Assembly: GCF_013409505.1 (NCBI RefSeq)
Contig: NZ_JACCBN010000001.1
Coordinates: 1,674,001-1,738,000 of the forward strand
Length of the DNA stretch: 64,000 nucleotides
DNA from: Actinomycetospora corticicola
GTDB lineage: Bacteria > Actinomycetota > Actinomycetes > Mycobacteriales > Pseudonocardiaceae
Direction: 5' to 3'
Within the stretch, counting starts at the first letter, position 1. Each line of letters starts with the position of its first letter. The position numbers and the translations under genes are program-made. The notes beneath the pieces are model-generated. The model saw only the letters and a program-made list of their open reading frames with translations. It made no database searches and was not told the DNA's origin. Shown one piece after another: positions 1-64,000 of this stretch.

Positions 1-57
1 TCCGTGGAGGCCTTCCTGACGGCGGTCCTGGCCGAGCGCCGTCGCCGGGCGGCGTGA
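1..57 (+). CDS. C-terminal end of a truncated gene
   Basis: The reading frame enters at base 1 and ends at TGA 55-57, leaving the last 18 residues, SVEAFLTAVLAERRRRAA. The tail is basic and ends in an arginine cluster. Too little is present to name a family. It converges on the copA homologue, whose stop lies 28 bases further on. Confidence 0.5.
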   Translation, partial: SVEAFLTAVLAERRRRAA

Positions 58-84
58 GGCCGCGCTAGGCAGATCTGGCTGGGC

Positions 85-2292
85 TCAGTTCCGCAGCCGC
101 ACGCTCGACGACACGACCAGCACCGACGACAGCGCCATCGTCAGGCCCGCGATGAGCGGACTGAGCAGGCCGAGCGCGGCGAGCGGGATGGCCGCGACGT
201 TGTAGCCGAAGGCCCAGACGAGGTTGCGGCGGATCGTGGTCGCGGTCCGCTTGGCGAGGTCGAGGGCGTCCGGAACCGCGTTCAGGTCGTCGCGCACGAG
301 GATGACGTCGGCGGCGTCGAGGGCCACGTCCGTCCCGGCGCCGACAGCGAGCCCGAGGTCGGCGGCCGCGAGGGCCGGGCCGTCGTTGATGCCGTCGCCG
401 ACCATGGCGACGCGTCGCCCGCCGGAGCGCAGGGCCTCCAGCGCCTCGACCTTGCCCGCCGGCAGCACGTCGGCGATCACCTCGTCGACCCCGACGGCCG
501 CTCCGACCGCCGACGCCGCCTCGGCCCGGTCGCCGGAGAGCAACACGGTCCGCAGACCGGCCGCCCGCAGGCGCGCGATCGCGGGCGCCGCGGACGGCTT
601 GACCTCGTCGGCGAGCTCGTACACCGCGGCCGGGTCGCCGTCGAGGCTCACGACGACGAGCGTCGAGTCGGCGGCCGGCTCCGGCGCCCACGCCGGCAGG
701 TCCCGCAAAGGCTTCTCCAGCCGCACCTCCACGCCGTCGACCACGCCGCGCGCGCCGAGCCCCGGCAGGGCCCCGAAACCCTCGACGGCGGGGAACTCGT
801 CGGCCTCGGCCCGGGCGCAGGCCACGATCGCCCGCGCCACGGCGTGCTCGGAGGCGTCCTCGACCGCCCCGGCGAGCGTCAGCACCCGTCGTCGGGAATC
901 AAGAGAAGCCAGGTGCACCGCCCGCACGCTCATCGCGCCGGTGGTCACGGTGCCGGTCTTGTCGAAGACCACGGTGTCGACGACGCGCGAGGTCTCGAGC
1001 GCCTGGTGGCTCTTGAGGAAGATGCCCTCGCGGGCGCCGCGGCCGGAGGCGACGAGCATCGCCGTCGGGGTGGCGAGGCCGAGCGCGCAAGGGCAGGCGA
1101 TGACCAGCACCGCCAGGGCCGCGGAGAACACGTCGCCGGCCGTGCCGCCCACGGCCCACCAGCCCAGCGCCGTGAGCACCGAGAGCGCGATGACGATGGG
1201 GACGAACACCGAGGAGATGCGGTCGACCAGCCGCTGCACGGACGCCTTCGACGCCTGCGCGGACTCGACGAGCCGGATCATCCCGGCGAGCTGGGTGGCG
1301 CCGCCGACGGCCGTGGCGGTGACGACGAGGCGCCCGGACACGGCGACGGTCCCGCCGGTCACGGTGTCGCCCGCGGCGACCTCGACGGGCACGGTCTCGC
1401 CCGTGAGCATCGAGCGGTCGACGGCGCTGGCGCCGGACTCGACGGTCCCGTCGGTCGCGACCTTCTCGCCGGGCCGGACGACGAAGCGGGTCCCGACGGC
1501 GAGCGCGGAGGCCGGGATGCGCGCCTCGGTGCCGTCGGGGAGCAGCACGGCGACGTCGCGCGCGGCGAGGGCGGCCAGCGAGGCGAGCGCGTCGCCCGCG
1601 GACCGCTTCGCCCGGGCCTCGACGTAGCGCCCGGCCAGCACGAACGTCGTCACCGCGGCGGCGACCTCGAGGTAGAGCGGGCCCACCGGGTCGAGGAAGA
1701 CGCTGAGCGCGCCGGCCGAGGGGTCGGGGAGGTGCCCGGTGAGGATCGAGCCGAGCGACCACACGGTCGCCGCGATGATCCCGAGCGAGATCAGCGTGTC
1801 CATCGACGACGCGCCGTGCCGGGCGTTGATGAAGGCGGCGCGGTGCAGGGGCCACGCCGACCACACGACGACGGGGGCCGCGAGCGCCGCCACCACCCAC
1901 GCCCACCCGGGGAACCGGGCCTCGGGGAGCACCGAGAGAACCAGCGGCAGGTCGACCATCGGGATGAACAGCACGGCCGCGACGACGAGGCGCCGCCACA
2001 GGTCGGCCACGCGGTCGTCGCGCGCGGCCTCCGCCTCCGGCACCGACCCGTCGTCACGCACGCTCAGCGGGGTCGCGCCGTAGCCCAGCTTCGCGACGAC
2101 CTCGACGACGGTGGAGCGCTCGACGTCGGGACGCAGCGTGACCGTCGCCCGCTCCGTCGCGTAGTTGACCTGCGCGATCACGCCGTCGACCTTGTTGAGC
2201 CGGCGCTCGATGCGGGACGCGCAGGCCGCGCACGTCATGCCGGTGAGGAGGAAGTCCTCGGCCTGGTCCTCCCGCGGAGCCGCGACGGTCAT
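85..2292 (-). CDS. copA: Copper-translocating P1B-type ATPase
   Basis: ATP-driven export of Cu(I) across the plasma membrane. The 735-residue protein has an N-terminal HMA domain with the metal-binding pair C21-x-x-C24 in GMTCAACAS, an actuator domain, the transmembrane metal site CPC near residue 398 ([10 protein letters not shown]), the phosphorylated Asp in DKTGTVTTG near 442 and the hinge GDGIND near 630. The last helices carry YN and MALSS, the signature of the Cu(I) subgroup. The nucleotide-binding HP dipeptide reads HA here (SEHAVARAI). ATG 2292 follows a GGGGG stretch; an upstream in-frame start would add 13 residues ahead of the HMA domain. Divergent from a membrane protein and a CopD/CtaG gene, which fits a copper role. 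Confidence 0.93.
884..898 (-). repeat. Dispersed 15-mer, exact (reverse strand)
   Basis: Inside copA on its sense strand, in the nucleotide-binding domain region DSRRRVLTL. Confidence 0.6.
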
Positions 2293-2351
2293 GCCCCCGA
2301 TGATGCGCCCCCCACGCGGGCGCGTGCACACCTGGTGTCACCATCGTCGGC

Positions 2352-2783
2352 GTGACCAGCACCGACGAGAGCACGCCGGACGCTGCCACCGACACCTCCG
2401 CGGGCGCCACGGGTGCGGCGACGTTCGCGCTGGTCGTGGCGGGGATGGCGCTGGTCAGCGCCTGGACGGGCTGGGGCGGCATGGCACTCGGCCTCGTGGC
2501 GCTGGTCGCCGCGGTGGTCGCGCTGATGCGGGTGCGCTCGGGCCGGGCGTCAGGTCGCGGTAAGCCCCTGGCCGCCCTCGGTGTGGCGCTGATCGCGGTG
2601 GTGATCGGCACCATGATCGAGTGGCCGACCATCGAGTCCGCCGTGACCTACCTGCACGCGTCGCAGGCCCGCACGCTCGACGAGTGCATGCGCCAGGCGA
2701 TCAACGAGAAGGAACAGCACGTCTGCAAGTCCCAGCACCTCGACGAGTACCGGGCCCGCTTCCCCGACCGTCTCGACCCGTGA
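2352..2783 (+). CDS. Small membrane protein of unknown function
   Basis: 143 residues. The N-terminus is Ser/Thr/Asp-rich, followed by two or three hydrophobic segments (about residues 20-60 and 72-90) and a polar C-terminal part with two cysteines (DECMRQ and HVCKSQ). The layout resembles DUF4190-type proteins, but no diagnostic motif is visible. It starts with GTG, and its TGA overlaps the GTG of the CtaG/CopD gene by 4 bases, so the two are almost certainly co-translated. That coupling, and the divergent copper ATPase, suggest a role in copper delivery or the cell envelope; this is inference. Confidence 0.7.
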   Translation: MTSTDESTPDAATDTSAGATGAATFALVVAGMALVSAWTGWGGMALGLVALVAAVVALMRVRSGRASGRGKPLAALGVALIAVVIGTMIEWPTIESAVTYLHASQARTLDECMRQAINEKEQHVCKSQHLDEYRARFPDRLDP

Positions 2784-4657
2784 GGCGCCTCGTCCCCGCC
2801 GGGGCCGCGGCCCTGGTCACCGTCCTGGTCGCCGCGCTGCTGCTCGGCCGCTCCGCGTACCCGGTGCTCGGCCTCACCGACCCCGGCGAACTGGTGCAGC
2901 TCGGGCTGCCCCTGCTCCGGCTCCTGACGGCGGGTGCGGCGGCGGTGGTGCTGGGCGCCCTGGTGCACGGGCTCGTCGTGGTGCCGGGGGCCGACGGGCC
3001 GTCGGCCGAGCTGCGCGGCCTCGCGTCCGGCGCGGCCTGGGCGTGGGCGGCCCTGGCGGCCGGCACGGCCGTGTTCACCGTCGCCGACGTCTCCGGCGGT
3101 TTCGTGGCCCCGGGGCCCGACCTCGTCGTCGGGATGGTCGTGCGGGCGGCCCCGGTCGGGTGGCTGGCGTGCGCGGTCGGCGCGGCGGTCGTCGCCGTGT
3201 GGGTGCGCGAGGCACGGACGTGGTCGTCGGCGCTGGGCGCCGGCGTGCTGGCCTGCGTGGCGTTGCTCGGCCCGGTGATGACCGGGCACGCGATCGACGG
3301 GGTCGGCAAGGACCTCGGCACCCCCGCCGTGGCGCTGCACGTCATCGCGGCGACGGTGTGGCTCGGGACGCTCGGCGCTCTCCTCGTGTCGCCGGTGTCG
3401 CCCGCCCGCAGCGGCGCCGTGTCGACGGTGTGCGCGACGGTGACGGTGCTGAGCGGGGTCCTCGCGTCGGCCGTCCTCGTCCCGTCGTGGGGTGAGCTCG
3501 CGACGTCCTACGGCGTGCTCGTCCTGCTGGCCGCGGCGGTGACGGTCGTGGCCCTCGGGGTGTTCGTGCGGCGCCGGGTCGCGTCCGGCCGGGGTCTCGT
3601 GCTGGTCGAGCTGGTGCTGCTGGCCGTCGTCACGGGCCTGTCCGTCGCGATGACCCGGGCGGTCCCGCCGGTGCAGGCGCCGTTCCACACCACCCCGACC
3701 GAGGCGATGCTCGGCTTCGGCATCCCCGACCCGCCCACCCTCGGCCGCCTGCTCGGCGCGTGGCGCCTCGACGTGTGGTTCGCGGTGCTGGCCGTGGTGC
3801 TCGTGGTGGTCTACGCGCGGTGGCTGCGCCGGGTGGACGGGTGGCCCGTCGGGCGCGCCGCCTCGTGGTTCGCGGGCTGCGCGCTGCTGGTGGTCACGAC
3901 GAGCTCCGGCGTCGGCCGCTACGCGGACGCGCTGTTCAGCGTGCACGTCGCCGAGCACATGCTGGTCAGCGTCGTCGTCCCGGTGCTGCTCGTGCTGGGC
4001 GGCCCGGTGTCGCTGGCGCGGCGGGCGCTGCCCGACGAGGGGGACACGGAGCGAAGCGGAGCTGGACCATCGGGCACAGACGCCCGCGACCGCCTGGAGG
4101 CCGTGCTCGACGCGCCGCTCCTGCGCTTCCTCACGCACCCCGCCGTCGCCGCGGTGCTGATGGTCGGCTCGCCGTTCGCCTTCTACCTCACCCCGCTGTT
4201 CTCGCTGCTCCAACCGCTCGGCTGGCTCATGCCGGCGATCTCGCTCTGGTTCCTGACGGCGGGCTACCTGTTCTTCTGGGTGGTGGTCGGGGTCGACCCG
4301 ACGCCGGGTCAGAAGCTGCCGCACGTCGCACGGCTCGCCGTGCTGATCGCGTCGATGCCGTTCCACGCGCTGTTCGGCGTGATCCTGCTGGCCGCCGACA
4401 CCCCGGTGGCGCAGACGCCGTCGACGCTCGCCGCCGACGGCGGGGGTGGCCAGGTCTTCGTCACCGACTTCTACTCCCGCCTGCGCCTGCCCTGGGCGCC
4501 GGATCTGCTCACCGACCAGCACCTCGCGGCCCTGCTCTCGTGGGGGATGGGCGACCTGCCGCTGGTGGGCGTGCTGGTGATCCTGCTCGTGCAGTGGCAC
4601 CGGGCCGGGGTCGCCGAGGACCGGGCCGCCCGGGACCTGCTCGCCGCCCGTCGCTGA
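2780..4657 (+). CDS. CopD/CtaG-type copper and cytochrome oxidase assembly protein
   Basis: 625-residue polytopic protein. The N-terminal half (about 1-340) resembles CopD copper-transport domains. The C-terminal half (about 370-610) resembles the caa3 oxidase assembly factor CtaG, with conserved His in HVAEHML and in the MPFHALFGV segment. This fusion is a known actinobacterial architecture. It probably handles copper at the membrane and may supply the CuB site of cytochrome oxidase. A hydrophilic loop near residue 430 (DTERSGAGPSGTDARD) splits the CtaG part. The GTG at 2780 is preferred because of the 4-base overlap with the preceding stop; an earlier in-frame start would overlap that gene by about 160 bases. 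Confidence 0.85.
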   Translation: MRRLVPAGAAALVTVLVAALLLGRSAYPVLGLTDPGELVQLGLPLLRLLTAGAAAVVLGALVHGLVVVPGADGPSAELRGLASGAAWAWAALAAGTAVFTVADVSGGFVAPGPDLVVGMVVRAAPVGWLACAVGAAVVAVWVREARTWSSALGAGVLACVALLGPVMTGHAIDGVGKDLGTPAVALHVIAATVWLGTLGALLVSPVSPARSGAVSTVCATVTVLSGVLASAVLVPSWGELATSYGVLVLLAAAVTVVALGVFVRRRVASGRGLVLVELVLLAVVTGLSVAMTRAVPPVQAPFHTTPTEAMLGFGIPDPPTLGRLLGAWRLDVWFAVLAVVLVVVYARWLRRVDGWPVGRAASWFAGCALLVVTTSSGVGRYADALFSVHVAEHMLVSVVVPVLLVLGGPVSLARRALPDEGDTERSGAGPSGTDARDRLEAVLDAPLLRFLTHPAVAAVLMVGSPFAFYLTPLFSLLQPLGWLMPAISLWFLTAGYLFFWVVVGVDPTPGQKLPHVARLAVLIASMPFHALFGVILLAADTPVAQTPSTLAADGGGGQVFVTDFYSRLRLPWAPDLLTDQHLAALLSWGMGDLPLVGVLVILLVQWHRAGVAEDRAARDLLAARR

Positions 4658-4706
4658 GCCGCACTCCTTCCGCGTCCGTCGTCTGCCGCGGCCGTCCCCG
4701 AAGCGG

Positions 4707-4756
4707 ACGAACGGGCCGTTCGTGCGCCTAGAACGTACGAACGGACCGTTCGTACG
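4707..4756. promoter_or_regulatory. Tandem palindromic operators before the MFS gene
   Basis: Two perfect odd-length palindromes with the same core, CGAACGGNCCGTTCG. One covers 4707-4723 (centre 4715) and the other 4734-4756 (centre 4745). The centres are 30 bases apart, close to three helical turns, so dimers would bind on one face of the DNA. The shape fits a TetR-type repressor, but no regulator gene lies nearby. Confidence 0.7.
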
Positions 4757-4768
4757 GAGTGGGCGCAC

Positions 4769-4790
4769 GTCTCATACCACAGTGTGAGAC
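4769..4790. promoter_or_regulatory. Inverted repeat GTCTCA/TGAGAC before the MFS gene
   Basis: GTCTCA (4769-4774) and TGAGAC (4785-4790) are separated by 10 bases that themselves contain CACAGTG. It lies about 30 bases before the MFS start and just downstream of the two operators, so it may be a second regulator site or may overlap the core promoter. Confidence 0.4.
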
Positions 4791-4820
4791 GGCGTCTCGC
4801 CAGGTGGGCGATCGTGAGGC

Positions 4821-6023
4821 ATGCTGACGACCGTGAGCACGGAGACGAGCGCCCCCGCCCGACCACGACGCCGCTGGGCGATCCTCGTGGTCGGCGTGCT
4901 CGCCCAGACCGCAGCGTCGTCGTTCGTCTACGGCATCCCGTTCCTCGTGCCGACCCTGCGCGACGAGCGCGGGCTGTCCCTGGCCGAGGTCGGCGTCGTC
5001 GTGGCGGCCCCGACGACGGGCCTGCTGCTCGCCCTGGTCGCGTGGGGATTCGTGGTCGACCGGGTGGGGGAGCGGATCCCGATGGCGTCCGGACTCACCC
5101 TGGCCGGCCTCGTCGTGGGCGGGCTGGCGCTGGAGACCCCGGCGTCGCTGACGGTGATCGCCCTGCTCCTGGGCGTCGGTGGCCTCGGCGCCGCGTCGGT
5201 GAACGCGGCGAGCGGCCGCCTGATCATGGGCTGGTTCTCCGCCGACGAGCGCGGGATCGCCATGGGGATCCGGCAGACCGCGCAGCCGCTCGGGGTCGCG
5301 GTCGCCGCCCTGGTCCTCCCCGTGCTGGCGACGACCGAGGGACCGTTCGTCGCCCTCGGGTGGACGGGCCTGGCCTGCCTGGTCGCGGCAGGCCTCGTCG
5401 TCGGGATCGCCCAGGACGCCCCCCGGCGCGCACCCGAACCGCACGAGCCCACCGGCAACCCCTACCGGACCCCGACGCTGTACCGCCTCCACGCGGCGTC
5501 GGCCCTGCTCGTGCTCCCGCAGTTCGCGATCTCCGCGTTCGCGCTGGAGTACCTGGTCCGCGAGCAGGGCTGGTCGCCCGGCGTCGCCGGGGTGTTCGTC
5601 GCGGTCTCCCAGATCGCGGGCGCCGCGGGGCGGATCGCGACCGGCTGGTGGTCCGACCGCGTCGGCTCCCGGCTGCGTCCGATGCGCCAGCTCGCCGTGG
5701 GCTCGACGCTCGTGATGCTCGGGTTCGCGGCGGGCTCGGTCTGGGTGCCGGTGATCGCCGTCGCGGGCATCGCCGTCGGCGCGATCGTCACCGTCGCCGA
5801 CAACGGGCTCGCCTTCGTGTCGACCGCCGAGATGGCCGGCCAGGCGTGGTCCGGGCGTGCGCTCGGCGTCCAGAACACGACCCAGAACATCGTCGCGTCC
5901 CTCGCCCCGCCCGTGCTCGGCGCGATCATCGGCGCGACGAGCTACGGGATCGGATTCACCGCGGCCGCACTGGCCCCGCTCGCCGCGATCGCCGTGACGC
6001 CGGTGCGCGCCGAGCGTCGCTGA
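4821..6023 (+). CDS. MFS transporter
   Basis: 400 residues with 12 predicted membrane segments. The family loop between segments 2 and 3 appears as GFVVDRVGERIPM, and a related loop in the second half reads TGWWSDRVGSRLRPM. A 6TM-6TM layout with a short cytoplasmic linker near residue 205 is visible. The substrate is unknown. ATG 4821 has only a weak GTGAGG upstream; the GTG at 4833 is an alternative start. The promoter region carries three strong inverted repeats, so expression is probably repressed until a ligand is present, as for drug or metabolite exporters. It converges on ilvA with a 6-base gap. Confidence 0.85.
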   Translation: MLTTVSTETSAPARPRRRWAILVVGVLAQTAASSFVYGIPFLVPTLRDERGLSLAEVGVVVAAPTTGLLLALVAWGFVVDRVGERIPMASGLTLAGLVVGGLALETPASLTVIALLLGVGGLGAASVNAASGRLIMGWFSADERGIAMGIRQTAQPLGVAVAALVLPVLATTEGPFVALGWTGLACLVAAGLVVGIAQDAPRRAPEPHEPTGNPYRTPTLYRLHAASALLVLPQFAISAFALEYLVREQGWSPGVAGVFVAVSQIAGAAGRIATGWWSDRVGSRLRPMRQLAVGSTLVMLGFAAGSVWVPVIAVAGIAVGAIVTVADNGLAFVSTAEMAGQAWSGRALGVQNTTQNIVASLAPPVLGAIIGATSYGIGFTAAALAPLAAIAVTPVRAERR

Positions 6024-6029
6024 GGCGGC

Positions 6030-7307
6030 TCAGACGAGGAAGCGGAACGCGGGCGAGCCCGGCTCGAGGACCTCGATCTGCAGCGGCGTCCGCGCCATCC
6101 GCTCCAGCAGCGGCTCGTAGTCCTCGCGACGGCCGATCTCGATCCCGACGAGGGCCGGGCCGGACTCGCGGTTGTCGCGCTTGACGTACTCGAAGCGGGC
6201 GACGTCGTCGTCGGGACCGAGCACCTCGTCGAGGAAGCGCCGCAGCGCGCCCGGCTCCTGGGGGAACTCGACGAGGAAGTAGTGCTTGAGGCCCTGGAAG
6301 CGCAGCGAGCGCTCGATGACCTCGGCGTAGCGCGAGACGTCGTTGTTGCCGCCGGAGAGGATGACGACGACCGTCTCGCCCGCCACGAGGTCGAGCTCCG
6401 GGCCGTCGGAGCGCACCGCAGCCCCGGCGAGCGCGCCCGCGGGCTCCGCGATGATGCCCTCGGTCTGGTAGAGCGCGAGCATCTCGGTGCACACGAGGCC
6501 CTCGTCGACGGCGAGCACCTGCGCGCCCGAACGGCGGATCAGCGGGAACGTCACGGCGCCCGCCTTCCGCACGGCCGCACCGTCGACGAACCGGTCGAAC
6601 CCGTCCTCGTCGAGCACCACGGGGCTGCCCGCGTGCAGCGCGGCCGCGACGTTGCGCGCCCCGGCCGGCTCGACGCCGATCACGCGGGTGCGCGGGTAGG
6701 TCGCGGCGAGCCAGGTGGCGGTGCCGGCGAGCAGGCCGCCGCCCCCGACCGGGACCACCACGACGTCGGGCGCGTGTCCGAGCTGCTCGACGACCTCGGC
6801 GATCACCGTGGCCTGTCCGGCCACCGTGCGGGAGTCGTCGAAGGCGGGGACCAGCGTGGCTCCGGTCTCGGCGGCGTAGGCGCCGGCGGCGGCCGAGGCC
6901 TCGTCGTAGGTGTCGCCCTGCAGGACCAGGTCGATCATGTCGCCGCCGAGCGCGGCGATCCGCTCGCGCTTCTGGCGCGGCGTGGTCGACGGAATGATGA
7001 CCCGCCCCCGCACGCCGTGCGCCCGGCACGCGAAGGCGAAGCCCTGGGCATGGTTCCCGGCGGACGCGCAGACGACCCCGGCCGCGCGCGCCTCGTCGTC
7101 GAGCTGGGAGATCAGGTTGTACGCGCCCCGCAGCTTGTAGGACCGCCCGACCTGCAGGTCCTCCCGCTTGAACCAGACGTTCGTGCCGGAGTCCGCGGAC
7201 AGGCGCGGGTTGTACTGCAGCGGGGTCAGCTCGGCGATGCCGGTGAGACGCTCCGCGGCCTCGAGTACCTGCTTCTCGAACGCGGTCCCGCCCGTCGTGC
7301 CCGTCAT
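6030..7307 (-). CDS. ilvA: Threonine ammonia-lyase (threonine dehydratase)
   Basis: PLP enzyme deaminating L-threonine to 2-oxobutanoate, the first step of isoleucine synthesis. The 425-residue protein has the PLP lysine at K58 in GRSYKLRGA, the glycine-rich phosphate loop GGGGLLAGT and the SGGNND motif near residue 325. The C-terminal region (about 335-425, with KHYFLVEFPQEPGAL) is a single ACT-like regulatory domain, as in the Corynebacterium enzyme rather than the longer two-domain E. coli form. Feedback control by isoleucine is expected from the family. ATG 7307 has a GGAGGAG stretch upstream. It is divergent from htpG. Confidence 0.92.
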   Translation of the reverse strand: MTGTTGGTAFEKQVLEAAERLTGIAELTPLQYNPRLSADSGTNVWFKREDLQVGRSYKLRGAYNLISQLDDEARAAGVVCASAGNHAQGFAFACRAHGVRGRVIIPSTTPRQKRERIAALGGDMIDLVLQGDTYDEASAAAGAYAAETGATLVPAFDDSRTVAGQATVIAEVVEQLGHAPDVVVVPVGGGGLLAGTATWLAATYPRTRVIGVEPAGARNVAAALHAGSPVVLDEDGFDRFVDGAAVRKAGAVTFPLIRRSGAQVLAVDEGLVCTEMLALYQTEGIIAEPAGALAGAAVRSDGPELDLVAGETVVVILSGGNNDVSRYAEVIERSLRFQGLKHYFLVEFPQEPGALRRFLDEVLGPDDDVARFEYVKRDNRESGPALVGIEIGRREDYEPLLERMARTPLQIEVLEPGSPAFRFLV

Positions 7308-7360
7308 CGAGCCCTGCTCCTCCGTGCTGCTGATCCGAACGGCTCATCGTAGGTCCGCCC

Positions 7361-7375
7361 GTCCCGACGGCGGGT
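7361..7375 (+). repeat. Dispersed 15-mer, one mismatch
   Basis: GTCCCGACGGCGGGT differs from the repeated motif TTCCCGACGRCGGGT at its first base. It lies in the ilvA-htpG divergent region on the htpG sense strand. Confidence 0.5.
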
Positions 7376-7469
7376 CGCGGGGCATTCCCCGGTCCCCGCA
7401 GCCTGTCGGGGGGTCCGATTATCGTGGGCGTCGACCACGCCGGTGAGCACGAGAGGACGCAGGGAAGCG

Positions 7470-9395
7470 ATGACCGAGACGATCGAGTTCCAGGCCGAGG
7501 CCCGTCAGCTGCTGCAGCTGATGATCCACTCGATCTACTCCGACAAGGACGTGTTCCTGCGGGAGCTGATCTCCAACGCCTCGGACGCGCTGGACAAGCT
7601 GCGCATGGAGTCCTACCGGGACAAGGACCTCGGCGTGGACACGTCGGACCTGCACATCGAGCTGCGGACCGACCCCGAGGCCCGCACCCTCACGATCACC
7701 GACAACGGCATCGGCATGAGCCGCGACGACGTCGTCACGCTGATCGGCACCATCGCGAAGTCCGGCACGGCCGAGACGCTCGCGAAGCTGCGGGAGGCCC
7801 AGGCGTCGGGGACCGAGGAGGTCACCGCCGAGCTCATCGGGCAGTTCGGCATCGGCTTCTACTCCAGCTTCATGGTGGCCGACCGCGTGGAGATGACCAC
7901 CCGGCGGGCCGGCACCGACGGCGGGGTGCACTGGGAGTCGGCGGGGGAGGGCACCTACGAGCTCGCCGAGGTCGCCGACGCCCCGCAGGGCACGAGCATC
8001 ACCGTGCACCTCAAGGCGGAGGACGCCGAGGACAACCTGCACGACTACGCCGACCCGTCGGTCGTGCGCCGGATCGTGAAGCGCTACTCGGACTTCATCA
8101 CGTGGCCGATCCTGCTGAACCCCAGCGGCGTCACCGACACGGTCGTCGAGGGCGCCGAGGACGACGACGAGTCGACGCCCGACACCTCGAACGAGCCGAT
8201 CAACTCGCGCAAGGCCCTCTGGGCCCGCCCGCGCTCCGAGGTGAGCGACGAGGAGTACGCCGAGTTCTACCGCCACGTCTCGCACGACTGGCAGGAGCCG
8301 CTCGAGACGATGCGGTTCACCGGCGAGGGCACCTTCGAGTACCAGGCGCTGCTGTTCCTCCCGGCGCACGCGCCGATGGACCTCTACTACCGCGACGCCA
8401 AGCGCGGTGTGCAGCTCTACGTCAAGCGCGTCTTCGTCATGGAGGACTGCGAGGCGCTCGTCCCCGAGTACCTGCGGTTCGTCAAGGGCGTCGTGGACGC
8501 GCAGGACCTCTCGCTGAACGTCTCGCGCGAGATCCTGCAGCAGGACCGCCAGATCCAGCTGATCCGCAAGCGTCTCGTGAAGCGCGTCCTGCAGACGATC
8601 ACGGGCCTGCGCGGTGAGAACGCCGAGAAGTACGACACCTTCTGGCGCGAGTGCGGGCGGGCGCTCAAGGAGGGCCTGCTCTCCGACCAGGACAACACCC
8701 AGGCCATCCTCGAGGCCTCCAGCTTCGCCTCGACGCACGACCCGGAGAAGCTCACCACGCTCGCCGACTACGTCGCGCGGATGCCGGAGGGCCAGGAGTC
8801 GATCTACTACGTCACCGGCGAGTCCCGCGCGAGCGTGGAGAACTCCCCGCACATCGAGGCGTTCCGGGCCAAGGGCTACGAGGTCCTGCTCCTCACCGAC
8901 CAGGTCGACGAGGTCTGGGTCGGCATGGTGCCGTCCTACGGCAGCGGGGACGACGCGAAGCCGTTCGCCTCGATCGCACAGGGCGACGTCGACCTCTCCG
9001 ACGACGCCGAGAAGCCCGAGGGCTTCGACGACCTGCTCGCCTGGATGACGACGACGCTCGCCGACGACGTCTCCGAGGTCCGGCTCTCCACCCGCCTGAC
9101 CACGAGCCCCGCCTGCCTCGTGGGCGAGGTCGGGGGCCTGCCGCCGCAGCTCGAGCAGATGATGCGCTCGATGGGGCAGGAGATCCCGGTGCAGAAGCGG
9201 GCGCTCGAGCTCAACCCGAAGCACCCGCTGGTGGAGAACCTGCGGACCGCGCACGCGGCGAAGCCCGACGACGCCGGCATCGCCGACACCGCCTCGCTGC
9301 TGCACGACATGGCGCTGCTCGCCGAGGGCGGGGAGCTCAAGGAGCCCTCGGCCTTCGTCGGGAAGCTCGCCCAGCGCCTCGCCGCCACGCTGTGA
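7470..9395 (+). CDS. htpG: Molecular chaperone HtpG (Hsp90)
   Basis: ATP-dependent cytosolic chaperone. The 641-residue protein shows the GHKL ATPase motifs in order: ELISNASDALDK, DNGIGM, GTIAKSGT and GQFGIGFYSSFMVAD. The middle domain contains the catalytic arginine region NVSREILQQ, and a C-terminal dimerization domain follows. Length is normal for the family. ATG 7470 is chosen because it follows AGGGAAG at good spacing and gives the family N-terminus METIEFQ-like MTETIEFQ; the GTG 27 bases upstream adds an atypical basic extension. No HspR-type inverted repeat is visible upstream. A TATCGT box at 7420-7425 is a possible -10 element. Confidence 0.95.
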   Translation: MTETIEFQAEARQLLQLMIHSIYSDKDVFLRELISNASDALDKLRMESYRDKDLGVDTSDLHIELRTDPEARTLTITDNGIGMSRDDVVTLIGTIAKSGTAETLAKLREAQASGTEEVTAELIGQFGIGFYSSFMVADRVEMTTRRAGTDGGVHWESAGEGTYELAEVADAPQGTSITVHLKAEDAEDNLHDYADPSVVRRIVKRYSDFITWPILLNPSGVTDTVVEGAEDDDESTPDTSNEPINSRKALWARPRSEVSDEEYAEFYRHVSHDWQEPLETMRFTGEGTFEYQALLFLPAHAPMDLYYRDAKRGVQLYVKRVFVMEDCEALVPEYLRFVKGVVDAQDLSLNVSREILQQDRQIQLIRKRLVKRVLQTITGLRGENAEKYDTFWRECGRALKEGLLSDQDNTQAILEASSFASTHDPEKLTTLADYVARMPEGQESIYYVTGESRASVENSPHIEAFRAKGYEVLLLTDQVDEVWVGMVPSYGSGDDAKPFASIAQGDVDLSDDAEKPEGFDDLLAWMTTTLADDVSEVRLSTRLTTSPACLVGEVGGLPPQLEQMMRSMGQEIPVQKRALELNPKHPLVENLRTAHAAKPDDAGIADTASLLHDMALLAEGGELKEPSAFVGKLAQRLAATL

Positions 9396-9423
9396 CGGAA
9401 TAGCGTCCCCGCTCCGCAGGTTC

Positions 9424-9443
9424 GTCGTTGAACATGCAACGAC
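9424..9443. promoter_or_regulatory. Palindrome in the 5' leader of the LLM gene
   Basis: GTCGTTG (9424-9430) and CAACGAC (9437-9443) flank AACATG, directly before the AGGAGG ribosome-binding site. The TTGAACATGCAA core resembles MarR-family sites. As RNA it could also form a small hairpin near the Shine-Dalgarno sequence. Confidence 0.45.
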
Positions 9444-9458
9444 CCAGGAGGTAGTGCC

Positions 9459-10484
9459 GTGCACGTCGGCGTCGACAGCTTCGTCGCGAAGGTCACCGAC
9501 CCGGACACCGAGCACGTGGTGGGTCCGGTCGAGCGGTTCGCGCACCTGCTGGAGGAGATCGAGACCGCCGACCGGGCGGGGCTCTACTCCTACGGCATCG
9601 GCGAGCACCACCGCAGCGAGTACTACGACGCCGCGCCCGCCGTGATCCTCGCGGCGGCCGCGGCGCGGACCCAGCAGATCCGCATGCGGTCCGCCGTCAC
9701 GGTGCTCTCCGCCGCCGACCCGGTACGGGTGTGGCAGGAGTACGCCACGGTCGACCTGATCTCGGGCGGCCGGGTGGAGCTCGTCGTCGGGCGTGGGTCG
9801 TTCACCGAGGCGTTCCCGCTGTTCGGCCTGCCCTTCTCCGACTACGACGAGCTCTTCACCTCCAAGCTCGACCTGCTGCTGCAGATCCGGGACAACGAGC
9901 GGGTCACCTGGTCCGGCCCGCACCGTCCGGCGCTGAACGACCAGCCGGTGTTCCCGCGGCCGGCGCAGGACCCGTTCCCGATCTGGGTCGGCGTGGGCGG
10001 CTCCCCGGAGTCGTTCTACCGCGCCGGGGCGCTGGGCCTTCCCCTGATGATCGCGATCATCGGCGGGGCGCCCGCGCAGTTCGCGCCGCTGGTCGACCTC
10101 TACCGGCGCGCCGGGGCGGAGGCCGGGCACCCGCCGGAGCAGCTCAAGGTCGGGCTGCACTGCTTCGGGTTCCTCGGCGACGACGTCGCGGCCGCCACCA
10201 ACGCCTTCTACCCGGGCTGGGAGGCGATGTTCACGACGATCGCCCGCGAGCGCGGGGGCATGCCGCCCTCGCGGCGCCAGTTCGACGCGACCCGCGGTCC
10301 CGACGGCGCGTACTTCATCGGCGACCCCGACATGATCGTCGAGAAGGCGACGCGGGTGGCCGAGCAGCTCGGTGGGATCGACCGGATCAACCTGCAGATG
10401 ACGAACCCGCGCCTGCGCCACGCGGACCTGCTGCACTCCATCGAGCTGCTGGGGGAGGCCGCGCCGAAGCTCGCCGACGTGTGA
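9459..10484 (+). CDS. LLM-class flavin-dependent oxidoreductase
   Basis: 341-residue TIM-barrel protein of the bacterial luciferase-like monooxygenase class, which use reduced FMN or F420. Recognisable segments are YGIGEHHRSEY, the strand RSAVTVLSAADPVRVWQEYATVDLISGGRVELVVGRG region and the C-terminal GDPDMIVEKATR stretch. The substrate cannot be told from the sequence. GTG 9459 follows a clear AGGAGG at 9447-9452. It stands alone between htpG and a large inverted repeat at 10532-10597 that probably terminates it. Confidence 0.88.
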   Translation: MHVGVDSFVAKVTDPDTEHVVGPVERFAHLLEEIETADRAGLYSYGIGEHHRSEYYDAAPAVILAAAAARTQQIRMRSAVTVLSAADPVRVWQEYATVDLISGGRVELVVGRGSFTEAFPLFGLPFSDYDELFTSKLDLLLQIRDNERVTWSGPHRPALNDQPVFPRPAQDPFPIWVGVGGSPESFYRAGALGLPLMIAIIGGAPAQFAPLVDLYRRAGAEAGHPPEQLKVGLHCFGFLGDDVAAATNAFYPGWEAMFTTIARERGGMPPSRRQFDATRGPDGAYFIGDPDMIVEKATRVAEQLGGIDRINLQMTNPRLRHADLLHSIELLGEAAPKLADV

Positions 10485-10531
10485 GTGTCGGCGTCACGCT
10501 GGACTGCGCCCCGCTCGGCTGAGCCCGGCGG

Positions 10532-10597
10532 CGCCGCGAGGGTGACACCAGGCATGCCCGGCGGGTCCGGAACCTGCCTGGTGTGAACCTCGCGGCG
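10532..10597. terminator. Large inverted repeat after the LLM gene
   Basis: Arms 10532-10554 and 10575-10597 are complementary over 23 bases with two mismatches, around a 20-base loop. The outer part is GCCGCGAGG and the inner part ACACCAGGCA. No T-tract follows. It starts 48 bases after the LLM stop, so termination of that gene is the simplest role; a repeat element or operator for the Nudix gene is possible. Confidence 0.55.
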
Positions 10598-10656
10598 GCC
10601 GCGGACGGCGGGTTCGTCGGGGTTCCGGCGTGAGCCGGATGTGATCAGATGGGCCC

Positions 10657-11505
10657 ATGGACCCCACGGCGCTCCCGCCCGGCTTCGCCGACCAGCTCGC
10701 GGACTTCACCGCCCGCGCCGCCGACCCGGCCACGCCGAAGGTCGCGGCGTCGACGGTCCTGCTGCGGTCCGGGACGTCCGGCGTCGAGGTGTTCCTCCTG
10801 CGGCGGCGCACCCAGATGGCGTTCGCCGGCGGGATGGTCGTGTTCCCCGGGGGCGGGGTCGACCCGCGGGACGCGACCGACGAGATCGGGTGGGTGGGTC
10901 CCTCACCCGCGGACTGGGCTGCGAGCCTCGGCCTCGAGGAGGGCCCGGCGCGCGCGGTCGTCTGCGCGGCGGTCCGGGAGACGTTCGAGGAGACGGGGGT
11001 CCTCCTCGCCGGACCCGACGGCTCGTCCGTCGTCTCCGACACCTCGGGCGCGGAGTGGGAGGAGGCCCGGCGTGCCCTCGAGGCGCGGGAGCTGGCCTTC
11101 ACCGACCTGCTCCGCGACCGCGGGCTCGTCCTGCGCACCGACCTGCTGCGGGCCTGGACCTGCTGGGTCACCCCGGAGTTCGAGCCGCGCCGCTACCGGA
11201 CGTTCTTCTTCGTGACGGCGAGCCCGGAGGGGCAGCAGGCGGCCGGGGTGTCGACGGAGTCCGACGCGGCGGCCTGGCTGGGGGTCGACGAGGCCCTGGC
11301 AGCAGCCGGCGACACCGTGATGATGCTGCCGCCGCAGTACTGCACCTTCCTCGAGCTCCGGCAGTACGGGTCGGTGGCCGAGATCCTCGCGGCCGCCGAC
11401 CGGCCCATCCCCGAGCCGATCATTCCGGGGCTGGACCCGGACGGGCCGCGGCTCGTCCTGCCCGACCGGTACGCCGAGCTGAACGCCGCTACAACTCGCC
11501 GGTGA
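10657..11505 (+). CDS. Nudix hydrolase
   Basis: 282 residues. The Nudix box is split: GGGVDPRD comes first, then an insertion of about 30 residues, then the catalytic helix [14 protein letters not shown], which holds the REXXEEXGU core (RETFEETGV). This long-insertion form matches the NUDT19-like coenzyme A or nucleotide diphosphatase subgroup in actinobacteria. It cleaves a nucleoside diphosphate linked to another group; the exact substrate is unknown. Its 3' end overlaps the convergent tautomerase gene by 17 bases. Confidence 0.87.
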
Positions 11506-11878
11506 GGAACTGGGCGCGGCCGTGCCCGAACGACCAGTCCTCCGGCTCGTTGCGCACGACCGAGACGATCAGGTCGGTCGGGCGCACCAGGCCCTCCTCG
11601 TCGAGCCGCTTCGCCAGCGCGGCGTAGAGGGCCTCCTTCTGCTCGCGCCCGCGGCCCTGCTGCGTCACCTGGATGATCGTCACGCCGTCGGTGCGCTCGA
11701 TCCCGAGGCCCGTGTCCTCGGCGATGATCTCGCCGGCGTCGTGCTGGTGGATCACCTGGTAGCGGTCGCCGGGCGGGGCGGCGAAGACGTCCAGCATGAC
11801 CTCCTGGACGGTGTCGGCGAGGCGGCGCACCTCCTCCGGCGCGCGGCCGCGGACGAGGTCGATCCTGACGAGAGGCAT
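11489..11878 (-). CDS. Tautomerase family protein (4-oxalocrotonate tautomerase-like)
   Basis: 129 residues starting Met-Pro ([11 protein letters not shown]). Removal of Met would expose the catalytic N-terminal proline of the tautomerase superfamily, and this is why ATG 11878 is chosen over a start 48 bases upstream. The length, about twice the 62-residue classic enzyme, and the [15 protein letters not shown] segment fit the longer actinobacterial form. It lies downstream of the P450 gene in the same direction, separated by a strong inverted repeat. The 3' end overlaps the Nudix gene by 17 bases. Substrate unknown. Confidence 0.85.
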
Positions 11879-11900
11879 ACCTCTGGGGTGCCTTCGGCCT

Positions 11901-11940
11901 GTGAGCACTAATCCGTGCTGGGACACGGATTACTACTCAC
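11901..11940 (-). terminator. Inverted repeat at the P450 stop / tautomerase leader
   Basis: Arms 11901-11917 and 11924-11940 match at 14 of 17 positions around the loop CTGGGA; the inner nine (TAATCCGTG/CACGGATTA) pair perfectly. It includes the P450 stop codon and ends 22 bases before the tautomerase ATG. It could end the P450 transcript or be an operator for the tautomerase. Confidence 0.55.
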
Positions 11941-13169
11941 GAGGGCGTAGCCCACCTCACGGGCAGCGCCTCCACCCCGTGGATGAGGTTCTCGTGCCGG
12001 TACTCGAGCGGACCGTCGACGAGGGCGAGGTCCGGGAAGCGGCGCAGCAGGGCCCGGAAGGCGATCCGCAGCTCCACCCGCGCCAGCGGGGCGCCCAGGC
12101 AGTGGTGGATGCCGTAGCCGAACGCGACGTGCGGGATCGGGGTACGACGGACGTCGAGGTGGTCGAGCCCCTCGCCGAGCGCCGGGTCGCGGTTGGCGGC
12201 GCAGAGCGAGGCCGTGACCAGCGAGCCTGCGGGGAACTCGTGCGTCCCCACCACCACGTCGTGCGCGGCTACCCGCGGGAAGCCCGCCGAGACCGGGGAC
12301 ACGTGGCGCAGCAGCTCCTCCACGACCCGACCGAGCGCGGCGTCGTCGTCGAGCGCCGCGCGGGTCGCCGCCATCTGCACGGGATCCCGCAGCAGCTCGA
12401 GAGTGCCCAGCGCGATGACGTTCGAGGTCGTCTCGTGACCCGCGACGAGCAGCAGGTTGGCGAGCCCGGCCAGCTCGTCGTCGTCGATGCCACCGTCCGC
12501 GGCGGGACGGTCGCCGTGCTCGCGGACGAGCATGCCGATGAGGTCGTCGCCCGGGTCGCGACGGGCGCGCTCGACCAGCGTGGCCATGTAGGCGCGGGAC
12601 TCGGTGATCACCTGAGCCCGCCGGGCGAACGGCAGGTCGGAGCGAAGGGTGAGGGCCGCGCGCTCCTGGAAGCCGTCGCGGTCGGCGTACGGGACCCCGA
12701 GCAGCTCGCAGATCACCAGGGAGGGCACCGGGAGGGCGAAGTCGGCGACGAGGTCGGCCGGGGAGCCGGCCTTCTCCATCGCGTCGAGCGCGTCGTCGAC
12801 GATCGTGACGATGCGCGGCTCGAGCTCCTTCATCGCGCGCACGGTGAACCGGCCGGTGAGCATGCGCCGCAGGCGCGTGTGGTGGGGCGGGTCGAGCGCG
12901 AGCAGCATCCCGGCCCGGCGGCGCACCATCTCGTCGGCGTCGAGCTCGCCGGGCGGCAGCGGGAGCCCCTCGAACCCGAACGCCGGGTCGCCGTGCACCG
13001 TCCGGGCGTCGGCGAAACCGGCCACGAGCGTCGCGGCGTGCCCGACGAGGGTGGTCACCGGGCAGGTCCCGTCGGCCTCCCGCAGCGCCGTGACCTCGGG
13101 AGCGGGGTCCAGCCCGTCCCGTCGCAGCCCCAGCCGCGGTGCCCGCTCCGTCGTCTGATCGATGCCCAT
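11937..13169 (-). CDS. Cytochrome P450
   Basis: 410-residue soluble bacterial P450. Visible motifs are the I-helix oxygen-binding LLVAGHETTSN, the K-helix ExxR (EELLR) and the heme loop FGYGIHHCLGAPLAR with the axial thiolate C357. Near the N-terminus, DPPHHTRLRRML is the C-helix heme-propionate contact typical of class I enzymes. It catalyses a monooxygenation but the substrate is unknown, and no ferredoxin or reductase gene is adjacent. ATG 13169 gives the usual length; a GTG two codons upstream is also possible. Divergent from a DinB-like gene. Confidence 0.92.
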   Translation of the reverse strand: MGIDQTTERAPRLGLRRDGLDPAPEVTALREADGTCPVTTLVGHAATLVAGFADARTVHGDPAFGFEGLPLPPGELDADEMVRRRAGMLLALDPPHHTRLRRMLTGRFTVRAMKELEPRIVTIVDDALDAMEKAGSPADLVADFALPVPSLVICELLGVPYADRDGFQERAALTLRSDLPFARRAQVITESRAYMATLVERARRDPGDDLIGMLVREHGDRPAADGGIDDDELAGLANLLLVAGHETTSNVIALGTLELLRDPVQMAATRAALDDDAALGRVVEELLRHVSPVSAGFPRVAAHDVVVGTHEFPAGSLVTASLCAANRDPALGEGLDHLDVRRTPIPHVAFGYGIHHCLGAPLARVELRIAFRALLRRFPDLALVDGPLEYRHENLIHGVEALPVRWATPS

Positions 13170-13244
13170 GCTCACGACCCTGCCGCACGAGCGCCCGCCG
13201 GGGGAAGGGAGGTCGTCGTCGGGGTGTCCTGATAGGCAACCGCC

Positions 13245-13748
13245 ATGGCCGGATTCGTGCTCGGGGACCGCCCCGACCCGCCGATCGCCGCCCCCGAGGC
13301 GGACACCCTGGTCGGCTTCCTGGAGTTCCAGCGCGCGACGTTCGCGTGGAAGTGCGGCGGTCTCGACGGGGCGGGGCTCGCGACGAGGGTCGGGGTCTCG
13401 ACCATGACGCTGGGCGGTCTGCTCGGACACCTGACGGCGGTGGAGGACTCCTGGTTCACCGACGACTTCGCGGGCCGGTCGGTCGCCACCGCGGACGACC
13501 CGTGGGCCGCCACCGCCGCGCCGGACGTGCTGCGGTCGCAGTGGCGTGCGGCCGTCGACCGCTCCCGGGCCGTGGTGGCCGAGGCGCTGCGGGAGCAGGG
13601 GCTCGACGCGGTCGCCCGCGATCCGAAGCCGCCGGAGCGGCCGGTCACGCTGCGCTGGATCCTCGTGCACATGATCGAGGAGTACGCGCGGCACAACGGC
13701 CACGCCGACCTGCTTCGCGAGGCGGTGGACGGCGAGACGGGGGAGTGA
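13245..13748 (+). CDS. DinB/DUF664 family protein, mycothiol-transferase-like
   Basis: 167 residues forming a four-helix bundle fold. The DUF664 signature is clear: GGLLGHLTAVEDSWF near residue 60 and MIEEYARHNGHADLLRE near 145-160, giving three metal-ligand histidines. Family members are metal-dependent thiol S-transferases that use mycothiol in actinobacteria, which agrees with mshC in this window. The exact substrate is unknown. ATG 13245 has a weak ribosome-binding site and a TAGGCA sequence upstream. Confidence 0.8.
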   Translation: MAGFVLGDRPDPPIAAPEADTLVGFLEFQRATFAWKCGGLDGAGLATRVGVSTMTLGGLLGHLTAVEDSWFTDDFAGRSVATADDPWAATAAPDVLRSQWRAAVDRSRAVVAEALREQGLDAVARDPKPPERPVTLRWILVHMIEEYARHNGHADLLREAVDGETGE

Positions 13749-13750
13749 GG

Positions 13751-13765
13751 TTCCCGACGACGGGT
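13751..13765 (+). repeat. Dispersed 15-mer TTCCCGACGACGGGT, exact
   Basis: Starts two bases after the DinB-like stop codon, on the sense strand, in the 18-base gap between convergent genes. Confidence 0.7.
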
Positions 13766-13766
13766 C

Positions 13767-14849
13767 TCACCCGCCTGCGAGCAGCCGCCCGTACGCGGCG
13801 ACCGCCTCCTCGACCCGGGCGACCGAGCAGGTCTCGTCGGTGACGTGGGCCTGGTCCGGGTCACCGGGGCCGCAGATGATCACGCCGGCCCCGCCGAGCG
13901 CGCCGGCGAGGACGGCGGCGTCGGTGAAGTACGTGGCGTACCCGGGCTCCCGTTCGCCGCCGAGGAGACGGCGGGCGTGGGACACCGTCGCGGGGTCGGT
14001 GTCGACGACGGGGAGGTCGACCAGGCGCTCGACGGCGACGTCGTCGCCGACGAGCCCGCCGATCGTGGCGACGACCGCGTCCGCGTCGGTCCCGGGCACG
14101 AGGCGCAGGTCGACGCACATCTCGGCGCGGTCGGGCACCACGTTCGGCACGACCCCCGCGTGGAAGGTGCCGACGTTCGCCGTCATGGGGCCGTGGGTGT
14201 CGCTGACCGGCCAGTCGTCGTGGGCGTGCACGGCCAGCGCCGCGCGGGCGAGGTCGACCAGAGCGTTGTGTCCCAGCTCCGGGCGCGACCCGTGGGCGGG
14301 GACGCCGCGCGCGACCAGCCGCAACCACAGCGCCCCCTTGTGTCCCAGGAGGGGCCGACCGCCGGTCATCTCGCCGACCACGAGCAGCGGCGACGGGGCG
14401 AGCAGCGTCCGGTCGAGCGCCCGGGCCCCGTCGCACCCCGTCTCCTCGCCGAAGGTGAACACGAGCTGGAGGTCGCCGCCGCCGTCCCGGGCGTGGACGG
14501 TGGCCGCCTCGATCATCGCCGCGACCCCGCCCTTCATGTCGCTCGCGCCGCGGCCGCGCAGCCGCCCGTCGACGACGTCCCCGGCCAACGGGTCGAAGGA
14601 CCAGACGGCGTCGTCCGCGGGCACCGTGTCGAGGTGGCCGGACAGGGTCACCGGGACGGGGCGATCGGTGGCGCGGACGTCCCGGGTCCGGGCGACGACG
14701 TTCGCCCGCCCCGCCTGCGGTTCGTCGAGGTCGACCCGGAGCCCGGCGTCGGCGAGCCGCTCGGCGACCAGGTCGGCGGCGACCCGCTCACCCCCGCCGC
14801 GGGTGTCGAGCCGGACGAGGGCGCGGGCGAGGTCGAGGGCACGGCTCAC
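13767..14849 (-). CDS. M20 family metallopeptidase (ArgE/DapE-like)
   Basis: 360-residue di-zinc amidohydrolase. Metal-binding segments are SGHLDTVP, GRGASDMKGG (bridging Asp), EETGCDG (catalytic and metal Glu) and VTDET near the C-terminus. The lid or dimerization domain begins at HKGALWLRLVARGVPAHGSRPE. Relatives deacylate N-acyl amino acids or desuccinylate diaminopimelate intermediates; the sequence does not decide which. GTG 14849 is chosen because GGGAGA lies upstream at good spacing; ATG 14888 would add 13 residues without a ribosome-binding site. The upstream L,D-transpeptidase gene ends 62 bases earlier in the same direction. Confidence 0.87.
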   Translation of the reverse strand: MSRALDLARALVRLDTRGGGERVAADLVAERLADAGLRVDLDEPQAGRANVVARTRDVRATDRPVPVTLSGHLDTVPADDAVWSFDPLAGDVVDGRLRGRGASDMKGGVAAMIEAATVHARDGGGDLQLVFTFGEETGCDGARALDRTLLAPSPLLVVGEMTGGRPLLGHKGALWLRLVARGVPAHGSRPELGHNALVDLARAALAVHAHDDWPVSDTHGPMTANVGTFHAGVVPNVVPDRAEMCVDLRLVPGTDADAVVATIGGLVGDDVAVERLVDLPVVDTDPATVSHARRLLGGEREPGYATYFTDAAVLAGALGGAGVIICGPGDPDQAHVTDETCSVARVEEAVAAYGRLLAGG

Positions 14850-14911
14850 GGTGCGGTCTCCCGGGGTCGGCGGAGCGGACCCGTCCATCGTCGCGCGCGC
14901 CGAGCCCGGGC

Positions 14912-15412
14912 TCAGGAGACGACCTGGACCTCGTCGCCGGTCCGCAGGGTGTCGTAGAACTTCTCCGCCGACGCGGCGCGCAGGTGGATGCAGCCGTTGG
15001 ACGCGACGTTCGGGTTGTCCTCGTGGAAGGCGTCGCCCGGGTAGAAGAACACCGAGTACGGCATCGGGGCGTCGAACTCGCGGCTGTAGTGGTCCTTGTC
15101 GCGATAGAGCACGTGGAAGGTGCCGACCGGGGTCGCGGCCCCCTTCTTCCCGCCGCGGGCGGCGACCGGCCCGTAGGTGATGTGGCCGGCGCCGTCGGTG
15201 AGCCAGGCCTGGCGCGACGACAGGTCCATGCAGGCCTTCGCCGTGATCGCGCAGGGGGTGGGCGACACGGGCGCCGGCGCGGCCGGGGCGACGGGCACCG
15301 GGGCGGGCGGCGCGGGCGGCAGGACGGGGCTCGCCGACGCGGTGGTCGTCGGCAGCAGGACGAGGGCGGCGGACGCGAGCAGGGTCGCGAACGTCCGGAC
15401 GGTGGCACGCAC
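14912..15412 (-). CDS. Secreted L,D-transpeptidase (YkuD domain)
   Basis: 166 residues. A signal peptide (about 1-24, ending TTTASA) is followed by a Pro/Ala-rich linker (about 25-55) and a YkuD catalytic domain. The active-site motif is HEDNPNVASNGCIHLR with catalytic C141. It acts outside the membrane, forming 3-3 peptidoglycan cross-links or attaching proteins to peptidoglycan. It is shorter than the mycobacterial Ldt proteins and lacks their Ig-like domains. The second of two nearby GTG codons (15412) is chosen because GAGGAG lies 5 bases upstream. Co-directional with the M20 gene downstream. Confidence 0.87.
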   Translation of the reverse strand: MRATVRTFATLLASAALVLLPTTTASASPVLPPAPPAPVPVAPAAPAPVSPTPCAITAKACMDLSSRQAWLTDGAGHITYGPVAARGGKKGAATPVGTFHVLYRDKDHYSREFDAPMPYSVFFYPGDAFHEDNPNVASNGCIHLRAASAEKFYDTLRTGDEVQVVS

Positions 15413-15505
15413 GGGCACTCCTCGATGGTTGGGCTGCGCAACGGATGACCCGATCGCGCGACCCCACACCTCCCGTGATCGATCCGCAACCCGCGCCCGT
15501 CGGGC

Positions 15506-16282
15506 TCAGCGGCCCCGGAACTGCGCCGTGCGCTTCTCCAGGAACGCCGCGCGGCCCTCGGCGAAGTCCTCGGTCTCGAACATCCCGACCTGCGTGGTCT
15601 CCTCGACGTGCAGCGCCTCGGCGAGGCTGGTGGGCGGGTTCGCGAGGATCCGCTTGGTGGCCGCGAGGGCCAACGGCGCGGCCGCCGCCATCTCCTGCGC
15701 ACGCTCCACCGCGACGTCCAGCGCCGACCCGTCGTCGACGAGCTCGTCGACGAGGCCCAGTCGCTCCGCCTCCGCCCCGTCGAACAACCGGCCGCGCAGC
15801 AGCAGACGGCGGGCCGGTCCGGCGCCCACCTTGCGCGGCAGGGTCCAGAAGAGCCCGGAGTCGGCGACCAGCCCGAGGCGGCCGAAGATCGCGCCGTACC
15901 GCGAGCTCCGGCCGGCCACGACGTAGTCGCACGCCGCGACCACCGACGTGCCGGCTCCCACCGCGGCCCCCTCGACCGCCGCCACCACGGGTAGCGGGCC
16001 CTCGACGAGCAGCGAGATGACGTCGGCGATTAGGTGCAACCGGTCGCGGGCGTCCGCGCGGTCGCCCTGCGGCATCGAGGAGACGTCGCCCCCCGAGCTG
16101 AAGTGCTTCCCGGCGCCGGTCACCACGAGCGCCCGGCACCCGTCGTCGAGATGGGCGGCCTCGAGCGCGGCGCGCAGCTCGCGGCGCAGGGGCACGGTGA
16201 GGGCGTTCCGGCGCTCGGGGACGTCGAGGGTGAGGACCCGCACCGCCCCGTCGTCGTGGAGGTGCAGGGGACCGTCGCTCAT
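15506..16282 (-). CDS. Enoyl-CoA hydratase/isomerase family protein
   Basis: 258-residue crotonase-fold protein. The first oxyanion-hole segment is GKHFSSGGDVSSM near residue 65 and the second is AVGAGTSVVAACDYVVA near 110. The active-site loop reads GLVADSGLFWTLPR, closest to the PaaG-like branch, where Asp takes the place of the usual Glu, so an isomerase role on a phenylacetate-type acyl-CoA is possible. No other pathway genes are adjacent. Its ATG overlaps the TGA of the cation transporter gene by 4 bases, so the two are translationally coupled. Confidence 0.85.
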   Translation of the reverse strand: MSDGPLHLHDDGAVRVLTLDVPERRNALTVPLRRELRAALEAAHLDDGCRALVVTGAGKHFSSGGDVSSMPQGDRADARDRLHLIADVISLLVEGPLPVVAAVEGAAVGAGTSVVAACDYVVAGRSSRYGAIFGRLGLVADSGLFWTLPRKVGAGPARRLLLRGRLFDGAEAERLGLVDELVDDGSALDVAVERAQEMAAAAPLALAATKRILANPPTSLAEALHVEETTQVGMFETEDFAEGRAAFLEKRTAQFRGR

Positions 16283-17370
16283 CCGCCGAGTCTGTCCTGC
16301 TCCGCCCGCCACTCGGCGAGGGAGGTGCCGAACCTCTCCAGGACGGCCCGCCGGAGGTCCTCGTCCTCGCGGGGGACGGGCTCCAGGAAGACCTGGTCGA
16401 GGTCGCCGAAGCGCTCCCGCAGCTCGTCGTCGAGCCGGACGCAGGCCCGCTCGAGGTCGCCGACCGAGAGCTCGTCCCGGAAGTCGACGCGGGCGCACAG
16501 CAGGACCGAGTCGGTGCCGGTGAGCATGGTCTGCAGGTCGACGACCGCGGTGACCTCCGGGGCGGCGTCGAGGTGGTCGTAGATCGCCTTGGTCACGCGC
16601 GGCTCCGCGGCGCGGCCGATGAGGAGGTTCTTGTTGGTCCGCCCGAGGATGACGGCGACGACGGCCAGCAGCAGGCCGATCATGATCGAGGCGATGCCGT
16701 CCCAGATCGAGGAGCCGGTCTCCTGGTGGAGCACGACCCCGACCGCGGCGAAGAGCAGACCGACGAGCGCGGCGGTGTCCTCGAAGAGCACGCTCTTGAC
16801 CGTCGGGTCGTCGGAGAGGCGCAGGTAGCGCGCGAGCGAGAGCTTCAGCTCCGTGCGCTCGCGCAGGCACTGCCGCAGCGCCTGCTGCCAGGAGATCCCC
16901 TCGATGATCGCGGAGAGCCCGAGCACGGAGTAGGCGACCCAGGCGTACTGCTCCTCGGCCGGGTCGGGCGCGTTCTCGATGATCGTCGTGATGCCCTCGT
17001 AGACCGAGTACGTGGCGCCGACGACGAACACCGAGACCGAGGCGATCATCGCCCAGAAGAAGCGCTCCTTGCCGTAGCCGAAGGGGTGCGCCCGGTCGGC
17101 CCGCTTGCCCGAACGGCGCAGCGCGGTGAAGAGCAGCACCTCGGTGACGCAGTCGGCCGCCGAGTGGGCCGCCTCGGCGAGCATCGCCGACGAGCCGGTG
17201 AGCAGGCCTGCGACGAGCTTGAGCACGCCCACCGCGGCGTTCGCCGCGAAGGCGAGGATCACCGACAGCGTGCTCTGTCCCGACGACGAGTCCTCGGCGT
17301 CACGGCCCTCGTCGGTCGGGTCCTCCGGGGGCGGCACGAGCGCCGAGGGCGCGTCGTTCCTCGCGGTCAT
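16279..17370 (-). CDS. Cation diffusion facilitator family transporter
   Basis: 363 residues. After a cytoplasmic acidic N-terminus (about 1-35) come six membrane segments. Metal-site signatures are AEAAHSAADCVTE in segment 2 (HxxxD) and a second HxxxD-like position, FEDTAALVGL, in segment 5. The loop RAHPFGYGKERFFW is diagnostic for the family. A C-terminal cytoplasmic domain follows (about 275-363). It exchanges Zn(II), Fe(II) or Mn(II) for protons; specificity is not decided here. ATG 17370 is preferred because GGAAGG lies upstream. It is coupled by ATGA to the enoyl-CoA hydratase gene. Confidence 0.88.
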   Translation of the reverse strand: MTARNDAPSALVPPPEDPTDEGRDAEDSSSGQSTLSVILAFAANAAVGVLKLVAGLLTGSSAMLAEAAHSAADCVTEVLLFTALRRSGKRADRAHPFGYGKERFFWAMIASVSVFVVGATYSVYEGITTIIENAPDPAEEQYAWVAYSVLGLSAIIEGISWQQALRQCLRERTELKLSLARYLRLSDDPTVKSVLFEDTAALVGLLFAAVGVVLHQETGSSIWDGIASIMIGLLLAVVAVILGRTNKNLLIGRAAEPRVTKAIYDHLDAAPEVTAVVDLQTMLTGTDSVLLCARVDFRDELSVGDLERACVRLDDELRERFGDLDQVFLEPVPREDEDLRRAVLERFGTSLAEWRAEQDRLGG

Positions 17371-17425
17371 GGGGAGCTTCCTTCCTGAGGCGAACGAACC
17401 GGGTCCTACCCGCTTCACCTCCACC

Positions 17426-18145
17426 TCACCCGCCGCTGAGCTCCCGTTGACCCGGGATCGCTCCGCCCGGCCGAGCGGCCAGGGCCGTCCAGGGGAACGT
17501 GATCAGTGCCCAGACCGCGAGCACCACGACCGCCTCCACCAGCAGGTACGTCGGGTAGGGCCCGAAGAGGTCGAGGATGGAGGCGGCGTCGGGCTTGCGG
17601 TCGAGGTAGCCGTAGTTGGCACCGGTGAGCAGGTTGACCGGTTGCGCGACCGCGGCCCAGACGAGGGTCGCCGCGACGGTCCGCCCGTAGTCGGTCCAGC
17701 CCGGCCGCCGACGCCGGCCCCACGTCAGCAGCACCGCGGCCCAGATCGGCAGCACGTGTGCGGTGAAGAAGGCGAGGAAGCTCGGGGCCGGGAAGTCCGG
17801 GCCGCCGAGGGCCGGCGTGGCGATGGCCTGGACGGTGAGCGTCAGCGCCCAGTAGTAGGTCATCCCGTAGGCCCACTGCCGCCCGCTCCACAGGGCGTAG
17901 GCCGCGACGTAGGGCACGAGGTCGGAGAGCCAGAGCGGCAGCGTCTGACCCGCCCGAGCGGGCTCGAACGCGTAGATCTGGTACGCCAGCGTGGTCAGCA
18001 CGAGCAGGACCGCGAGCGTCCGCTCCAGTTTCCCGACGACGGGTGCGGGCGCCCTCCGCGCGAACGGCACCAGCGCGACCGCCCCGACGACGGTGAGGAC
18101 CACGACGACGACGTGCGACGTCCCCCAGGGCACGAAGGTGCTCAC
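17426..18145 (-). CDS. TIGR02206/YwaF-type integral membrane protein
   Basis: 239 residues with about seven hydrophobic segments. Conserved-looking polar positions within the membrane include WLSDLVPYVAAYALW, AIATPALGGPDFP and LLTGANYGYLDRKP, which match the YwaF/TIGR02206 family of unknown function. It is the last gene of an overlapping operon: its GTG 18145 shares four bases with the stop of the preceding gene. A copy of the dispersed 15-mer (18030-18044) falls within its N-terminal part, antisense to the gene. Confidence 0.75.
   Translation of the reverse strand: MSTFVPWGTSHVVVVVLTVVGAVALVPFARRAPAPVVGKLERTLAVLLVLTTLAYQIYAFEPARAGQTLPLWLSDLVPYVAAYALWSGRQWAYGMTYYWALTLTVQAIATPALGGPDFPAPSFLAFFTAHVLPIWAAVLLTWGRRRRPGWTDYGRTVAATLVWAAVAQPVNLLTGANYGYLDRKPDAASILDLFGPYPTYLLVEAVVVLAVWALITFPWTALAARPGGAIPGQRELSGG
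18030..18044 (+). repeat. Dispersed 15-mer TTCCCGACGACGGGT, exact
   Basis: Within the YwaF-like gene but on the opposite strand, encoding part of the segment PVVGKLE. Confidence 0.6.
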
Positions 18146-19350
18146 GCGCTCACCCTCCTCCGGCGTGAGGGGAACCCTCGTGTCACGAGAGCGCTCGGAT
18201 CCTCCCCTCGCGAACGGGCGAGTGCCCAGGCAGCGAACGGGACCGCGCCGGCCCCGAGCGTCAGGTCGGCCTGCCACACGCTGCTGGTGAGCAGCAGCCA
18301 GAACCCGGCCGAGAGCACGGTCGGCGCGATCAGGACGGCGGCGGCGCACCAGCCGACCGCGCTCTCCGTGGTCGGCCGCAGCCGGACCAGCGCGGCGACC
18401 AGGAGGGCCAGCGCCAGGACCGCGATCCCGACGATGGCCGGGTGCAGACCGCGCTCGCCGGTCACCTTGGCGCCGACGTGCAGGGGCGAGAACCGGTCGG
18501 TCCCGCCGAGGAGGAACGGCACGATCAGCACCGCCCACGTGAGCGCGGCGATCCCGCCCACGAGCAGGCCGGCCCGCCACCCCTGTGGCAGGAAAGCGTC
18601 GTTGCTGTCAGTGGACGCCGGCAACGACGCTTTCCTGCCACGACGGGAGGGGCGCAACCCCACCGCCACGGCCACGATCACGACGACGAGCGCCAGGTGC
18701 GGCCGGGTGCACGTGGCGATCCCGAGAGCGACCGCCCCCGTCGTCAGGAACAGCGGGGAGCGGGCCCGCAACACCCAGGCCGCGGCCGCGACGGCGGGGA
18801 CGACGCTCGACACGAGGTCGTCGCCGACGAGGAACTCGCGCGCCACCTCGGGGGTGATCGCCACGAGCGCCCACAGCAGCGTCGGCGCCGGGCGCAGGCG
18901 CCACCCTCCGTTCAGCACCGGCAGCAGCACCAGCGTCCAGGCGACGTTCTGCCAGGCCGCGTGGCCGGTCAGCGCCCAGAACGGCGCGGCGAGGACCAGC
19001 GAGCCGGGGAGCGGGGTGATCGGGTTCCCGAGGTAGGTCAGGCCGGTGTACGGGTAGAGCCCGCCCGCGAGGCGGGTGAGCGCGACGTCGAGCGCGTCGG
19101 CGCGATCGCTGCCGAGGCCCGGGGTCCACGACGGCGGGCCGAGCACGAACGCGACCACCAGTCCGACGGCGACGACCGCGACCAGGCCGCCGAGCACCCA
19201 CCGCGGCGGACGCGCGACGTCGGCGGCCAGGACCAGCGCGACGATCACGACGTAGACGCCGACGACCGCCGGCGGCCCGCCGAGGGACATCGCCGGGAAG
19301 GTGGAGACGACGGCGAGGATCGCGCCGAGCGCGAGGGCGCCCGCCCTCAT
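18142..19350 (-). CDS. Polytopic membrane protein, possibly GT-C glycosyltransferase-like
   Basis: 402 residues with about ten hydrophobic segments. The segment GGLYPYTGLTYLGNPITPLPG after the third helix resembles the first extracellular loop of GT-C type lipid-sugar glycosyltransferases, but the usual acidic catalytic motif is not clear, so the assignment is tentative. A 57-base perfect-arm palindrome (18585-18641) lies in frame and encodes KASLPASTDSNDAFLPQ in a loop between helices. The last codons are basic. It overlaps genes on both sides by 4 bases (ATGA upstream, GTGA downstream), so this is a translationally coupled operon. Confidence 0.7.
   Translation of the reverse strand: MRAGALALGAILAVVSTFPAMSLGGPPAVVGVYVVIVALVLAADVARPPRWVLGGLVAVVAVGLVVAFVLGPPSWTPGLGSDRADALDVALTRLAGGLYPYTGLTYLGNPITPLPGSLVLAAPFWALTGHAAWQNVAWTLVLLPVLNGGWRLRPAPTLLWALVAITPEVAREFLVGDDLVSSVVPAVAAAAWVLRARSPLFLTTGAVALGIATCTRPHLALVVVIVAVAVGLRPSRRGRKASLPASTDSNDAFLPQGWRAGLLVGGIAALTWAVLIVPFLLGGTDRFSPLHVGAKVTGERGLHPAIVGIAVLALALLVAALVRLRPTTESAVGWCAAAVLIAPTVLSAGFWLLLTSSVWQADLTLGAGAVPFAAWALARSRGEDPSALVTRGFPSRRRRVSA
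18585..18641. repeat. 57-base palindromic element inside a membrane-protein gene
   Basis: Arms of 21 bases (18585-18605 and 18621-18641) pair perfectly around a 15-base loop. The arm begins GTGGCAGGAAAGCG. Bases 18612-18641 recur exactly at 24776-24805. The length is 19 codons, so the host reading frame is kept, like the protein-coding palindromic elements of Rickettsia. Confidence 0.8.
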
Positions 19351-20036
19351 CGGCGGCGCGGGGGGCGGCGGGGCGGACGGCGCTTCTCCACGGTCCGCCG
19401 CTTCTCCGAGGTGCGCGGCTTCTCCTCGGACCGCGGGGTCCGGGAGCTGTTCACCGTGCGTCCGCGGACGATGCCGATGAACTCCTCCATGTCCTCGCTG
19501 TTCTCCGCGTCCGGCCACGTGAGCGCGACCGCCGAGGTCGGAGCATCGGTGAGGGGCCGGTGGGTGAGGTCGCGGCGGTGGTGCAGGCGGGCCAGCGACA
19601 GGGGGAGGACCAGCACCCCGACGCCGGCGGCGACGAGCTCGATCGCGTCGGCGGTGGTCTCCGGGTCGGACACCGCGGCGCGGCCGGGCCGCTCGGTCCA
19701 GGGGAGGGTGTCGTCCTGCGGACGTTGGACGATCTCGTCGGCGAGGTCGTCGAGCGTGGCCTCCTCGGCCGCGGTGACCACGTGGTCCTTCGGCACCACG
19801 ACCACCGTGACCTCGGTGTAGAGCGGGATCGCGTGGAGCCCGGTCCGGTCGATCGGCAGCCGGACCAGGCCGGCGTCGAGCTCTCCGCCCCGGATCCGCG
19901 CCACGACCTCGTCGGTGGTCCCGAGGCCGACCTCCAGCGGGACCTGCGGACGACGCTCGGCCCACATCCGCGCCCACTTGTCGGGCGTGACGCCCGGGAC
20001 GTGGCCGAGCCGGAAGGCGGCGGGCTGCTCGGTCAC
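19347..20036 (-). CDS. LysR-type substrate-binding domain protein without HTH
   Basis: 229 residues. It opens directly in the periplasmic-binding-like effector domain of LysR regulators (FRLGHVPGVTPDKW to LTWPDAEN, about 8-185) and lacks the N-terminal winged helix. Instead it ends in a strongly basic, repetitive tail (about 190-229, with EEKPRTSEKRRTVEKRR and RRPPRRPPRRR) that could bind nucleic acid. It is divergent from the DUF5997 gene, a pairing known in actinobacteria. A TATCCT box lies 6 bases before GTG 20036, so the mRNA is probably leaderless. ATGA overlap with the downstream membrane gene. Confidence 0.78.
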   Translation of the reverse strand: MTEQPAAFRLGHVPGVTPDKWARMWAERRPQVPLEVGLGTTDEVVARIRGGELDAGLVRLPIDRTGLHAIPLYTEVTVVVVPKDHVVTAAEEATLDDLADEIVQRPQDDTLPWTERPGRAAVSDPETTADAIELVAAGVGVLVLPLSLARLHHRRDLTHRPLTDAPTSAVALTWPDAENSEDMEEFIGIVRGRTVNSSRTPRSEEKPRTSEKRRTVEKRRPPRRPPRRR

Positions 20037-20042
20037 CGAGGG

Positions 20043-20048
20043 AGGATA
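20043..20048 (-). promoter_or_regulatory. -10 element for the LysR-like gene
   Basis: TATCCT on the minus strand, 6 bases before GTG 20036, predicts a leaderless transcript. Confidence 0.5.
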
Positions 20049-20058
20049 ACGAGCCCGA

Positions 20059-20064
20059 TATCGT
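20059..20064 (+). promoter_or_regulatory. -10 element for the DUF5997 gene
   Basis: TATCGT, 6 bases before ATG 20071. With the opposite box at 20043-20048 it places two divergent promoters in a 34-base gap. Confidence 0.5.
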
Positions 20065-20070
20065 GGCCCC

Positions 20071-20469
20071 ATGGCCCGCCAGACGCAGACGATGAAACCC
20101 GCGACGGCGGCGAAGAAGCTCGGTGTACTGCTCGAGGCGACGCCCGCCGAGTTCCAGGAGGGCGTGGTCTCCCGCGAGGAGCTCGACGCCCTGCAGGCCG
20201 ACCCGCCGGAGTGGCTGCGCGACCTGCGTCGCGACGGTCCGCACCCGCGTCCCGTCGTCGCCGACCGGCTGGGCGTGTCGATCTCGGGGCTGGCGCGCGC
20301 GGAGATCACCGAGCCGCTCACCACCGAGCAGATCGCGGCCATCAAGGAGGAGCAGCCCGAGTGGCTGCGCAACGAGCGGAACCTGCGCGCCGAGACCCAG
20401 CGCGAGGAGGCCCGGCTCAAGGCCGAGAAGGCGGGGCAGGCCGAGCGGCCGAGGAGGGCGAGGGCCTGA
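20071..20469 (+). CDS. DUF5997 family protein
   Basis: 132 residues, cytoplasmic. It contains two similar segments, DPPEWLRDLRRDGPHPRPVVADRLGVS and KEEQPEWLRNERNLRAE, sharing PEWLR, around what looks like a helix-turn-helix (VVADRLGVSISGLARAEI). The C-terminus is a charged Lys/Arg/Glu helix. The family has no established function; the HTH-like stretch suggests it may supply the DNA-binding part missing from the divergent LysR-like protein, which is inference. The neighbouring cold-shock gene converges on it with a 4-base gap. Confidence 0.75.
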   Translation: MARQTQTMKPATAAKKLGVLLEATPAEFQEGVVSREELDALQADPPEWLRDLRRDGPHPRPVVADRLGVSISGLARAEITEPLTTEQIAAIKEEQPEWLRNERNLRAETQREEARLKAEKAGQAERPRRARA

Positions 20470-20473
20470 TCCC

Positions 20474-21421
20474 TCAGAGGCGCTCGACGCGGTCGGCCTG
20501 CGGGCCCCGGTCGCTCTGCCGCACCTTGTAGCGGACCCGGTCGCCCTTCTCCAGCGACTCCGACCCCACGATGACGGACACGTGGAGGAAGAGGTCGTCG
20601 CCGCCGGCGTCCGGGGTGATGAAGCCGAAACCGCGGTCGGCGTCGTAGCGCGCGACGACGCCCTCGCCGCCGCGCGCAGGCACGTTCTTCGACGGCGGCT
20701 TCGCAGCGGGTGCCGGCCGCTGCGGGGCGGCCTGCGGCTCGGCGGCGCCTCGGACCAGGCCGACGTTCCGGGCCTGCGGGCCCTTGTCCCCGGCGGCCAC
20801 GTCGAAGGCGACCCGGTCGCCCTCCGCGAGCCAGGTCAGCCCCTCGTCCAGCGCCCGGGCGTGGACGAAGACGTCCCCGTCGCCGGAGTCGGGGGTGATG
20901 AAGCCGAACCCCTTGTCCTCGTCATACCAGGCCACCGTGCCGTCGGCGCCGTCGCCGGTGCCGGTCGCGCTGCCGGTCGCGGCGGGGGCGCCGGCCTCCG
21001 GTCCCAGCGGGATCACGTGCCCGGCCTGCGGGCCGCGCTCGCCCTCGACCACGACGAAGGCCACCCGCTGCCCCTCGGCGACCACCCCGCCGGTCACGAT
21101 CGCGGAGCTGTGCACGAAGACGTCGGCGCCGCCGCCGTCCGGCGACGCGAAGCCGTACCCCTTGGCCGGCTCGTACCAGGTGACGGTGCCGAGCACCCCC
21201 AGGGCGCTGTCGGCGGCGACGTCGCCGGTGACGCGGACGCGGAGCGCCTGGGGGCCGCGGTCGTTCTCGCCCATCTCGAACTCGACGGCCTGGCCCTCGC
21301 GCAGCACCGTCCCGTCCCCGAGGACCGCGGAGGCGTGCACGAACACGTCCGGGCCCTCGTCGGGGGCGAGGAAGCCGAACCCCCGCTCGACGTCGAACCA
21401 ACGGACGGTTCCCTGCGGCAT
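20474..21421 (-). CDS. Four-domain cold-shock protein
   Basis: 315 residues made of four cold-shock domains (about 1-66, 75-140, 158-224 and 250-315) separated by Gly/Ala/Pro-rich linkers. Each keeps an RNP1-like GFGF or GYGF motif and an RNP2-like VFVH or LFLH motif, and each ends in (R/K)GPQA. Normal bacterial Csp proteins have one domain of about 67 residues. Four in tandem should bind longer single-stranded RNA or DNA. ATG 21421 gives a canonical Csp N-terminus ([18 protein letters not shown]). A 15-mer repeat copy and the tRNA-Leu terminator lie upstream. Confidence 0.88.
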
Positions 21422-21458
21422 CAGTTGCTCCGGGTCGGACGGTGGACGGGCCCGCGCG

Positions 21459-21473
21459 ACCCGTCGTCGGGAA
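21459..21473 (-). repeat. Dispersed 15-mer, exact (reverse strand)
   Basis: Lies between the tRNA-Leu terminator and the cold-shock gene start, in the direction of both. Confidence 0.65.
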
Positions 21474-21479
21474 TGACAA

Positions 21480-21504
21480 AAGGGCCGTCGGATCGACGGC
21501 CCTT
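21480..21504 (-). terminator. Rho-independent terminator of tRNA-Leu
   Basis: Perfect 11-base arms (21480-21490 and 21494-21504) around a 3-base loop, with a short T run after the stem on the minus strand. It begins 6 bases past the tRNA 3' end. Confidence 0.85.
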
Positions 21505-21510
21505 CGTGTG

Positions 21511-21594
21511 TGTCCGAGGGGGGACTTGAACCCCCACCCCCTACTCGGGGACTAGCACCTCAAGCTAGCGCGTCTGCCATTCCGCCACTCGGAC
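21511..21594 (-). tRNA. tRNA-Leu (anticodon GAG)
   Basis: 84 bases without an encoded CCA. The acceptor stem pairs GTCCGAG (21594-21588) with CTCGGAC (21518-21512), followed by discriminator A. The anticodon stem CTAGC/GCTAG encloses TTGAGGT, giving anticodon GAG. A long variable arm (AGTCCCCGAGTAGGGG region) is the class II feature expected of leucine. The T-loop GGTTCAAGTCC is present. A strong terminator follows. Confidence 0.95.
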
Positions 21595-21669
21595 CTGCAG
21601 GAAGAAGACTACGACACCGGTCCCGCAGCGATCACACGGGGTGTCGCTACGGCTGGCAGGATGCGCCGC

Positions 21670-22986
21670 ATGGGTGCCGCCGAGGACGAGGTCGTGCAGC
21701 TCACGAGCGAGCTGATCCAGATCGACAGCAGCAACACCGGCGAGCTGGAGACGACGACGGGGGAGGCCGAGGCCGCCCGGTACGTCGACGCGAAGCTGCG
21801 CGAGGCCGGGTACGAGACCGAGATCGTCGAGTCCGGCGCGCCGGGCCGCGACAACGTCTTCTGCCGCCTCGAGGGCGCGGACCGGTCGCGGCCGGCGCTG
21901 CTGGTGCACGGCCACCTCGACGTGGTGCCGTTCAACGCCGAGGAGTGGTCGGTCCACCCGCTCTCCGGCGCGGTCCAGGAGGGCTACGTCTGGGGCCGCG
22001 GCGCGGTCGACATGAAGGACATGGACGCGATGATCCTGGCGCTCGCGCGTCAGTTCAAAGCTGAGGGGATCGTGCCCCCGCGCGACATCGTTTTCGCGTT
22101 CCTCGCCGACGAGGAGGCCGGCGGCGCGTACGGGTCGCACTGGCTCGCCGAGCACCGTCCCGACCTGTTCGAGGGCTGCTCCGAGGCGCTCGGCGAGGTC
22201 GGCGGCTTCTCGGTGACGCTCGGGGAGGACGTCCGCGTCTACCCCGTCATGACGGCGGAGAAGTCGATCGCCTGGATGAAGCTGCGGGTGCGCTCGCGCC
22301 CCGGGCACGGGTCGATGATCCACGACGAGAACGCCGTGACGATCCTGTCCGAGGCCGTCGCGCGCCTCGGCCGGCACCGCTTCCCGCTGACGCTCACCGA
22401 GTCGGTGCAGGGCTTCTTCGACGAGGTCACCCGCCTGACCGGCATCGAGTTCCCCACCGACTCGGCGGCCGCGCTCGACGGTGCCGTCGCGAAGCTCGGC
22501 GGGGTCGCCCGCGTGGTCGGCGCGACCACCCGCGACACCGCCAACCCGACGATGCTGCAGGCCGGCTACAAGGCCAACGTCATCCCGTCGACCGCCGAGG
22601 CGACCGTCGACTGCCGCGTCCTGCCGGGCCGTCAGGAGGCCTTCGAGCGGGAGCTCGACGAGATCCTCGGTCCCGACGTCGAGCGCGAGTGGATCCGCAA
22701 CCTCCCCGCCGTCGAGACCGAGTTCTCCGGCGACCTGGTCGACTGCATCACCACCGCGGTGCAGGCCGAGGACGGCGACGCCCGCACGCTGCCCTACATG
22801 ATGTCCGGCGGGACCGACGCGAAGGCGTTCGAGCAGCTCGGGATGCGCTGCTTCGGGTTCGCGCCCCTGCGGCTGCCCCCGGACCTCGACTTCACGGCGC
22901 TCTTCCACGGCATCGACGAGCGGGTGCCGGTCGACGCGCTGCAGTTCGGTGTCCGCGTGCTGGAGAGGATTCTGAGGACGTGCTGA
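21670..22986 (+). CDS. M20/M25/M40 family metallohydrolase
   Basis: 438 residues. Zinc-site segments are VHGHLDVVPFNAEEW, WGRGAVDMKDMDA, ADEEAGGAYGSHWL and the C-terminal MMSGGTDAKAF plus FHGIDE. The dimerization insert includes RSRPGHGSMIHDENAV. This is the carboxypeptidase/acylase branch, probably hydrolysing N-acylated amino acids or dipeptides; the exact substrate is open. ATG 21670 is preferred because GGCAGG lies 9 bases upstream; ATG 21661 directly abuts that site. It overlaps the SDR gene by 7 bases and starts a three-gene operon. Confidence 0.87.
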   Translation: MGAAEDEVVQLTSELIQIDSSNTGELETTTGEAEAARYVDAKLREAGYETEIVESGAPGRDNVFCRLEGADRSRPALLVHGHLDVVPFNAEEWSVHPLSGAVQEGYVWGRGAVDMKDMDAMILALARQFKAEGIVPPRDIVFAFLADEEAGGAYGSHWLAEHRPDLFEGCSEALGEVGGFSVTLGEDVRVYPVMTAEKSIAWMKLRVRSRPGHGSMIHDENAVTILSEAVARLGRHRFPLTLTESVQGFFDEVTRLTGIEFPTDSAAALDGAVAKLGGVARVVGATTRDTANPTMLQAGYKANVIPSTAEATVDCRVLPGRQEAFERELDEILGPDVEREWIRNLPAVETEFSGDLVDCITTAVQAEDGDARTLPYMMSGGTDAKAFEQLGMRCFGFAPLRLPPDLDFTALFHGIDERVPVDALQFGVRVLERILRTC

Positions 22987-23735
22987 CCGCACTGGTGACC
23001 GGTGGGGCCTCGGGGATCGGCGAGGCGGTGTCGCGGCGGTTGGCCGCCGCGGGCGCGAAGGTCGGCGTCGTCGACCGGGACGCCGTGGCCGCCTCCCGGG
23101 TGGCCGCCGAGATCGAGGGGCTCGCCGTGGCGTGCGACGTCACCTCCGAGTCGGCCCTCTCGAGCGCGTTCGCCGAGGTCGAGTCCTGGGGCGGGCGGCT
23201 CGACGTCGTGCACCTCAACGCGGGCTCCGTCGGCGGGCAGTCGGGGATCACCGACCTCGACGTCGCGGCCTACCGCACGGTGCTCGGCGTCAACGTCGAC
23301 CACGTCGTGTTCGGGCTGAACGCCGCCGTGCCGGCCCTCCGTCGCGCCGGCGGCGGGACGATCATCGCGACGGCGTCCCTCGCGGGCCTGGTCCCGCTGC
23401 CGGGCGACGCGATCTACACGCTCACCAAGCACGCCGTGGTCGGCTACGTCCGATCGGCCGCGGCGACGCTCGCGCCGGAGGGCATCCGCGCGATGGCGCT
23501 GTGCCCCGGGTTCGCCGACACCGCGCTCATCGCGCACATCAAGGAGCAGTTCGGCGACTTCCCGCTCCTGACGCCGGGCGACGTCGCCGACGCGGTCGAC
23601 GCCATGCTCGACCGCGGCGAGCCAGGGGAGTGCTGGTACGTGCAGCCCGGACGCGAGCCGGGGCCGTACGGCTTCCGCGGGGTGCCGGGGCCGCGGACGG
23701 GCGACGCACCTCCTTCGTTGTCCTGGGAGGGCTGA
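22980..23735 (+). CDS. Short-chain dehydrogenase/reductase
   Basis: 251-residue Rossmann-fold oxidoreductase. The cofactor motif TGGASGIG (TGxxxGxG) is near residue 7, NAG is near 80, and the catalytic Ser and YTLTK (YxxxK) lie near 138 and 150. The residue after the second strand is Asp (VVDRDAV), which favours NAD(H). The start GTG 22980 lies within the end of the M20 gene (7-base overlap). The last 25 residues are Pro/Gly-rich and unusual. The next gene begins 2 bases after its stop. Confidence 0.87.
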   Translation: MLTALVTGGASGIGEAVSRRLAAAGAKVGVVDRDAVAASRVAAEIEGLAVACDVTSESALSSAFAEVESWGGRLDVVHLNAGSVGGQSGITDLDVAAYRTVLGVNVDHVVFGLNAAVPALRRAGGGTIIATASLAGLVPLPGDAIYTLTKHAVVGYVRSAAATLAPEGIRAMALCPGFADTALIAHIKEQFGDFPLLTPGDVADAVDAMLDRGEPGECWYVQPGREPGPYGFRGVPGPRTGDAPPSLSWEG

Positions 23736-23737
23736 GG

Positions 23738-24694
23738 GTGCGCGGCTGGACGGTCACGTCGTTCGGGGAGCCGCGGGAGGTCCTGTCGCTGACGGATCTC
23801 CCGGAGCCTGCACCGGATTCCGGACGGCGGGTGGTGCGGGTCGAGGCGTCCTCGGTCAACTTCGCCGACATCCTGTACTGCCGCGGCACGTACCAGGAGA
23901 AGCCGCCGCTGCCGTTCACGCCGGGCCTCGAGGTGGCGGGCGTCGACGTGGAGACCGGCGAGCGGGTGTTCGGCCCGGCGGCGATGCCGCACGGCGGGTA
24001 CGCGGAGTACGCGGCCCTGTCGTGGGCCTACCCGTGGCCCGAGGGCATGTCGGCGGCGCAGGCGTCCGGGTTCTGGGTGGCCTACCAGACCGGGTGGTGC
24101 GCGCTGCACCACCGGACGTCGCTCTCGGCGGGCGACACGCTGCTGGTGCACGCGGCCGCCGGAGGCGTGGGCGCGGCGGCGGTGCAGCTGGGGAAGGCGG
24201 CGGGCGCGCGGGTGATCGCGACCGTGGGGTCGGCCGACAAGGAGGCCGTGGCCCGTCGCTGTGGCGCCGACGAGGTGCTGGTGCTGGACGCCGAGGCGAC
24301 CGCGCTGATCCCGGCGGTGAAGGAGCTGACCGACGGCCGCGGGGTGGACGTGGTCTACGACCCGGTCGGAGGCGACACCTTCGACGCCTCCCGCCGTGTC
24401 GTGGCGTGGGAGGGCCGCATCCTCGTCATCGGGTTCGCGGGCGGGCGGATCGCCGACGCCCCGACCAACCACGCGCTCGTGAAGAACTACGACGTCGTGG
24501 GCGTGCACTGGGCGGCCTACCAGAAGCGCTCGCCGGAGCTGATCGACGCGTGGCAGCGGGAGCTGGAGTCCCTGTGGGCCCGCCGCGCCATCGACCCGCT
24601 CGTGGGCGCGGAGTACACGCTGGAGCAGCTCCCGGACGCGCTGGACGCGATCGCCGCCCGCACGACGACGGGGCGGGTCGTCGTCACGCCGTGA
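23738..24694 (+). CDS. NADPH:quinone oxidoreductase family protein (zinc-free MDR)
   Basis: 318-residue medium-chain dehydrogenase/reductase. The N-terminal catalytic fold contains ASSVNFADILYCRGTYQ, typical of quinone reductases, and lacks the structural zinc cysteine cluster. The NADPH-binding loop AAAGGVGAAAVQLGKAAGA is near residue 135. It reduces quinones or enoyl compounds; substrate unknown. GTG 23738 has GGGAGG upstream within the end of the SDR gene. Third gene of the M20-SDR-QOR operon. Confidence 0.88.
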   Translation: MRGWTVTSFGEPREVLSLTDLPEPAPDSGRRVVRVEASSVNFADILYCRGTYQEKPPLPFTPGLEVAGVDVETGERVFGPAAMPHGGYAEYAALSWAYPWPEGMSAAQASGFWVAYQTGWCALHHRTSLSAGDTLLVHAAAGGVGAAAVQLGKAAGARVIATVGSADKEAVARRCGADEVLVLDAEATALIPAVKELTDGRGVDVVYDPVGGDTFDASRRVVAWEGRILVIGFAGGRIADAPTNHALVKNYDVVGVHWAAYQKRSPELIDAWQRELESLWARRAIDPLVGAEYTLEQLPDALDAIAARTTTGRVVVTP

Positions 24695-24743
24695 CGGGCC
24701 GACCCTGCTGAGCGAAGGGCGGCGGGCGTCCCGAGCCGGCCGA

Positions 24744-24758
24744 ACCCGCCGTCGGGAA
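24744..24758 (-). repeat. Dispersed 15-mer, exact (reverse strand)
   Basis: In the 122-base gap between the convergent quinone reductase and DUF5703 genes, downstream of DUF5703 on its sense strand. It lies 17 bases from a second repeat type at 24776. Confidence 0.7.
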
Positions 24759-24775
24759 AGTGGATTCCCTGCCAC

Positions 24776-24805
24776 TGGACGCCGGCAACGACGCTTTCCT
24801 GCCAC
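24776..24805. repeat. 30-base copy of half of the 18585 palindrome
   Basis: Identical over 30 bases to 18612-18641 (TGGACGCCGGCAACGACGCT and onward). Here the opposing arm is missing, so it cannot form the same hairpin. Confidence 0.75.
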
Positions 24806-24816
24806 AGAAGCAGGGC

Positions 24817-25065
24817 TCAGACCGACACGGCCTCGCGCATCCGCGAGAGCTTCCGGCGCAGCCACACCTTCCGGGTGCCGTCCGCGTAGAGCAGCGTCCG
24901 CGCCAGCTCCCACCCGCCGAACTGCGCCCGAAGGCCGAGCTCGGCCGTGGCGTTGAGCCGCGACACGTCGCGCGGCAGGCGGATCGGCTGGTACTCCCAG
25001 TCACCGTCGACGACGCCGGCCTCGAGGGTCATGCCGGCGGGGACGGACCGCTGCGAGTCACTCAC
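24817..25065 (-). CDS. DUF5703 family protein
   Basis: 82 residues. The core WEYQPIRLPRDVSRLNA through FGGWELARTLLYADGTRKVWLRRK matches the conserved small DUF5703 family, common in actinobacteria and without assigned function. It is predicted cytoplasmic with a mainly beta core and a basic C-terminus. GTG 25065 is supported by AGGAGG six bases upstream. The aldo/keto reductase gene lies 36 bases upstream in the same direction. Confidence 0.78.
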   Translation of the reverse strand: MSDSQRSVPAGMTLEAGVVDGDWEYQPIRLPRDVSRLNATAELGLRAQFGGWELARTLLYADGTRKVWLRRKLSRMREAVSV

Positions 25066-25101
25066 GTGCAACCTCCTGGGTCGGCCGTCGACCACCGTAC
25101 G

Positions 25102-26091
25102 TCAGGTCCAGGGTGCGGGGGCGTCGTCGCCCGACCCCACGACGCCGAGGGGCACCAGAGGCGATGAGGACACGTCGTCGAGGGCACCGCGGATCGCCGG
25201 GGGCAGCGTCAGCTCCTCCGCCTCGAGCGACCCGAGGAGCTGCGCGCCGTCGCGCGCGCCCACGACGGGGGCCACGACGCCGGGCCGGTCGCGCACCCAG
25301 GCGAGGGCGACCGCGAGCGGCGAGGTGCCCAGTCCGTGCGCGGCCGTGACCACGGCCTGCACGATCCGGGCCGCCCGGTCGGTGCGCCGCGCGCCGACGT
25401 AGGGGCCCAGGTGGGCGGACGCGCCGCGGGAGTCGGCGGGCGTGCCGTCGCGGTACTTGCCGGTGAGCACCCCGCGGCCCAGCGGGGCCCACGGCAGCAG
25501 GCCGAGCCCGTGGTACTCGGCCGCCGGGAGCACCTCGTCCTCCACGGAGCGATCGAGCAGCGAGTACTCCGACTGCACGCTGACCAGCGGCAGCCCTGCC
25601 GAACGGGCCGCCGCGGCGACCTGCCAGCCGGCGTAGTTGGCGATCCCGGCGTAGCGCACCCGGCCCGACGACACCGCGAGGTCCACCGCCGAGAGCGTCT
25701 CGTCCAGCGGTACCTCGGGGTCCCAGGCGTGGAGCTGCCAGAGGTCGACGTAGTCGGTGCCCATCCGGGCCAGCGAGGCGTCCAGGGAGGCCAGCAGCGA
25801 GGCGCGGGAGGCCCCGCCGCCGAACGGGCCGTCCTCGCGGCGGGCGCCGGCCTTCGTGGCCACCACCACCTCGCTGCGGGGGATCACGTCGGCGAACAGC
25901 CCGCCGAGGATCGCCTCGGCCTCGCCGTCGGCGTAGACGTCGGCGGTGTCGACGAGGGTGCCGCCCGCGTCGAGGAACGCCAGGAGCGCGGCCCCCGCCT
26001 CGTCGGCGTCGGTGTCGCGGCCCCACGTCATGGTGCCGAGCGCGAGTCGCGAGACCCGTAGCCCGCTGGCACCGAGTCGTCGCTGTTCCAC
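25102..26091 (-). CDS. Aldo/keto reductase
   Basis: 329-residue TIM-barrel NADPH-dependent oxidoreductase. The catalytic tetrad is visible: Asp and Tyr in LVDTADVYADG, Lys in VVVATKAG and His in WQLHAWD. The cofactor-binding end contains GARDGAQL near the C-terminus. This is the YajO/YhdN-like branch acting on carbonyl compounds. A TACGCT box lies 8 bases before GTG 26091, suggesting a leaderless message. Divergent from uppP across 77 bases. Confidence 0.88.
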   Translation of the reverse strand: MEQRRLGASGLRVSRLALGTMTWGRDTDADEAGAALLAFLDAGGTLVDTADVYADGEAEAILGGLFADVIPRSEVVVATKAGARREDGPFGGGASRASLLASLDASLARMGTDYVDLWQLHAWDPEVPLDETLSAVDLAVSSGRVRYAGIANYAGWQVAAAARSAGLPLVSVQSEYSLLDRSVEDEVLPAAEYHGLGLLPWAPLGRGVLTGKYRDGTPADSRGASAHLGPYVGARRTDRAARIVQAVVTAAHGLGTSPLAVALAWVRDRPGVVAPVVGARDGAQLLGSLEAEELTLPPAIRGALDDVSSSPLVPLGVVGSGDDAPAPWT

Positions 26092-26099
26092 GGAGCGGG

Positions 26100-26105
26100 A
26101 GCGTA
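26100..26105 (-). promoter_or_regulatory. -10 element for the aldo/keto reductase gene
   Basis: TACGCT on the minus strand, 8 bases before GTG 26091; leaderless start predicted. Confidence 0.45.
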
Positions 26106-26153
26106 GGGGGAGGCACCCCCGGACCGACCGACGACACCCGCAGGGCCGTCCGA

Positions 26154-26159
26154 TAGCGT
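26154..26159 (+). promoter_or_regulatory. -10 element for uppP
   Basis: TAGCGT, 9 bases before GTG 26169; leaderless start predicted. Confidence 0.45.
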
Positions 26160-26168
26160 GCCGTTCCC

Positions 26169-27008
26169 GTGCAGATGAGCTGGTTGGAATCCGCCGTCCT
26201 CGGCCTCGTCCAGGGCCTGACGGAGTTCCTGCCCGTCTCGTCCTCGGCCCACCTGCGGTTCACCTCCGCGTTCTTCTTCGGGCACGACGCCGGGTCCGCG
26301 TTCACCGCCGTCTCCCAGCTCGGCACCGAGTTCGCGGTGCTCCTCTACTTCTGGCCGGACATCAAGCGCCTCGTCACGGCGTGGTTCCGCGGCCTGCGCA
26401 ACCGCCACGAGCGGGGCTACGACTACCGGCTCGCCTGGTACGTCGGGCTCGGCTCGCTGCCGATCGGCGTCGCCGGTCTGCTCTTCCAGGACCTCATCGA
26501 CGGCCCGGCGCGCAACCTCGCGCTCAACGCCTCGGTGCTGATCGGCTTCGGCCTCGTCCTCGCGGCGGCCGAGAAGTACGGCCGGCAGCGCCGCGGCGCC
26601 GACCAGCTCACCCTGCGCGACGGGGTGCTCATGGGCCTGGGGCAGATGCTCGCCCTGATCCCCGGGGTGTCCCGGTCGGGCGCGACGACGAGCGCCGGTC
26701 TGTTCCTCGGGCTCGAGCGGGCCGTCGCCGTGCGGTTCTCGTTCCTGCTGGCCCTGCCCGCGGTGTTCGCGTCCGGCATCTACAAGCTCAAGGACATCGG
26801 CGAGCCCGCCCTCCCGGGCCAGGTGACGTCGAGCTGGGGCCAGATCGCGCTCGCCACGGTGATCGCCTTCGGCGTGGGCTACGCGTCGATCGCGTGGCTG
26901 CTGCGCTACGTCGAGAACCACACCATCTACGTGTTCGTCTGGTACCGGGTGCTGCTGGGCCTGGTCGTGCTGCTGGCCGTCCTCGGCGGCGTCGTCCCGG
27001 CCACCTGA
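26169..27008 (+). CDS. uppP: Undecaprenyl-diphosphatase
   Basis: 279-residue membrane enzyme that dephosphorylates undecaprenyl diphosphate to recycle the peptidoglycan lipid carrier; it also confers bacitracin resistance in the family. Signature motifs are [13 protein letters not shown] near residue 20 and [11 protein letters not shown] near residue 165. About eight membrane segments are present and the length is typical. GTG 26169 or ATG 26175 may be used; the -10 position favours GTG. It opens a run of genes conserved in actinobacteria (phosphatase, DUF3090, SCO1664 family). Confidence 0.94.
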
Positions 27009-27032
27009 TCACCCGGTCCGTCGGCGCAGGAT

Positions 27033-27038
27033 TAGGGT
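27033..27038 (+). promoter_or_regulatory. -10 element for the histidine phosphatase gene
   Basis: TAGGGT, 8 bases before GTG 27047; leaderless start predicted. Confidence 0.45.
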
Positions 27039-27046
27039 GGGCGGAC

Positions 27047-27781
27047 GTGACCACGGTGATCCTGCTCCGCCACGGACGCTCGACCGCGAACGTCTCGGGG
27101 GTCCTGGCCGGACGTTCACCCGGCGTCGGGCTCGACGACACGGGACGCGCCCAGGCCGAGAAGCTCGTCGAGCGGCTCGCGCAGCTGCCGATCGCCGCCG
27201 CCGTCCGCTCGCCGCTGCAGCGCTGCGACGAGACCCTCGGGCCGCTGCTGGCCGCCCGCGACCTCACCGCGGTCGTCGAGGACGACCTCGCGGAGGTCGA
27301 CTACGGCGACTGGACCGGCAAGACGCTCGGCGAGCTCGGCAAGGAGGACCTCTGGAAGGTCGTCCAGGCGCACCCGTCGGCGGCGGTCTTCCCGGGCGGC
27401 GAGGGGCTCGCGGCGGTGCAGCACCGGTCGGTCGCCGCGATCCGGCGCCACGCGGCCCGGATCGCCGAGGAGCACGGCCCGAAGGCCATCTGGGTCGCCT
27501 GCAGCCACGGGGACGTGATCAAGTCGGTGATCGCCGACGCCCTCGGGCTGCACCTGGACTCGTTCCAGCGCATCACGGTCGACCCGTCGTCGATCAGTGT
27601 GATCAGCTACACACCGACGCGGCCCTTCGTGGTGCGCGTCAACGACACCGGCGGCGACCTCGCCTCGCTCGTGCCGAAGCCCGACCCGGAGCCCGGGAGC
27701 GAGGCCGCCGAGGGGGCGGCCGACCGGTCCGCCGACGACTCCGCCGACGCGGTGGTCGGCGGCTCGACCGGCGTAAACTGA
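27047..27781 (+). CDS. Histidine phosphatase family protein (MSMEG_4193-like)
   Basis: 244 residues. The catalytic motif LLRHGRST is near residue 8, SPLQRC supplies the second arginine, E is in LAEVDYGDWTGK, and the second catalytic His is in VACSHGDVIKSV. It belongs to the phosphoglycerate-mutase-like branch named after MSMEG_4193, always found beside DUF3090 in actinobacteria. Substrate unknown. The C-terminal 45 residues are acidic and probably disordered. It lies 38 bases after uppP but has its own -10 box. Confidence 0.87.
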   Translation: MTTVILLRHGRSTANVSGVLAGRSPGVGLDDTGRAQAEKLVERLAQLPIAAAVRSPLQRCDETLGPLLAARDLTAVVEDDLAEVDYGDWTGKTLGELGKEDLWKVVQAHPSAAVFPGGEGLAAVQHRSVAAIRRHAARIAEEHGPKAIWVACSHGDVIKSVIADALGLHLDSFQRITVDPSSISVISYTPTRPFVVRVNDTGGDLASLVPKPDPEPGSEAAEGAADRSADDSADAVVGGSTGVN

Positions 27782-27851
27782 CCCGGCGCATGCCGAGCCG
27801 TCCAGCCGGGAATCCCATCTCGGCCCGATCAGCACGACCAATCGAGGGGCC

Positions 27852-28421
27852 ATGCCCAGGGTGATCCACGTCTTCCGCCAGCCCGACCGGTTCGTCGCCG
27901 GCACGGTCGGCGAGCCGGGCGACCGCTCGTTCTACCTGCAGGCGACCGAGTCGGTCCGCCGCGTGTCGGTGCTGCTGGAGAAGCAGCAGGTGTCCGTGCT
28001 CTCGGAGCGCATCGGCACCCTGCTCGAGGAGGTCTCCCGGCGTTTCGGGGCCGAGGTGCCGCCGACCACGCCGGAGAACGAGGTCGACACCTCGCCGCTC
28101 GAGGTCCCCGTCGAGGAGGAGTTCCGCGTCGGCACGATGGGCCTCGGCTGGGACGCCGAGTCCCGCAGCGTCGTGGTCGAGCTGCTCGCGGTCACCGAGG
28201 AGGAGGTCGACGAGTCGGTGGTGCTCGACGACACCGACGAGGGGCCCGACGCCCTGCGGGTGTTCCTCAGCCCGGAGCGGGCCCGCGCCTTCGCCACCCG
28301 TGCCGAGCGCGTGGTGGGAGCCGGCCGCCGCCTGTGCCCGCTGTGCACCCAGCCGCTGGACGCCGCCGGCCACGTGTGCCCGCGCCAGAACGGCTTCCGA
28401 CGCGTCGCGGCCGAGTCGTGA
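27852..28421 (+). CDS. DUF3090 family protein
   Basis: 189 residues, start MPRVIHVFRQPDRFVAGTVGEPGDRSFYLQ-type. The middle part is acidic. The C-terminus holds a zinc-ribbon-like cluster, CPLCTQPLDAAGHVCPR. The family is actinobacterial and without known function; its fixed neighbours are the phosphatase before it and the SCO1664-family kinase-like gene after it, so the three probably act together. ATG 27852 has a CGAGGGG ribosome-binding site. Confidence 0.85.
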   Translation: MPRVIHVFRQPDRFVAGTVGEPGDRSFYLQATESVRRVSVLLEKQQVSVLSERIGTLLEEVSRRFGAEVPPTTPENEVDTSPLEVPVEEEFRVGTMGLGWDAESRSVVVELLAVTEEEVDESVVLDDTDEGPDALRVFLSPERARAFATRAERVVGAGRRLCPLCTQPLDAAGHVCPRQNGFRRVAAES

Positions 28422-28452
28422 CGGTCCGCACCGGCTCCCGGGGACGGAGCGC

Positions 28453-29283
28453 TTGACCGACACCCAGAGCACGCCGGACCCGGTCGACGTCGACCGCTTC
28501 GAGGACCTGCTGCGGCGGGGGACCCTCGACGTCGAGGGTCGGTTGACCGACGCCTCGAACACGACGCTGTTCTGCGCGGTCACCCTGGACGGCGTCGAGG
28601 AGCACTGCGTCTACAAGCCGGTGCGCGGCGAGCGCCCGCTGTGGGACTTCCCCGACGGCACGCTCGCCGGCCGCGAGGTCGCCACCTACCTGGTCAGCAA
28701 GGCGGCCGGCTTCCACGTCGTGCCGCCGACGGTCCTGCGCGACGGCCCGTTCGGTCCGGGCATGGTCCAGCGGTGGATCGAGACCGACGACGAGCGCGAG
28801 CTGGTCGACGTCATCGAGCCGAAGCTGGTGCAGCCCGGCTGGCGGACCGTGCTGCGGGCCCGCGGCGCCGACGGGGAGCCGGCGCTGCTCGTGCACGCCG
28901 ACGACCCGGGGCTGCGGCGGATGGCCGCGCTCGACGTCGTCGTCAACAACGCCGACCGCAAGGGCGGGCACGTCCTCGCCGGCACCGACGGCCGCACCTA
29001 CGGGGTCGACCACGGCATCTGCCTGCACCAGGAGACCAAGCTGCGCACCGTGCTGTGGGGCTGGGTCGGCGAGCCGCTGGACGACGAGGTCAAGGACGGC
29101 CTGAAGCGGCTGCGCGCGGCGCTCTCGCCCGGCAACGCCGCCGACCTCGCCGAGGAGCTGAACGACCACATCACGCAGCGCGAGATCAAGGCGCTGCGCT
29201 CGCGGACCGACCGGCTGCTGCACGACGACGAGCTGCCCTCGCCCTCCGGCGGGTGGCCGCCGATCCCGTGGCCGGCGTTCTGA
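28453..29283 (+). CDS. SCO1664 family protein, PI3/4-kinase-like fold
   Basis: 276 residues. The segments ALDVVVNNADRKGGHVL and YGVDHGICLH resemble the catalytic loop (D-x-x-x-x-N) and metal-binding DH motif of phosphatidylinositol 3/4-kinases and related atypical kinases; HCVYKPVRGERPLWDFP supplies a candidate ATP-binding lysine. The substrate is unknown. Start TTG 28453 is the only plausible start in frame after the DUF3090 stop and follows ACGGAG. Third member of the conserved phosphatase-DUF3090-SCO1664 set. Confidence 0.82.
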   Translation: MTDTQSTPDPVDVDRFEDLLRRGTLDVEGRLTDASNTTLFCAVTLDGVEEHCVYKPVRGERPLWDFPDGTLAGREVATYLVSKAAGFHVVPPTVLRDGPFGPGMVQRWIETDDERELVDVIEPKLVQPGWRTVLRARGADGEPALLVHADDPGLRRMAALDVVVNNADRKGGHVLAGTDGRTYGVDHGICLHQETKLRTVLWGWVGEPLDDEVKDGLKRLRAALSPGNAADLAEELNDHITQREIKALRSRTDRLLHDDELPSPSGGWPPIPWPAF

Positions 29284-29284
29284 C

Positions 29285-30220
29285 GTGACCGCCCCGGACT
29301 TCCGCCACCGGCTGAGCTCGGAGCCGCTCGGCCCGTGGGGGGCGCTGCGGCTGTGGTGGACCTACCCGGACGACGCCGACGCGCGGCGGGACGCGGCCCG
29401 CATCCCGGTGACGCCAGGGGCGGAGCTGCCCGACCCGGCGTCGGGACGGCTCGGCGTGACCTGGCTGGGGCACGCGTCCGCGCTGCTCTGGGTCGACGGG
29501 GTGACGGTGCTCGTCGACCCGGTCCTCTCGCCGGGCATCCCGGGGGCGGCGAAGCGCCTGACCCCGCCCGGTCGGACGGTCGCGGAGCTGCCGCGGATCG
29601 ACGCGGTGCTGATCAGCCACGACCACTACGACCACCTCGACGTCCGCACCCTCGGCGCCCTCCCGCGGTCGACGCGCATCCTCGCGGGGCTGAACTCCGC
29701 CGCCTTCTTCCGGGCCCGCGGGTTCACCGACGTCGTCGAGCTGGACTGGTGGGAGTCGGTCGGCGTCGCGGGGCTCTCCGGCGAGGTGCGGATCGAGTTC
29801 GTCCCGGCCCGGCACTGGTCGCGGCGCACGGTGACCGACTACTGCCACCGGCTCTGGGGCGGCTGGGTGGTCACCGCGCCCGACGGCCGCGCGGTCCACC
29901 ACGCCGGCGACAGCGCGGCCGGGCCGCACGTCGCCCGGATCGCCGCCCGGCACCGCCGGATCGAGATCGCGGCGCTGCCGGTCGGTGCCTACGCGCCGCG
30001 GGAGCTGCTGCGCACGGTGCACATGGATCCCGCCGAGGCGGTGAAGGTGGCCGAGACGTTGGGCGTGCGCCGGGTGGTCCCGGTCCACTGGGGCACCTTC
30101 GTGCTCTCCGGCGAGCCGGTGCTCGAGCCGATCGAGGCGACCCGCCGGGCCTGGGCCCGCGCCGGCCGTGACCGGGACGACCTCTGGGACCTCCCGATCG
30201 GCGGGTCCCGCACGCTGTGA
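29285..30220 (+). CDS. MBL-fold metallohydrolase (NAPE-PLD/UlaG-like)
   Basis: 311 residues. The metal motif SHDHYDHLD (HxHxDH) is near residue 118, with further ligands in PARHWSRR, HHAGDSA and PVHWGTF. The N-terminal WLGHASALLWVDGVTVLVDPVLS strand pattern matches the beta-lactamase-like fold seen in N-acyl-phosphatidylethanolamine phospholipase D relatives. Probable phosphodiesterase or lactonase; substrate unknown. GTG 29285 starts one base after the previous stop, and its TGA overlaps the MFS start by 4 bases. Confidence 0.85.
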   Translation: MTAPDFRHRLSSEPLGPWGALRLWWTYPDDADARRDAARIPVTPGAELPDPASGRLGVTWLGHASALLWVDGVTVLVDPVLSPGIPGAAKRLTPPGRTVAELPRIDAVLISHDHYDHLDVRTLGALPRSTRILAGLNSAAFFRARGFTDVVELDWWESVGVAGLSGEVRIEFVPARHWSRRTVTDYCHRLWGGWVVTAPDGRAVHHAGDSAAGPHVARIAARHRRIEIAALPVGAYAPRELLRTVHMDPAEAVKVAETLGVRRVVPVHWGTFVLSGEPVLEPIEATRRAWARAGRDRDDLWDLPIGGSRTL

Positions 30221-31455
30221 GACTGCTCGTCTGGGGCACGGCGGTCCTCGCGTACGTCTGCTCGGTGACCGGCCGCTCCGCGCTCGCCGCGACCGGACCC
30301 GTCGCGGCGGCCCGGTTCGACGTCTCCGCGGGCGTGCTGTCCCTGCTCGCCGTGCTCTCGCTCGCCGTCTACGCCGTGCTGCAGATCCCCGCCGGGATGC
30401 TCGTCGACCGCTTCGGCCCGCGCCGCCTCATCGCGGGCGGCGCCGTGCTCGTGGCCGTCGGGCAGGTGCTGCTGGCGGTGGCGCCGTCGTTCCCGGTCGC
30501 GGTGGTCGGGCGGGTGCTCGCGGGCGCCGGCGACGCCGTCATGTTCGTCAGCGTCCTGCGGCTCGTCCCGACGTGGTTCGCACCACGACGCGTCCCGGTC
30601 GTCAACCAGCTCTCCGGCATCCTCGGCCAGTTCGGGCAGGCGGTGTCGGCCATCCCGCTCGCCGGTCTGGTGGTCTCCTCGGGCTGGACCGCCGCGTACC
30701 TCGTCGCGGCCGGCGCCACGGGGCTGGTCGCGGTCGCCGCGGCGCTGGTCGTCCGGCCCGGCCCGCTCGGGGTGGTGGCGGCGACCGAGCACGGCCGCAT
30801 GCGCGAGGTCGTCGCGAGCCCGGGCGCCCGGCTCGGCTTCTGGTGCCACTTCGCCTCGCCGTTCTCGGCGAACGTATTCGGCCTGCTCTGGGGCTTCCCC
30901 TTCCTGACGGCGGGGGAGGGCGTCCCGGTCGGTCCGGCACGGCTGCTGACCAGCGGCGTCGTGCTGGTGACCATCCTCTTCGGCCCGCTGTTCGGGCTGC
31001 TCTCCGGCCGGTTCCCGCACCGCCGCGTCACGCTGATCACCGCGTCGGTGCTGGGGCAGGCGGTGGCCTGGTGCGTGGTGCTCGCCTGGCCGGGGACGGT
31101 GCCGCTGTGGCTGCTCGTGGTGCTGGTGGTGATCGTCGCGAGCGGGGGATCGGCCTCGCTCGTGGCCTTCGACGTCGCCCGGTCCGCGGTGCCCCCGGGG
31201 TCCATCGGCCGCGCGTCGGGGATGACGAACGTGGGCGGGTTCGTGTCCTCACTGCTCGTCGTGGCGCTGGTCGGCGTCCTGCTCGACCTGCAGGGTGCGG
31301 GCTCCCCGGACGCGTGGGACGCCGACGTCTTCCGCGTCGCCATGGCCGTGCACGTCCCGGTCCTGCTGATCGGGCTGGCCGGCATGTGGTTCTCCCGCCG
31401 TGCGCTCACCGTTCCCGACGACGGGTCGCGGCTGCCGGTGGCTGCCTCGCGCTGA
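30217..31455 (+). CDS. MFS transporter
   Basis: 412 residues, 12 predicted membrane segments. The loop after segment 2 is GMLVDRFGPRRLI and the related one in the second half GLLSGRFPHRRVT. The sugar- and nitrate-type signatures are absent, so the substrate is unknown. It is translationally coupled to the MBL hydrolase (GTGA overlap), suggesting that the hydrolase product or substrate is transported. A copy of the dispersed 15-mer (31412-31426) encodes TVPDDGS in its last 15 codons. Confidence 0.83.
   Translation: MRLLVWGTAVLAYVCSVTGRSALAATGPVAAARFDVSAGVLSLLAVLSLAVYAVLQIPAGMLVDRFGPRRLIAGGAVLVAVGQVLLAVAPSFPVAVVGRVLAGAGDAVMFVSVLRLVPTWFAPRRVPVVNQLSGILGQFGQAVSAIPLAGLVVSSGWTAAYLVAAGATGLVAVAAALVVRPGPLGVVAATEHGRMREVVASPGARLGFWCHFASPFSANVFGLLWGFPFLTAGEGVPVGPARLLTSGVVLVTILFGPLFGLLSGRFPHRRVTLITASVLGQAVAWCVVLAWPGTVPLWLLVVLVVIVASGGSASLVAFDVARSAVPPGSIGRASGMTNVGGFVSSLLVVALVGVLLDLQGAGSPDAWDADVFRVAMAVHVPVLLIGLAGMWFSRRALTVPDDGSRLPVAASR
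31412..31426 (+). repeat. Dispersed 15-mer TTCCCGACGACGGGT, exact
   Basis: In the last 15 codons of the MFS gene on the sense strand, read as VPDDG. Confidence 0.65.
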
Positions 31456-31568
31456 GGCGCTCCGGGCGCCCGTGTCGTTCGGTGTCGCCGGTCGTCCTGG
31501 CTCATGTCAGCGGTGGCACACGGCGCGCACCGGACGTCAGCCGCGCGCCACGCTCGCCGGAGCCGCCT

Positions 31569-31649
31569 GACCATGATCACGTCGAGTGGACGCACATGGC
31601 TGTTCCGAAGATCGACATCAGCCATGACGGTCCACTCGACGTGATCATG
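31569..31649 (+). repeat. 81-base palindromic repeat, copy A
   Basis: Outer arms CATGATCACGTCGAGTGGA (31572-31590) and its perfect complement (31631-31649) enclose a 40-base centre containing CTGTTCCGAAGATCGACATC. Copy B at 33726-33806 is in the opposite orientation; the two differ at about 8 of 81 positions. No open frame of note. Together the copies bracket the sortase gene trio. Confidence 0.85.
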
Positions 31650-31656
31650 CTCGGGC

Positions 31657-31710
31657 GAGACGTCACCCATCGGGCTCCGGCTGCCCCGGGAGCCCGATGC
31701 GTGACGTCTC
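31657..31710. terminator. Bidirectional terminator hairpin
   Basis: 22-base arms (31657-31678 and 31689-31710) with one mismatch around a 10-base loop; arms begin GAGACGTCAC. It sits between the convergent MFS gene and the excalibur gene, 10 bases past the latter's stop. Confidence 0.75.
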
Positions 31711-31719
31711 AGCAGGCCG

Positions 31720-32139
31720 TCAGGCCCGTGCGCGGACCCGGCGCGCGCCGACCATCCCGGCCGCCGCGGCGAGGAGCCCGCCACCGAGCCACCAGGCCGC
31801 GCCGTTCTCGGTGCTGCCGTCGCCGGTCTCCGCCCCGCCCTCCGGCACGACCGTCACCTGGTCCGGCCGGGTGTAGTCGGACGTGGAGACCGACTCGTCC
31901 TGCCCGGTGTCGCCCGAATCGACCGCACCGTCGGAGCCGTCCCGCTCGCAGGCGACGCCGTCCTTGTCCCGGTCGAGGGCCGGCCGGTACCCGGGCGCAC
32001 CGAGAGGAATGTTGAAGACGCCGATGGCGGCCGCCTCCTTGCAGCTCGAGAACGTCTGGGCGGAGGCCGAGCCCGCGAGCCCGACCGGGGCCAGCACGAG
32101 GACCGCCGACACGGCGACGGCGGATGCGAGGCGCTTCAT
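31720..32139 (-). CDS. Excalibur-domain secreted protein with sortase-type sorting signal
   Basis: 139 residues. A signal peptide (about 1-28, ending GSASAQ) is followed by an excalibur calcium-binding domain: SSCKEAAAIG then DRDKDGVACE, the DxDxDGxxCE motif with two cysteines. An acidic linker leads to the C-terminal module VVPEGGAETGDGST, a hydrophobic helix and a basic end (RRVRARA). That layout is a cell-wall sorting signal, although LPXTG is absent. ATG 32139 follows AAGGAG. The sortase gene ends 11 bases upstream, so enzyme and substrate are probably co-transcribed. Confidence 0.85.
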   Translation of the reverse strand: MKRLASAVAVSAVLVLAPVGLAGSASAQTFSSCKEAAAIGVFNIPLGAPGYRPALDRDKDGVACERDGSDGAVDSGDTGQDESVSTSDYTRPDQVTVVPEGGAETGDGSTENGAAWWLGGGLLAAAAGMVGARRVRARA

Positions 32140-32150
32140 GGGTGTCTCCT

Positions 32151-32801
32151 TCATGAGGTGGGTGACCAGCCGTCGTAGGCGGCGAAGACGATCACGTTGT
32201 CGTCGTAGCGGTGGGCGCTGCGGTCGAGGGCCCCGCCGCAGGTGATGAGCCGGAGCTGGGCGTCGCGGGTGTCGCCGTAGACCGCCGTCGTCGGGAAGGC
32301 GTCCTTGTCGGACTGGACGACGGTGGTGACGGTGAAGAACGCCGTCCGCCCGTCCCGCCGGGCGACGGCGATCCGGTCGCCCTCCTCGACGTCGTCGAGG
32401 TCGGCGAACACGCCCGCGCGTCCGTCGCCGTTGACGTGCCCGACGACCACGGCCGGCCCGAGCTCGCCCGGCGTGGGACCGAGCCGGTACCAGCCGGCCT
32501 GCTCGGGGGTGTGGACCGAGGGCACCTCGATCCGCTTCTGCGCGTCGACGCCCACGGGCTGGAGCGTCGAGCACGCGTCGATCGATCCGACCGTCACGGA
32601 GACGGGGTCGGACGTCGGCAGGGGAGTGCGGTCGAGGTGGACCGGTGCCCCGACCGGCGCGCACCGCGGCGGTGCCGGCGGCACGGACACCAGCGCCGCG
32701 AGGGCGAGGAGCAGGGCCGCCACCACGGCGAGGACGAGCGTGGCTCGGGGCGGAGGAGTGCGCGCGAGGTCGTCGACCAGCCGTGTACTGACGATCGTCA
32801 T
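32151..32801 (-). CDS. Class F sortase
   Basis: 216 residues. A short cytoplasmic N-terminus is followed by one membrane anchor (about 22-42) and an extracytoplasmic catalytic domain. The likely triad is H122 (VVGHVNG), C188 (LITCGG) and R198 (HRYDDNV). The LxTC and DNVIVFA context marks the class F family of actinobacteria. It cleaves sorting signals and links proteins to the cell wall. Its genes on both sides encode candidate substrates sharing GGAETGDGST. ATG 32801 follows GGGAGA. Confidence 0.9.
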   Translation of the reverse strand: MTIVSTRLVDDLARTPPPRATLVLAVVAALLLALAALVSVPPAPPRCAPVGAPVHLDRTPLPTSDPVSVTVGSIDACSTLQPVGVDAQKRIEVPSVHTPEQAGWYRLGPTPGELGPAVVVGHVNGDGRAGVFADLDDVEEGDRIAVARRDGRTAFFTVTTVVQSDKDAFPTTAVYGDTRDAQLRLITCGGALDRSAHRYDDNVIVFAAYDGWSPTS

Positions 32802-32860
32802 GAGGTCTCCCGGGGCGGGCGGGAGGCCGCCCCGTGTTCCGGGGCGACCTCCCACGGCGA

Positions 32861-33568
32861 TCAGAGGCGGGACGTCGCGCGGCGGATCCACACGGCCAGA
32901 CCCCCCAGGAGCGCCAGCACCGCGCCGCCTCCGAGCGTCATGCCGACCGCATCCCCGGTGCTGCCGTCACCGGTCTCCGCCCCACCGTCGGGAACGACGC
33001 TGACCTGGGCCTTCTTGTCGATCTCGTCGACCCGGCCGTCGCCGTCGTCGTCGATGCCGTCGACCTTCTCGGGTTCGCCGTCGCCGTCCTCGTCGCTGTA
33101 GCCGGACCCGGGATTCAGCGCGCCCGAGCAGTCCTGCTGAGCCGGAAGCGAGGACCGACCGGCAGAGAAGGATTCGGGCGACGACGGAATGCCGCCGCCG
33201 GCCTCGCCGGTGTCGGCATCCGGGTCGTCGGCGTCTCCGGTCCCGTCGCCGTCTGCGTCGCCGGTCTCGTCGTCACCCCCGTTGCCGTCCTCAGCGCCGT
33301 CCTCAGCGCCGTCGTCGGCGCCCTCGTCGGAGTCCTCGTCGGAGCTACCTGTGTCGCCTCCGTCCTCGCTCCCGGTGTCGTCGCCTCCGCCACCGACCTC
33401 CTCTCCCGTGTCCTCGTCGATCGGCTTCGCGCCGCCGTCACTGTCGGTCTCGCAATTGGCAGCCTGATAGGCCAACGCCGGCGCGGCGCTGAACGTCGAC
33501 GCCGAACTCACCCCCGGCATCACCATCAGCGCAACCACGGCTCCAGCAGCCATCATGGTCTTCTTCAT
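32861..33568 (-). CDS. Acidic cell-wall protein with Ca-binding-like repeats and sorting signal
   Basis: 235 residues. The signal peptide (about 1-24) is followed by a very acidic, low-complexity Asp/Glu/Gly/Ser region (about 40-120) and then YSDEDGDGEPEKVDGIDDD with further DGDGRVDE, resembling thrombospondin type 3 or EF-hand calcium loops (DxDxDG). The C-terminus repeats the neighbour's module: QVSVVPDGGAETGDGST, a hydrophobic helix and WIRRATSRL. Two cysteines (NCETD and QDCSG) may form a disulfide. It is probably a wall-anchored calcium-binding stalk. ATG 33568 follows a run of G. Ends 59 bases before the sortase start. Confidence 0.82.
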   Translation of the reverse strand: MKKTMMAAGAVVALMVMPGVSSASTFSAAPALAYQAANCETDSDGGAKPIDEDTGEEVGGGGDDTGSEDGGDTGSSDEDSDEGADDGAEDGAEDGNGGDDETGDADGDGTGDADDPDADTGEAGGGIPSSPESFSAGRSSLPAQQDCSGALNPGSGYSDEDGDGEPEKVDGIDDDGDGRVDEIDKKAQVSVVPDGGAETGDGSTGDAVGMTLGGGAVLALLGGLAVWIRRATSRL

Positions 33569-33593
33569 CTCGAGCCCCCCGACTCGGTCGAAA

Positions 33594-33617
33594 CCGACGA
33601 ACCGGCCAGTTCGTCGG
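33594..33617. promoter_or_regulatory. Inverted repeat before the surface-protein gene
   Basis: CCGACGAAC (33594-33602) and GTTCGTCGG (33609-33617) around six bases, 26-49 bases before ATG 33568. A dimeric regulator site is likely. Its half-site is similar to the ACGAACGG half-site of the operators at 4707-4756. Confidence 0.5.
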
Positions 33618-33725
33618 AGGTGCGGGAGTCAACTCGTGTGGGTGTCGAGAGTCGGGGACATCCACCGTCGGCACGCCGCACCCGATCGGGCGGACCCGGA
33701 ACTGGGAAAGTGGACTCGCCAACAC

Positions 33726-33806
33726 CAAGATCACGTCGACTGGACCGCCAGAGCTGATGTCGATCTTCGGAACAGCCATGGGCGTCCACCGGACGTGATC
33801 ATGGTC
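33726..33806 (-). repeat. 81-base palindromic repeat, copy B (inverted)
   Basis: Reverse complement of copy A (31569-31649) with about 8 differences. Its outer arms are less perfect than those of A, while the 28-base centre around CTGTTCCGAAGATCGACATC is identical. Confidence 0.85.
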
Positions 33807-33834
33807 CGGCGGCCGGACCACCTCGCGCGCGCCG

Positions 33835-33849
33835 ACCCGCCGTCGGGAC
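33835..33849 (-). repeat. Dispersed 15-mer, one mismatch
   Basis: ACCCGCCGTCGGGAC, reverse-strand form differing in the last base; intergenic, 28 bases past repeat copy B. Confidence 0.5.
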
Positions 33850-33900
33850 GAGCCAGGAGGGTGGGACCCGCTGAGCCAGGCAGAGGAGCGGATGCCGTCG

Positions 33901-33906
33901 TAGCGT
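33901..33906 (+). promoter_or_regulatory. -10 element for the MoxR-like gene
   Basis: TAGCGT, 7 bases before GTG 33914. It overlaps the earlier in-frame GTG at 33905, so a leaderless start at 33914 is favoured. Confidence 0.5.
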
Positions 33907-33913
33907 GGTGGAG

Positions 33914-35374
33914 GTGAGCACCCCGCGCCCGAACCAGGCCACCGGCCCGTCCACCCCGGCGCCGAACACCCAGCCGGAGGGCCTCCCCACCACCCTGGGT
34001 GAGCTCCGCGCGAGCGACCACCCCGCCAAGACCGCGCGCAGCGTCCGTGACGAGCTGCGCGACAACCTCCTGACCGCCCTGCGGGCCGGCGAGAACCCGT
34101 GGCCCGGGATCGTCGGCTTCGAGCGGACCGTGCTGCCGCAGTTCGAGCGCGCGATCATCGCCGGCCACGACGTCGTCCTGCTCGGCGAGCGCGGTCAGGG
34201 CAAGACCCGGCTGCTGCGCAGCCTCGTGGCCCTGCTCGACGAGTGGACGCCCGTCATCGCCGGCTCCGAGCTCGGCGAGCACCCGGAGCAGCCGATCATG
34301 CCCGCGAGCATCCGGCGGGCGACGCTCGAGGGCGACTCGCTGGCGGTCGGCTGGCGGCACCGCTCGGAGCGCTACGCCGAGAAGCTCGCGACCCCCGACA
34401 CCAGCGTCGCCGACCTCATCGGCGACGTCGACCCGGTCAAGGTCGCCGAGGGCCGCTCCCTGGGCGACCCGGAGACCATCCACTACGGCCTCGTCCCGCG
34501 CGCGCACCGCGGCATCGTCACCATCAACGAGCTGCCCGACCTCGCCGAGCGCATCCAGGTCGCGCTGCTCAACGTCATGGAGGAGCGCGACATCCAGGTG
34601 CGCGGCTACACGCTGCGCCTGCCCCTGGACATCCTCCTGGTCGCGAGCGCGAACCCCGAGGACTACACCAACCGCGGGCGGATCATCACCCCGCTGAAGG
34701 ACCGCTTCGGCGCAGAGGTCCGCACCCACTACCCGCTGGAGGTCGCGGGCGAGGTCGCGCTGATCCGGCAGGAGGCGGACGTCGTCTCCGAGGTGCCCGA
34801 CCACCTGCTCGAGGTCATCGCCCGCTTCACCCGCAACCTGCGCGGTGCCAGCGCCATCGACCAGCGCTCCGGCGTCTCGGCCCGGTTCTCCGTGGCCGCC
34901 GCCGAGACCGTGGCCGCGGCGGCCCTGCGCCGGGCCGCGGTGACGGGGGAGGACGTCCCGGTCGCACGCCCGGTCGACCTCGAGGCCGTGCCGCCGGTCC
35001 TGCGCGGCAAGCTCGAGTTCGAGTCCGGGGAGGAGGGTCGCGAGGAGGAGCTGCTGACCCACCTGCTGCGGCGGGCGGTCGCCGAGACCGCGCGCAAGCG
35101 GCTCGCCGGCGTGGACCTCGGTCCGCTCGCCGACGCCGTCGCCGAGGGCCGCCGCGTGGTGACGGGGGAGCGGGTCCCGGCCCGCGAGGTCGTCGCGACG
35201 CTGCCGTCGATCCCCGTCGTCCGGACCGTCGCCGACCGGCTCGGTGCGGGCGACACCGAGGCGCCCGGCCCGCTGGCCTCCGCCGTCGAGCTGGCCCTCG
35301 AGCACCTCTACCTCACCCGCAAGCTGGCCAAGGACGACCACGAGGACGACGGGACGGTCACCTATGGCGGCTGA
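33914..35374 (+). CDS. MoxR/ChlI-like AAA+ ATPase
   Basis: 486 residues. Walker A GERGQGKTR is near residue 95, Walker B-like GIVTINELPD near 200, and sensor region VASANPEDYTNRGRI near 240, the layout of magnesium-chelatase-I-like and MoxR ATPases. A helical C-terminal region follows with LEALEHLYL-type packing near the end. Such ATPases work with VWA-domain partners as metal-insertion or assembly chaperones; the next gene encodes one. Start GTG 33914 is chosen from the -10 position. It overlaps the VWA gene by 11 bases. Confidence 0.87.
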   Translation: MSTPRPNQATGPSTPAPNTQPEGLPTTLGELRASDHPAKTARSVRDELRDNLLTALRAGENPWPGIVGFERTVLPQFERAIIAGHDVVLLGERGQGKTRLLRSLVALLDEWTPVIAGSELGEHPEQPIMPASIRRATLEGDSLAVGWRHRSERYAEKLATPDTSVADLIGDVDPVKVAEGRSLGDPETIHYGLVPRAHRGIVTINELPDLAERIQVALLNVMEERDIQVRGYTLRLPLDILLVASANPEDYTNRGRIITPLKDRFGAEVRTHYPLEVAGEVALIRQEADVVSEVPDHLLEVIARFTRNLRGASAIDQRSGVSARFSVAAAETVAAAALRRAAVTGEDVPVARPVDLEAVPPVLRGKLEFESGEEGREEELLTHLLRRAVAETARKRLAGVDLGPLADAVAEGRRVVTGERVPAREVVATLPSIPVVRTVADRLGAGDTEAPGPLASAVELALEHLYLTRKLAKDDHEDDGTVTYGG

Positions 35375-37349
35375 GAATCTTCCCGACGGCGGGTCGGGGC
35401 GGAAGCCGCCGCCCGGCCGCTACTCCTACGGCCGGTTCTACGACGGGCCCGACCCGCTCGCCCCGCCGTTCGACATCCGCGAGGCGATGGACGCGCTCGG
35501 CCGTGACGTCATGGAGGGCACCAGCCCACGCCAGGCGATGCGCGAGCTGATGCGACGTGGCCTGCGCGACCAGCAGGGGCTCGACGATCTGCAGCGTCGC
35601 CTCAACGAGCAGCGCCGCCGGCTGCAGCGGGAGAACCGGCTCGACGGCACGCTGCAGGAGATCCGGGAGCTGCTGAACCAGGCGCTCGAGGCGGAGCGGA
35701 ACTCGCTGCAGGCGGAGGACTCCGACGACGCGCGGTTCCGGGAGATGAGCCTGGACGCGCTGCCGGACTCGACGGCGGGCGCGGTCAACGAGCTGGAGAA
35801 CTACGACTGGCGCAACGCCGAGGCGCGCCAGGCCTACCAGCGGATCCAGGACCTCATGGGCCGGGAGGCGCTCGACCAGCGCTTCCAGGGCATGAAGCAG
35901 GCGATGGAGAACGCGACGCCCGAGGACGTCGAGCGGGTGCAGGAGATGCTCTCCGACCTCAACGACCTGCTCGAGGCCCACGGTCGCGGCGAGGACACCA
36001 CCGAGCAGTTCTCCGAGTTCATGGGCAAGCACGGGGAGTACTTCCCCGAGAACCCGAGCAACACCGAGGAGCTGATCGACGCGCTCGCGCAACGCTCCGC
36101 GGCGGCGCAGCGGATGATGAACTCGCTGTCCGCCGAGCAGCGCGCCGAGCTCGAGGGCCTCATGCAGTCCGCGTTCGGCGACCCCCGGCTGGCCGAGCAG
36201 CTCTCGCGACTGGACTCGCAGCTGCAGGCCATGCGCCCGGGGGAGGACTGGGACGGGCAGGGCCGGTTCCGGGGCGAGAACCCGATGGGCATGGGCGAGG
36301 GCGCGCGGGCGATGGAGCAGCTCGCGCAGCTGGACTCGCTCTCCGAGCAGCTCTCGCAGAGCTACCCGGGCGCCCGCATGGAGGACATCGACCTGGAGGC
36401 GCTCGAGGCGTCGCTCGGTCGGCAGGCCCGGGTGGACGCGCAGCGGCTCGCCGAACTCGAGCGTGAGCTGGAGAACCAGGGCGTGTTCGAGCGCGGCCCG
36501 GACGGCGCGCTGACGTTGTCGCCGAAGGCGCTGCGCCAGCTCGGCCAGTCGGCGCTGCGGGACGTCGTCGGGTCGCTGTCGACGCGGCGCGGCGAGCGGG
36601 AGACCCAGCGGTCCGGGGCGGCGGGAGAGGCGAGCGGGGCGACCCGTCCGTGGGCCTTCGGCGACACCGAACGGTGGGACACCTCGCGCACGCTGCTCAA
36701 CGCCGAGCTGCGCAAGGCCGGCGGGGACGACCGCGCCCTCGACGTCACCGACGTCGAGATCGTGGAGACCGAGCAGCGGACACGGGCGGCGGTGGCGCTG
36801 TGCGTGGACACGTCGTGGTCGATGGTGGCCGACGGCCGGTGGGTGCCGATGAAGCGCACCGCGCTGGCCCTGCACCACCTCGTCTCGACGCGCTTCCGCG
36901 GCGACGCGCTGCAGATCATCACCTTCGGGCGGCACGCGCAGGCGGTCGACCTGGGGCAGCTCACGGGGCTGGAGGGGGTCTGGGAGCAGGGCACGAACCT
37001 GCACCACGCCCTGCTCCTCGCGGGCCGGCACCTGCGACGGCACTCCGACGCGGCGCCGGTGGTGCTCGTGGTGACCGACGGCGAGCCGACGGCGCACCTC
37101 GAGCCGGACGGGCACGCGGTCTTCGACTACCCGCCGACCCCGGAGACGCTGCGGGCGACCCTCAACGAGGTGGACGTGATCGCCCGCCTCAAGGCCGCCC
37201 TGACCGTGTTCATGCTCGGCGACGACCCGCGGCTCGAGGCGTTCGTCGACCTGGTCGCCCGGCGCAGCGGTGGCCGGGTGATCGCGCCCGACCTGGACGG
37301 GCTGGGGGCGGCCGTGGTGAGTGACTACCTCCACAGCCGGCGACGGTGA
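35364..37349 (+). CDS. VWA-domain protein, partner of the MoxR-like ATPase
   Basis: 661 residues. A Gly/Pro-rich N-terminus is followed by a long helical, Gln/Glu/Leu-rich region (about 45-410) with coiled-coil character, then a von Willebrand A domain (about 470-655). The metal-ion-dependent adhesion site is DTSWS at 482-486, with GTN and TDGE as further ligands. The pair resembles ChlI/ChlD- or RavA/ViaA-type machines. It is cytoplasmic, as no signal peptide is visible. ATG 35364 lies inside the end of the ATPase gene, so synthesis is coupled. A 15-mer repeat copy encodes NLPDGGS at residues 5-11. Confidence 0.87.
   Translation: MAAENLPDGGSGRKPPPGRYSYGRFYDGPDPLAPPFDIREAMDALGRDVMEGTSPRQAMRELMRRGLRDQQGLDDLQRRLNEQRRRLQRENRLDGTLQEIRELLNQALEAERNSLQAEDSDDARFREMSLDALPDSTAGAVNELENYDWRNAEARQAYQRIQDLMGREALDQRFQGMKQAMENATPEDVERVQEMLSDLNDLLEAHGRGEDTTEQFSEFMGKHGEYFPENPSNTEELIDALAQRSAAAQRMMNSLSAEQRAELEGLMQSAFGDPRLAEQLSRLDSQLQAMRPGEDWDGQGRFRGENPMGMGEGARAMEQLAQLDSLSEQLSQSYPGARMEDIDLEALEASLGRQARVDAQRLAELERELENQGVFERGPDGALTLSPKALRQLGQSALRDVVGSLSTRRGERETQRSGAAGEASGATRPWAFGDTERWDTSRTLLNAELRKAGGDDRALDVTDVEIVETEQRTRAAVALCVDTSWSMVADGRWVPMKRTALALHHLVSTRFRGDALQIITFGRHAQAVDLGQLTGLEGVWEQGTNLHHALLLAGRHLRRHSDAAPVVLVVTDGEPTAHLEPDGHAVFDYPPTPETLRATLNEVDVIARLKAALTVFMLGDDPRLEAFVDLVARRSGGRVIAPDLDGLGAAVVSDYLHSRRR
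35380..35394 (+). repeat. Dispersed 15-mer TTCCCGACGGCGGGT, exact
   Basis: Six bases after the ATPase stop and within the first ten codons of the VWA gene, sense strand, read as LPDGG. Confidence 0.65.
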
Positions 37350-37633
37350 GGAGCGGAGACAAACGATCTCCCGGTGGCTCACGGTCACCGTTGTGCCACA
37401 GATAACCGGTTGCGTGATCGGGTGCACCCGAACGGGCCTAGCGCGTCGGTTACTCTGGGATACGGCAGGAGTCGAACCCCCCCGCGACTCCCGCCATCCC
37501 CGGTCGGGTCCCGGTTCCGCGAGGACAGGCCCGTCGTGCTCGCCCGCGACGGACCTGCGACGGGACCCGGCCGGGACCCACGCGGGTCACGTCCGGCCCC
37601 GGTGGGAGCGTGCGCTGGCATAAGGTCGCCCCC
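37350..37633. other. 284-base leader region before mshC
   Basis: No gene recognised. A TACTCT box (37451-37456) is followed by a small hairpin, GGAGTCG (37468-37474) with CGACTCC (37485-37491), and then by GC-rich sequence containing complementary CGGGTCCCG/CGGGACCCG segments. The mshC -10 box TAAGGT is at its end. A short structured transcript is possible but unproven. Confidence 0.4.
37621..37626 (+). promoter_or_regulatory. -10 element for mshC
   Basis: TAAGGT, 7 bases before ATG 37634, predicts a leaderless mRNA. Confidence 0.55.
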
Positions 37634-38884
37634 ATGCAATCGTGGTCTGGAGTCGACGTCCCCCAGGTGCCCGGCACCCCGCCCCCGTTGCGGTTGTTCG
37701 ACACCTCCACCGGCGAGATCCGACCCACCTCGCCGGCCGCGTCCGGGGCCCGGATGTACGTCTGCGGCATCACCCCGTACGACGCGACGCACCTCGGGCA
37801 CGCCGCGACCTACCTCGCCTTCGACCTGGTCAACCGGTGCTGGCGCGACGCCGGGTACGACGTGCACTACGTCCAGAACGTCACCGACATCGACGACCCC
37901 CTCCTCGAGCGGGCGGAGCGCGACTCCGACGACTGGGTCGTGCTCGGGATGCGCGAGACGGCGCTGTTCCGCGAGGACATGGAGTCGCTGCGCGTGCTCC
38001 CCCCGCGGCACTACATCGGCGCGGTCGAGGCGATGGACGAGATCACCGAGCTGGTCGGCAAGCTGCTCGCCTCCGGCGCCGCCTACCGCGCCGACGACCC
38101 CGAGCACCCCGACGTCTACTTCGACCACACCACGACGGCGGACTTCGGCTACGTCTCGCGCTACTCGACGGCGGAGATGGAGCGGATCTTCCCGGAGCGC
38201 GGCGGCGACCCCGACCGGCGCGGCAAGCGCCACCCGCTCGACGCCCTGCTCTGGCGCACCGCTCGCGAGGGTGAGCCGTCCTGGTCCTCCGACCTCGGCG
38301 ACGGCCGGCCGGGCTGGCACGTCGAGTGCACCGCGATCGCGATGAACCGCCTCGGCGACGCCTTCGACGTCCAGGGCGGCGGGTCCGACCTCGCCTTCCC
38401 GCACCACGAGTTCGGGTCCGCGCACGGCGAGGCCCTCACCGGGATCCATCCCATGGCCCGGCACTACTGCCACGCCGGGATGATCGGGCTCGACGGCGAG
38501 AAGATGTCGAAGTCGAAGGGCAACCTCGTCTTCGTCTCCCGCCTGCGCGCCGACCGGGTCGACCCCATGGCCGTGCGCCTCGCGCTGCTCTCGGGCCACT
38601 GGCGCACCGACCGCTCCTGGACCGCGGAGCTCCTCACCGGCGGGCAGGCACGCCTGCACCGGTGGCGCGAGGCGGTCTCGCTGGACGCGACGCCCGACCC
38701 GACGGAGACCGTCGAGAAGGTGCGCGGTCACCTCGCCGACGACCTCGACAGCCCCGGGGCGCTCGCCGCGGTCGACGCGTGGGCCGACGAGGCCCTGCGT
38801 CGTCCCGGCTCGGGCACCGTTCCCGACGGCGGGTCCCGGGCGGCGGGTGCGATCGACGCGCTGCTGGGCATCACCCTGCGCTGA
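37634..38884 (+). CDS. mshC: Mycothiol ligase: cysteine--GlcN-Ins ligase
   Basis: ATP-dependent ligase joining cysteine to the amino sugar GlcN-Ins in mycothiol synthesis. The 416-residue protein is a class I cysteinyl-tRNA synthetase homologue with [14 protein letters not shown] (zinc Cys and HIGH-like motif), [10 protein letters not shown] and the KMSKSKGN loop. It lacks the long anticodon-binding C-terminus of CysS, and the N-terminal [14 protein letters not shown] and length are those of MshC. ATG 37634 is supported by the leaderless promoter; an ATG 24 bases upstream falls before the expected transcript start. A 15-mer repeat copy encodes TVPDGGS about 20 codons from the end. Confidence 0.94.
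38820..38834 (+). repeat. Dispersed 15-mer TTCCCGACGGCGGGT, exact
   Basis: Near the 3' end of mshC on the sense strand, read as VPDGG. Confidence 0.65.
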
Positions 38885-38908
38885 CGTATCCGCGAGGAGG
38901 AACCCACG

Positions 38909-39265
38909 ATGGCCCGCAACGTGCTCGGTGGCGAGCTCGCCGACTGCAGCCACGACCCCGTCACCGGCTTCTACCGGGACGGCTGCTGCGAGACCGGCCC
39001 CGACGACGCCGGGGTGCACACGGTCTGCGCTCGGGTCACCGCCGAGTTCCTGGAGTTCTCGGCGGCCCGGGGCAACGACCTCACCCGGTCCGACGCGAAC
39101 TTCCCCGGCCTCACGCCCGGCGATCGCTGGTGCCTGTGCGCGGGCCGGTGGAAGGAGGCCCTCGACGGCGGGGTCGCCCCGCCGGTCGTGCTCGAGGCCA
39201 CCCACGCCCGGACGCTGGAGTGGGTGGACCTCGACGACCTGCGCGCGCACGCGATCACCGAGTAG
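38909..39265 (+). CDS. DUF2237 family protein
   Basis: 118 residues. The conserved core ADCSHDPVTGFYRDGCCETG near the start and the C-terminal GDRWCLCAGRWKEALD and LEATHARTLEWV mark the small DUF2237 family, found in bacteria and eukaryotes without a known role. Several cysteines suggest metal binding or redox activity. ATG 38909 follows GAGGAGG, 24 bases after mshC, so co-transcription with mshC is likely. The EccB-like gene begins 3 bases after its stop. Confidence 0.85.
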   Translation: MARNVLGGELADCSHDPVTGFYRDGCCETGPDDAGVHTVCARVTAEFLEFSAARGNDLTRSDANFPGLTPGDRWCLCAGRWKEALDGGVAPPVVLEATHARTLEWVDLDDLRAHAITE

Positions 39266-39268
39266 CGC

Positions 39269-40699
39269 GTGTCCCGCCCCGCGCCCCCCGCGACCGCCGC
39301 GCAGGCCCGTGCGCGGCGCGGGGCGGTGCGGCGGCTGGACCAGGCCCTCGTCGAGCGGGACCCGCACGCGGACCGGGATCCGGAGCACTCCCGCCGTCGT
39401 GCGGTGGTGGTCGGAGCCGTGCTCGCAGTCCTGGGGCTGGCCGCGGCGGCCGTGGTCGGCCTGGCCCGCGGGGACACCGACTGGCGCGCCGCGACCATCG
39501 TGCGCGGCGTGCCCAGCGGCGCGCTCTACGTGGTGGCGCGCGAGCCCTCGCCCCGCCTGGTGCCCACCACCGACCTCAGCTCGGCGCGCCTGCTCGCCGC
39601 CGACGTCGATCCCCGGCGGGCCGACCCGGCCGCGCGACTCGCCCCCGCCGATCCCACCCCCGTCCGGGACGACGCCCTGGCCGGGGTCGAGCGCACCGGG
39701 ACGGTGGGCCTGGCCGGCGCACCCGCGGTGCTGCCGGACACCGCGACCCCCGCGGCGCCCGACGTCTGGGCGGTCTGCGACGTGCCCGCGGGCGCGGGCG
39801 TGCGGGCGATCGTGCTCGGCGGCGAACCCGCGCTCGGCCGGACCCTGACGGCGGGGGAGTCGTTGCTGCTGCGCGGCGACGACGGGCGGACGTGGTTGGT
39901 CGGCGACGGCCGGCGGGCGGCGGTCGACCCCGCGGCCGGGGCCGTGGTGCGCGGCCTGGGCATCGCCGGGATCCCCGCCCGCCCCGCCGGGAGCGCCCTG
40001 CTCGGCTCGCTGCCGGAGGGCGCGCCGCTGGTGCCGCCGGGCATTCCCGGGGCGGGCCTCGCCCCGACCGACCCGACCACGCGCGCCCTCGGCCTCCCCG
40101 TCGGGGCGGTCGCCCGGGTCGGTGGGGCCACGCCCGGGGTCGGCCGGTTCCTGGTCGTGCTCGACGGCGGGGTGCAGGAGGTGCCCGACGTCGTCGCCGA
40201 GCTCATCCGCTTCGCGTCCCCGGGCGCCGATCCCCGGGTCGCCGAACTCCCCGCCGCCCTGGTAGACCGCCTGCCGCGGCGCGTGGGCGTCGACCTCGGC
40301 GCCTACCCCCGCACCTTCCCGCGCGTCCTCGGCGTGGAGGACGCGCCGGTGGCCTGCGCCGCGCCGACGGTCGGAGGCGCCACCACCGTCGCGGTGGCCG
40401 GGACCCTGCCCGCGCCGGTGCCGCCGACCCCGCTCGGCGAGCCCGGCGCTACGGGGCCGGTCACGGCGGTGCGGGTGGCCGGGGCCGGCGCGTACGTGGT
40501 GCCGGTCGGGCCGGGGGAGCCGTTCGACCCCGACCGCGGCGTGGTCGTCGACCAGGTCGGCCGGGTCTTCCCGGTGGCGGGTCGCTCCGCGGCCGCCGCG
40601 CTCGGGCTGGGCGACCCCCGCCCGGCTCCCCGCAGCGTGGTCGGCCTGCTGCCGCGGGGCCCGGTCCTGTCCGCCGAGGCGGCGCGGACCCTCCGCTGA
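39269..40699 (+). CDS. EccB-like type VII secretion protein
   Basis: 476 residues. The basic cytoplasmic N-terminus VRRLDQALVERDPHADRDPE and a single membrane helix (about 45-67) are followed by a long periplasmic part with ATIVRGVPSGALYVV, TDLSSARLLA, WAVCDVPAG and a C-terminal PRGPVLSAEAARTL, as in EccB of ESX systems. EccB is an inner-membrane component with a periplasmic ring domain. No eccA, eccC, eccD, mycP or WXG100 gene lies within this window, so the gene stands alone here. GTG 39269 is 3 bases after DUF2237. Confidence 0.78.
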   Translation: MSRPAPPATAAQARARRGAVRRLDQALVERDPHADRDPEHSRRRAVVVGAVLAVLGLAAAAVVGLARGDTDWRAATIVRGVPSGALYVVAREPSPRLVPTTDLSSARLLAADVDPRRADPAARLAPADPTPVRDDALAGVERTGTVGLAGAPAVLPDTATPAAPDVWAVCDVPAGAGVRAIVLGGEPALGRTLTAGESLLLRGDDGRTWLVGDGRRAAVDPAAGAVVRGLGIAGIPARPAGSALLGSLPEGAPLVPPGIPGAGLAPTDPTTRALGLPVGAVARVGGATPGVGRFLVVLDGGVQEVPDVVAELIRFASPGADPRVAELPAALVDRLPRRVGVDLGAYPRTFPRVLGVEDAPVACAAPTVGGATTVAVAGTLPAPVPPTPLGEPGATGPVTAVRVAGAGAYVVPVGPGEPFDPDRGVVVDQVGRVFPVAGRSAAAALGLGDPRPAPRSVVGLLPRGPVLSAEAARTLR

Positions 40700-40700
40700 G

Positions 40701-40725
40701 CGCAGGCAGTGCGTCGCTGCCTGCG
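40701..40725. terminator. Terminator hairpin after the EccB-like gene
   Basis: CGCAGGCAG (40701-40709) pairs with CTGCCTGCG (40717-40725) around a 7-base loop, 2 bases after the stop. A second hairpin follows (GGTGCC 40729-40734 with GGCACC 40744-40749). Confidence 0.65.
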
Positions 40726-40768
40726 TCCGGTGCCAGGGAACCCGGCACCGTCGGGACCCGGACCCACG

Positions 40769-40783
40769 ACCCGTCGTCGGGAA
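40769..40783 (-). repeat. Dispersed 15-mer, exact (reverse strand)
   Basis: One base past the PAC2 stop codon, on the PAC2 sense strand. Confidence 0.7.
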
Positions 40784-40784
40784 G

Positions 40785-41696
40785 CTACCGCTCCCAGGGA
40801 CCGCCGAGGCTCGGGCCACCGGCGACGTCGTCCGGACCGCCCGGGTCGCGCCGGCGCAGGTAGCGCTCGAAGTCGGCCGCGATCTCGTCGCCCGACGCCT
40901 CCTGGAGGTCGGACTCGGCGTCGCCGGCCTCCTCGAGGGCCTTGACGTACTCGCGGACCTCGTCGTCCTCGTCGGCCATCTCCGAGACCGTGCGCTCCCA
41001 CTTCTCGGCCTGCTCGGGCAGCGCCCCGAGCGGGACCTCGACGTCGAGGACCTCCTCGACGCGCTGCAGCAGCGCGATCGTCGCCTTCGGGGCGGGCGGC
41101 TGCGAGACGTAGTGCGGCACCGCGGCCCAGAAGGAGATGGCGGGGATGCCCGCCTGGACGCAGGCGTCGTTGAGGACCCCGGTGATGCCGGTCGGACCCT
41201 GGTAGCGGGAGCTGGACAGGCCGTAGCGGGCCGCCGACTCCTTGTCGAACGACGAGCCGGTCACGGGAACCGGGCGGGTGTGCGGGGTGTCGGCCAGGAG
41301 GGCCCCGAGCGTGATCACCGTGGTGACGCCGAGCTCCTCGGCCTTGGCCACGATCTCGCCCACGAAGGACCGCCAGCGCATGTTGGGCTCGATGCCGCGC
41401 ACGAGCACGAGATCGCGCTCCGAACCGGGCGGGCGGCAGAGCGTGAACCGCGTGGTGGGCCAGTCGATCGCCCGGCTGATCCCGTCGACCAACCGCACGG
41501 TCGGGCGCGAGACCTGGAAATCGTAGTAGTCCTCGGGGTCGATCGCACCCAGTTCCGTGGCATCCCAGTTCAGCGTGAGGTGCTCCACGGCCGTGCTGGC
41601 GGCGTCCCCGGCGTCGTTCCATCCCTCGAACGCACACAGCATGACCGGGTCGTTCAGCTCGCGAGCAGGGATTCCGGCGTCGTCGGAGGCGGACAC
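40785..41696 (-). CDS. PAC2 family protein
   Basis: 303 residues. The PAC2 fold is recognised by MLCAFEGWNDAGDAAS near residue 20, LVLVRGIEPNMRW, the strand VTTVITLGALLADTPHTRPVPVTG and YQGPTGITGVLNDACVQAGIPAISFWAAVPHY. The family includes proteasome assembly chaperone 2 relatives in eukaryotes; in actinobacteria its role is unclear. A C-terminal acidic helical tail follows (about 240-303). Divergent from metH; a TAAACT box lies 6 bases before GTG 41696, so the transcript is probably leaderless. Confidence 0.87.
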   Translation of the reverse strand: MSASDDAGIPARELNDPVMLCAFEGWNDAGDAASTAVEHLTLNWDATELGAIDPEDYYDFQVSRPTVRLVDGISRAIDWPTTRFTLCRPPGSERDLVLVRGIEPNMRWRSFVGEIVAKAEELGVTTVITLGALLADTPHTRPVPVTGSSFDKESAARYGLSSSRYQGPTGITGVLNDACVQAGIPAISFWAAVPHYVSQPPAPKATIALLQRVEEVLDVEVPLGALPEQAEKWERTVSEMADEDDEVREYVKALEEAGDAESDLQEASGDEIAADFERYLRRRDPGGPDDVAGGPSLGGPWER

Positions 41697-41702
41697 CGGG
41701 CC

Positions 41703-41708
41703 AGTTTA
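41703..41708 (-). promoter_or_regulatory. -10 element for the PAC2 gene
   Basis: TAAACT on the minus strand, 6 bases before GTG 41696; leaderless start predicted. Confidence 0.5.
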
Positions 41709-41757
41709 CGGGTCGTGACGAGGCTCGCAGGGCAGACGGTTGACCCGCTCGTCACGT

Positions 41758-41763
41758 TACGAT
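41758..41763 (+). promoter_or_regulatory. -10 element for metH
   Basis: TACGAT, 6 bases before ATG 41770. The gap is too short for a cobalamin riboswitch. Confidence 0.5.
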
Positions 41764-41769
41764 CGTGTG

Positions 41770-45307
<3,538 letters not shown>

Positions 45308-45315
<8 letters not shown>

Positions 45316-45979
45316 TCTGGCTGCCGTCCTGTGGGACATGGACGGCACGCTGGTCGACTCCGAGGGTCTGTGGTCGATCACGATGACGGAGCTCGCCGCC
45401 CACCTGGGCGGCGAGCTCTCCCTCGCGACCCGTGAGGAGCTGACCGGCTCGAGCCTGCGCCGCACCTCGGCCACGGTGCTGCGCGAGGTCGGTCTTCCCG
45501 ACGACGGGGCCTCGGTCGAGAAGGCCGGTCGGTGGCTGCTCGACCGCACCCACGAGGTGTTCGCCGAGGGCCTGCCGTGGCGGCCGGGGGCACGGGACGC
45601 CTTGGCGGCGGTGCGGGCGGCCGGCGTCGCCACGGCCCTGGTGACGAGCACCTACCGCGAGCTCACCGAGGTCGCGCTGGACCAGATCGGCCGCGAGTGG
45701 TTCGACGTCACCGTCTGCGGCGACGAGGTCACGGCCACCAAGCCCGATCCGGCGCCCTACCGGCGGGCCTGCCAGCTGCTGGGCGTCGATCCCGACGCGT
45801 GCGTGGCCGTCGAGGACTCGCCGACCGGTGCGGCCTCGGCGGAGGCGGCCGGCGCGTGGGTACTCGTCGTGCCCGCGGGCCCGCCGGTGCCGGCCGGTGG
45901 GCGCCGGAGCTTCCGGGAGTCGCTGGAGGGCCTCACCGTGAGCGACATGCGGCTGCTCCGATCGGCGAGCGTGCCCTGA
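45308..45979 (+). CDS. HAD-superfamily phosphatase (beta-PGM-like)
   Basis: 223 residues. Motif I is DMDGTLVDSE at the N-terminus, motif II is TST in ALVTSTY, motif III lysine is in ATKPDPAPY, and motif IV is VEDSPTG. The helical cap (about 18-80) places it with beta-phosphoglucomutase or phosphoglycolate phosphatase relatives; substrate not decided. Its ATG lies in the end of metH, so it is translationally coupled to it. A one-mismatch copy of the 15-mer (45495-45509) encodes LPDDGA within the cap. Confidence 0.87.
45495..45509 (+). repeat. Dispersed 15-mer, one mismatch
   Basis: TTCCCGACGACGGGG inside the HAD gene, sense strand, read as LPDDG. Confidence 0.5.
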
Positions 45980-46082
45980 CCCCTTCGGTCGATCGTTCGG
46001 CCGCGGAGCGATACACGTCCGCCGATCGGATTCGGCCGTTCGGAGCAGTACCACCCGTCCATGCACATGAGGAGCCCGGAAG

Positions 46083-46364
46083 ATGCAAGCATCGGCGAAC
46101 GTGAAGACGTTCGACGGGCTCTTCGAGGAGCTCAGCACCAAGGCCCGTGACCGTCCCGAGGGCTCGGGCACCGTCGCCGCACTCGACGCCGGAGTCCACG
46201 CCCAGGGCAAGAAGGTGCTGGAGGAGGCCGGCGAGGTCTGGCTGGCCGCCGAGCACGAGACCGACGACAAGCTCGCCGAGGAGATCTCCCAGCTGCTCTA
46301 CCGGACGCAGGTGATCATGCTCGGTCGGGGCCTGACGCTCGACGACGTGTACAAGTACCTCTGA
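46083..46364 (+). CDS. hisE: Phosphoribosyl-ATP pyrophosphatase
   Basis: 93 residues. Second step of histidine synthesis, hydrolysing phosphoribosyl-ATP to phosphoribosyl-AMP. The all-alpha MazG-like signature is [18 protein letters not shown] with metal-binding acidic residues, followed by [19 protein letters not shown]. Stand-alone HisE, separate from HisI, is usual in actinobacteria. GAGGAG precedes ATG 46083. The hisG gene follows 52 bases later, the conserved hisE-hisG order. Confidence 0.94.
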
Positions 46365-46416
46365 ACCATCGAACTCGGGTACCGCGCCCCGCGCGTGGTG
46401 CCGCCAGGAGAGAGCC

Positions 46417-47400
46417 ATGCTCCGCGTCGCCGTCCCGAACAAGGGGTCCCTCGCCGAGGAGGCGTCGCGCATGCTGCGCGACGCCGGGTACCGGCAGCGG
46501 TCGGACAGCCGTGACCTGTCCCTGCACGACCGCAACAACGGGGTGCAGTTCTTCTACCTGCGCCCCAAGGACATCGCGACCTACGTCTCCGAGGGCCAGC
46601 TCCACCTGGGGATCACCGGGCACGACCTGACCGAGGAGTCGTCGGCCTCGGTCAACGAGGTGCTCAAGCTCGGGTTCGGCAACTCGGCGTTCCGCTACGC
46701 CGCGCCGATCGCCAAGGGCTGGACCGTGCAGGACCTCGCGGGCAAGCGGATCGCCACGTCCTTCCCGCGGCTGGTGCGCGCGAACCTCGCCCAGCAGCGG
46801 ATCTCGGCCAAGGACGTCATCCGGCTCGACGGGGCCGTCGAGGTGTCGATCGAGCTCGAGGTCGCCGACGCCATCGCCGACGTCGTCTCGACCGGCCGCA
46901 CGCTCGCGCAGCACGGTCTCGAGCCGATCGGCGACCCGATCCTCGAGTCCGAGGCCGTCATCGTCGACCGCAACGCCAAGTTCGACCAGCAGCCGGACTC
47001 CGTGGACATCACTAAGGCCAAGTACCGGTTCATCGAGCGGCTGCGGGGCGTCGTCTTCGCCCGGCAGTACGTGATGCTCGACTACGACTGCCCCCAGGTC
47101 GTCCAGGACGAGGCGGTCCAGATCACGCCCGGCGTGCAGTCGCCGACCGTCGCCCCGCTCTCGCTGGACGGGTGGGTGGCCGTGCGGTCGATGGTGCGCC
47201 GCAGCCGGGTCAACGACGTGATGGACGAGCTCGCCGACCTCGGCTGCACCGGCATCGTGACCTCCTCGCTGCAGTCCTGCCGCGCCGTCCTGCCCGGACA
47301 CGGCGGCGTCAGCTCGATGCCGGGCGCCACCCCGCCCCCGGCCGAGTCGCCCTCGTCGTCCGACCCCGCCGTCGCGCGGATGGGCGTCGCGGGCCGCTGA
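46417..47400 (+). CDS. hisG: ATP phosphoribosyltransferase, long form
   Basis: Committed first step of histidine synthesis: ATP plus PRPP gives phosphoribosyl-ATP. The 327-residue protein begins MLRVAVPNKGSLAEEA and has the catalytic domain to about 210 (with the PRPP loop EVADAIADVVSTGRTL) and a C-terminal ACT-like regulatory domain (about 211-285) that binds histidine. The last 40 or so residues are a Pro/Ser-rich tail (TPPPAESPSSSDP) beyond the usual length of about 284, probably disordered. AGGAGAG precedes ATG. It converges on a thioesterase gene with a 6-base gap. Confidence 0.95.
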   Translation: MLRVAVPNKGSLAEEASRMLRDAGYRQRSDSRDLSLHDRNNGVQFFYLRPKDIATYVSEGQLHLGITGHDLTEESSASVNEVLKLGFGNSAFRYAAPIAKGWTVQDLAGKRIATSFPRLVRANLAQQRISAKDVIRLDGAVEVSIELEVADAIADVVSTGRTLAQHGLEPIGDPILESEAVIVDRNAKFDQQPDSVDITKAKYRFIERLRGVVFARQYVMLDYDCPQVVQDEAVQITPGVQSPTVAPLSLDGWVAVRSMVRRSRVNDVMDELADLGCTGIVTSSLQSCRAVLPGHGGVSSMPGATPPPAESPSSSDPAVARMGVAGR

Positions 47401-47406
47401 GCGCCC

Positions 47407-48237
47407 TCAGCGGGGCCGGACGGTCAGCGCCTGGGCGGCGCGGCCGACCGGCCCCAGCTCGTCGTGGAGCACCGAGTAGGCCGTGCCGGTGCCCTCGGGG
47501 CCGATCACGCTGTCGGCGTCCAGCCCGGTCCACTCCCCGGTGGGCGCGCGGTGGAGGTGCAGCGTGAGGTCGGTGTTCACGAACAACCAGTTCCGCAGGT
47601 CGAGTCGGCTCGCGGCACCGTTCGTCGAGTCGGCCACCGCGGCGAGTCGCTGGGCCGGCGACGGCTCCTCGCCCTCGACGACCTGGCCGCGCAGCCGCCC
47701 CCACGCCTGCCCGGGCCCCCTGACCTCCAGGCCACCGGTGATCCAGCGCCAGTCCACCGAGGTCAGGTAGCCCGGCAGCCAGCCGTCGGGGATGTCGCGG
47801 GAGGTCCCGGCGTCGGGACCGGGCAGGGCGGGCATCGCGGTGCCCGGCACCGTGACGACGTCCCCGGTGTCGCCGACGCCGTGGAACCAGCCGTGCGCGC
47901 GGGCGACCGCCCGCGCCGGGCCGCCGGCCGGGTCGGCCGCGGCGAGCTCCGCCGTGACGAGCTCGATCGTGCGTCCGGGGCGGGTGACCTCCGCGCGCAC
48001 CTCGAGCTCGCCGACCGGGACCTTGCCGAGCACCTCCACGGTGACCCGGGCGAGCCGCACGTCGTCCCGGCCCGAGCGCCGCTCCAGGGCCCGGATCAGC
48101 AGCGCGCTCGGCGGGCCCATGTGCTGGGCGTCGGCGAACCACGGGCCGGCCGTGGACGCGGACGCCGAGACCCGCGTGCCGTCCGGGCGGTCGTCGTCGA
48201 GGAGACGGAAGTAGGGCTCGGGGACGGGGGCGGTCAT
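47407..48237 (-). CDS. Acyl-CoA thioesterase-like protein (double hotdog)
   Basis: 276 residues. Two hotdog halves can be seen: the N-terminal part with WFADAQHMGPPSALLIRALE and RLARVTVEVLGKVPVGEL, and the C-terminal part with WLFVNTDLTLHLHRAPTGEW and the catalytic-type ending GTAYSVLHDELGPVGRAAQAL. This matches actinobacterial TesB-like thioesterase family proteins, which hydrolyse acyl-CoA esters. Its ATG overlaps the stop of the RecB-like gene by 4 bases (ATGA), so the two are co-translated though functionally unlike. Confidence 0.82.
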   Translation of the reverse strand: MTAPVPEPYFRLLDDDRPDGTRVSASASTAGPWFADAQHMGPPSALLIRALERRSGRDDVRLARVTVEVLGKVPVGELEVRAEVTRPGRTIELVTAELAAADPAGGPARAVARAHGWFHGVGDTGDVVTVPGTAMPALPGPDAGTSRDIPDGWLPGYLTSVDWRWITGGLEVRGPGQAWGRLRGQVVEGEEPSPAQRLAAVADSTNGAASRLDLRNWLFVNTDLTLHLHRAPTGEWTGLDADSVIGPEGTGTAYSVLHDELGPVGRAAQALTVRPR

Positions 48238-49109
48238 GGGGGAGCGGTCTCCACGGTCTCGTCGGGGCGCACGTCGCGGCTCTCACCGGGCCAGCCGGGG
48301 TAGTCCGGCGGCGTCCCGCCGAACGCTGGGCAGACTGCCTGGTGGGAGCACCAGCTGCACGCCCGACCCGGGTTCGGCCGGAAGTCGCCGGTGGGCGCCG
48401 CGCGCAGGATCGCGGCCCACAGCGCGACCACCGTCCGCTCGAAGCGCTCCAGCTCGGGCACGGTCGGCGCGTGGGTGAGGCTCTGCCCGTCGGCGAGGTA
48501 CATCAGCCGCAGCTGGCGGGGCAGCACACCGCGGGCCCGCAGCAGGACGAGCGCATAGAACTTCAGCTGGAACAGCGCCCGTGCCTCGAACACCTCACGG
48601 GGCGCCGCCCCCGTCTTGTAGTCGACGATCCGCACGTCGCCCTCCGGGGAGACGTCGAGCCGGTCGACGTAGCCGCGCAGCCCGACCCCGGACGCGAGCT
48701 CGGTCTCCAGGTACACCTCGCACGCCTCGGGCCGCAGCCGCCGGGGGTCCTCCATCGCGAAGTACGCGTCGACGAGGGCGGCCGCCGCGGCCGGGTCGCC
48801 GAGCAGGGCCCGGTCGTCGCCGTCCAGCTCCGCCACGACCTCCGCCAGCAGCGCGTGCGCCCGCGCCGGGCGGCGCAGCGGTGGGTCGAGCCCGAAGAGC
48901 CGCTCCAGCACCGCGTGCACCACGATCCCGCGCAGCTGGGCGGGGCTGCGCCGCTCCGGCAACCGGTCGACCGCGCGGAACCGGTAGAGCAGCGGACACT
49001 GCTTGAAGTCCCCGGCCCGGGAGGGCGACAAGGCGGGCCGGCGCCGCGGCCGGTCCTCCGGCGACGTCCGCGGGGCGGGGACGGTGGGGGAGGTCGTCGT
49101 CTCGATCAT
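48234..49109 (-). CDS. RecB-family exonuclease-like protein (PD-(D/E)XK)
   Basis: 291 residues. Motifs include LSPSRAGDFKQCPLLYRFR near the N-terminus, GIVVHAVLERLF, the nuclease core GYVDRLDV and VDYKTG (D-x(n)-D-Y-K), and a C-terminal cysteine cluster CSWCSHQAVC. With the Cys in KQCP this gives four Cys, as in the iron-sulfur AddB/Cas4-type nucleases. It probably processes DNA ends. It lies beside trmI and the proteasome locus, a known actinobacterial arrangement. ATG 49109 is chosen from homologue-like length; an upstream in-frame region looks non-coding. Confidence 0.85.
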   Translation of the reverse strand: MIETTTSPTVPAPRTSPEDRPRRRPALSPSRAGDFKQCPLLYRFRAVDRLPERRSPAQLRGIVVHAVLERLFGLDPPLRRPARAHALLAEVVAELDGDDRALLGDPAAAAALVDAYFAMEDPRRLRPEACEVYLETELASGVGLRGYVDRLDVSPEGDVRIVDYKTGAAPREVFEARALFQLKFYALVLLRARGVLPRQLRLMYLADGQSLTHAPTVPELERFERTVVALWAAILRAAPTGDFRPNPGRACSWCSHQAVCPAFGGTPPDYPGWPGESRDVRPDETVETAPP

Positions 49110-49170
49110 GTCCCGCACGGTAGGGCCGACCCCCGACAGTCTCGCTCCGCCTCCGGCGCGCTCCCACGTC

Positions 49171-49230
49171 GTGATCGCGGCTTCGTGAGCGACACGCGCA
49201 GGCCCTGCCGCGACACGCTCACGAGGTCCA
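49171..49230 (-). repeat. 60-base flanking repeat, left copy
   Basis: Read on the minus strand it is about 80 percent identical to 50203-50262, so the two are inverted around the AbiEi/DUF559 gene. Shared blocks are CTCGTGAGCG/CTTCGTGAGCG, CAGGGC, TGCGCG and CGCGATCA. Each copy is itself a rough palindrome. Confidence 0.75.
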
Positions 49231-49282
49231 TGCGCCCGAAGCCGGACGGATCCGGGCGGCCCCGGGCTGCGTCGGAACGGGT

Positions 49283-51341
<2,059 letters not shown>

Positions 51342-51445
51342 CACACGTCTGAACCCGCAAGAAGCACGCTCGGTGACAAAAGCAAGGGAACGACGCGAGA
51401 AGTCCGTCACCGGCTCGCTACTCCACGGACACCCGGATTCACGGG

Positions 51446-51451
51446 TACGGT
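51446..51451 (+). promoter_or_regulatory. Possible -10 element for mpa
   Basis: TACGGT, 30 bases before GTG 51482. With GGAGGAGG close to the start, mpa has a normal leader, unlike many neighbours. CGCTACTCC (51416-51424) and GGAGTAGCG (51460-51468) form an inverted repeat around the box. Confidence 0.45.
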
Positions 51452-51481
51452 GACGCCACGGAGTAGCGGGAGGAGGGCGCC

Positions 51482-53275
51482 GTGAGCATGAACGACGACC
51501 CCAGGGGCCGATCCGACCAGGGCCGCGAACGCGGTGCGGCCGACATGGCCGCGCAGGTGCGATTCCTCGAAGAAGAGGTCGCCCTGCTGCGTCGGAAACT
51601 GACCGAGTCCCCGCGCCACACCCGGATCCTCGAGCAGCGGCTCGCGGACTCGGCGGCGCGGGTGTCCCAACTGACCGAGCGCAACGACAAGCTCACCGAC
51701 ACCCTCAAGGAGGCGCGGGCGCAGCTCGTGGCGCTCCGCGAGGAGGTGGACCGTCTCGCGCAGCCGCCGTCGAGCTACGGCGTGTTCCTGACCCTCCACG
51801 AGGATCAGACGGTCGACGTCTTCACGTCCGGCCGGAGGATGCGCGTCGCCGTGTCCCCCGCCGTCGAGGCCGGCGAACTCACGCGCGGCCAGTCGGTGCG
51901 ACTCAACGAGGCGCTCACCGTCGTCGAGGGTGGCGACTACGAGCGCATCGGCGAGGTCTGCTCGCTGCGCGAGGTGCTCACCGAGGAGGACGGGTCGCGC
52001 ACGCGCGCCCTGATCATCGGGCACGCCGACGAGGAACGGGTCATCCACCTCGCCGACTCGCTGTTCGGCCCGGACTCGCCGGAGCTCAAGCCCGGCGACT
52101 CGTTGATGGTCGACACCAAGGTCGGCTACGCCTACGAGAAGGTGCCGAAGGCCGAGGTCGAGGAGCTCGTCCTCGAGGAGGTCCCCGACGTCGCGTACAC
52201 CGACATCGGCGGGCTCTCGCGGCAGATCGACTCCATCCGCGACGCGGTGGAGCTGCCGTTCCTGCACGCGGACCTGTTCCGCGAGTACCAGCTCCGCCCG
52301 CCGAAGGGCGTCCTGCTCTACGGCCCGCCCGGCTGCGGCAAGACGCTGATCGCGAAGGCGGTGGCGAACTCGCTGGCGAAGAAGGTCGCCGAGCAGCGCG
52401 GCGAGGACAGCCGCGACATCAAGGCGCACTTCCTCAACATCAAGGGCCCCGAGCTCCTCAACAAGTTCGTGGGCGAGACCGAGCGGCACATCCGGATGAT
52501 CTTCCAGCGGGCGCGCGAGAAGGCGTCCGAGGGCACCCCGGTGATCGTGTTCTTCGACGAGATGGACTCGATCTTCCGCACCCGCGGGTCCGGCGTGAGC
52601 TCCGACGTGGAGACCACGATCGTCCCGCAGCTGCTCAGTGAGATCGACGGTGTCGAAGGCCTCGAGAACGTCATCGTCATCGGTGCGTCCAACCGCGAGG
52701 ACATGATCGACCCCGCGATCCTGCGGCCGGGCCGGCTCGACGTGAAGATCAAGATCGAGCGTCCCGACGCGGAGTCGGCGATCGACATCTTCGGCAAGTA
52801 CCTCATCGAGGGGCTGCCGGTCCACGAGGACGACGTCGCCGAGTTCGGCGGCAACCGCCAGGCGTGCCTCGACGGCATGATCGAGCGGGTCGTCGAGCGG
52901 ATGTACGCCGAGACCGACGACAACCGGTTCCTCGAGGTCACCTACGCCAACGGGGACAAGGAGGTCCTGTACTTCAAGGACTTCAACTCCGGCGCGGTCA
53001 TCGAGAACATCGTCGGCCGGGCCAAGAAGTACGCGATCAAGTCGCACCTGGAGAGCCAGCAGTCCGGTCTCCGGGTGCAGCACCTGCTCGACGCCGTGGT
53101 GGACGAGTTCTCGGAGTCCGAGGACCTGCCCAACACGACCAACCCCGACGACTGGGCCCGGATCTCCGGTAAGAAGGGCGAGCGGATCGTCTACATCCGC
53201 ACGCTCGTCACCGGCAAGGGCTCGACGCAGGGCAAGGAGATCGACACCGCGTCCAACACGGGCCAGTACCTGTAG
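51482..53275 (+). CDS. mpa: Proteasome-associated AAA+ ATPase (Mpa/ARC)
   Basis: 597-residue hexameric unfoldase that recognises Pup and feeds tagged proteins into the proteasome. An N-terminal coiled coil (about 20-95) binds Pup, two OB-fold domains follow (about 97-240), and the AAA+ module has Walker A GPPGCGKT at 281-288, Walker [11 protein letters not shown] and sensor IGASNRED with the arginine-finger region ILRPGRLD. The C-terminus is GQYL, the motif that docks into the proteasome alpha ring and opens its gate. GTG 51482 follows GGAGGAGG; ATG 51488 is possible. Confidence 0.97.
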
Positions 53276-53282
53276 TACCGGG

Positions 53283-53288
53283 TACCGT
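53283..53288 (+). promoter_or_regulatory. -10 element for the lipase-like gene
   Basis: TACCGT, 7 bases before ATG 53296 and 7 after the mpa stop; leaderless start predicted. Confidence 0.45.
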
Positions 53289-53295
53289 CACCCCC

Positions 53296-54567
53296 ATGAC
53301 GGACGAGCAGCACCGGCCGCTTCCCGCACCTCGCAACGAGGTCCGGGGGGCGGCCGGTGTCGCGTCCGAGGCCGTCGACATCATCTCCCGCCCCGTCGAG
53401 GGCACCCACCGCGCCATCTCCGACACGGTGTTCGCCACCCTGCGCAAGGCGGGCCTGGGCCCGGCCTCGAAGCCCGCGCAGATGCTGCACGACGGCATCT
53501 CCGCCGGCGTCTACTCCGCCGTCCGCGGGCTCGGGCACGCCGCGGGCCGCGGGATCGGGCTCGCTGCGGAGGTCTACCGCGAGGCGTCCGGGAAGGCCGA
53601 CTGGACCCCGATCACGTCGCGCCCGGCGGGTGCGGTGCTGACCGGCGCCATCAACGGCCTCGTCGGGGACCACATGGTGGCCCTCGACAACGACCTCGCC
53701 GTCCCGATGGCCCTCTACACCTCCACCGTCGGCGACCCCGAGGACGGCATCGACCCGCACGCCCAGCTGCGGCTCGACGACATCCGGGTCGCCGACCACC
53801 CGGAGCGGGACCTGTCCCACGTCGTGCTGTTCGTGCACGGCCTGGGGGAGACCGAGCACGCCTGGCGGCTCGCCGACGAGGACAGTGCGGGGGAGGGCTA
53901 CGCCGAGCGCATCGCCTCCGCGGTCGGAGCGGTGCCGCTGCTGCTGCGCTACAACACCGGCATGCGCATCGCCCACAACGGCGCCGCGCTCTCGGTGCTG
54001 CTCGGCGAGGTGTTCGACGCCTGGCCGGAGAAGATCGAGCGGCTCGACCTCGTCGGCCACTCCATGGGCGGGCTCGTCCTGCGCCACGCCTGCCACGCCG
54101 CGGTGCTCGCCGGTGAACCGTGGGTGCACGCGGTGCGCCGCATGGTCTACCTCGGCTCCCCGCACGAGGGTGCGCCGTTGGCCCACCGCGTCGACCAGCT
54201 CGCGACGCAGCTGTCCCGCTGGGCGCGCTCGCGGACCTGGGGCGAGTTCCTCGACCGGCGCTCGGCCGGCATCCGCGACCTCGTCGCCGGGGTCTCCGAC
54301 ACCGACGTGCCCCTCTTGGCGTCCTCGAGCCACCACGGCGTCGCCGCGTGCCTCACCTCGAACGCCCACCACCCGCTCGCCAACATCCTCGGCGATCTGC
54401 TCGTCCCGGTGGACTCCGCGCGCGGCGCGATCGCCGACGTCGAGACGCTGCCGTCGTCGCACCACTTCCACCTGCTCAACGACCCGCGGATCCACGAGCA
54501 CCTGCTGCGCTGGCTGGCTGTTCCCGACGACGGGGCATCCCCGGCCGTCGTCGACGACCGGCGGTGA
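53296..54567 (+). CDS. Alpha/beta hydrolase, PGAP1/lipase-like
   Basis: 423 residues. The C-terminal half has the lipase fold: VVLFVHGLGETEHAW (oxyanion region), the nucleophile elbow LVGHSMGGLV with Ser, an Asp candidate near LLVPVDSARG, and His in SSHHFHLLNDP. The N-terminal 170 residues are helical with Gly-rich stretches and may associate with membranes. It probably hydrolyses a lipid or ester. The gene lies between mpa and dop, where the proteasome locus is normally compact. It overlaps the MFS gene by 4 bases. A 15-mer near-copy encodes AVPDDGA close to its end. Confidence 0.83.
   Translation: MTDEQHRPLPAPRNEVRGAAGVASEAVDIISRPVEGTHRAISDTVFATLRKAGLGPASKPAQMLHDGISAGVYSAVRGLGHAAGRGIGLAAEVYREASGKADWTPITSRPAGAVLTGAINGLVGDHMVALDNDLAVPMALYTSTVGDPEDGIDPHAQLRLDDIRVADHPERDLSHVVLFVHGLGETEHAWRLADEDSAGEGYAERIASAVGAVPLLLRYNTGMRIAHNGAALSVLLGEVFDAWPEKIERLDLVGHSMGGLVLRHACHAAVLAGEPWVHAVRRMVYLGSPHEGAPLAHRVDQLATQLSRWARSRTWGEFLDRRSAGIRDLVAGVSDTDVPLLASSSHHGVAACLTSNAHHPLANILGDLLVPVDSARGAIADVETLPSSHHFHLLNDPRIHEHLLRWLAVPDDGASPAVVDDRR
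54521..54535 (+). repeat. Dispersed 15-mer, one mismatch
   Basis: TTCCCGACGACGGGG near the end of the lipase-like gene, sense strand, read as VPDDG. Confidence 0.5.
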
Positions 54568-55802
54568 GCGGGGACCGGGACCGGGACCGGGAGGACCGGA
54601 CCCGGGGGAGCGCCGCCCGCACGGTCGTCCTCGGGGCGTTGACCGCGGCGGCCCCGCTCTCCATCGACACCTACCTCCCCGCGCTCCCGGCGATCGCGGT
54701 CGAGCTCGAGGCGTCCGCCTCCCTGGTGGCGCTGACCCTCACGGCGTGCGTGGTCGGCCTCGCCGTCGGGCAGCTCGTCGCCGGGCCGCTCTCGGACGTC
54801 CTGGGCCGACGCCGGCCGATGATCGTCGGCGCCGTCGGCTTCGTCGTCCTGTCGGCGGCCTGCGCCGTCGCCCCCGACGTCGGGACCCTCGTGGCCCTGC
54901 GGCTGGCGCAGGGCCTGTTCGGCGCCGTGGGGATCGTGCTGGCCCGCGCCGTCGTCCGGGACCTCTACGACGGACCTGCCGCGGCCCGCGCGTTCGCGGC
55001 GCTGATGCTCGTGTCCGGGGTCGCGCCGATCGTGGCGCCGGTCCTGGGCGGCCAGCTGCTGCGGCTCACCTCCTGGCGCGGGGTGTTCGTCGTGCTCGCC
55101 CTGCTCGGGGCGGTCGTGCTGGTCGGCGTGCTGCTCGCGGTCCCCGAGACGCTGCCACCCGACCGACGCCGCACCGGCGGGTGGCGGACCACCCGGCACG
55201 CGTTCGGCGTGCTGCTCGCCGACGGCCGGGTCCTCGCGTGCGTCGCGGCGGCGGGCTTCGGCTTCGCCGCGATGTTCGCCTACATCTCCGGGTCGACGTT
55301 CGTGCTGCAGGGCCTCTACGGGCTCTCGCCCCAGGAGTTCAGCGGCGTCTTCGCGGTGAACTCCGTCGGCATCGTCAGCGCGGTGCAGATCTCCGGGCGC
55401 CTGGTCGGCGCGGAGAAGGTCCGGCCGCAGCGGATGGTCCCGCTCGGCCTCGCGATCGCCGTCGTCGGCTCGTCCACCGTGCTCGCCGGGGCGCTCGGCC
55501 TCGGCGTCTGGGGCGTGGTGCCGGGCCTGTTCGTCACCGTCTGCGGGGTCGGCACGGCGCTGCCGGCCGCGACGACCCTGAGCCTCGCCGACCACCCGGA
55601 GCACGCGGGCAGCGCCTCGGCCCTGCTCGGCACCGCGCAGTTCCTCGTCGGCGGCTTCTCGGCACCGCTGGTGGGGATCGGGGGCGGGCGCACGGCGCTG
55701 CCGATGGGGCTGACGATGACCGGGGCCACGCTGGTCGCCCTGCTGGCCTTCACGGTGCTCTGGCGCCGGGCGAGGACGGCACCGGCGGCGGGAGCCAACT
55801 AG
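54564..55802 (+). CDS. Bcr/CflA-type MFS drug efflux transporter
   Basis: 412 residues with 12 membrane segments. Helix 1 carries [15 protein letters not shown], the typical start of Bcr/CflA proteins. The loop after helix 2 is [13 protein letters not shown], and helix 4-5 contain [21 protein letters not shown]. Proton-driven export of drugs or small metabolites is expected. GTG 54564 overlaps the stop of the lipase-like gene by 4 bases, so these two form a coupled insert in the proteasome locus. Its stop codon TAG is also the start of the dop -10 box. Confidence 0.86.
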
Positions 55803-55805
55803 GGT
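55800..55805 (+). promoter_or_regulatory. -10 element for dop
   Basis: TAGGGT, 7 bases before ATG 55813. Its first three bases are the stop codon of the MFS gene. Leaderless start predicted. Confidence 0.5.
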
Positions 55806-55812
55806 CGGACCC

Positions 55813-57330
55813 ATGACCGCGCGCCGCATCATGGGCACCGAGATCGAGTACGGCATCTCCGTGCCGGGCGACCCGACGGCGAACCCCGTCATCACCTCCA
55901 CCCAGGTCGTCCTCGCCTACGCCGCGGCCGCGGACATCCCGCGGGCCCGCCGCGCCCGCTGGGACTACGAGGTGGAGTCGCCGCTGCGCGACGCCCGCGG
56001 CTTCGACCTCGGCCCGAGCGCCGGCCCGCCGCCGGACACCGGCGACCTCGACGACCTCGGCGCCGCCAACGTCATCCTCACCAACGGCGCCCGGCTCTAC
56101 GTCGACCACGCCCACCCCGAGTTCTCCGCCCCCGAGGTGACCACCCCGCGCGGCGCGGTCATCTGGGACAAGGCGGGGGAGCGGGTGATGGAGGACGCCG
56201 CCGAGAAGGCGGCCGTGGTCCCGGGCACCGGGCGGATCCAGCTCTACAAGAACAACATCGACGGCAAGGGCGCCTCGTACGGCTCGCACGAGAACTACCT
56301 GTGCAACCGGCAGACGCCGTTCCCGAGCATCATCTCGGGCCTCACCCCGTTCTTCGTCACCCGCCAGGTCATGACGGGGGCGGGGCGTGTGGGGCTCGGG
56401 GCCTCCGGGGACGAGGCCGGCTACCAGCTCTCGCAGCGCGCGGACTACATCGAGGTCGAGGTCGGCCTGGAGACCACGCTCAAGCGCGGCATCATCAACA
56501 CCCGCGACGAGCCGCACGCCGACGCCGACAAGTACCGCCGTCTGCACGTCATCATCGGCGACGCGAACCTCTCCGAGTACTCGACCTTCCTCAAGGTCGG
56601 GACGTCGGCGCTCGTGCTCTCGATGATCGAGGACGGCGTCCGCTTCGACGACCTGCGCCTGCTCGAGCCGGTGCGCTCGGTGCACCGCATCAGCCACGAC
56701 CCGACGCTGCAGGTCGAGGTCGACCTCGCCAACGGCAAGCGGATGACCGCCCTGCAGATCCAGCGCGAGTACTACGAGCGGGCCGTCAAGCACGAGCAGG
56801 AGACCCAGGGCGACGACGTCGACGAGGTCACCCGCGAGACCCTGGACATCTGGGGGCAGGTCCTCGACGACCTCGAGGCCGACCCGATGCGCTGCGCCGA
56901 CCGGCTGGACTGGGTGGCGAAGCTCAAGCTGCTGCAGAGCTACCAGGAGCGCGACAACCTGCCCTGGGACTCCCCGAAGCTCCACCTGATCGACCTGCAG
57001 TACTCCGACGTCCGGCAGGCCAAGGGCCTCTACAACCGGCTGGTCACCCGCGGGTCGATCAAGCGCCTCGTCACCGAGGAGGAGGTCCGCGCCGCGGTGA
57101 CCCGCCCGCCGGAGGACACCCGCGCCTACTTCCGCGGGCGGTGCCTGGAGCGCTACCCGAGCGAGGTCGCGGCCGCGTCGTGGGACTCGGTGATCTTCGA
57201 CCTGGGCCGGGAGTCGCTCGTGCGGATCCCCACGCTGGAGCCGCTGCGCGGCACCCGTGGGCACGTCGGCGAACTCATCGACAACGCCGAGAACGCCACC
57301 GCGCTCGTCGAGGCCCTCACGCGCGGCTAG
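55813..57330 (+). CDS. dop: Depupylase / Pup deamidase
   Basis: 505 residues. Removes Pup from tagged proteins, and deamidates Gln-ended Pup where present. It starts with the glutamine-synthetase-like nucleotide site MGTEIEYG and has the catalytic Asp region [14 protein letters not shown] (D98). The stretch about 40-80 with [12 protein letters not shown] is the extended Dop loop, absent from Paf[20 protein letters not shown] and [18 protein letters not shown] are shared with PafA. Since Pup in this window already ends in Glu, Dop is needed only for depupylation. Leaderless start likely. Confidence 0.96.
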
Positions 57331-57391
57331 GGCGGGCGCCGCGACGGGGAGTCGGATGATGTTCCTGACATCGGGACGGGCCCGGGGCAGG

Positions 57392-57397
57392 TAGGGT
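57392..57397 (+). promoter_or_regulatory. Candidate -10 element for pup
   Basis: TAGGGT, 40 bases before ATG 57437, in the longest gap of the dop-prcA block; would give pup a short leader with GGGAGG before its start. Confidence 0.4.
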
Positions 57398-57436
57398 CGC
57401 ACCCAGCAGCACCGACAGCGGTCCCGGGAGGCAGCC

Positions 57437-57631
57437 ATGGCGCAGGAACAGACCCAGCGGCAGGGCGGTGGCGACGACGGAGACGGCGGCGAGGACACCA
57501 CCGCCGCCGGCCAGGAGCGCCGGGAGAAGCTCGGCGAGGAGACCGACAGCATCCTCGACGAGATCGACGACGTCCTCGAGGAGAACGCCGAGGACTTCGT
57601 CCGTGCGTACGTCCAGAAGGGCGGCGAGTAG
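57437..57631 (+). CDS. pup: Prokaryotic ubiquitin-like protein
   Basis: 64 residues, intrinsically disordered. The C-terminus is [10 protein letters not shown], so the ligatable Glu is encoded directly and deamidation is not required; many mycobacterial Pups end in Gln. The helix that binds the Mpa coiled coil is about residues 27-55 ([20 protein letters not shown]). The N-terminus is Gln/Gly/Asp-rich and serves as the initiator for unfolding. GGGAGG precedes ATG. prcB follows 126 bases later. Confidence 0.97.
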
Positions 57632-57756
57632 GGCGCATTGCGCTGCGGGCGAACCGCGGCGCATCGACAGTGCACGAGCGGCGGGCCGGGACTAACGTTC
57701 CGGCCCGCCGCGCCGTCTCGGTACCGGTACCACCAGCAGAGGAGCCACGACCGCCG

Positions 57757-58590
57757 ATGGACCCCAGGAGCAGCCACGGGCTGGCCCCCGCGTACTTCGA
57801 CTCCGGCACCTCCTCGTTCGTCGACTTCCTCTCGACGGTCCGGCCGGACCTCCTGCCGACCGCGCGCGGGGTGACCCCCGAGGTCGCGGGCGGCGTGCCG
57901 CACGGCACGACGATCGTGGCGGCGGTCTACGACGGGGGCGTCGTGATCGCCGGCGACCGGCGGGCGACGATGGGCAACCTGATCTCCCAGCGGGACATGC
58001 AGAAGGTCTACATCACCGACGACTACTCGGCGGCCGGCATCGCGGGCACCGCCGGGCTCGCCGTCGAGGCCATCCGGCTGTTCGCGGTCGACCTCGAGCA
58101 CTACGAGAAGCTCGAGGGCGTCGGGCTCACCTTCGACGGCAAGTCCAACCGCCTCGCCTCGATGATCCGCGGCAACCTCGGCGCGGCCATGCAGGGGCTC
58201 TCCTACGTCCCGCTCTTCGCGGGCTACGACCTCGACGCCGTCGACCCGGCGCGCGCGGGCCGGATCGTGTCCTACGACGTCGTCGGCGGCCGCTACGAGG
58301 AGCACGGCGGGTACGCCGCGGTGGGCTCGGGCTCGCTGTTCGCCCGGTCCTCGCTGAAGAAGCTGCACGACGTGTCCGCCGACCGCGACACCACGGTCCG
58401 CAACACCGTCGAGGCGCTCTACGACGCCGCCGACGACGACTCGGCGACCGGTGGCCCCGACACCGTCCGCAACATCTTCCCGATCGTCGTGGCGATCGAC
58501 GCCCAGGGCGCGGTCCAGCTGCCCGCCGACGAGGTCCAGGGCGTCGCGGAGGCCGTGGTCGCCGGCCGCCGCGAGCGCGCGACCAGCTGA
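57757..58590 (+). CDS. prcB: Proteasome beta subunit
   Basis: 277 residues. A 50-residue propeptide is cleaved at HG-T51, exposing the catalytic N-terminal threonine ([24 protein letters not shown]). The conserved Asp and Lys of the active site lie in AGDRR and in the DMQKVY strand. The mature subunit is about 227 residues. Two heptameric beta rings form the proteolytic chamber. ATG 57757 gives the standard propeptide and has GAGGAG upstream; earlier in-frame starts would run into the pup trailer. prcA begins 57 bases after its stop. Confidence 0.96.
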
Positions 58591-58647
58591 TTCCCCGTCG
58601 CCCCGCCCTGACCGACCCCACGCCACCGAAGAGGGAGCCTCCCCGCC

Positions 58648-59427
58648 ATGACGATGCCGTTCTACGCGTCGGTCGACCAGCTGATGCGCGACCGCTCGGA
58701 GCTCGCCCGCAAGGGCATCTCCCGCGGTCGCAGCGTGGTGGTGCTGAGCTGCGCGGACGGGGTGCTGTTCGTCGCGGAGAACCGCTCGAAGTCGCTGCGC
58801 AAGATCTCCGAGATCTACGACCAGCTCGGCTTCGCCGCGGTCGGGCGCTACAACGAGTTCGAGAACCTCCGCCGTGCCGGCGTCCGCTGGGCCGACGTGC
58901 AGGGCTACTCCTACGACCGGCGCGACGTCTCCGGCCGGGCCCTCGCCAACGCCTACTCGAACATCCTCGGCGCGAGCTTCATCGAGCAGCAGAAGCCGTT
59001 CGAGGTGGAGCTGTGCGTCGCGGCGCTGGGGGAGAACGCGGACTCCGACCAGCTCTTCCGCATCACCTACGACGGGTCGATCTCCGACGAGCCGCAGTTC
59101 GTCGTCATGGGCGGCACCACCGAGCCCATCTCGACGGCGCTGAAGTCCTCCTACGACGCGTCGCTGGACACGCAGGGCGCCCTGCGGACCGCGCTCGACG
59201 CGCTGCAGGCGCAGAACGGCTCGTCGTCGGAGGACCGCACCCTCGGCGTGGACTCCCTCGAGGTCGCCCTGCTCGACCGCACCCGCCGGCCCCGGCGGTC
59301 CTTCCGCCGGATCACCGGTGCCGCGCTCTCGGCGCTCCTGCCCACGACGGAGCCGGCCGCGGACGACGCCGCCGGCGACACGGGCGCGGGCGACGAGGTC
59401 TCGGGCGCCGGTGGCGCCGACGCCTGA
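58648..59427 (+). CDS. prcA: Proteasome alpha subunit
   Basis: 259 residues. Alpha rings cap the proteasome and gate its entry. The N-terminus [31 protein letters not shown] is canonical, including the gate segment. No catalytic threonine is present, as expected. The core fold ends near 225 and is followed by a polar acidic tail (about 230-259). GAGGGAG precedes ATG. The gene ends the block and is followed by a strong terminator. Confidence 0.96.
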
Positions 59428-59434
59428 ATCCCAT

Positions 59435-59487
59435 CGAGCGAACGGCACTCTCGCAGCTTCTCGGTGCGCGGGAGTGCCGTTCGCTCG
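59435..59487. terminator. Bidirectional terminator after prcA
   Basis: 16-base perfect arms (59435-59450 and 59472-59487; CGAGCGAACGGCACTC and its complement), extendable inward by about four pairs with a G-U. It lies 8 bases after prcA and ends 34 bases before the convergent PAP2-kinase gene. Confidence 0.8.
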
Positions 59488-59520
59488 GTCAGTGCCGGTG
59501 ACGCACGGTCGCCGGGACCA

Positions 59521-61098
59521 TCACCAGGCGGTGGCGCGCTCCGGCCAACGGGTCTCGTCCCGGCGGTAGACCGGCACGGGGTGGTCGGCGACGGAGAAGA
59601 CCAGCCGCTCGCCCGCGACCATCACCTCACCGTCCGTGGCCACCTCCAGCGGGCCGTCGAGCAGCTCGACGTCCAGGGTGCGGGCGGTGTGCTCGACGTA
59701 GGTGCGGATGTGCCCGAGCGTGCCCAGGAGCAGCCCGACGATCGCGCGCGCCCGGGAGAAGCGGCGGTCGGCGCGCAGGTAGCGCACCTCGAGCAGCCCG
59801 GTGTCCAGCCGCGGCCGGTAGGCGGGCGTCATGCCGGCGGGGGCGTAGGGACCGTTCCCGACGAAGAGCATCCAGATCGAGGTCTCCCGGCCGTCGATGC
59901 GGCACCGGATCGGCTTGGCGGAGACGAGCACCGCCACGAGGGCGGCGGACGCGGCCGGCCACTTGCCCCAGCGCTTCTCCCACTTCTCGCGCAGCCGCAC
60001 CATGTCCGGGTAGCCGCCGAACGAGGCGGTGTTGACGAACACGACGCGCTCGCCACCGGCGGGCCCCGTCGACGCCGAGTACACGCGCAGCTCGCCCACG
60101 TCGACCGCGACCGCCTCGCCCGCCCCGGTCGCGTCGACGACCTCCTGCAGGTCGTAGACGCCCACGTCGCGCCCGAAGTGGTTGAGCGTTCCCGCCGGCA
60201 TCACGGCCAGCGGCAGGTCGAGGTCCTCGGCGATCCGCGCGGCCGCGGCGACCGAGCCGTCCCCGCCCGCGATGCCGAGCGCCGCCGTCCCGGGCGTCGC
60301 CGCCGCCTCCTGCAGCCGCGCCAGGAGGTCGTCGCCGGGCTCGAGCCGGACGAGGGTGGCCTTCGGGAGGGCCGCCGCGATCTCCTCCGCCGGGTCCACC
60401 CCCGGTCGCCCGGAGCCCATGTTGACCACCATGGACAGCCCGTCGCCCTGCTCGAGGTGCGGCGCGTCGAGCCACGGCCGCGCGATCGCCTCGTCGACGG
60501 GTCGCCGCGGCAGCCAGCGCTGGGTGAGCAGCGCGGCCGCCGCCCCCACCGCGGAGCCGACCGCGACGTCGCTGGTCCAGTGCACGCCGACGTGGATGCG
60601 GGAGTAGGCGACCGTGGCCGCCAGCGGGGCGAGGGCGGCCCCGGCGCGGGGGCTCTCCAGGCCGACCCCGAGCGCGAAGGCGAACGCCGACGCCGAGTGC
60701 CCGGAGGGGAACGACGACGAGGTGGGCCGGTCGGGCAGGGAGCGGGAGGGCGGCAGCAGGTCCGCCGCGGGCCGCCGACGCGGCACGAGCGGCTTGAGCA
60801 CCGCGTTGGACGCGAAGCTCGCCAGCCCGATCGCGAACACCCCGCGCAGCGCACCCCGGCGGGTCTTCCGGGTGCCCAGGCCCGCCAGCAGCGAGGCCGC
60901 GGCGAACCAGAGGCCGGAGTGGTTGGCCGAGCGCGTCAGCGTGAGCAGGGCGTCGTCGACCCGGGAGAGCGGGAACTCGCCGATCGACTCGGTCACCCGC
61001 CGGTCGAGCGCGCCCACCGGCCGCAGCGATCGGCGGCTCTGCCGCAGGCCCGTTCGGAAGACAGCCTTCGCGCGGCGTGCGCGTCGCCGGGGAAGCAT
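59521..61098 (-). CDS. PAP2 phosphatase fused to diacylglycerol-kinase-like domain
   Basis: 525 residues. The N-terminal PAP2 domain has [20 protein letters not shown] and [13 protein letters not shown] (three phosphatase motifs) among membrane segments. The C-terminal lipid kinase domain (about 220-525) has GIAGGDGSV and [12 protein letters not shown]. Such fusions occur in actinobacteria and probably act in phospholipid or lipid-carrier metabolism at the membrane. Start ATG 61098 is chosen because the minus-strand TAGGGT at 61112-61107 leaves 8 bases before it; the ATG at 61104 lies only 2 bases from that box. It lies antisense between prcA and pafA. Confidence 0.85.
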
Positions 61099-61106
61099 GG
61101 GCATTG

Positions 61107-61112
61107 ACCCTA
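61107..61112 (-). promoter_or_regulatory. -10 element for the PAP2-kinase gene
   Basis: TAGGGT on the minus strand, 8 bases before ATG 61098. Confidence 0.45.
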
Positions 61113-61153
61113 CGGCCCGGTGTCGAGGGCAGCCGCGAGCGGCCTCGGGGGCT

Positions 61154-61159
61154 TAGGCT
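61154..61159 (+). promoter_or_regulatory. -10 element for pafA
   Basis: TAGGCT, 7 bases before ATG 61167; leaderless start predicted. pafA therefore has its own promoter. Confidence 0.5.
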
Positions 61160-61166
61160 GGAGCCC

Positions 61167-62525
61167 ATGCAGCGGCGGATCTACGGCATCGAGACCGAGT
61201 TCGGTGTGACCTGCACCTTCCACGGTCAGCGTCGGCTGTCCCCGGACGAGGTCGCCCGGTACCTGTTCCGACGGGTGGTGTCGTGGGGGCGTTCGTCGAA
61301 CGTCTTCCTGCGCAACGGCTCGCGGCTCTACCTCGACGTCGGGTCGCACCCCGAGTACGCGACGGCGGAGTGCGACTCGCTGGAGCAGCTGGTCGCCCAC
61401 GACAAGGCGGGCGAGCGGATCCTCGAGGACCTGCTGCTCGACGCCGAGCGCCGCCTCGCCGACGAGGGCATCGGCGGCGACATCTTCCTGTTCAAGAACA
61501 ACACCGACTCGGCCGGCAACTCCTACGGCTGCCACGAGAACTACCTGGTCGGCCGGTCCGGCGAGTTCTCCCGCATCGCCGACGTGCTCCTGCCCTTCCT
61601 CGTCACCCGCCAGCTCATCGCGGGCGCGGGCAAGGTCCTGCAGACCCCGCGCGGTGCCGTGTTCTGCCTCTCGCAGCGGGCCGAGCACATCTGGGAGGGC
61701 GTGTCGTCGGCCACCACCCGGAGCCGGCCGATCATCAACACCCGCGACGAGCCGCACGCCGACGCCGAGCGCTACCGCCGGCTGCACGTCATCGTCGGCG
61801 ACTCGAACATGAGCGAGGTCACCACCCTGCTCAAGGTGGGCACCACCCACCTGGTGCTCGAGATGATCGAGCAGGGGGTCCAGTTCCGGGACTTCACGCT
61901 GGACAACCCGATCCGCGCCATCCGCGAGATCAGCCACGACCTCACGGGCCGGCGGCCGGTCCGGCTCGCCGGAGGCCGCGAGGCCGGCGCCCTCGACATC
62001 CAGCGCGAGTACCACCAGCGCGCCGTCGAGCACGTCGCGCGCCGGGGGAGCGACCCGGTGACCGACCGCGTGCTCGAGCTCTGGGGCCGCACCCTCGACG
62101 CCGTCGAGCGCCAGGACCTCACCCTCATCGACCGCGAGATCGACTGGGCGATCAAGCACAAGCTCGTCGAGCGGTACCGCAAGCGGGGCGACCTGGGCCT
62201 GTCCAGCCCGCGCATCGCGCAGCTCGACCTCGCCTACCACGACATCCGACGCGGCCGCGGCGTGTTCGACCTGCTGCAGCGCAAGGACCTGGTCGACCGG
62301 GTCACCGACGACGGCGAGATCGAGGCGGCGAAGGACACCCCGCCGCAGACCACCCGCGCGAAGCTCCGCGGGGACTTCATCGCGGCGGCGCAGAACGCCG
62401 GACGTGATTTCACCGTGGACTGGGTCCACCTCAAACTGAACGACCAGGCCCAACGAACCGTCCTGTGCAAGGACCCGTTCCGGGCGGTGGACGAACGGGT
62501 GGACCGGCTGATCGCCACGCTGTGA
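61167..62525 (+). CDS. pafA: Pup-protein ligase
   Basis: 452 residues. ATP-dependent ligase joining the C-terminal Glu of Pup to substrate lysines. It starts [14 protein letters not shown] with the glutamine-synthetase-like ATP site, and has the catalytic Asp D57 in [15 protein letters not shown] and the shared [18 protein letters not shown] segment. It lacks the Dop loop and has the C-terminal helical domain typical of PafA ([13 protein letters not shown] onward). Leaderless promoter upstream. In many actinobacteria pafB and pafC follow; here a kinase gene follows instead. Confidence 0.96.
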
Positions 62526-62625
62526 CCGACGCTGTCGCGTCGATCACGTCTCGGCCCGGCCGGTCCGTGGACAACCCCCACCCGGCATTTCTCACCGACC
62601 GAGGACGAGGACGGCCACGACAGCC

Positions 62626-64000
62626 ATGGATGAGCCCGCACCCCACGACCGCACGTCGCGGGTGAGCGCCGACCGCCAGCCGAGCACCCTGCACGACCGC
62701 GACCCGGTCACCCCCGACCCGCAGGTCGAGGGCACGGTGCTCGCCGGGCGGTACCGTGTGGGCGAGTGCCTGGGTGCCGGGGCGATGGGCGTCGTGTGGT
62801 CGGCGTGGGACCGCCGACTGCGGCGGACGGTCGCGGTGAAGCAGCTGACGCCGCCGCGGGACGGCGACGAGGCCGAGCTGCGGGCCGCCCGGGCCCGGGC
62901 GATGCGCGAGGGCCGGATCGCCGGCCGGGTCGTGCACGCGCGGGCGATCGCCGTGTTCGACGTCGTCATGCACGACTCCATGCCCTGGATCGTCATGGAG
63001 TACCTGCCGTCCCGGTCGCTCGCGGCGGTCCTCGCCGAGCGTGGGCCGCTGCCGCCGACCGAGGTCGCGCGGATCGGCGCGCAGATCGCCGACGCCCTCT
63101 CGGCGGTGCACGAGGCGGGCATCGTCCACGGCGACGTGAAGCCCGGCAACGTGCTGATCACCGATGACGGCATCGCCAAGCTGACCGACTTCGGGGTCTC
63201 CCGGGCGTCGTGGGACACCACGGCGACCGGCGGCGGGCTGGTCGCGGGCACCCCCGGCTACTTCGCCCCCGAGGTCGCCCGCGGCGGCGACCCGACCCCG
63301 GCCTCCGACGTGTTCTCCCTCGGCGCGACGCTCTACGCCGCCGTCGAGAACGAGCTGGTCTGCGGCCGCCTCGACAACACCCTCGCCGTGCTGCACGCGA
63401 TGGCCGAGGGGCGGCTGCGCCCCGCGACGCGGGCCGGCGTCCTGGGCCGCCCGCTCTCGGCCATGCTGCGTCTCGAGGCCCGCCACCGGCCCGACACGGC
63501 CCTGCTGCGTTCCGCGCTGGAGGCCCGCGCGGCCCTGGCCGCGGCCGACTCGGCCCTCCCGGCGCCCGCGGTGACCCCGCCCGGCCCCGTCCCGACGCCC
63601 GAGGAGCCCGGCGACCCCTCGACCGCCGACGTCGGCGGCCGCCGGCCCGTCGTGGCCGGCCCCCCGACCTCCCCGGACGCGAGCGGCCCCGCACCGCACG
63701 ACCGGTCCGCCCGCGCGTCCGACGAGGGGACCGGTGACGGCTGGTTCCCGCTGGCGCCCGTGACCGGCACCGCGACGGCACCGTCGACCCGCGCTGCCGG
63801 CCGCCGTCGTCGGCGGGTGCTCGCGGTCGTCGCGGCGTCCGCGGTGGTGCTCGCCGCCGGGGTCGGCGCCGCCCTGGCCGCCGCCGACCGGCCGGGCACG
63901 ACGCCGCGCCCCGCGATCGCCGCGCCCGCCACCGCCCCGACGACCACCGAGGACGCGCCGGTCACGGCGCCGAGCACGGAGACCGTGCCGCCGGTGGCGG
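62626..64000 (+). CDS. Ser/Thr protein kinase, truncated at the window end
   Basis: First 458 residues. The kinase domain starts near residue 45: glycine loop LGAGAMGVVW, ATP lysine in VAVKQL (about 73), catalytic loop HGDVKPGN with H168-G169-D170 in place of HRD, DFG in LTDFGVSR, and APE in GYFAPEV. A Pro-rich juxtamembrane stretch (about 300-385) leads to one membrane helix (about 395-418, VLAVVAASAVVLAAGVGAA) and a Pro/Thr-rich external part that continues past the window. ATG 62626 is the best start seen. It follows pafA by 100 bases. Confidence 0.88.
   Translation, partial: MDEPAPHDRTSRVSADRQPSTLHDRDPVTPDPQVEGTVLAGRYRVGECLGAGAMGVVWSAWDRRLRRTVAVKQLTPPRDGDEAELRAARARAMREGRIAGRVVHARAIAVFDVVMHDSMPWIVMEYLPSRSLAAVLAERGPLPPTEVARIGAQIADALSAVHEAGIVHGDVKPGNVLITDDGIAKLTDFGVSRASWDTTATGGGLVAGTPGYFAPEVARGGDPTPASDVFSLGATLYAAVENELVCGRLDNTLAVLHAMAEGRLRPATRAGVLGRPLSAMLRLEARHRPDTALLRSALEARAALAAADSALPAPAVTPPGPVPTPEEPGDPSTADVGGRRPVVAGPPTSPDASGPAPHDRSARASDEGTGDGWFPLAPVTGTATAPSTRAAGRRRRRVLAVVAASAVVLAAGVGAALAAADRPGTTPRPAIAAPATAPTTTEDAPVTAPSTETVPPVA

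Follow-up and report, generated by a model that had tools for sequence, protein, structure and literature searches.

The stretch of DNA analysed here (the window, 64 kb) comes from Actinomycetospora corticicola, a member of a small group of soil actinobacteria. It contains nine exact copies of a 15-base word, TTCCCGACGRCGGGT, together with several inexact forms, located between as well as inside genes. Gene calls are those of our own script, not of an annotation, and orthologues are not always called alike; for instance, the 18030 copy is coding by the window calls and intergenic by the calls for G001. Among the relatives named in the following are G016 (putatively A. soli), G006 (putatively A. 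termitidis), G001 (putatively sp. NBRC 106378), G014 (putatively A. chiangmaiensis) and G015 (putatively A. endophytica).

884..898, minus strand: exact copy, sense, inside a P-type ATPase gene (85-2292, minus strand); the same place is exact in G014, and most others are unaligned.
7361..7375, plus strand: one-mismatch copy (first T to G), intergenic; the same place is exact in G016.
13751..13765, plus strand: exact copy, 2 nt past the stop of the mycothiol S-transferase gene (Pfam MST, 13245-13748); the two aligning relatives, G001 and G006, lack it.
18030..18044, plus strand: exact copy, antisense inside 17426-18145 (minus strand); G001 and G006 also have the exact form, while G014 and G016 differ by one mismatch.
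20474..21421, minus strand: gene for a 315-aa protein with four cold-shock domains, a candidate nucleic-acid-binding partner.
21459..21473, minus strand: exact copy between a terminator-like hairpin 3' of tRNA-Leu(gag) and the four-cold-shock-domain gene; the best-kept copy, exact in all five high-copy genomes and in G015.
23818..23832, plus strand: one-mismatch copy TTCCGGACGGCGGGT; same form in G014, G016 and G001.
24744..24758, minus strand: exact copy between convergent genes, adjoining a second repeat family; G014 and G001 likewise have it in exact form.
29433..29447, minus strand: variant GTCCCGACGCCGGGT, one mismatch with the tenth base taken as free; G014 and G006 have the exact consensus there.
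31412..31426, plus strand: exact copy inside an MFS gene (30217-31455, plus strand), 29 nt short of its end, frame VPDDGS.
33835..33849, minus strand: intergenic copy with one mismatch; the place is exact in both G014 and G016.
35380..35394, plus strand: exact copy just past 33905-35374 (plus strand) and at the called start of 35364-37349 (plus strand); varies between relatives.
38820..38834, plus strand: exact copy inside a cysteinyl-tRNA-synthetase-like gene (37754-38884, plus strand), 50 nt short of its end, frame VPDGGS; exact in all five high-copy genomes, with VADAGA in G009 and VQDAGE in G015, gapless.
40769..40783, minus strand: exact copy just past the end of a PAC2-family gene (40785-41696, minus strand); absent from the three aligning relatives.
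45495..45509, plus strand: one-mismatch copy; possibly a coding coincidence, since four high-copy relatives have a two-mismatch form in common.
50477..50491, minus strand: one-mismatch copy, a form that G001 and G006 share.
54521..54535, plus strand: one-mismatch copy inside 53296-54567 (plus strand), 32 nt short of its end.

Our recount confirmed the places and strands of all nine exact copies given by an earlier, sequence-only reading of the window; the five one-mismatch copies that it listed are also correct, but it overlooked a sixth, at 23818 (plus strand, TTCCGGACGGCGGGT). Its claim that the word exceeds chance was upheld, as counts were higher than expected from random models, which took the form of the reversed word, a Markov model, sister genomes and, for the window only, a synonymous shuffle. 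Specifically, the whole genome holds 386 exact copies (182 and 204 on the two strands) and the reversed word has none on either strand; at up to one mismatch there are 1,278 copies, or approximately one per 4.8 kb, and again none of the reversed word. In 464 kb of the A. corticicola genome TTCCCGACGRCGGGT was the top over-represented word, with 36 exact copies observed versus 0.04 expected under an order-4 Markov model. In the window, 26 places match at up to two mismatches compared to a dinucleotide-shuffle mean of 1.05 (largest 3, 100 shuffles), and a synonymous-codon shuffle, in which the codons of the window genes were exchanged and intergenic bases shuffled singly, gave on average 0.007 exact copies (largest 1, 300 shuffles). 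The tenth base is free, with any base occurring in the preference order A, G, C, T, and the sequence shared among copies is limited to the 15 bases, the flanks being without conservation. Even spacing of the copies was rejected, since the coefficient of variation on contig 1 of G014 (1.10, 55 copies) lies within the range for random placement (0.79-1.19).

The word is restricted to one part of the genus. Five Actinomycetospora genomes carry 375-440 exact copies, the three next relatives 37, 21 and 11, and ten congeners 0-1, while in other genera of Pseudonocardiaceae (372 genomes) at most 2 exact copies per genome were found. In a midpoint-rooted tree of 17 of the 18 Actinomycetospora genomes, the five high-copy genomes form one side of a branch with 100/100 support, and so do the five plus three; in one 5-kb segment, the compared genomes share 81-91% DNA identity. 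A scan of genome contigs found at least 119 stretches with an exact copy and, among the 80 matches listed, eight with two copies, all of them from Actinomycetospora. Viral contigs gave 90 such stretches; among the best 80 of these, 79 had a single copy and one had two, and no phage cluster of the word was seen. Isolated copies of this kind, in viral contigs and in unrelated genomes, are all that speaks for chance, composition or codon bias as the source of the word, an explanation of negligible probability that is refuted by the shuffles, the reversed-word controls and the sister species. We also searched the sister clade for a dialect word. The best words at k = 14 scored 16 and 20 in 200 kb each of G017 and G010, compared to 85 and 39 for TTCCCGACGRCGGGT in two 200-kb halves of A. 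corticicola; no other word of like strength was found in these two sister-clade genomes, which argues against a dialect system there. In the second half of A. corticicola, another repeat ranked first at k = 12. Pooling 360 kb from five further sister genomes was uninformative, because shared orthologous sequence, e.g. tRNA-Leu, dominated the result. The sister clade seemed to avoid GACGNCGGGT (24 versus 62.9 expected), but this was dropped because the ratio of 0.38 is close to the 5% quantile of permuted words (0.36).

The sequence-only reading had described the motif as a palindrome that might form a small RNA hairpin or a terminator-like element. The word is palindromic only superficially, as its tolerance is one-sided: the left CC tolerates change and the right GGG hardly does. 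One-base deviants peak at the ends: of 102 one-mismatch copies, 36 differ at the first base and 22 at the last. Compensation within the stem is nearly absent, with one compensated double in 704 kb. Since changes are one-sided and rarely compensated, neither the hairpin nor the dyad reading holds for single copies, and the lack of a clear sense preference also leaves the small hairpin unsupported there. Close pairs at up to one mismatch are more frequent than expected (11 versus 3.5), and in 884 kb four head-to-head pairs fold into long hairpins (L155, two in L159, and L168), two of them between convergent called genes, one next to where a called gene ends and the fourth between divergent called genes. 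A terminator-like role would fit a minority of copies, those in inverted pairs; most copies are single. Compared with shuffled flanks, the 47 intergenic copies show somewhat stronger folding (mean z -0.76 downstream and -0.85 upstream), and 35 coding copies give little folding signal (-0.05 and -0.20); in the window, one tRNA was the only Rfam match.

Among 74 exact copies in 704 kb, 43 are intergenic and 31 coding, while genes occupy 84.8% of this sequence. The proposed placement near gene ends was borne out, with 12 of the 31 coding copies within 60 nt of a stop, as was the preferred frame, since 13 of 17 sense exact copies read xPD[D/G]G. The suggestion that most copies lie on the sense strand does not extend beyond the window: exact coding copies are 17 sense and 14 antisense, those between co-directional genes 8 and 8, and divergent intergenic regions also carry copies. 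Strands are mixed along the chromosome, with an imbalance in 21 pieces as expected by chance (P 0.64 for 47 exact copies; P 0.85 for 112 copies at up to one mismatch). Judged by local base richness, 51 of the 112 copies lie on whichever strand of a piece is G-rich and 61 on its C-rich counterpart. No strand bias by chromosome position was seen. Three low-GC pieces had 0, 0 and 4 exact copies, which does not establish that recently gained DNA is depleted of the word. Coding flanks of the word are less conserved than random coding places (0.815 versus 0.890 identical).

At 20 of 22 loci the word is better conserved than its flanks (mean 0.876 versus 0.778), and the free tenth base, at 0.592 in the same comparison, is not better kept. 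The intergenic subset of these loci points the same way (11 of 13, p 0.11) and is not significant alone; in the 16 intergenic pairs of the window alone, the word (0.779) is not better kept than the flanks (0.818). At four coding loci the origin of the word is gapless. Two of these are closely aligned, with DPSSGT derived from an EPAAGT-like and VPDGGS from a VADAGA-like sequence, and the alignments show that the word was gained by substitution at some coding loci. Alignments to relatives near sites were gapped in 59 cases, gapless in 42 and not covering in 37; since 59 of the 101 covering alignments have gaps, insertion is possible at those loci.

Candidates for proteins reading the word were searched for in the 18 Actinomycetospora genomes. 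ComEC and a T2SSF pair were each detected in 16 genomes, both searches missing the same two incomplete genomes (G013 and G003), and ComEC as well as the Tad-type locus occur in all three copy-number groups. In G000 the T2SSF locus encodes CpaE-, TadA-, TadB-, TadC-, Flp- and TadE/F-like proteins, names that represent our reading of the sequences; the TadE profile itself gave nothing in the 18 genomes. RecC was found in 17 of 18 genomes, in all copy-number groups, and the RAYT transposase family Y1_Tnp (PF01797) in none of the 18, while being found in 5 of 14 control genomes. None of the five candidates ComEC, TadE, T2SSF, RecC and Y1_Tnp tracks the copy-number groups. Furthermore, no speed-up in the high-copy clade was seen in RecC, its neighbour, ComEC or the CpaE-, TadA- and TadC-like proteins, pilins and ComEA having been removed by the filter of this comparison. 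For Micrococcus luteus, also an actinobacterium, transformation is described as Flp-pilus-dependent in an excerpt of PMC4322843.

The word is thus specific and asymmetric, occurs in one clade, on both strands and in permissive places, and is kept at most loci while the flanks drift. The explanation we favour, with a probability of roughly 0.4, is that TTCCCGACGNCGGGT is a genome-wide recognition word that is read at the DNA level and works like a DNA uptake sequence. As a self tag, it would raise the chance that a DNA fragment from kin is taken up, the import route being a Tad-type pilus and ComEC, which these bacteria apparently encode; alternatively, word-bearing fragments might otherwise be favoured in recombination. 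Alleles with the word would then spread and be repaired wherever proteins and regulation allow. The uptake role is our inference, as no gene tested genome-wide tracks the word, and the absence of a difference in competence genes between the copy-number groups counts against it. So do the lack of accelerated evolution in the proteins compared, the empty TadE search, the random spacing, the absence of a second strong word in the two sister-clade genomes, the intergenic conservation results and the many gapped alignments. Like the DUS of Neisseriaceae and the USS of Pasteurellaceae, the word is a single specific sequence with hundreds or more copies on both strands, placed in permissive positions and at gene ends, better kept than its flanks, with a preferred frame, some inverted pairs and a clade-limited distribution. 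Unlike them, it belongs to an actinobacterium, has 15 bases, is GC-rich, has fewer copies per base and shows no dialect in two sister-clade genomes. An excerpt of PMC2397512 gives an identity of 97% for DUS compared to about 85% for conserved sequence, with permissive places in the core, one of PMC2346458 describes for Pasteurellaceae a bias towards gene termini, no general genomic orientation bias and a partial inverted-pair form, and one of PMC3630211 reports DUS dialects in Neisseriaceae.

The main rival is a chromosome-organising or other DNA-binding site, i.e. a word bound by some DNA machine inside the cell that the clade acquired or changed, such as a repair, nucleoid-associated or recombination-hotspot protein with a logic similar to Chi; copies would be selected because the machine benefits from more sites. 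We regard this as possible though doubtful. A specific asymmetric word of this density, on both strands and under constraint at the DNA level, suits it, and so does the wide occurrence of RecC, which is the Chi-reading subunit in E. coli. Chi and KOPS are also asymmetric words read by DNA machines, and with one-mismatch copies included, TTCCCGACGRCGGGT comes close to the density of Chi in E. coli. However, Chi and KOPS are usually strand-biased by chromosome position, a bias not seen here, and Chi words usually have fewer bases and predate the genus in which they occur, whereas the 15-base word is found in part of the genus only even though RecC is present in all groups and not accelerated in the high-copy clade.

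A by-product word as proposed for HIP1, which a methyltransferase or repair bias makes and keeps with no function per site, appears improbable. With HIP1 and the alternate HIPs of cyanobacteria TTCCCGACGRCGGGT shares its genome-wide occurrence, its presence in some relatives only and a softer first and last base (an excerpt of PMC4390886 likewise places the commonest one-base deviants of HIP1 at the ends), and gain by substitution at some loci would be in accordance with such a bias; but HIPs are short palindromes, the present word is longer, asymmetric and no true palindrome, and softer ends are expected of any binding word. Still less probable is an RNA or transcription element, be it hairpin, terminator or processing site: the head-to-head pairs, three of them beside called gene ends, the excess of close pairs and the intergenic folding speak for it, and against it stand the single state of most copies, the lack of a clear sense preference, copies in divergent regions (among them the fourth pair), one-sided stem changes, weak folding of coding copies and the Rfam result. 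Finally, a mobile repeat of the REP/BIME type, spread by a RAYT, or a tiny MITE would also be dispersed, largely intergenic or near gene ends and partly in inverted pairs, and the gaps near the site in 59 of 101 covering alignments are compatible with it, but no Y1 transposase was found in the genus, no insertion is seen at the gapless coding sites and only 15 bases are shared, so that we consider it very improbable.

To our knowledge, uptake sequences are so far known from two proteobacterial families. Among open-licence papers we found none with the letters of the word or, by title, on such a word in Actinobacteria, nor was there one among the matches listed for motif titles on Actinomycetospora. 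We suggest, with considerable reserve, that uptake-sequence-type self-recognition might have been invented independently of Neisseriaceae and Pasteurellaceae by an actinobacterium that has a Tad-type locus and ComEC, and might be seen here at an intermediate stage, given that copies are few in the closest relatives and missing from the next clade. As the full set is present in one clade, a few copies in its sister group and none in the next, the birth of the word can be traced site by site. If a nucleoid or repair protein reads the word instead, such a system would have altered roughly a thousand sites within a single lineage, which would be rare. In the boldest form of the uptake reading, the reader might be a single-strand binder instead of a pilin, and here the four-cold-shock-domain gene, 37 nt from the best-kept copy, provides a lead to a candidate partner of the word.

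All nine exact copies of TTCCCGACGRCGGGT that the sequence-only reading had claimed in the window were found at their positions. With up to two mismatches the word matches 26 places in the window, where shuffles yield about one, and a synonymous-codon shuffle of the window gave a mean of 0.007 copies. The genome of A. corticicola (G000, one contig of 6,166,488 bp, on which the window spans 1,674,001-1,738,000) holds 386 exact copies, none of the reversed word, and 1,278 copies with at most one mismatch. In a 464 kb sample of this genome (the window and 20 even stretches) 36 exact copies were observed against 0.04 expected, and pieces of the motif ranked first among over-represented 10-, 12- and 14-mers. 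The motif is real, strongly non-random and clade-specific. Its distribution among congeners is as follows:

Motif copies in 18 Actinomycetospora genomes
High-copy group (G000, G001, G006, G014, G016): 375-440 exact; 1,070-1,278 with at most one mismatch
Middle group (G015, G009 and G013, the last 59% complete): 37, 21 and 11 exact; 203, 148 and 79 with at most one mismatch
Other ten congeners: 0 or 1 exact; 2-13 with at most one mismatch

A tree built from about 3.6 kb of 17 genomes (midpoint root, partial G007 left out) grouped the high-copy five with support of 100/100, and likewise these five together with the middle three. Among 390 genomes of the family, only those eight contain more than two exact copies, and a scan of GTDB species genomes gave two-copy stretches only in Actinomycetospora among the matches listed. 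Three pieces of G000 with lower GC content, L150 (0.656), L163 (0.689) and L168 (0.687), near 0.0, 3.9 and 5.4 Mb, have less called coding sequence than most pieces, hold 0, 0 and 4 exact copies and are possibly acquired islands. G009, with only 21 exact copies in all, carries two direct exact copies 24 bp apart (8339 and 8363 of stretch L358) about 1.5 kb from comEC, a placement that may be due to chance.

The motif is maintained at the DNA level at most loci. Compared with 60 flanking bases across the high-copy species, it was better kept at 20 of 22 loci (mean conservation 0.876, flanks 0.778; Wilcoxon p 0.003), namely 9/9 genic (p 0.004) and 11/13 intergenic loci (p 0.11). The free base 10 (0.592) was not better kept than the flanks, and at the two contrary loci, 13751 and 40769, G000 is the sole genome with an exact copy. 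A separate count of window copies with up to one mismatch gave 0.899 for coding copies, 0.815 for their flanks and 0.890 for flanks at random coding places; the intergenic values were 0.779, 0.818 and 0.827, so that better conservation of the motif than of its flanks was not shown for intergenic copies in this count.

At four coding loci, high-copy proteins could be aligned without gaps to middle-group proteins lacking the word:

One locus (close alignment): high-copy DPSSGT against EPAAGT or EPVAGT in three relatives
Locus 38820 (close alignment): high-copy VPDGGS against VADAGA or VQDAGE
Locus 884 (looser alignment): DSRRRV or GSRRRV against TDRARV in G015
Locus 18030 (looser alignment): APVVGK against ARTVRA or VRTVRV

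Near the motif site, 42 alignments to relatives were gapless, 59 were gapped and 37 lacked coverage, so that insertion is excluded only at the clear loci. Twenty G015 copies were fetched and 14 searched in G000 and G014; 20 of 26 matches were aligned, six weak ones being left out, and ten copies were alignable over the motif site. Seven of the ten have an exact counterpart at the corresponding position in G000, G014 or both, an eighth has a one-mismatch counterpart in G000, and for the remaining two there is no counterpart. Among the seven, at least S4 falls within a conserved coding stretch, where selection on the protein may account for its retention. High-copy sites were exact in 4 of 34 pairs with the middle group, the other 30 differing by at least two bases, and in 0 of 51 pairs with the sister clade, one of which had a single mismatch. 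Since G015 copies are often shared with G000 or G014 and high-copy sites are rarely exact elsewhere, the common ancestor probably had some copies, most being gained on the high-copy branch.

Any base may stand at position 10 of the word in the 464 kb sample, with counts of A 20, G 16, C 7 and T 4; G is also allowed at the first base and G, C or A at the last, change is tolerated at bases 4 and 5 within the left CCC, and no flank conservation was found beyond slight G+C richness 3' of the word. Placement was studied in 704 kb of high-copy genomes, made up of the 464 kb and of 240 kb from four relatives; the latter corresponds to the window by orthology and is not an independent sample. Here, one-mismatch copies are changed at bases 4 (11) and 5 (19) versus 1 and 3 changes at bases 13 and 12, with which they would pair in a stem, and only one compensated double change occurs. 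Single copies thus behave neither as the small hairpin proposed from pairing of the two arms nor as dyads, the changes being one-sided. Compared with shuffled flanks, intergenic copies folded somewhat better and coding copies hardly so. Neighbouring copies (at most one mismatch) within 60 bp numbered 11 in 884 kb against 3.5 expected; four are head-to-head pairs making long hairpins, two between convergent called genes, one beside a called gene end and one between divergent called genes.

By our own gene calls, covering 84.8% of the 704 kb, 43 of 74 copies exact but for free base 10 are intergenic and 31 genic (27 and 20 of 47 for G000 alone). Twelve of the 31 lie within 60 nt of a stop and two within 60 nt of a start; sense copies number 17 and antisense copies 14 (49 and 31 for one-mismatch genic copies), the commonest frames being sense frame 1 (xPD[D/G]G, 13) and antisense frame 2 (9). 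Two called genes flank 37 of the 43 intergenic copies, 13 convergent, 8 divergent and 16 co-directional, the last with 8 sense and 8 antisense copies. Strands are mixed along the chromosome, with per-piece inequality no greater than chance. An ARAGORN tRNA-Gln call at 32283-32371(+), without Rfam support, overlaps a two-mismatch copy on the opposite strand and is probably false.

The motif is best likened to DNA uptake sequences, whose traits, as described in portions of PMC2346458, PMC2397512 and PMC3630211, it matches as a set. ComEC and a T2SSF pair were each found in 16/18 genomes, the incomplete G013 and G003 having hits to neither; a TadE profile search gave 0/18, and short TadE/F-like genes are present in the Tad-type locus by our reading of the sequences. 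No difference between copy-number groups was seen at the ComEC and Tad-type loci; an uptake role is proposed by likeness to these known systems. The main rival is an internal DNA machine, Chi-like or nucleoid-related, that reads the motif, followed by a by-product of repair like that of HIP, a comparison drawn from part of PMC4390886. A mobile RAYT/REP repeat was rejected in the main, given the lack of Y1 transposase hits in the 18 genomes and the gapless origins at four coding loci.

A candidate partner of the motif is encoded beside one copy:

20474-21421, minus strand: gene for 315 aa with four tandem cold-shock domains

Each domain shows, by eye, GFGF/GYGF and VFVH/LFLH stretches. Copy 21459, exact in G015 and all high-copy genomes, ends 37 nt upstream of the gene start on the same strand, adjoining tRNA-Leu(gag). 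The gene adjoins this tRNA in the same six genomes but does not do so in G009, in G013 and in the seven sister-clade genomes compared (a set without G003, G007 and G011). Gene content beside the tRNA varies between relatives, and 19347-20036 and 20071-20469 are also clade-limited. Because neighbouring genes are likewise clade-limited and the comparison covers the locus and sampled stretches, the gene is a lead only. A literature search on repeated cold-shock domains gave no title on a four-domain bacterial protein among the 10 listed of 12.

Other repeats were seen alongside. One is a dispersed family of hairpins, roughly GTGGCAGGAAAGCGTCGTTGCTGTC ... GCAGCAACGACGCTTTCCTGCCAC, in which some copies are halves:

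Window: 18595-18645 and 24785
Other sampled stretches: L157 6517, L161 16821, L164 2913, L165 13229, L169 19270, L342 4881, L354 4681

The core of this family, CGTCGTTGCTGTC, was counted 7 times in the 464 kb sample of G000 and a single time in 60 kb of each of G001, G014 and G016; it is missing from 60 kb of G006 and from the middle and sister samples. CCTGTGAGTACT and TACTCACAGG, parts of palindrome CCTGTGAGTACTCACAGG, have 7-8 occurrences in the G000 sample. A hairpin in stretch L362 of G015, of the form GAAGGGGCCCTTCGGTCGA...TCGACCGAAGGGCCCCTTC, has several weaker matches in G000 and appears to be a further intergenic repeat.
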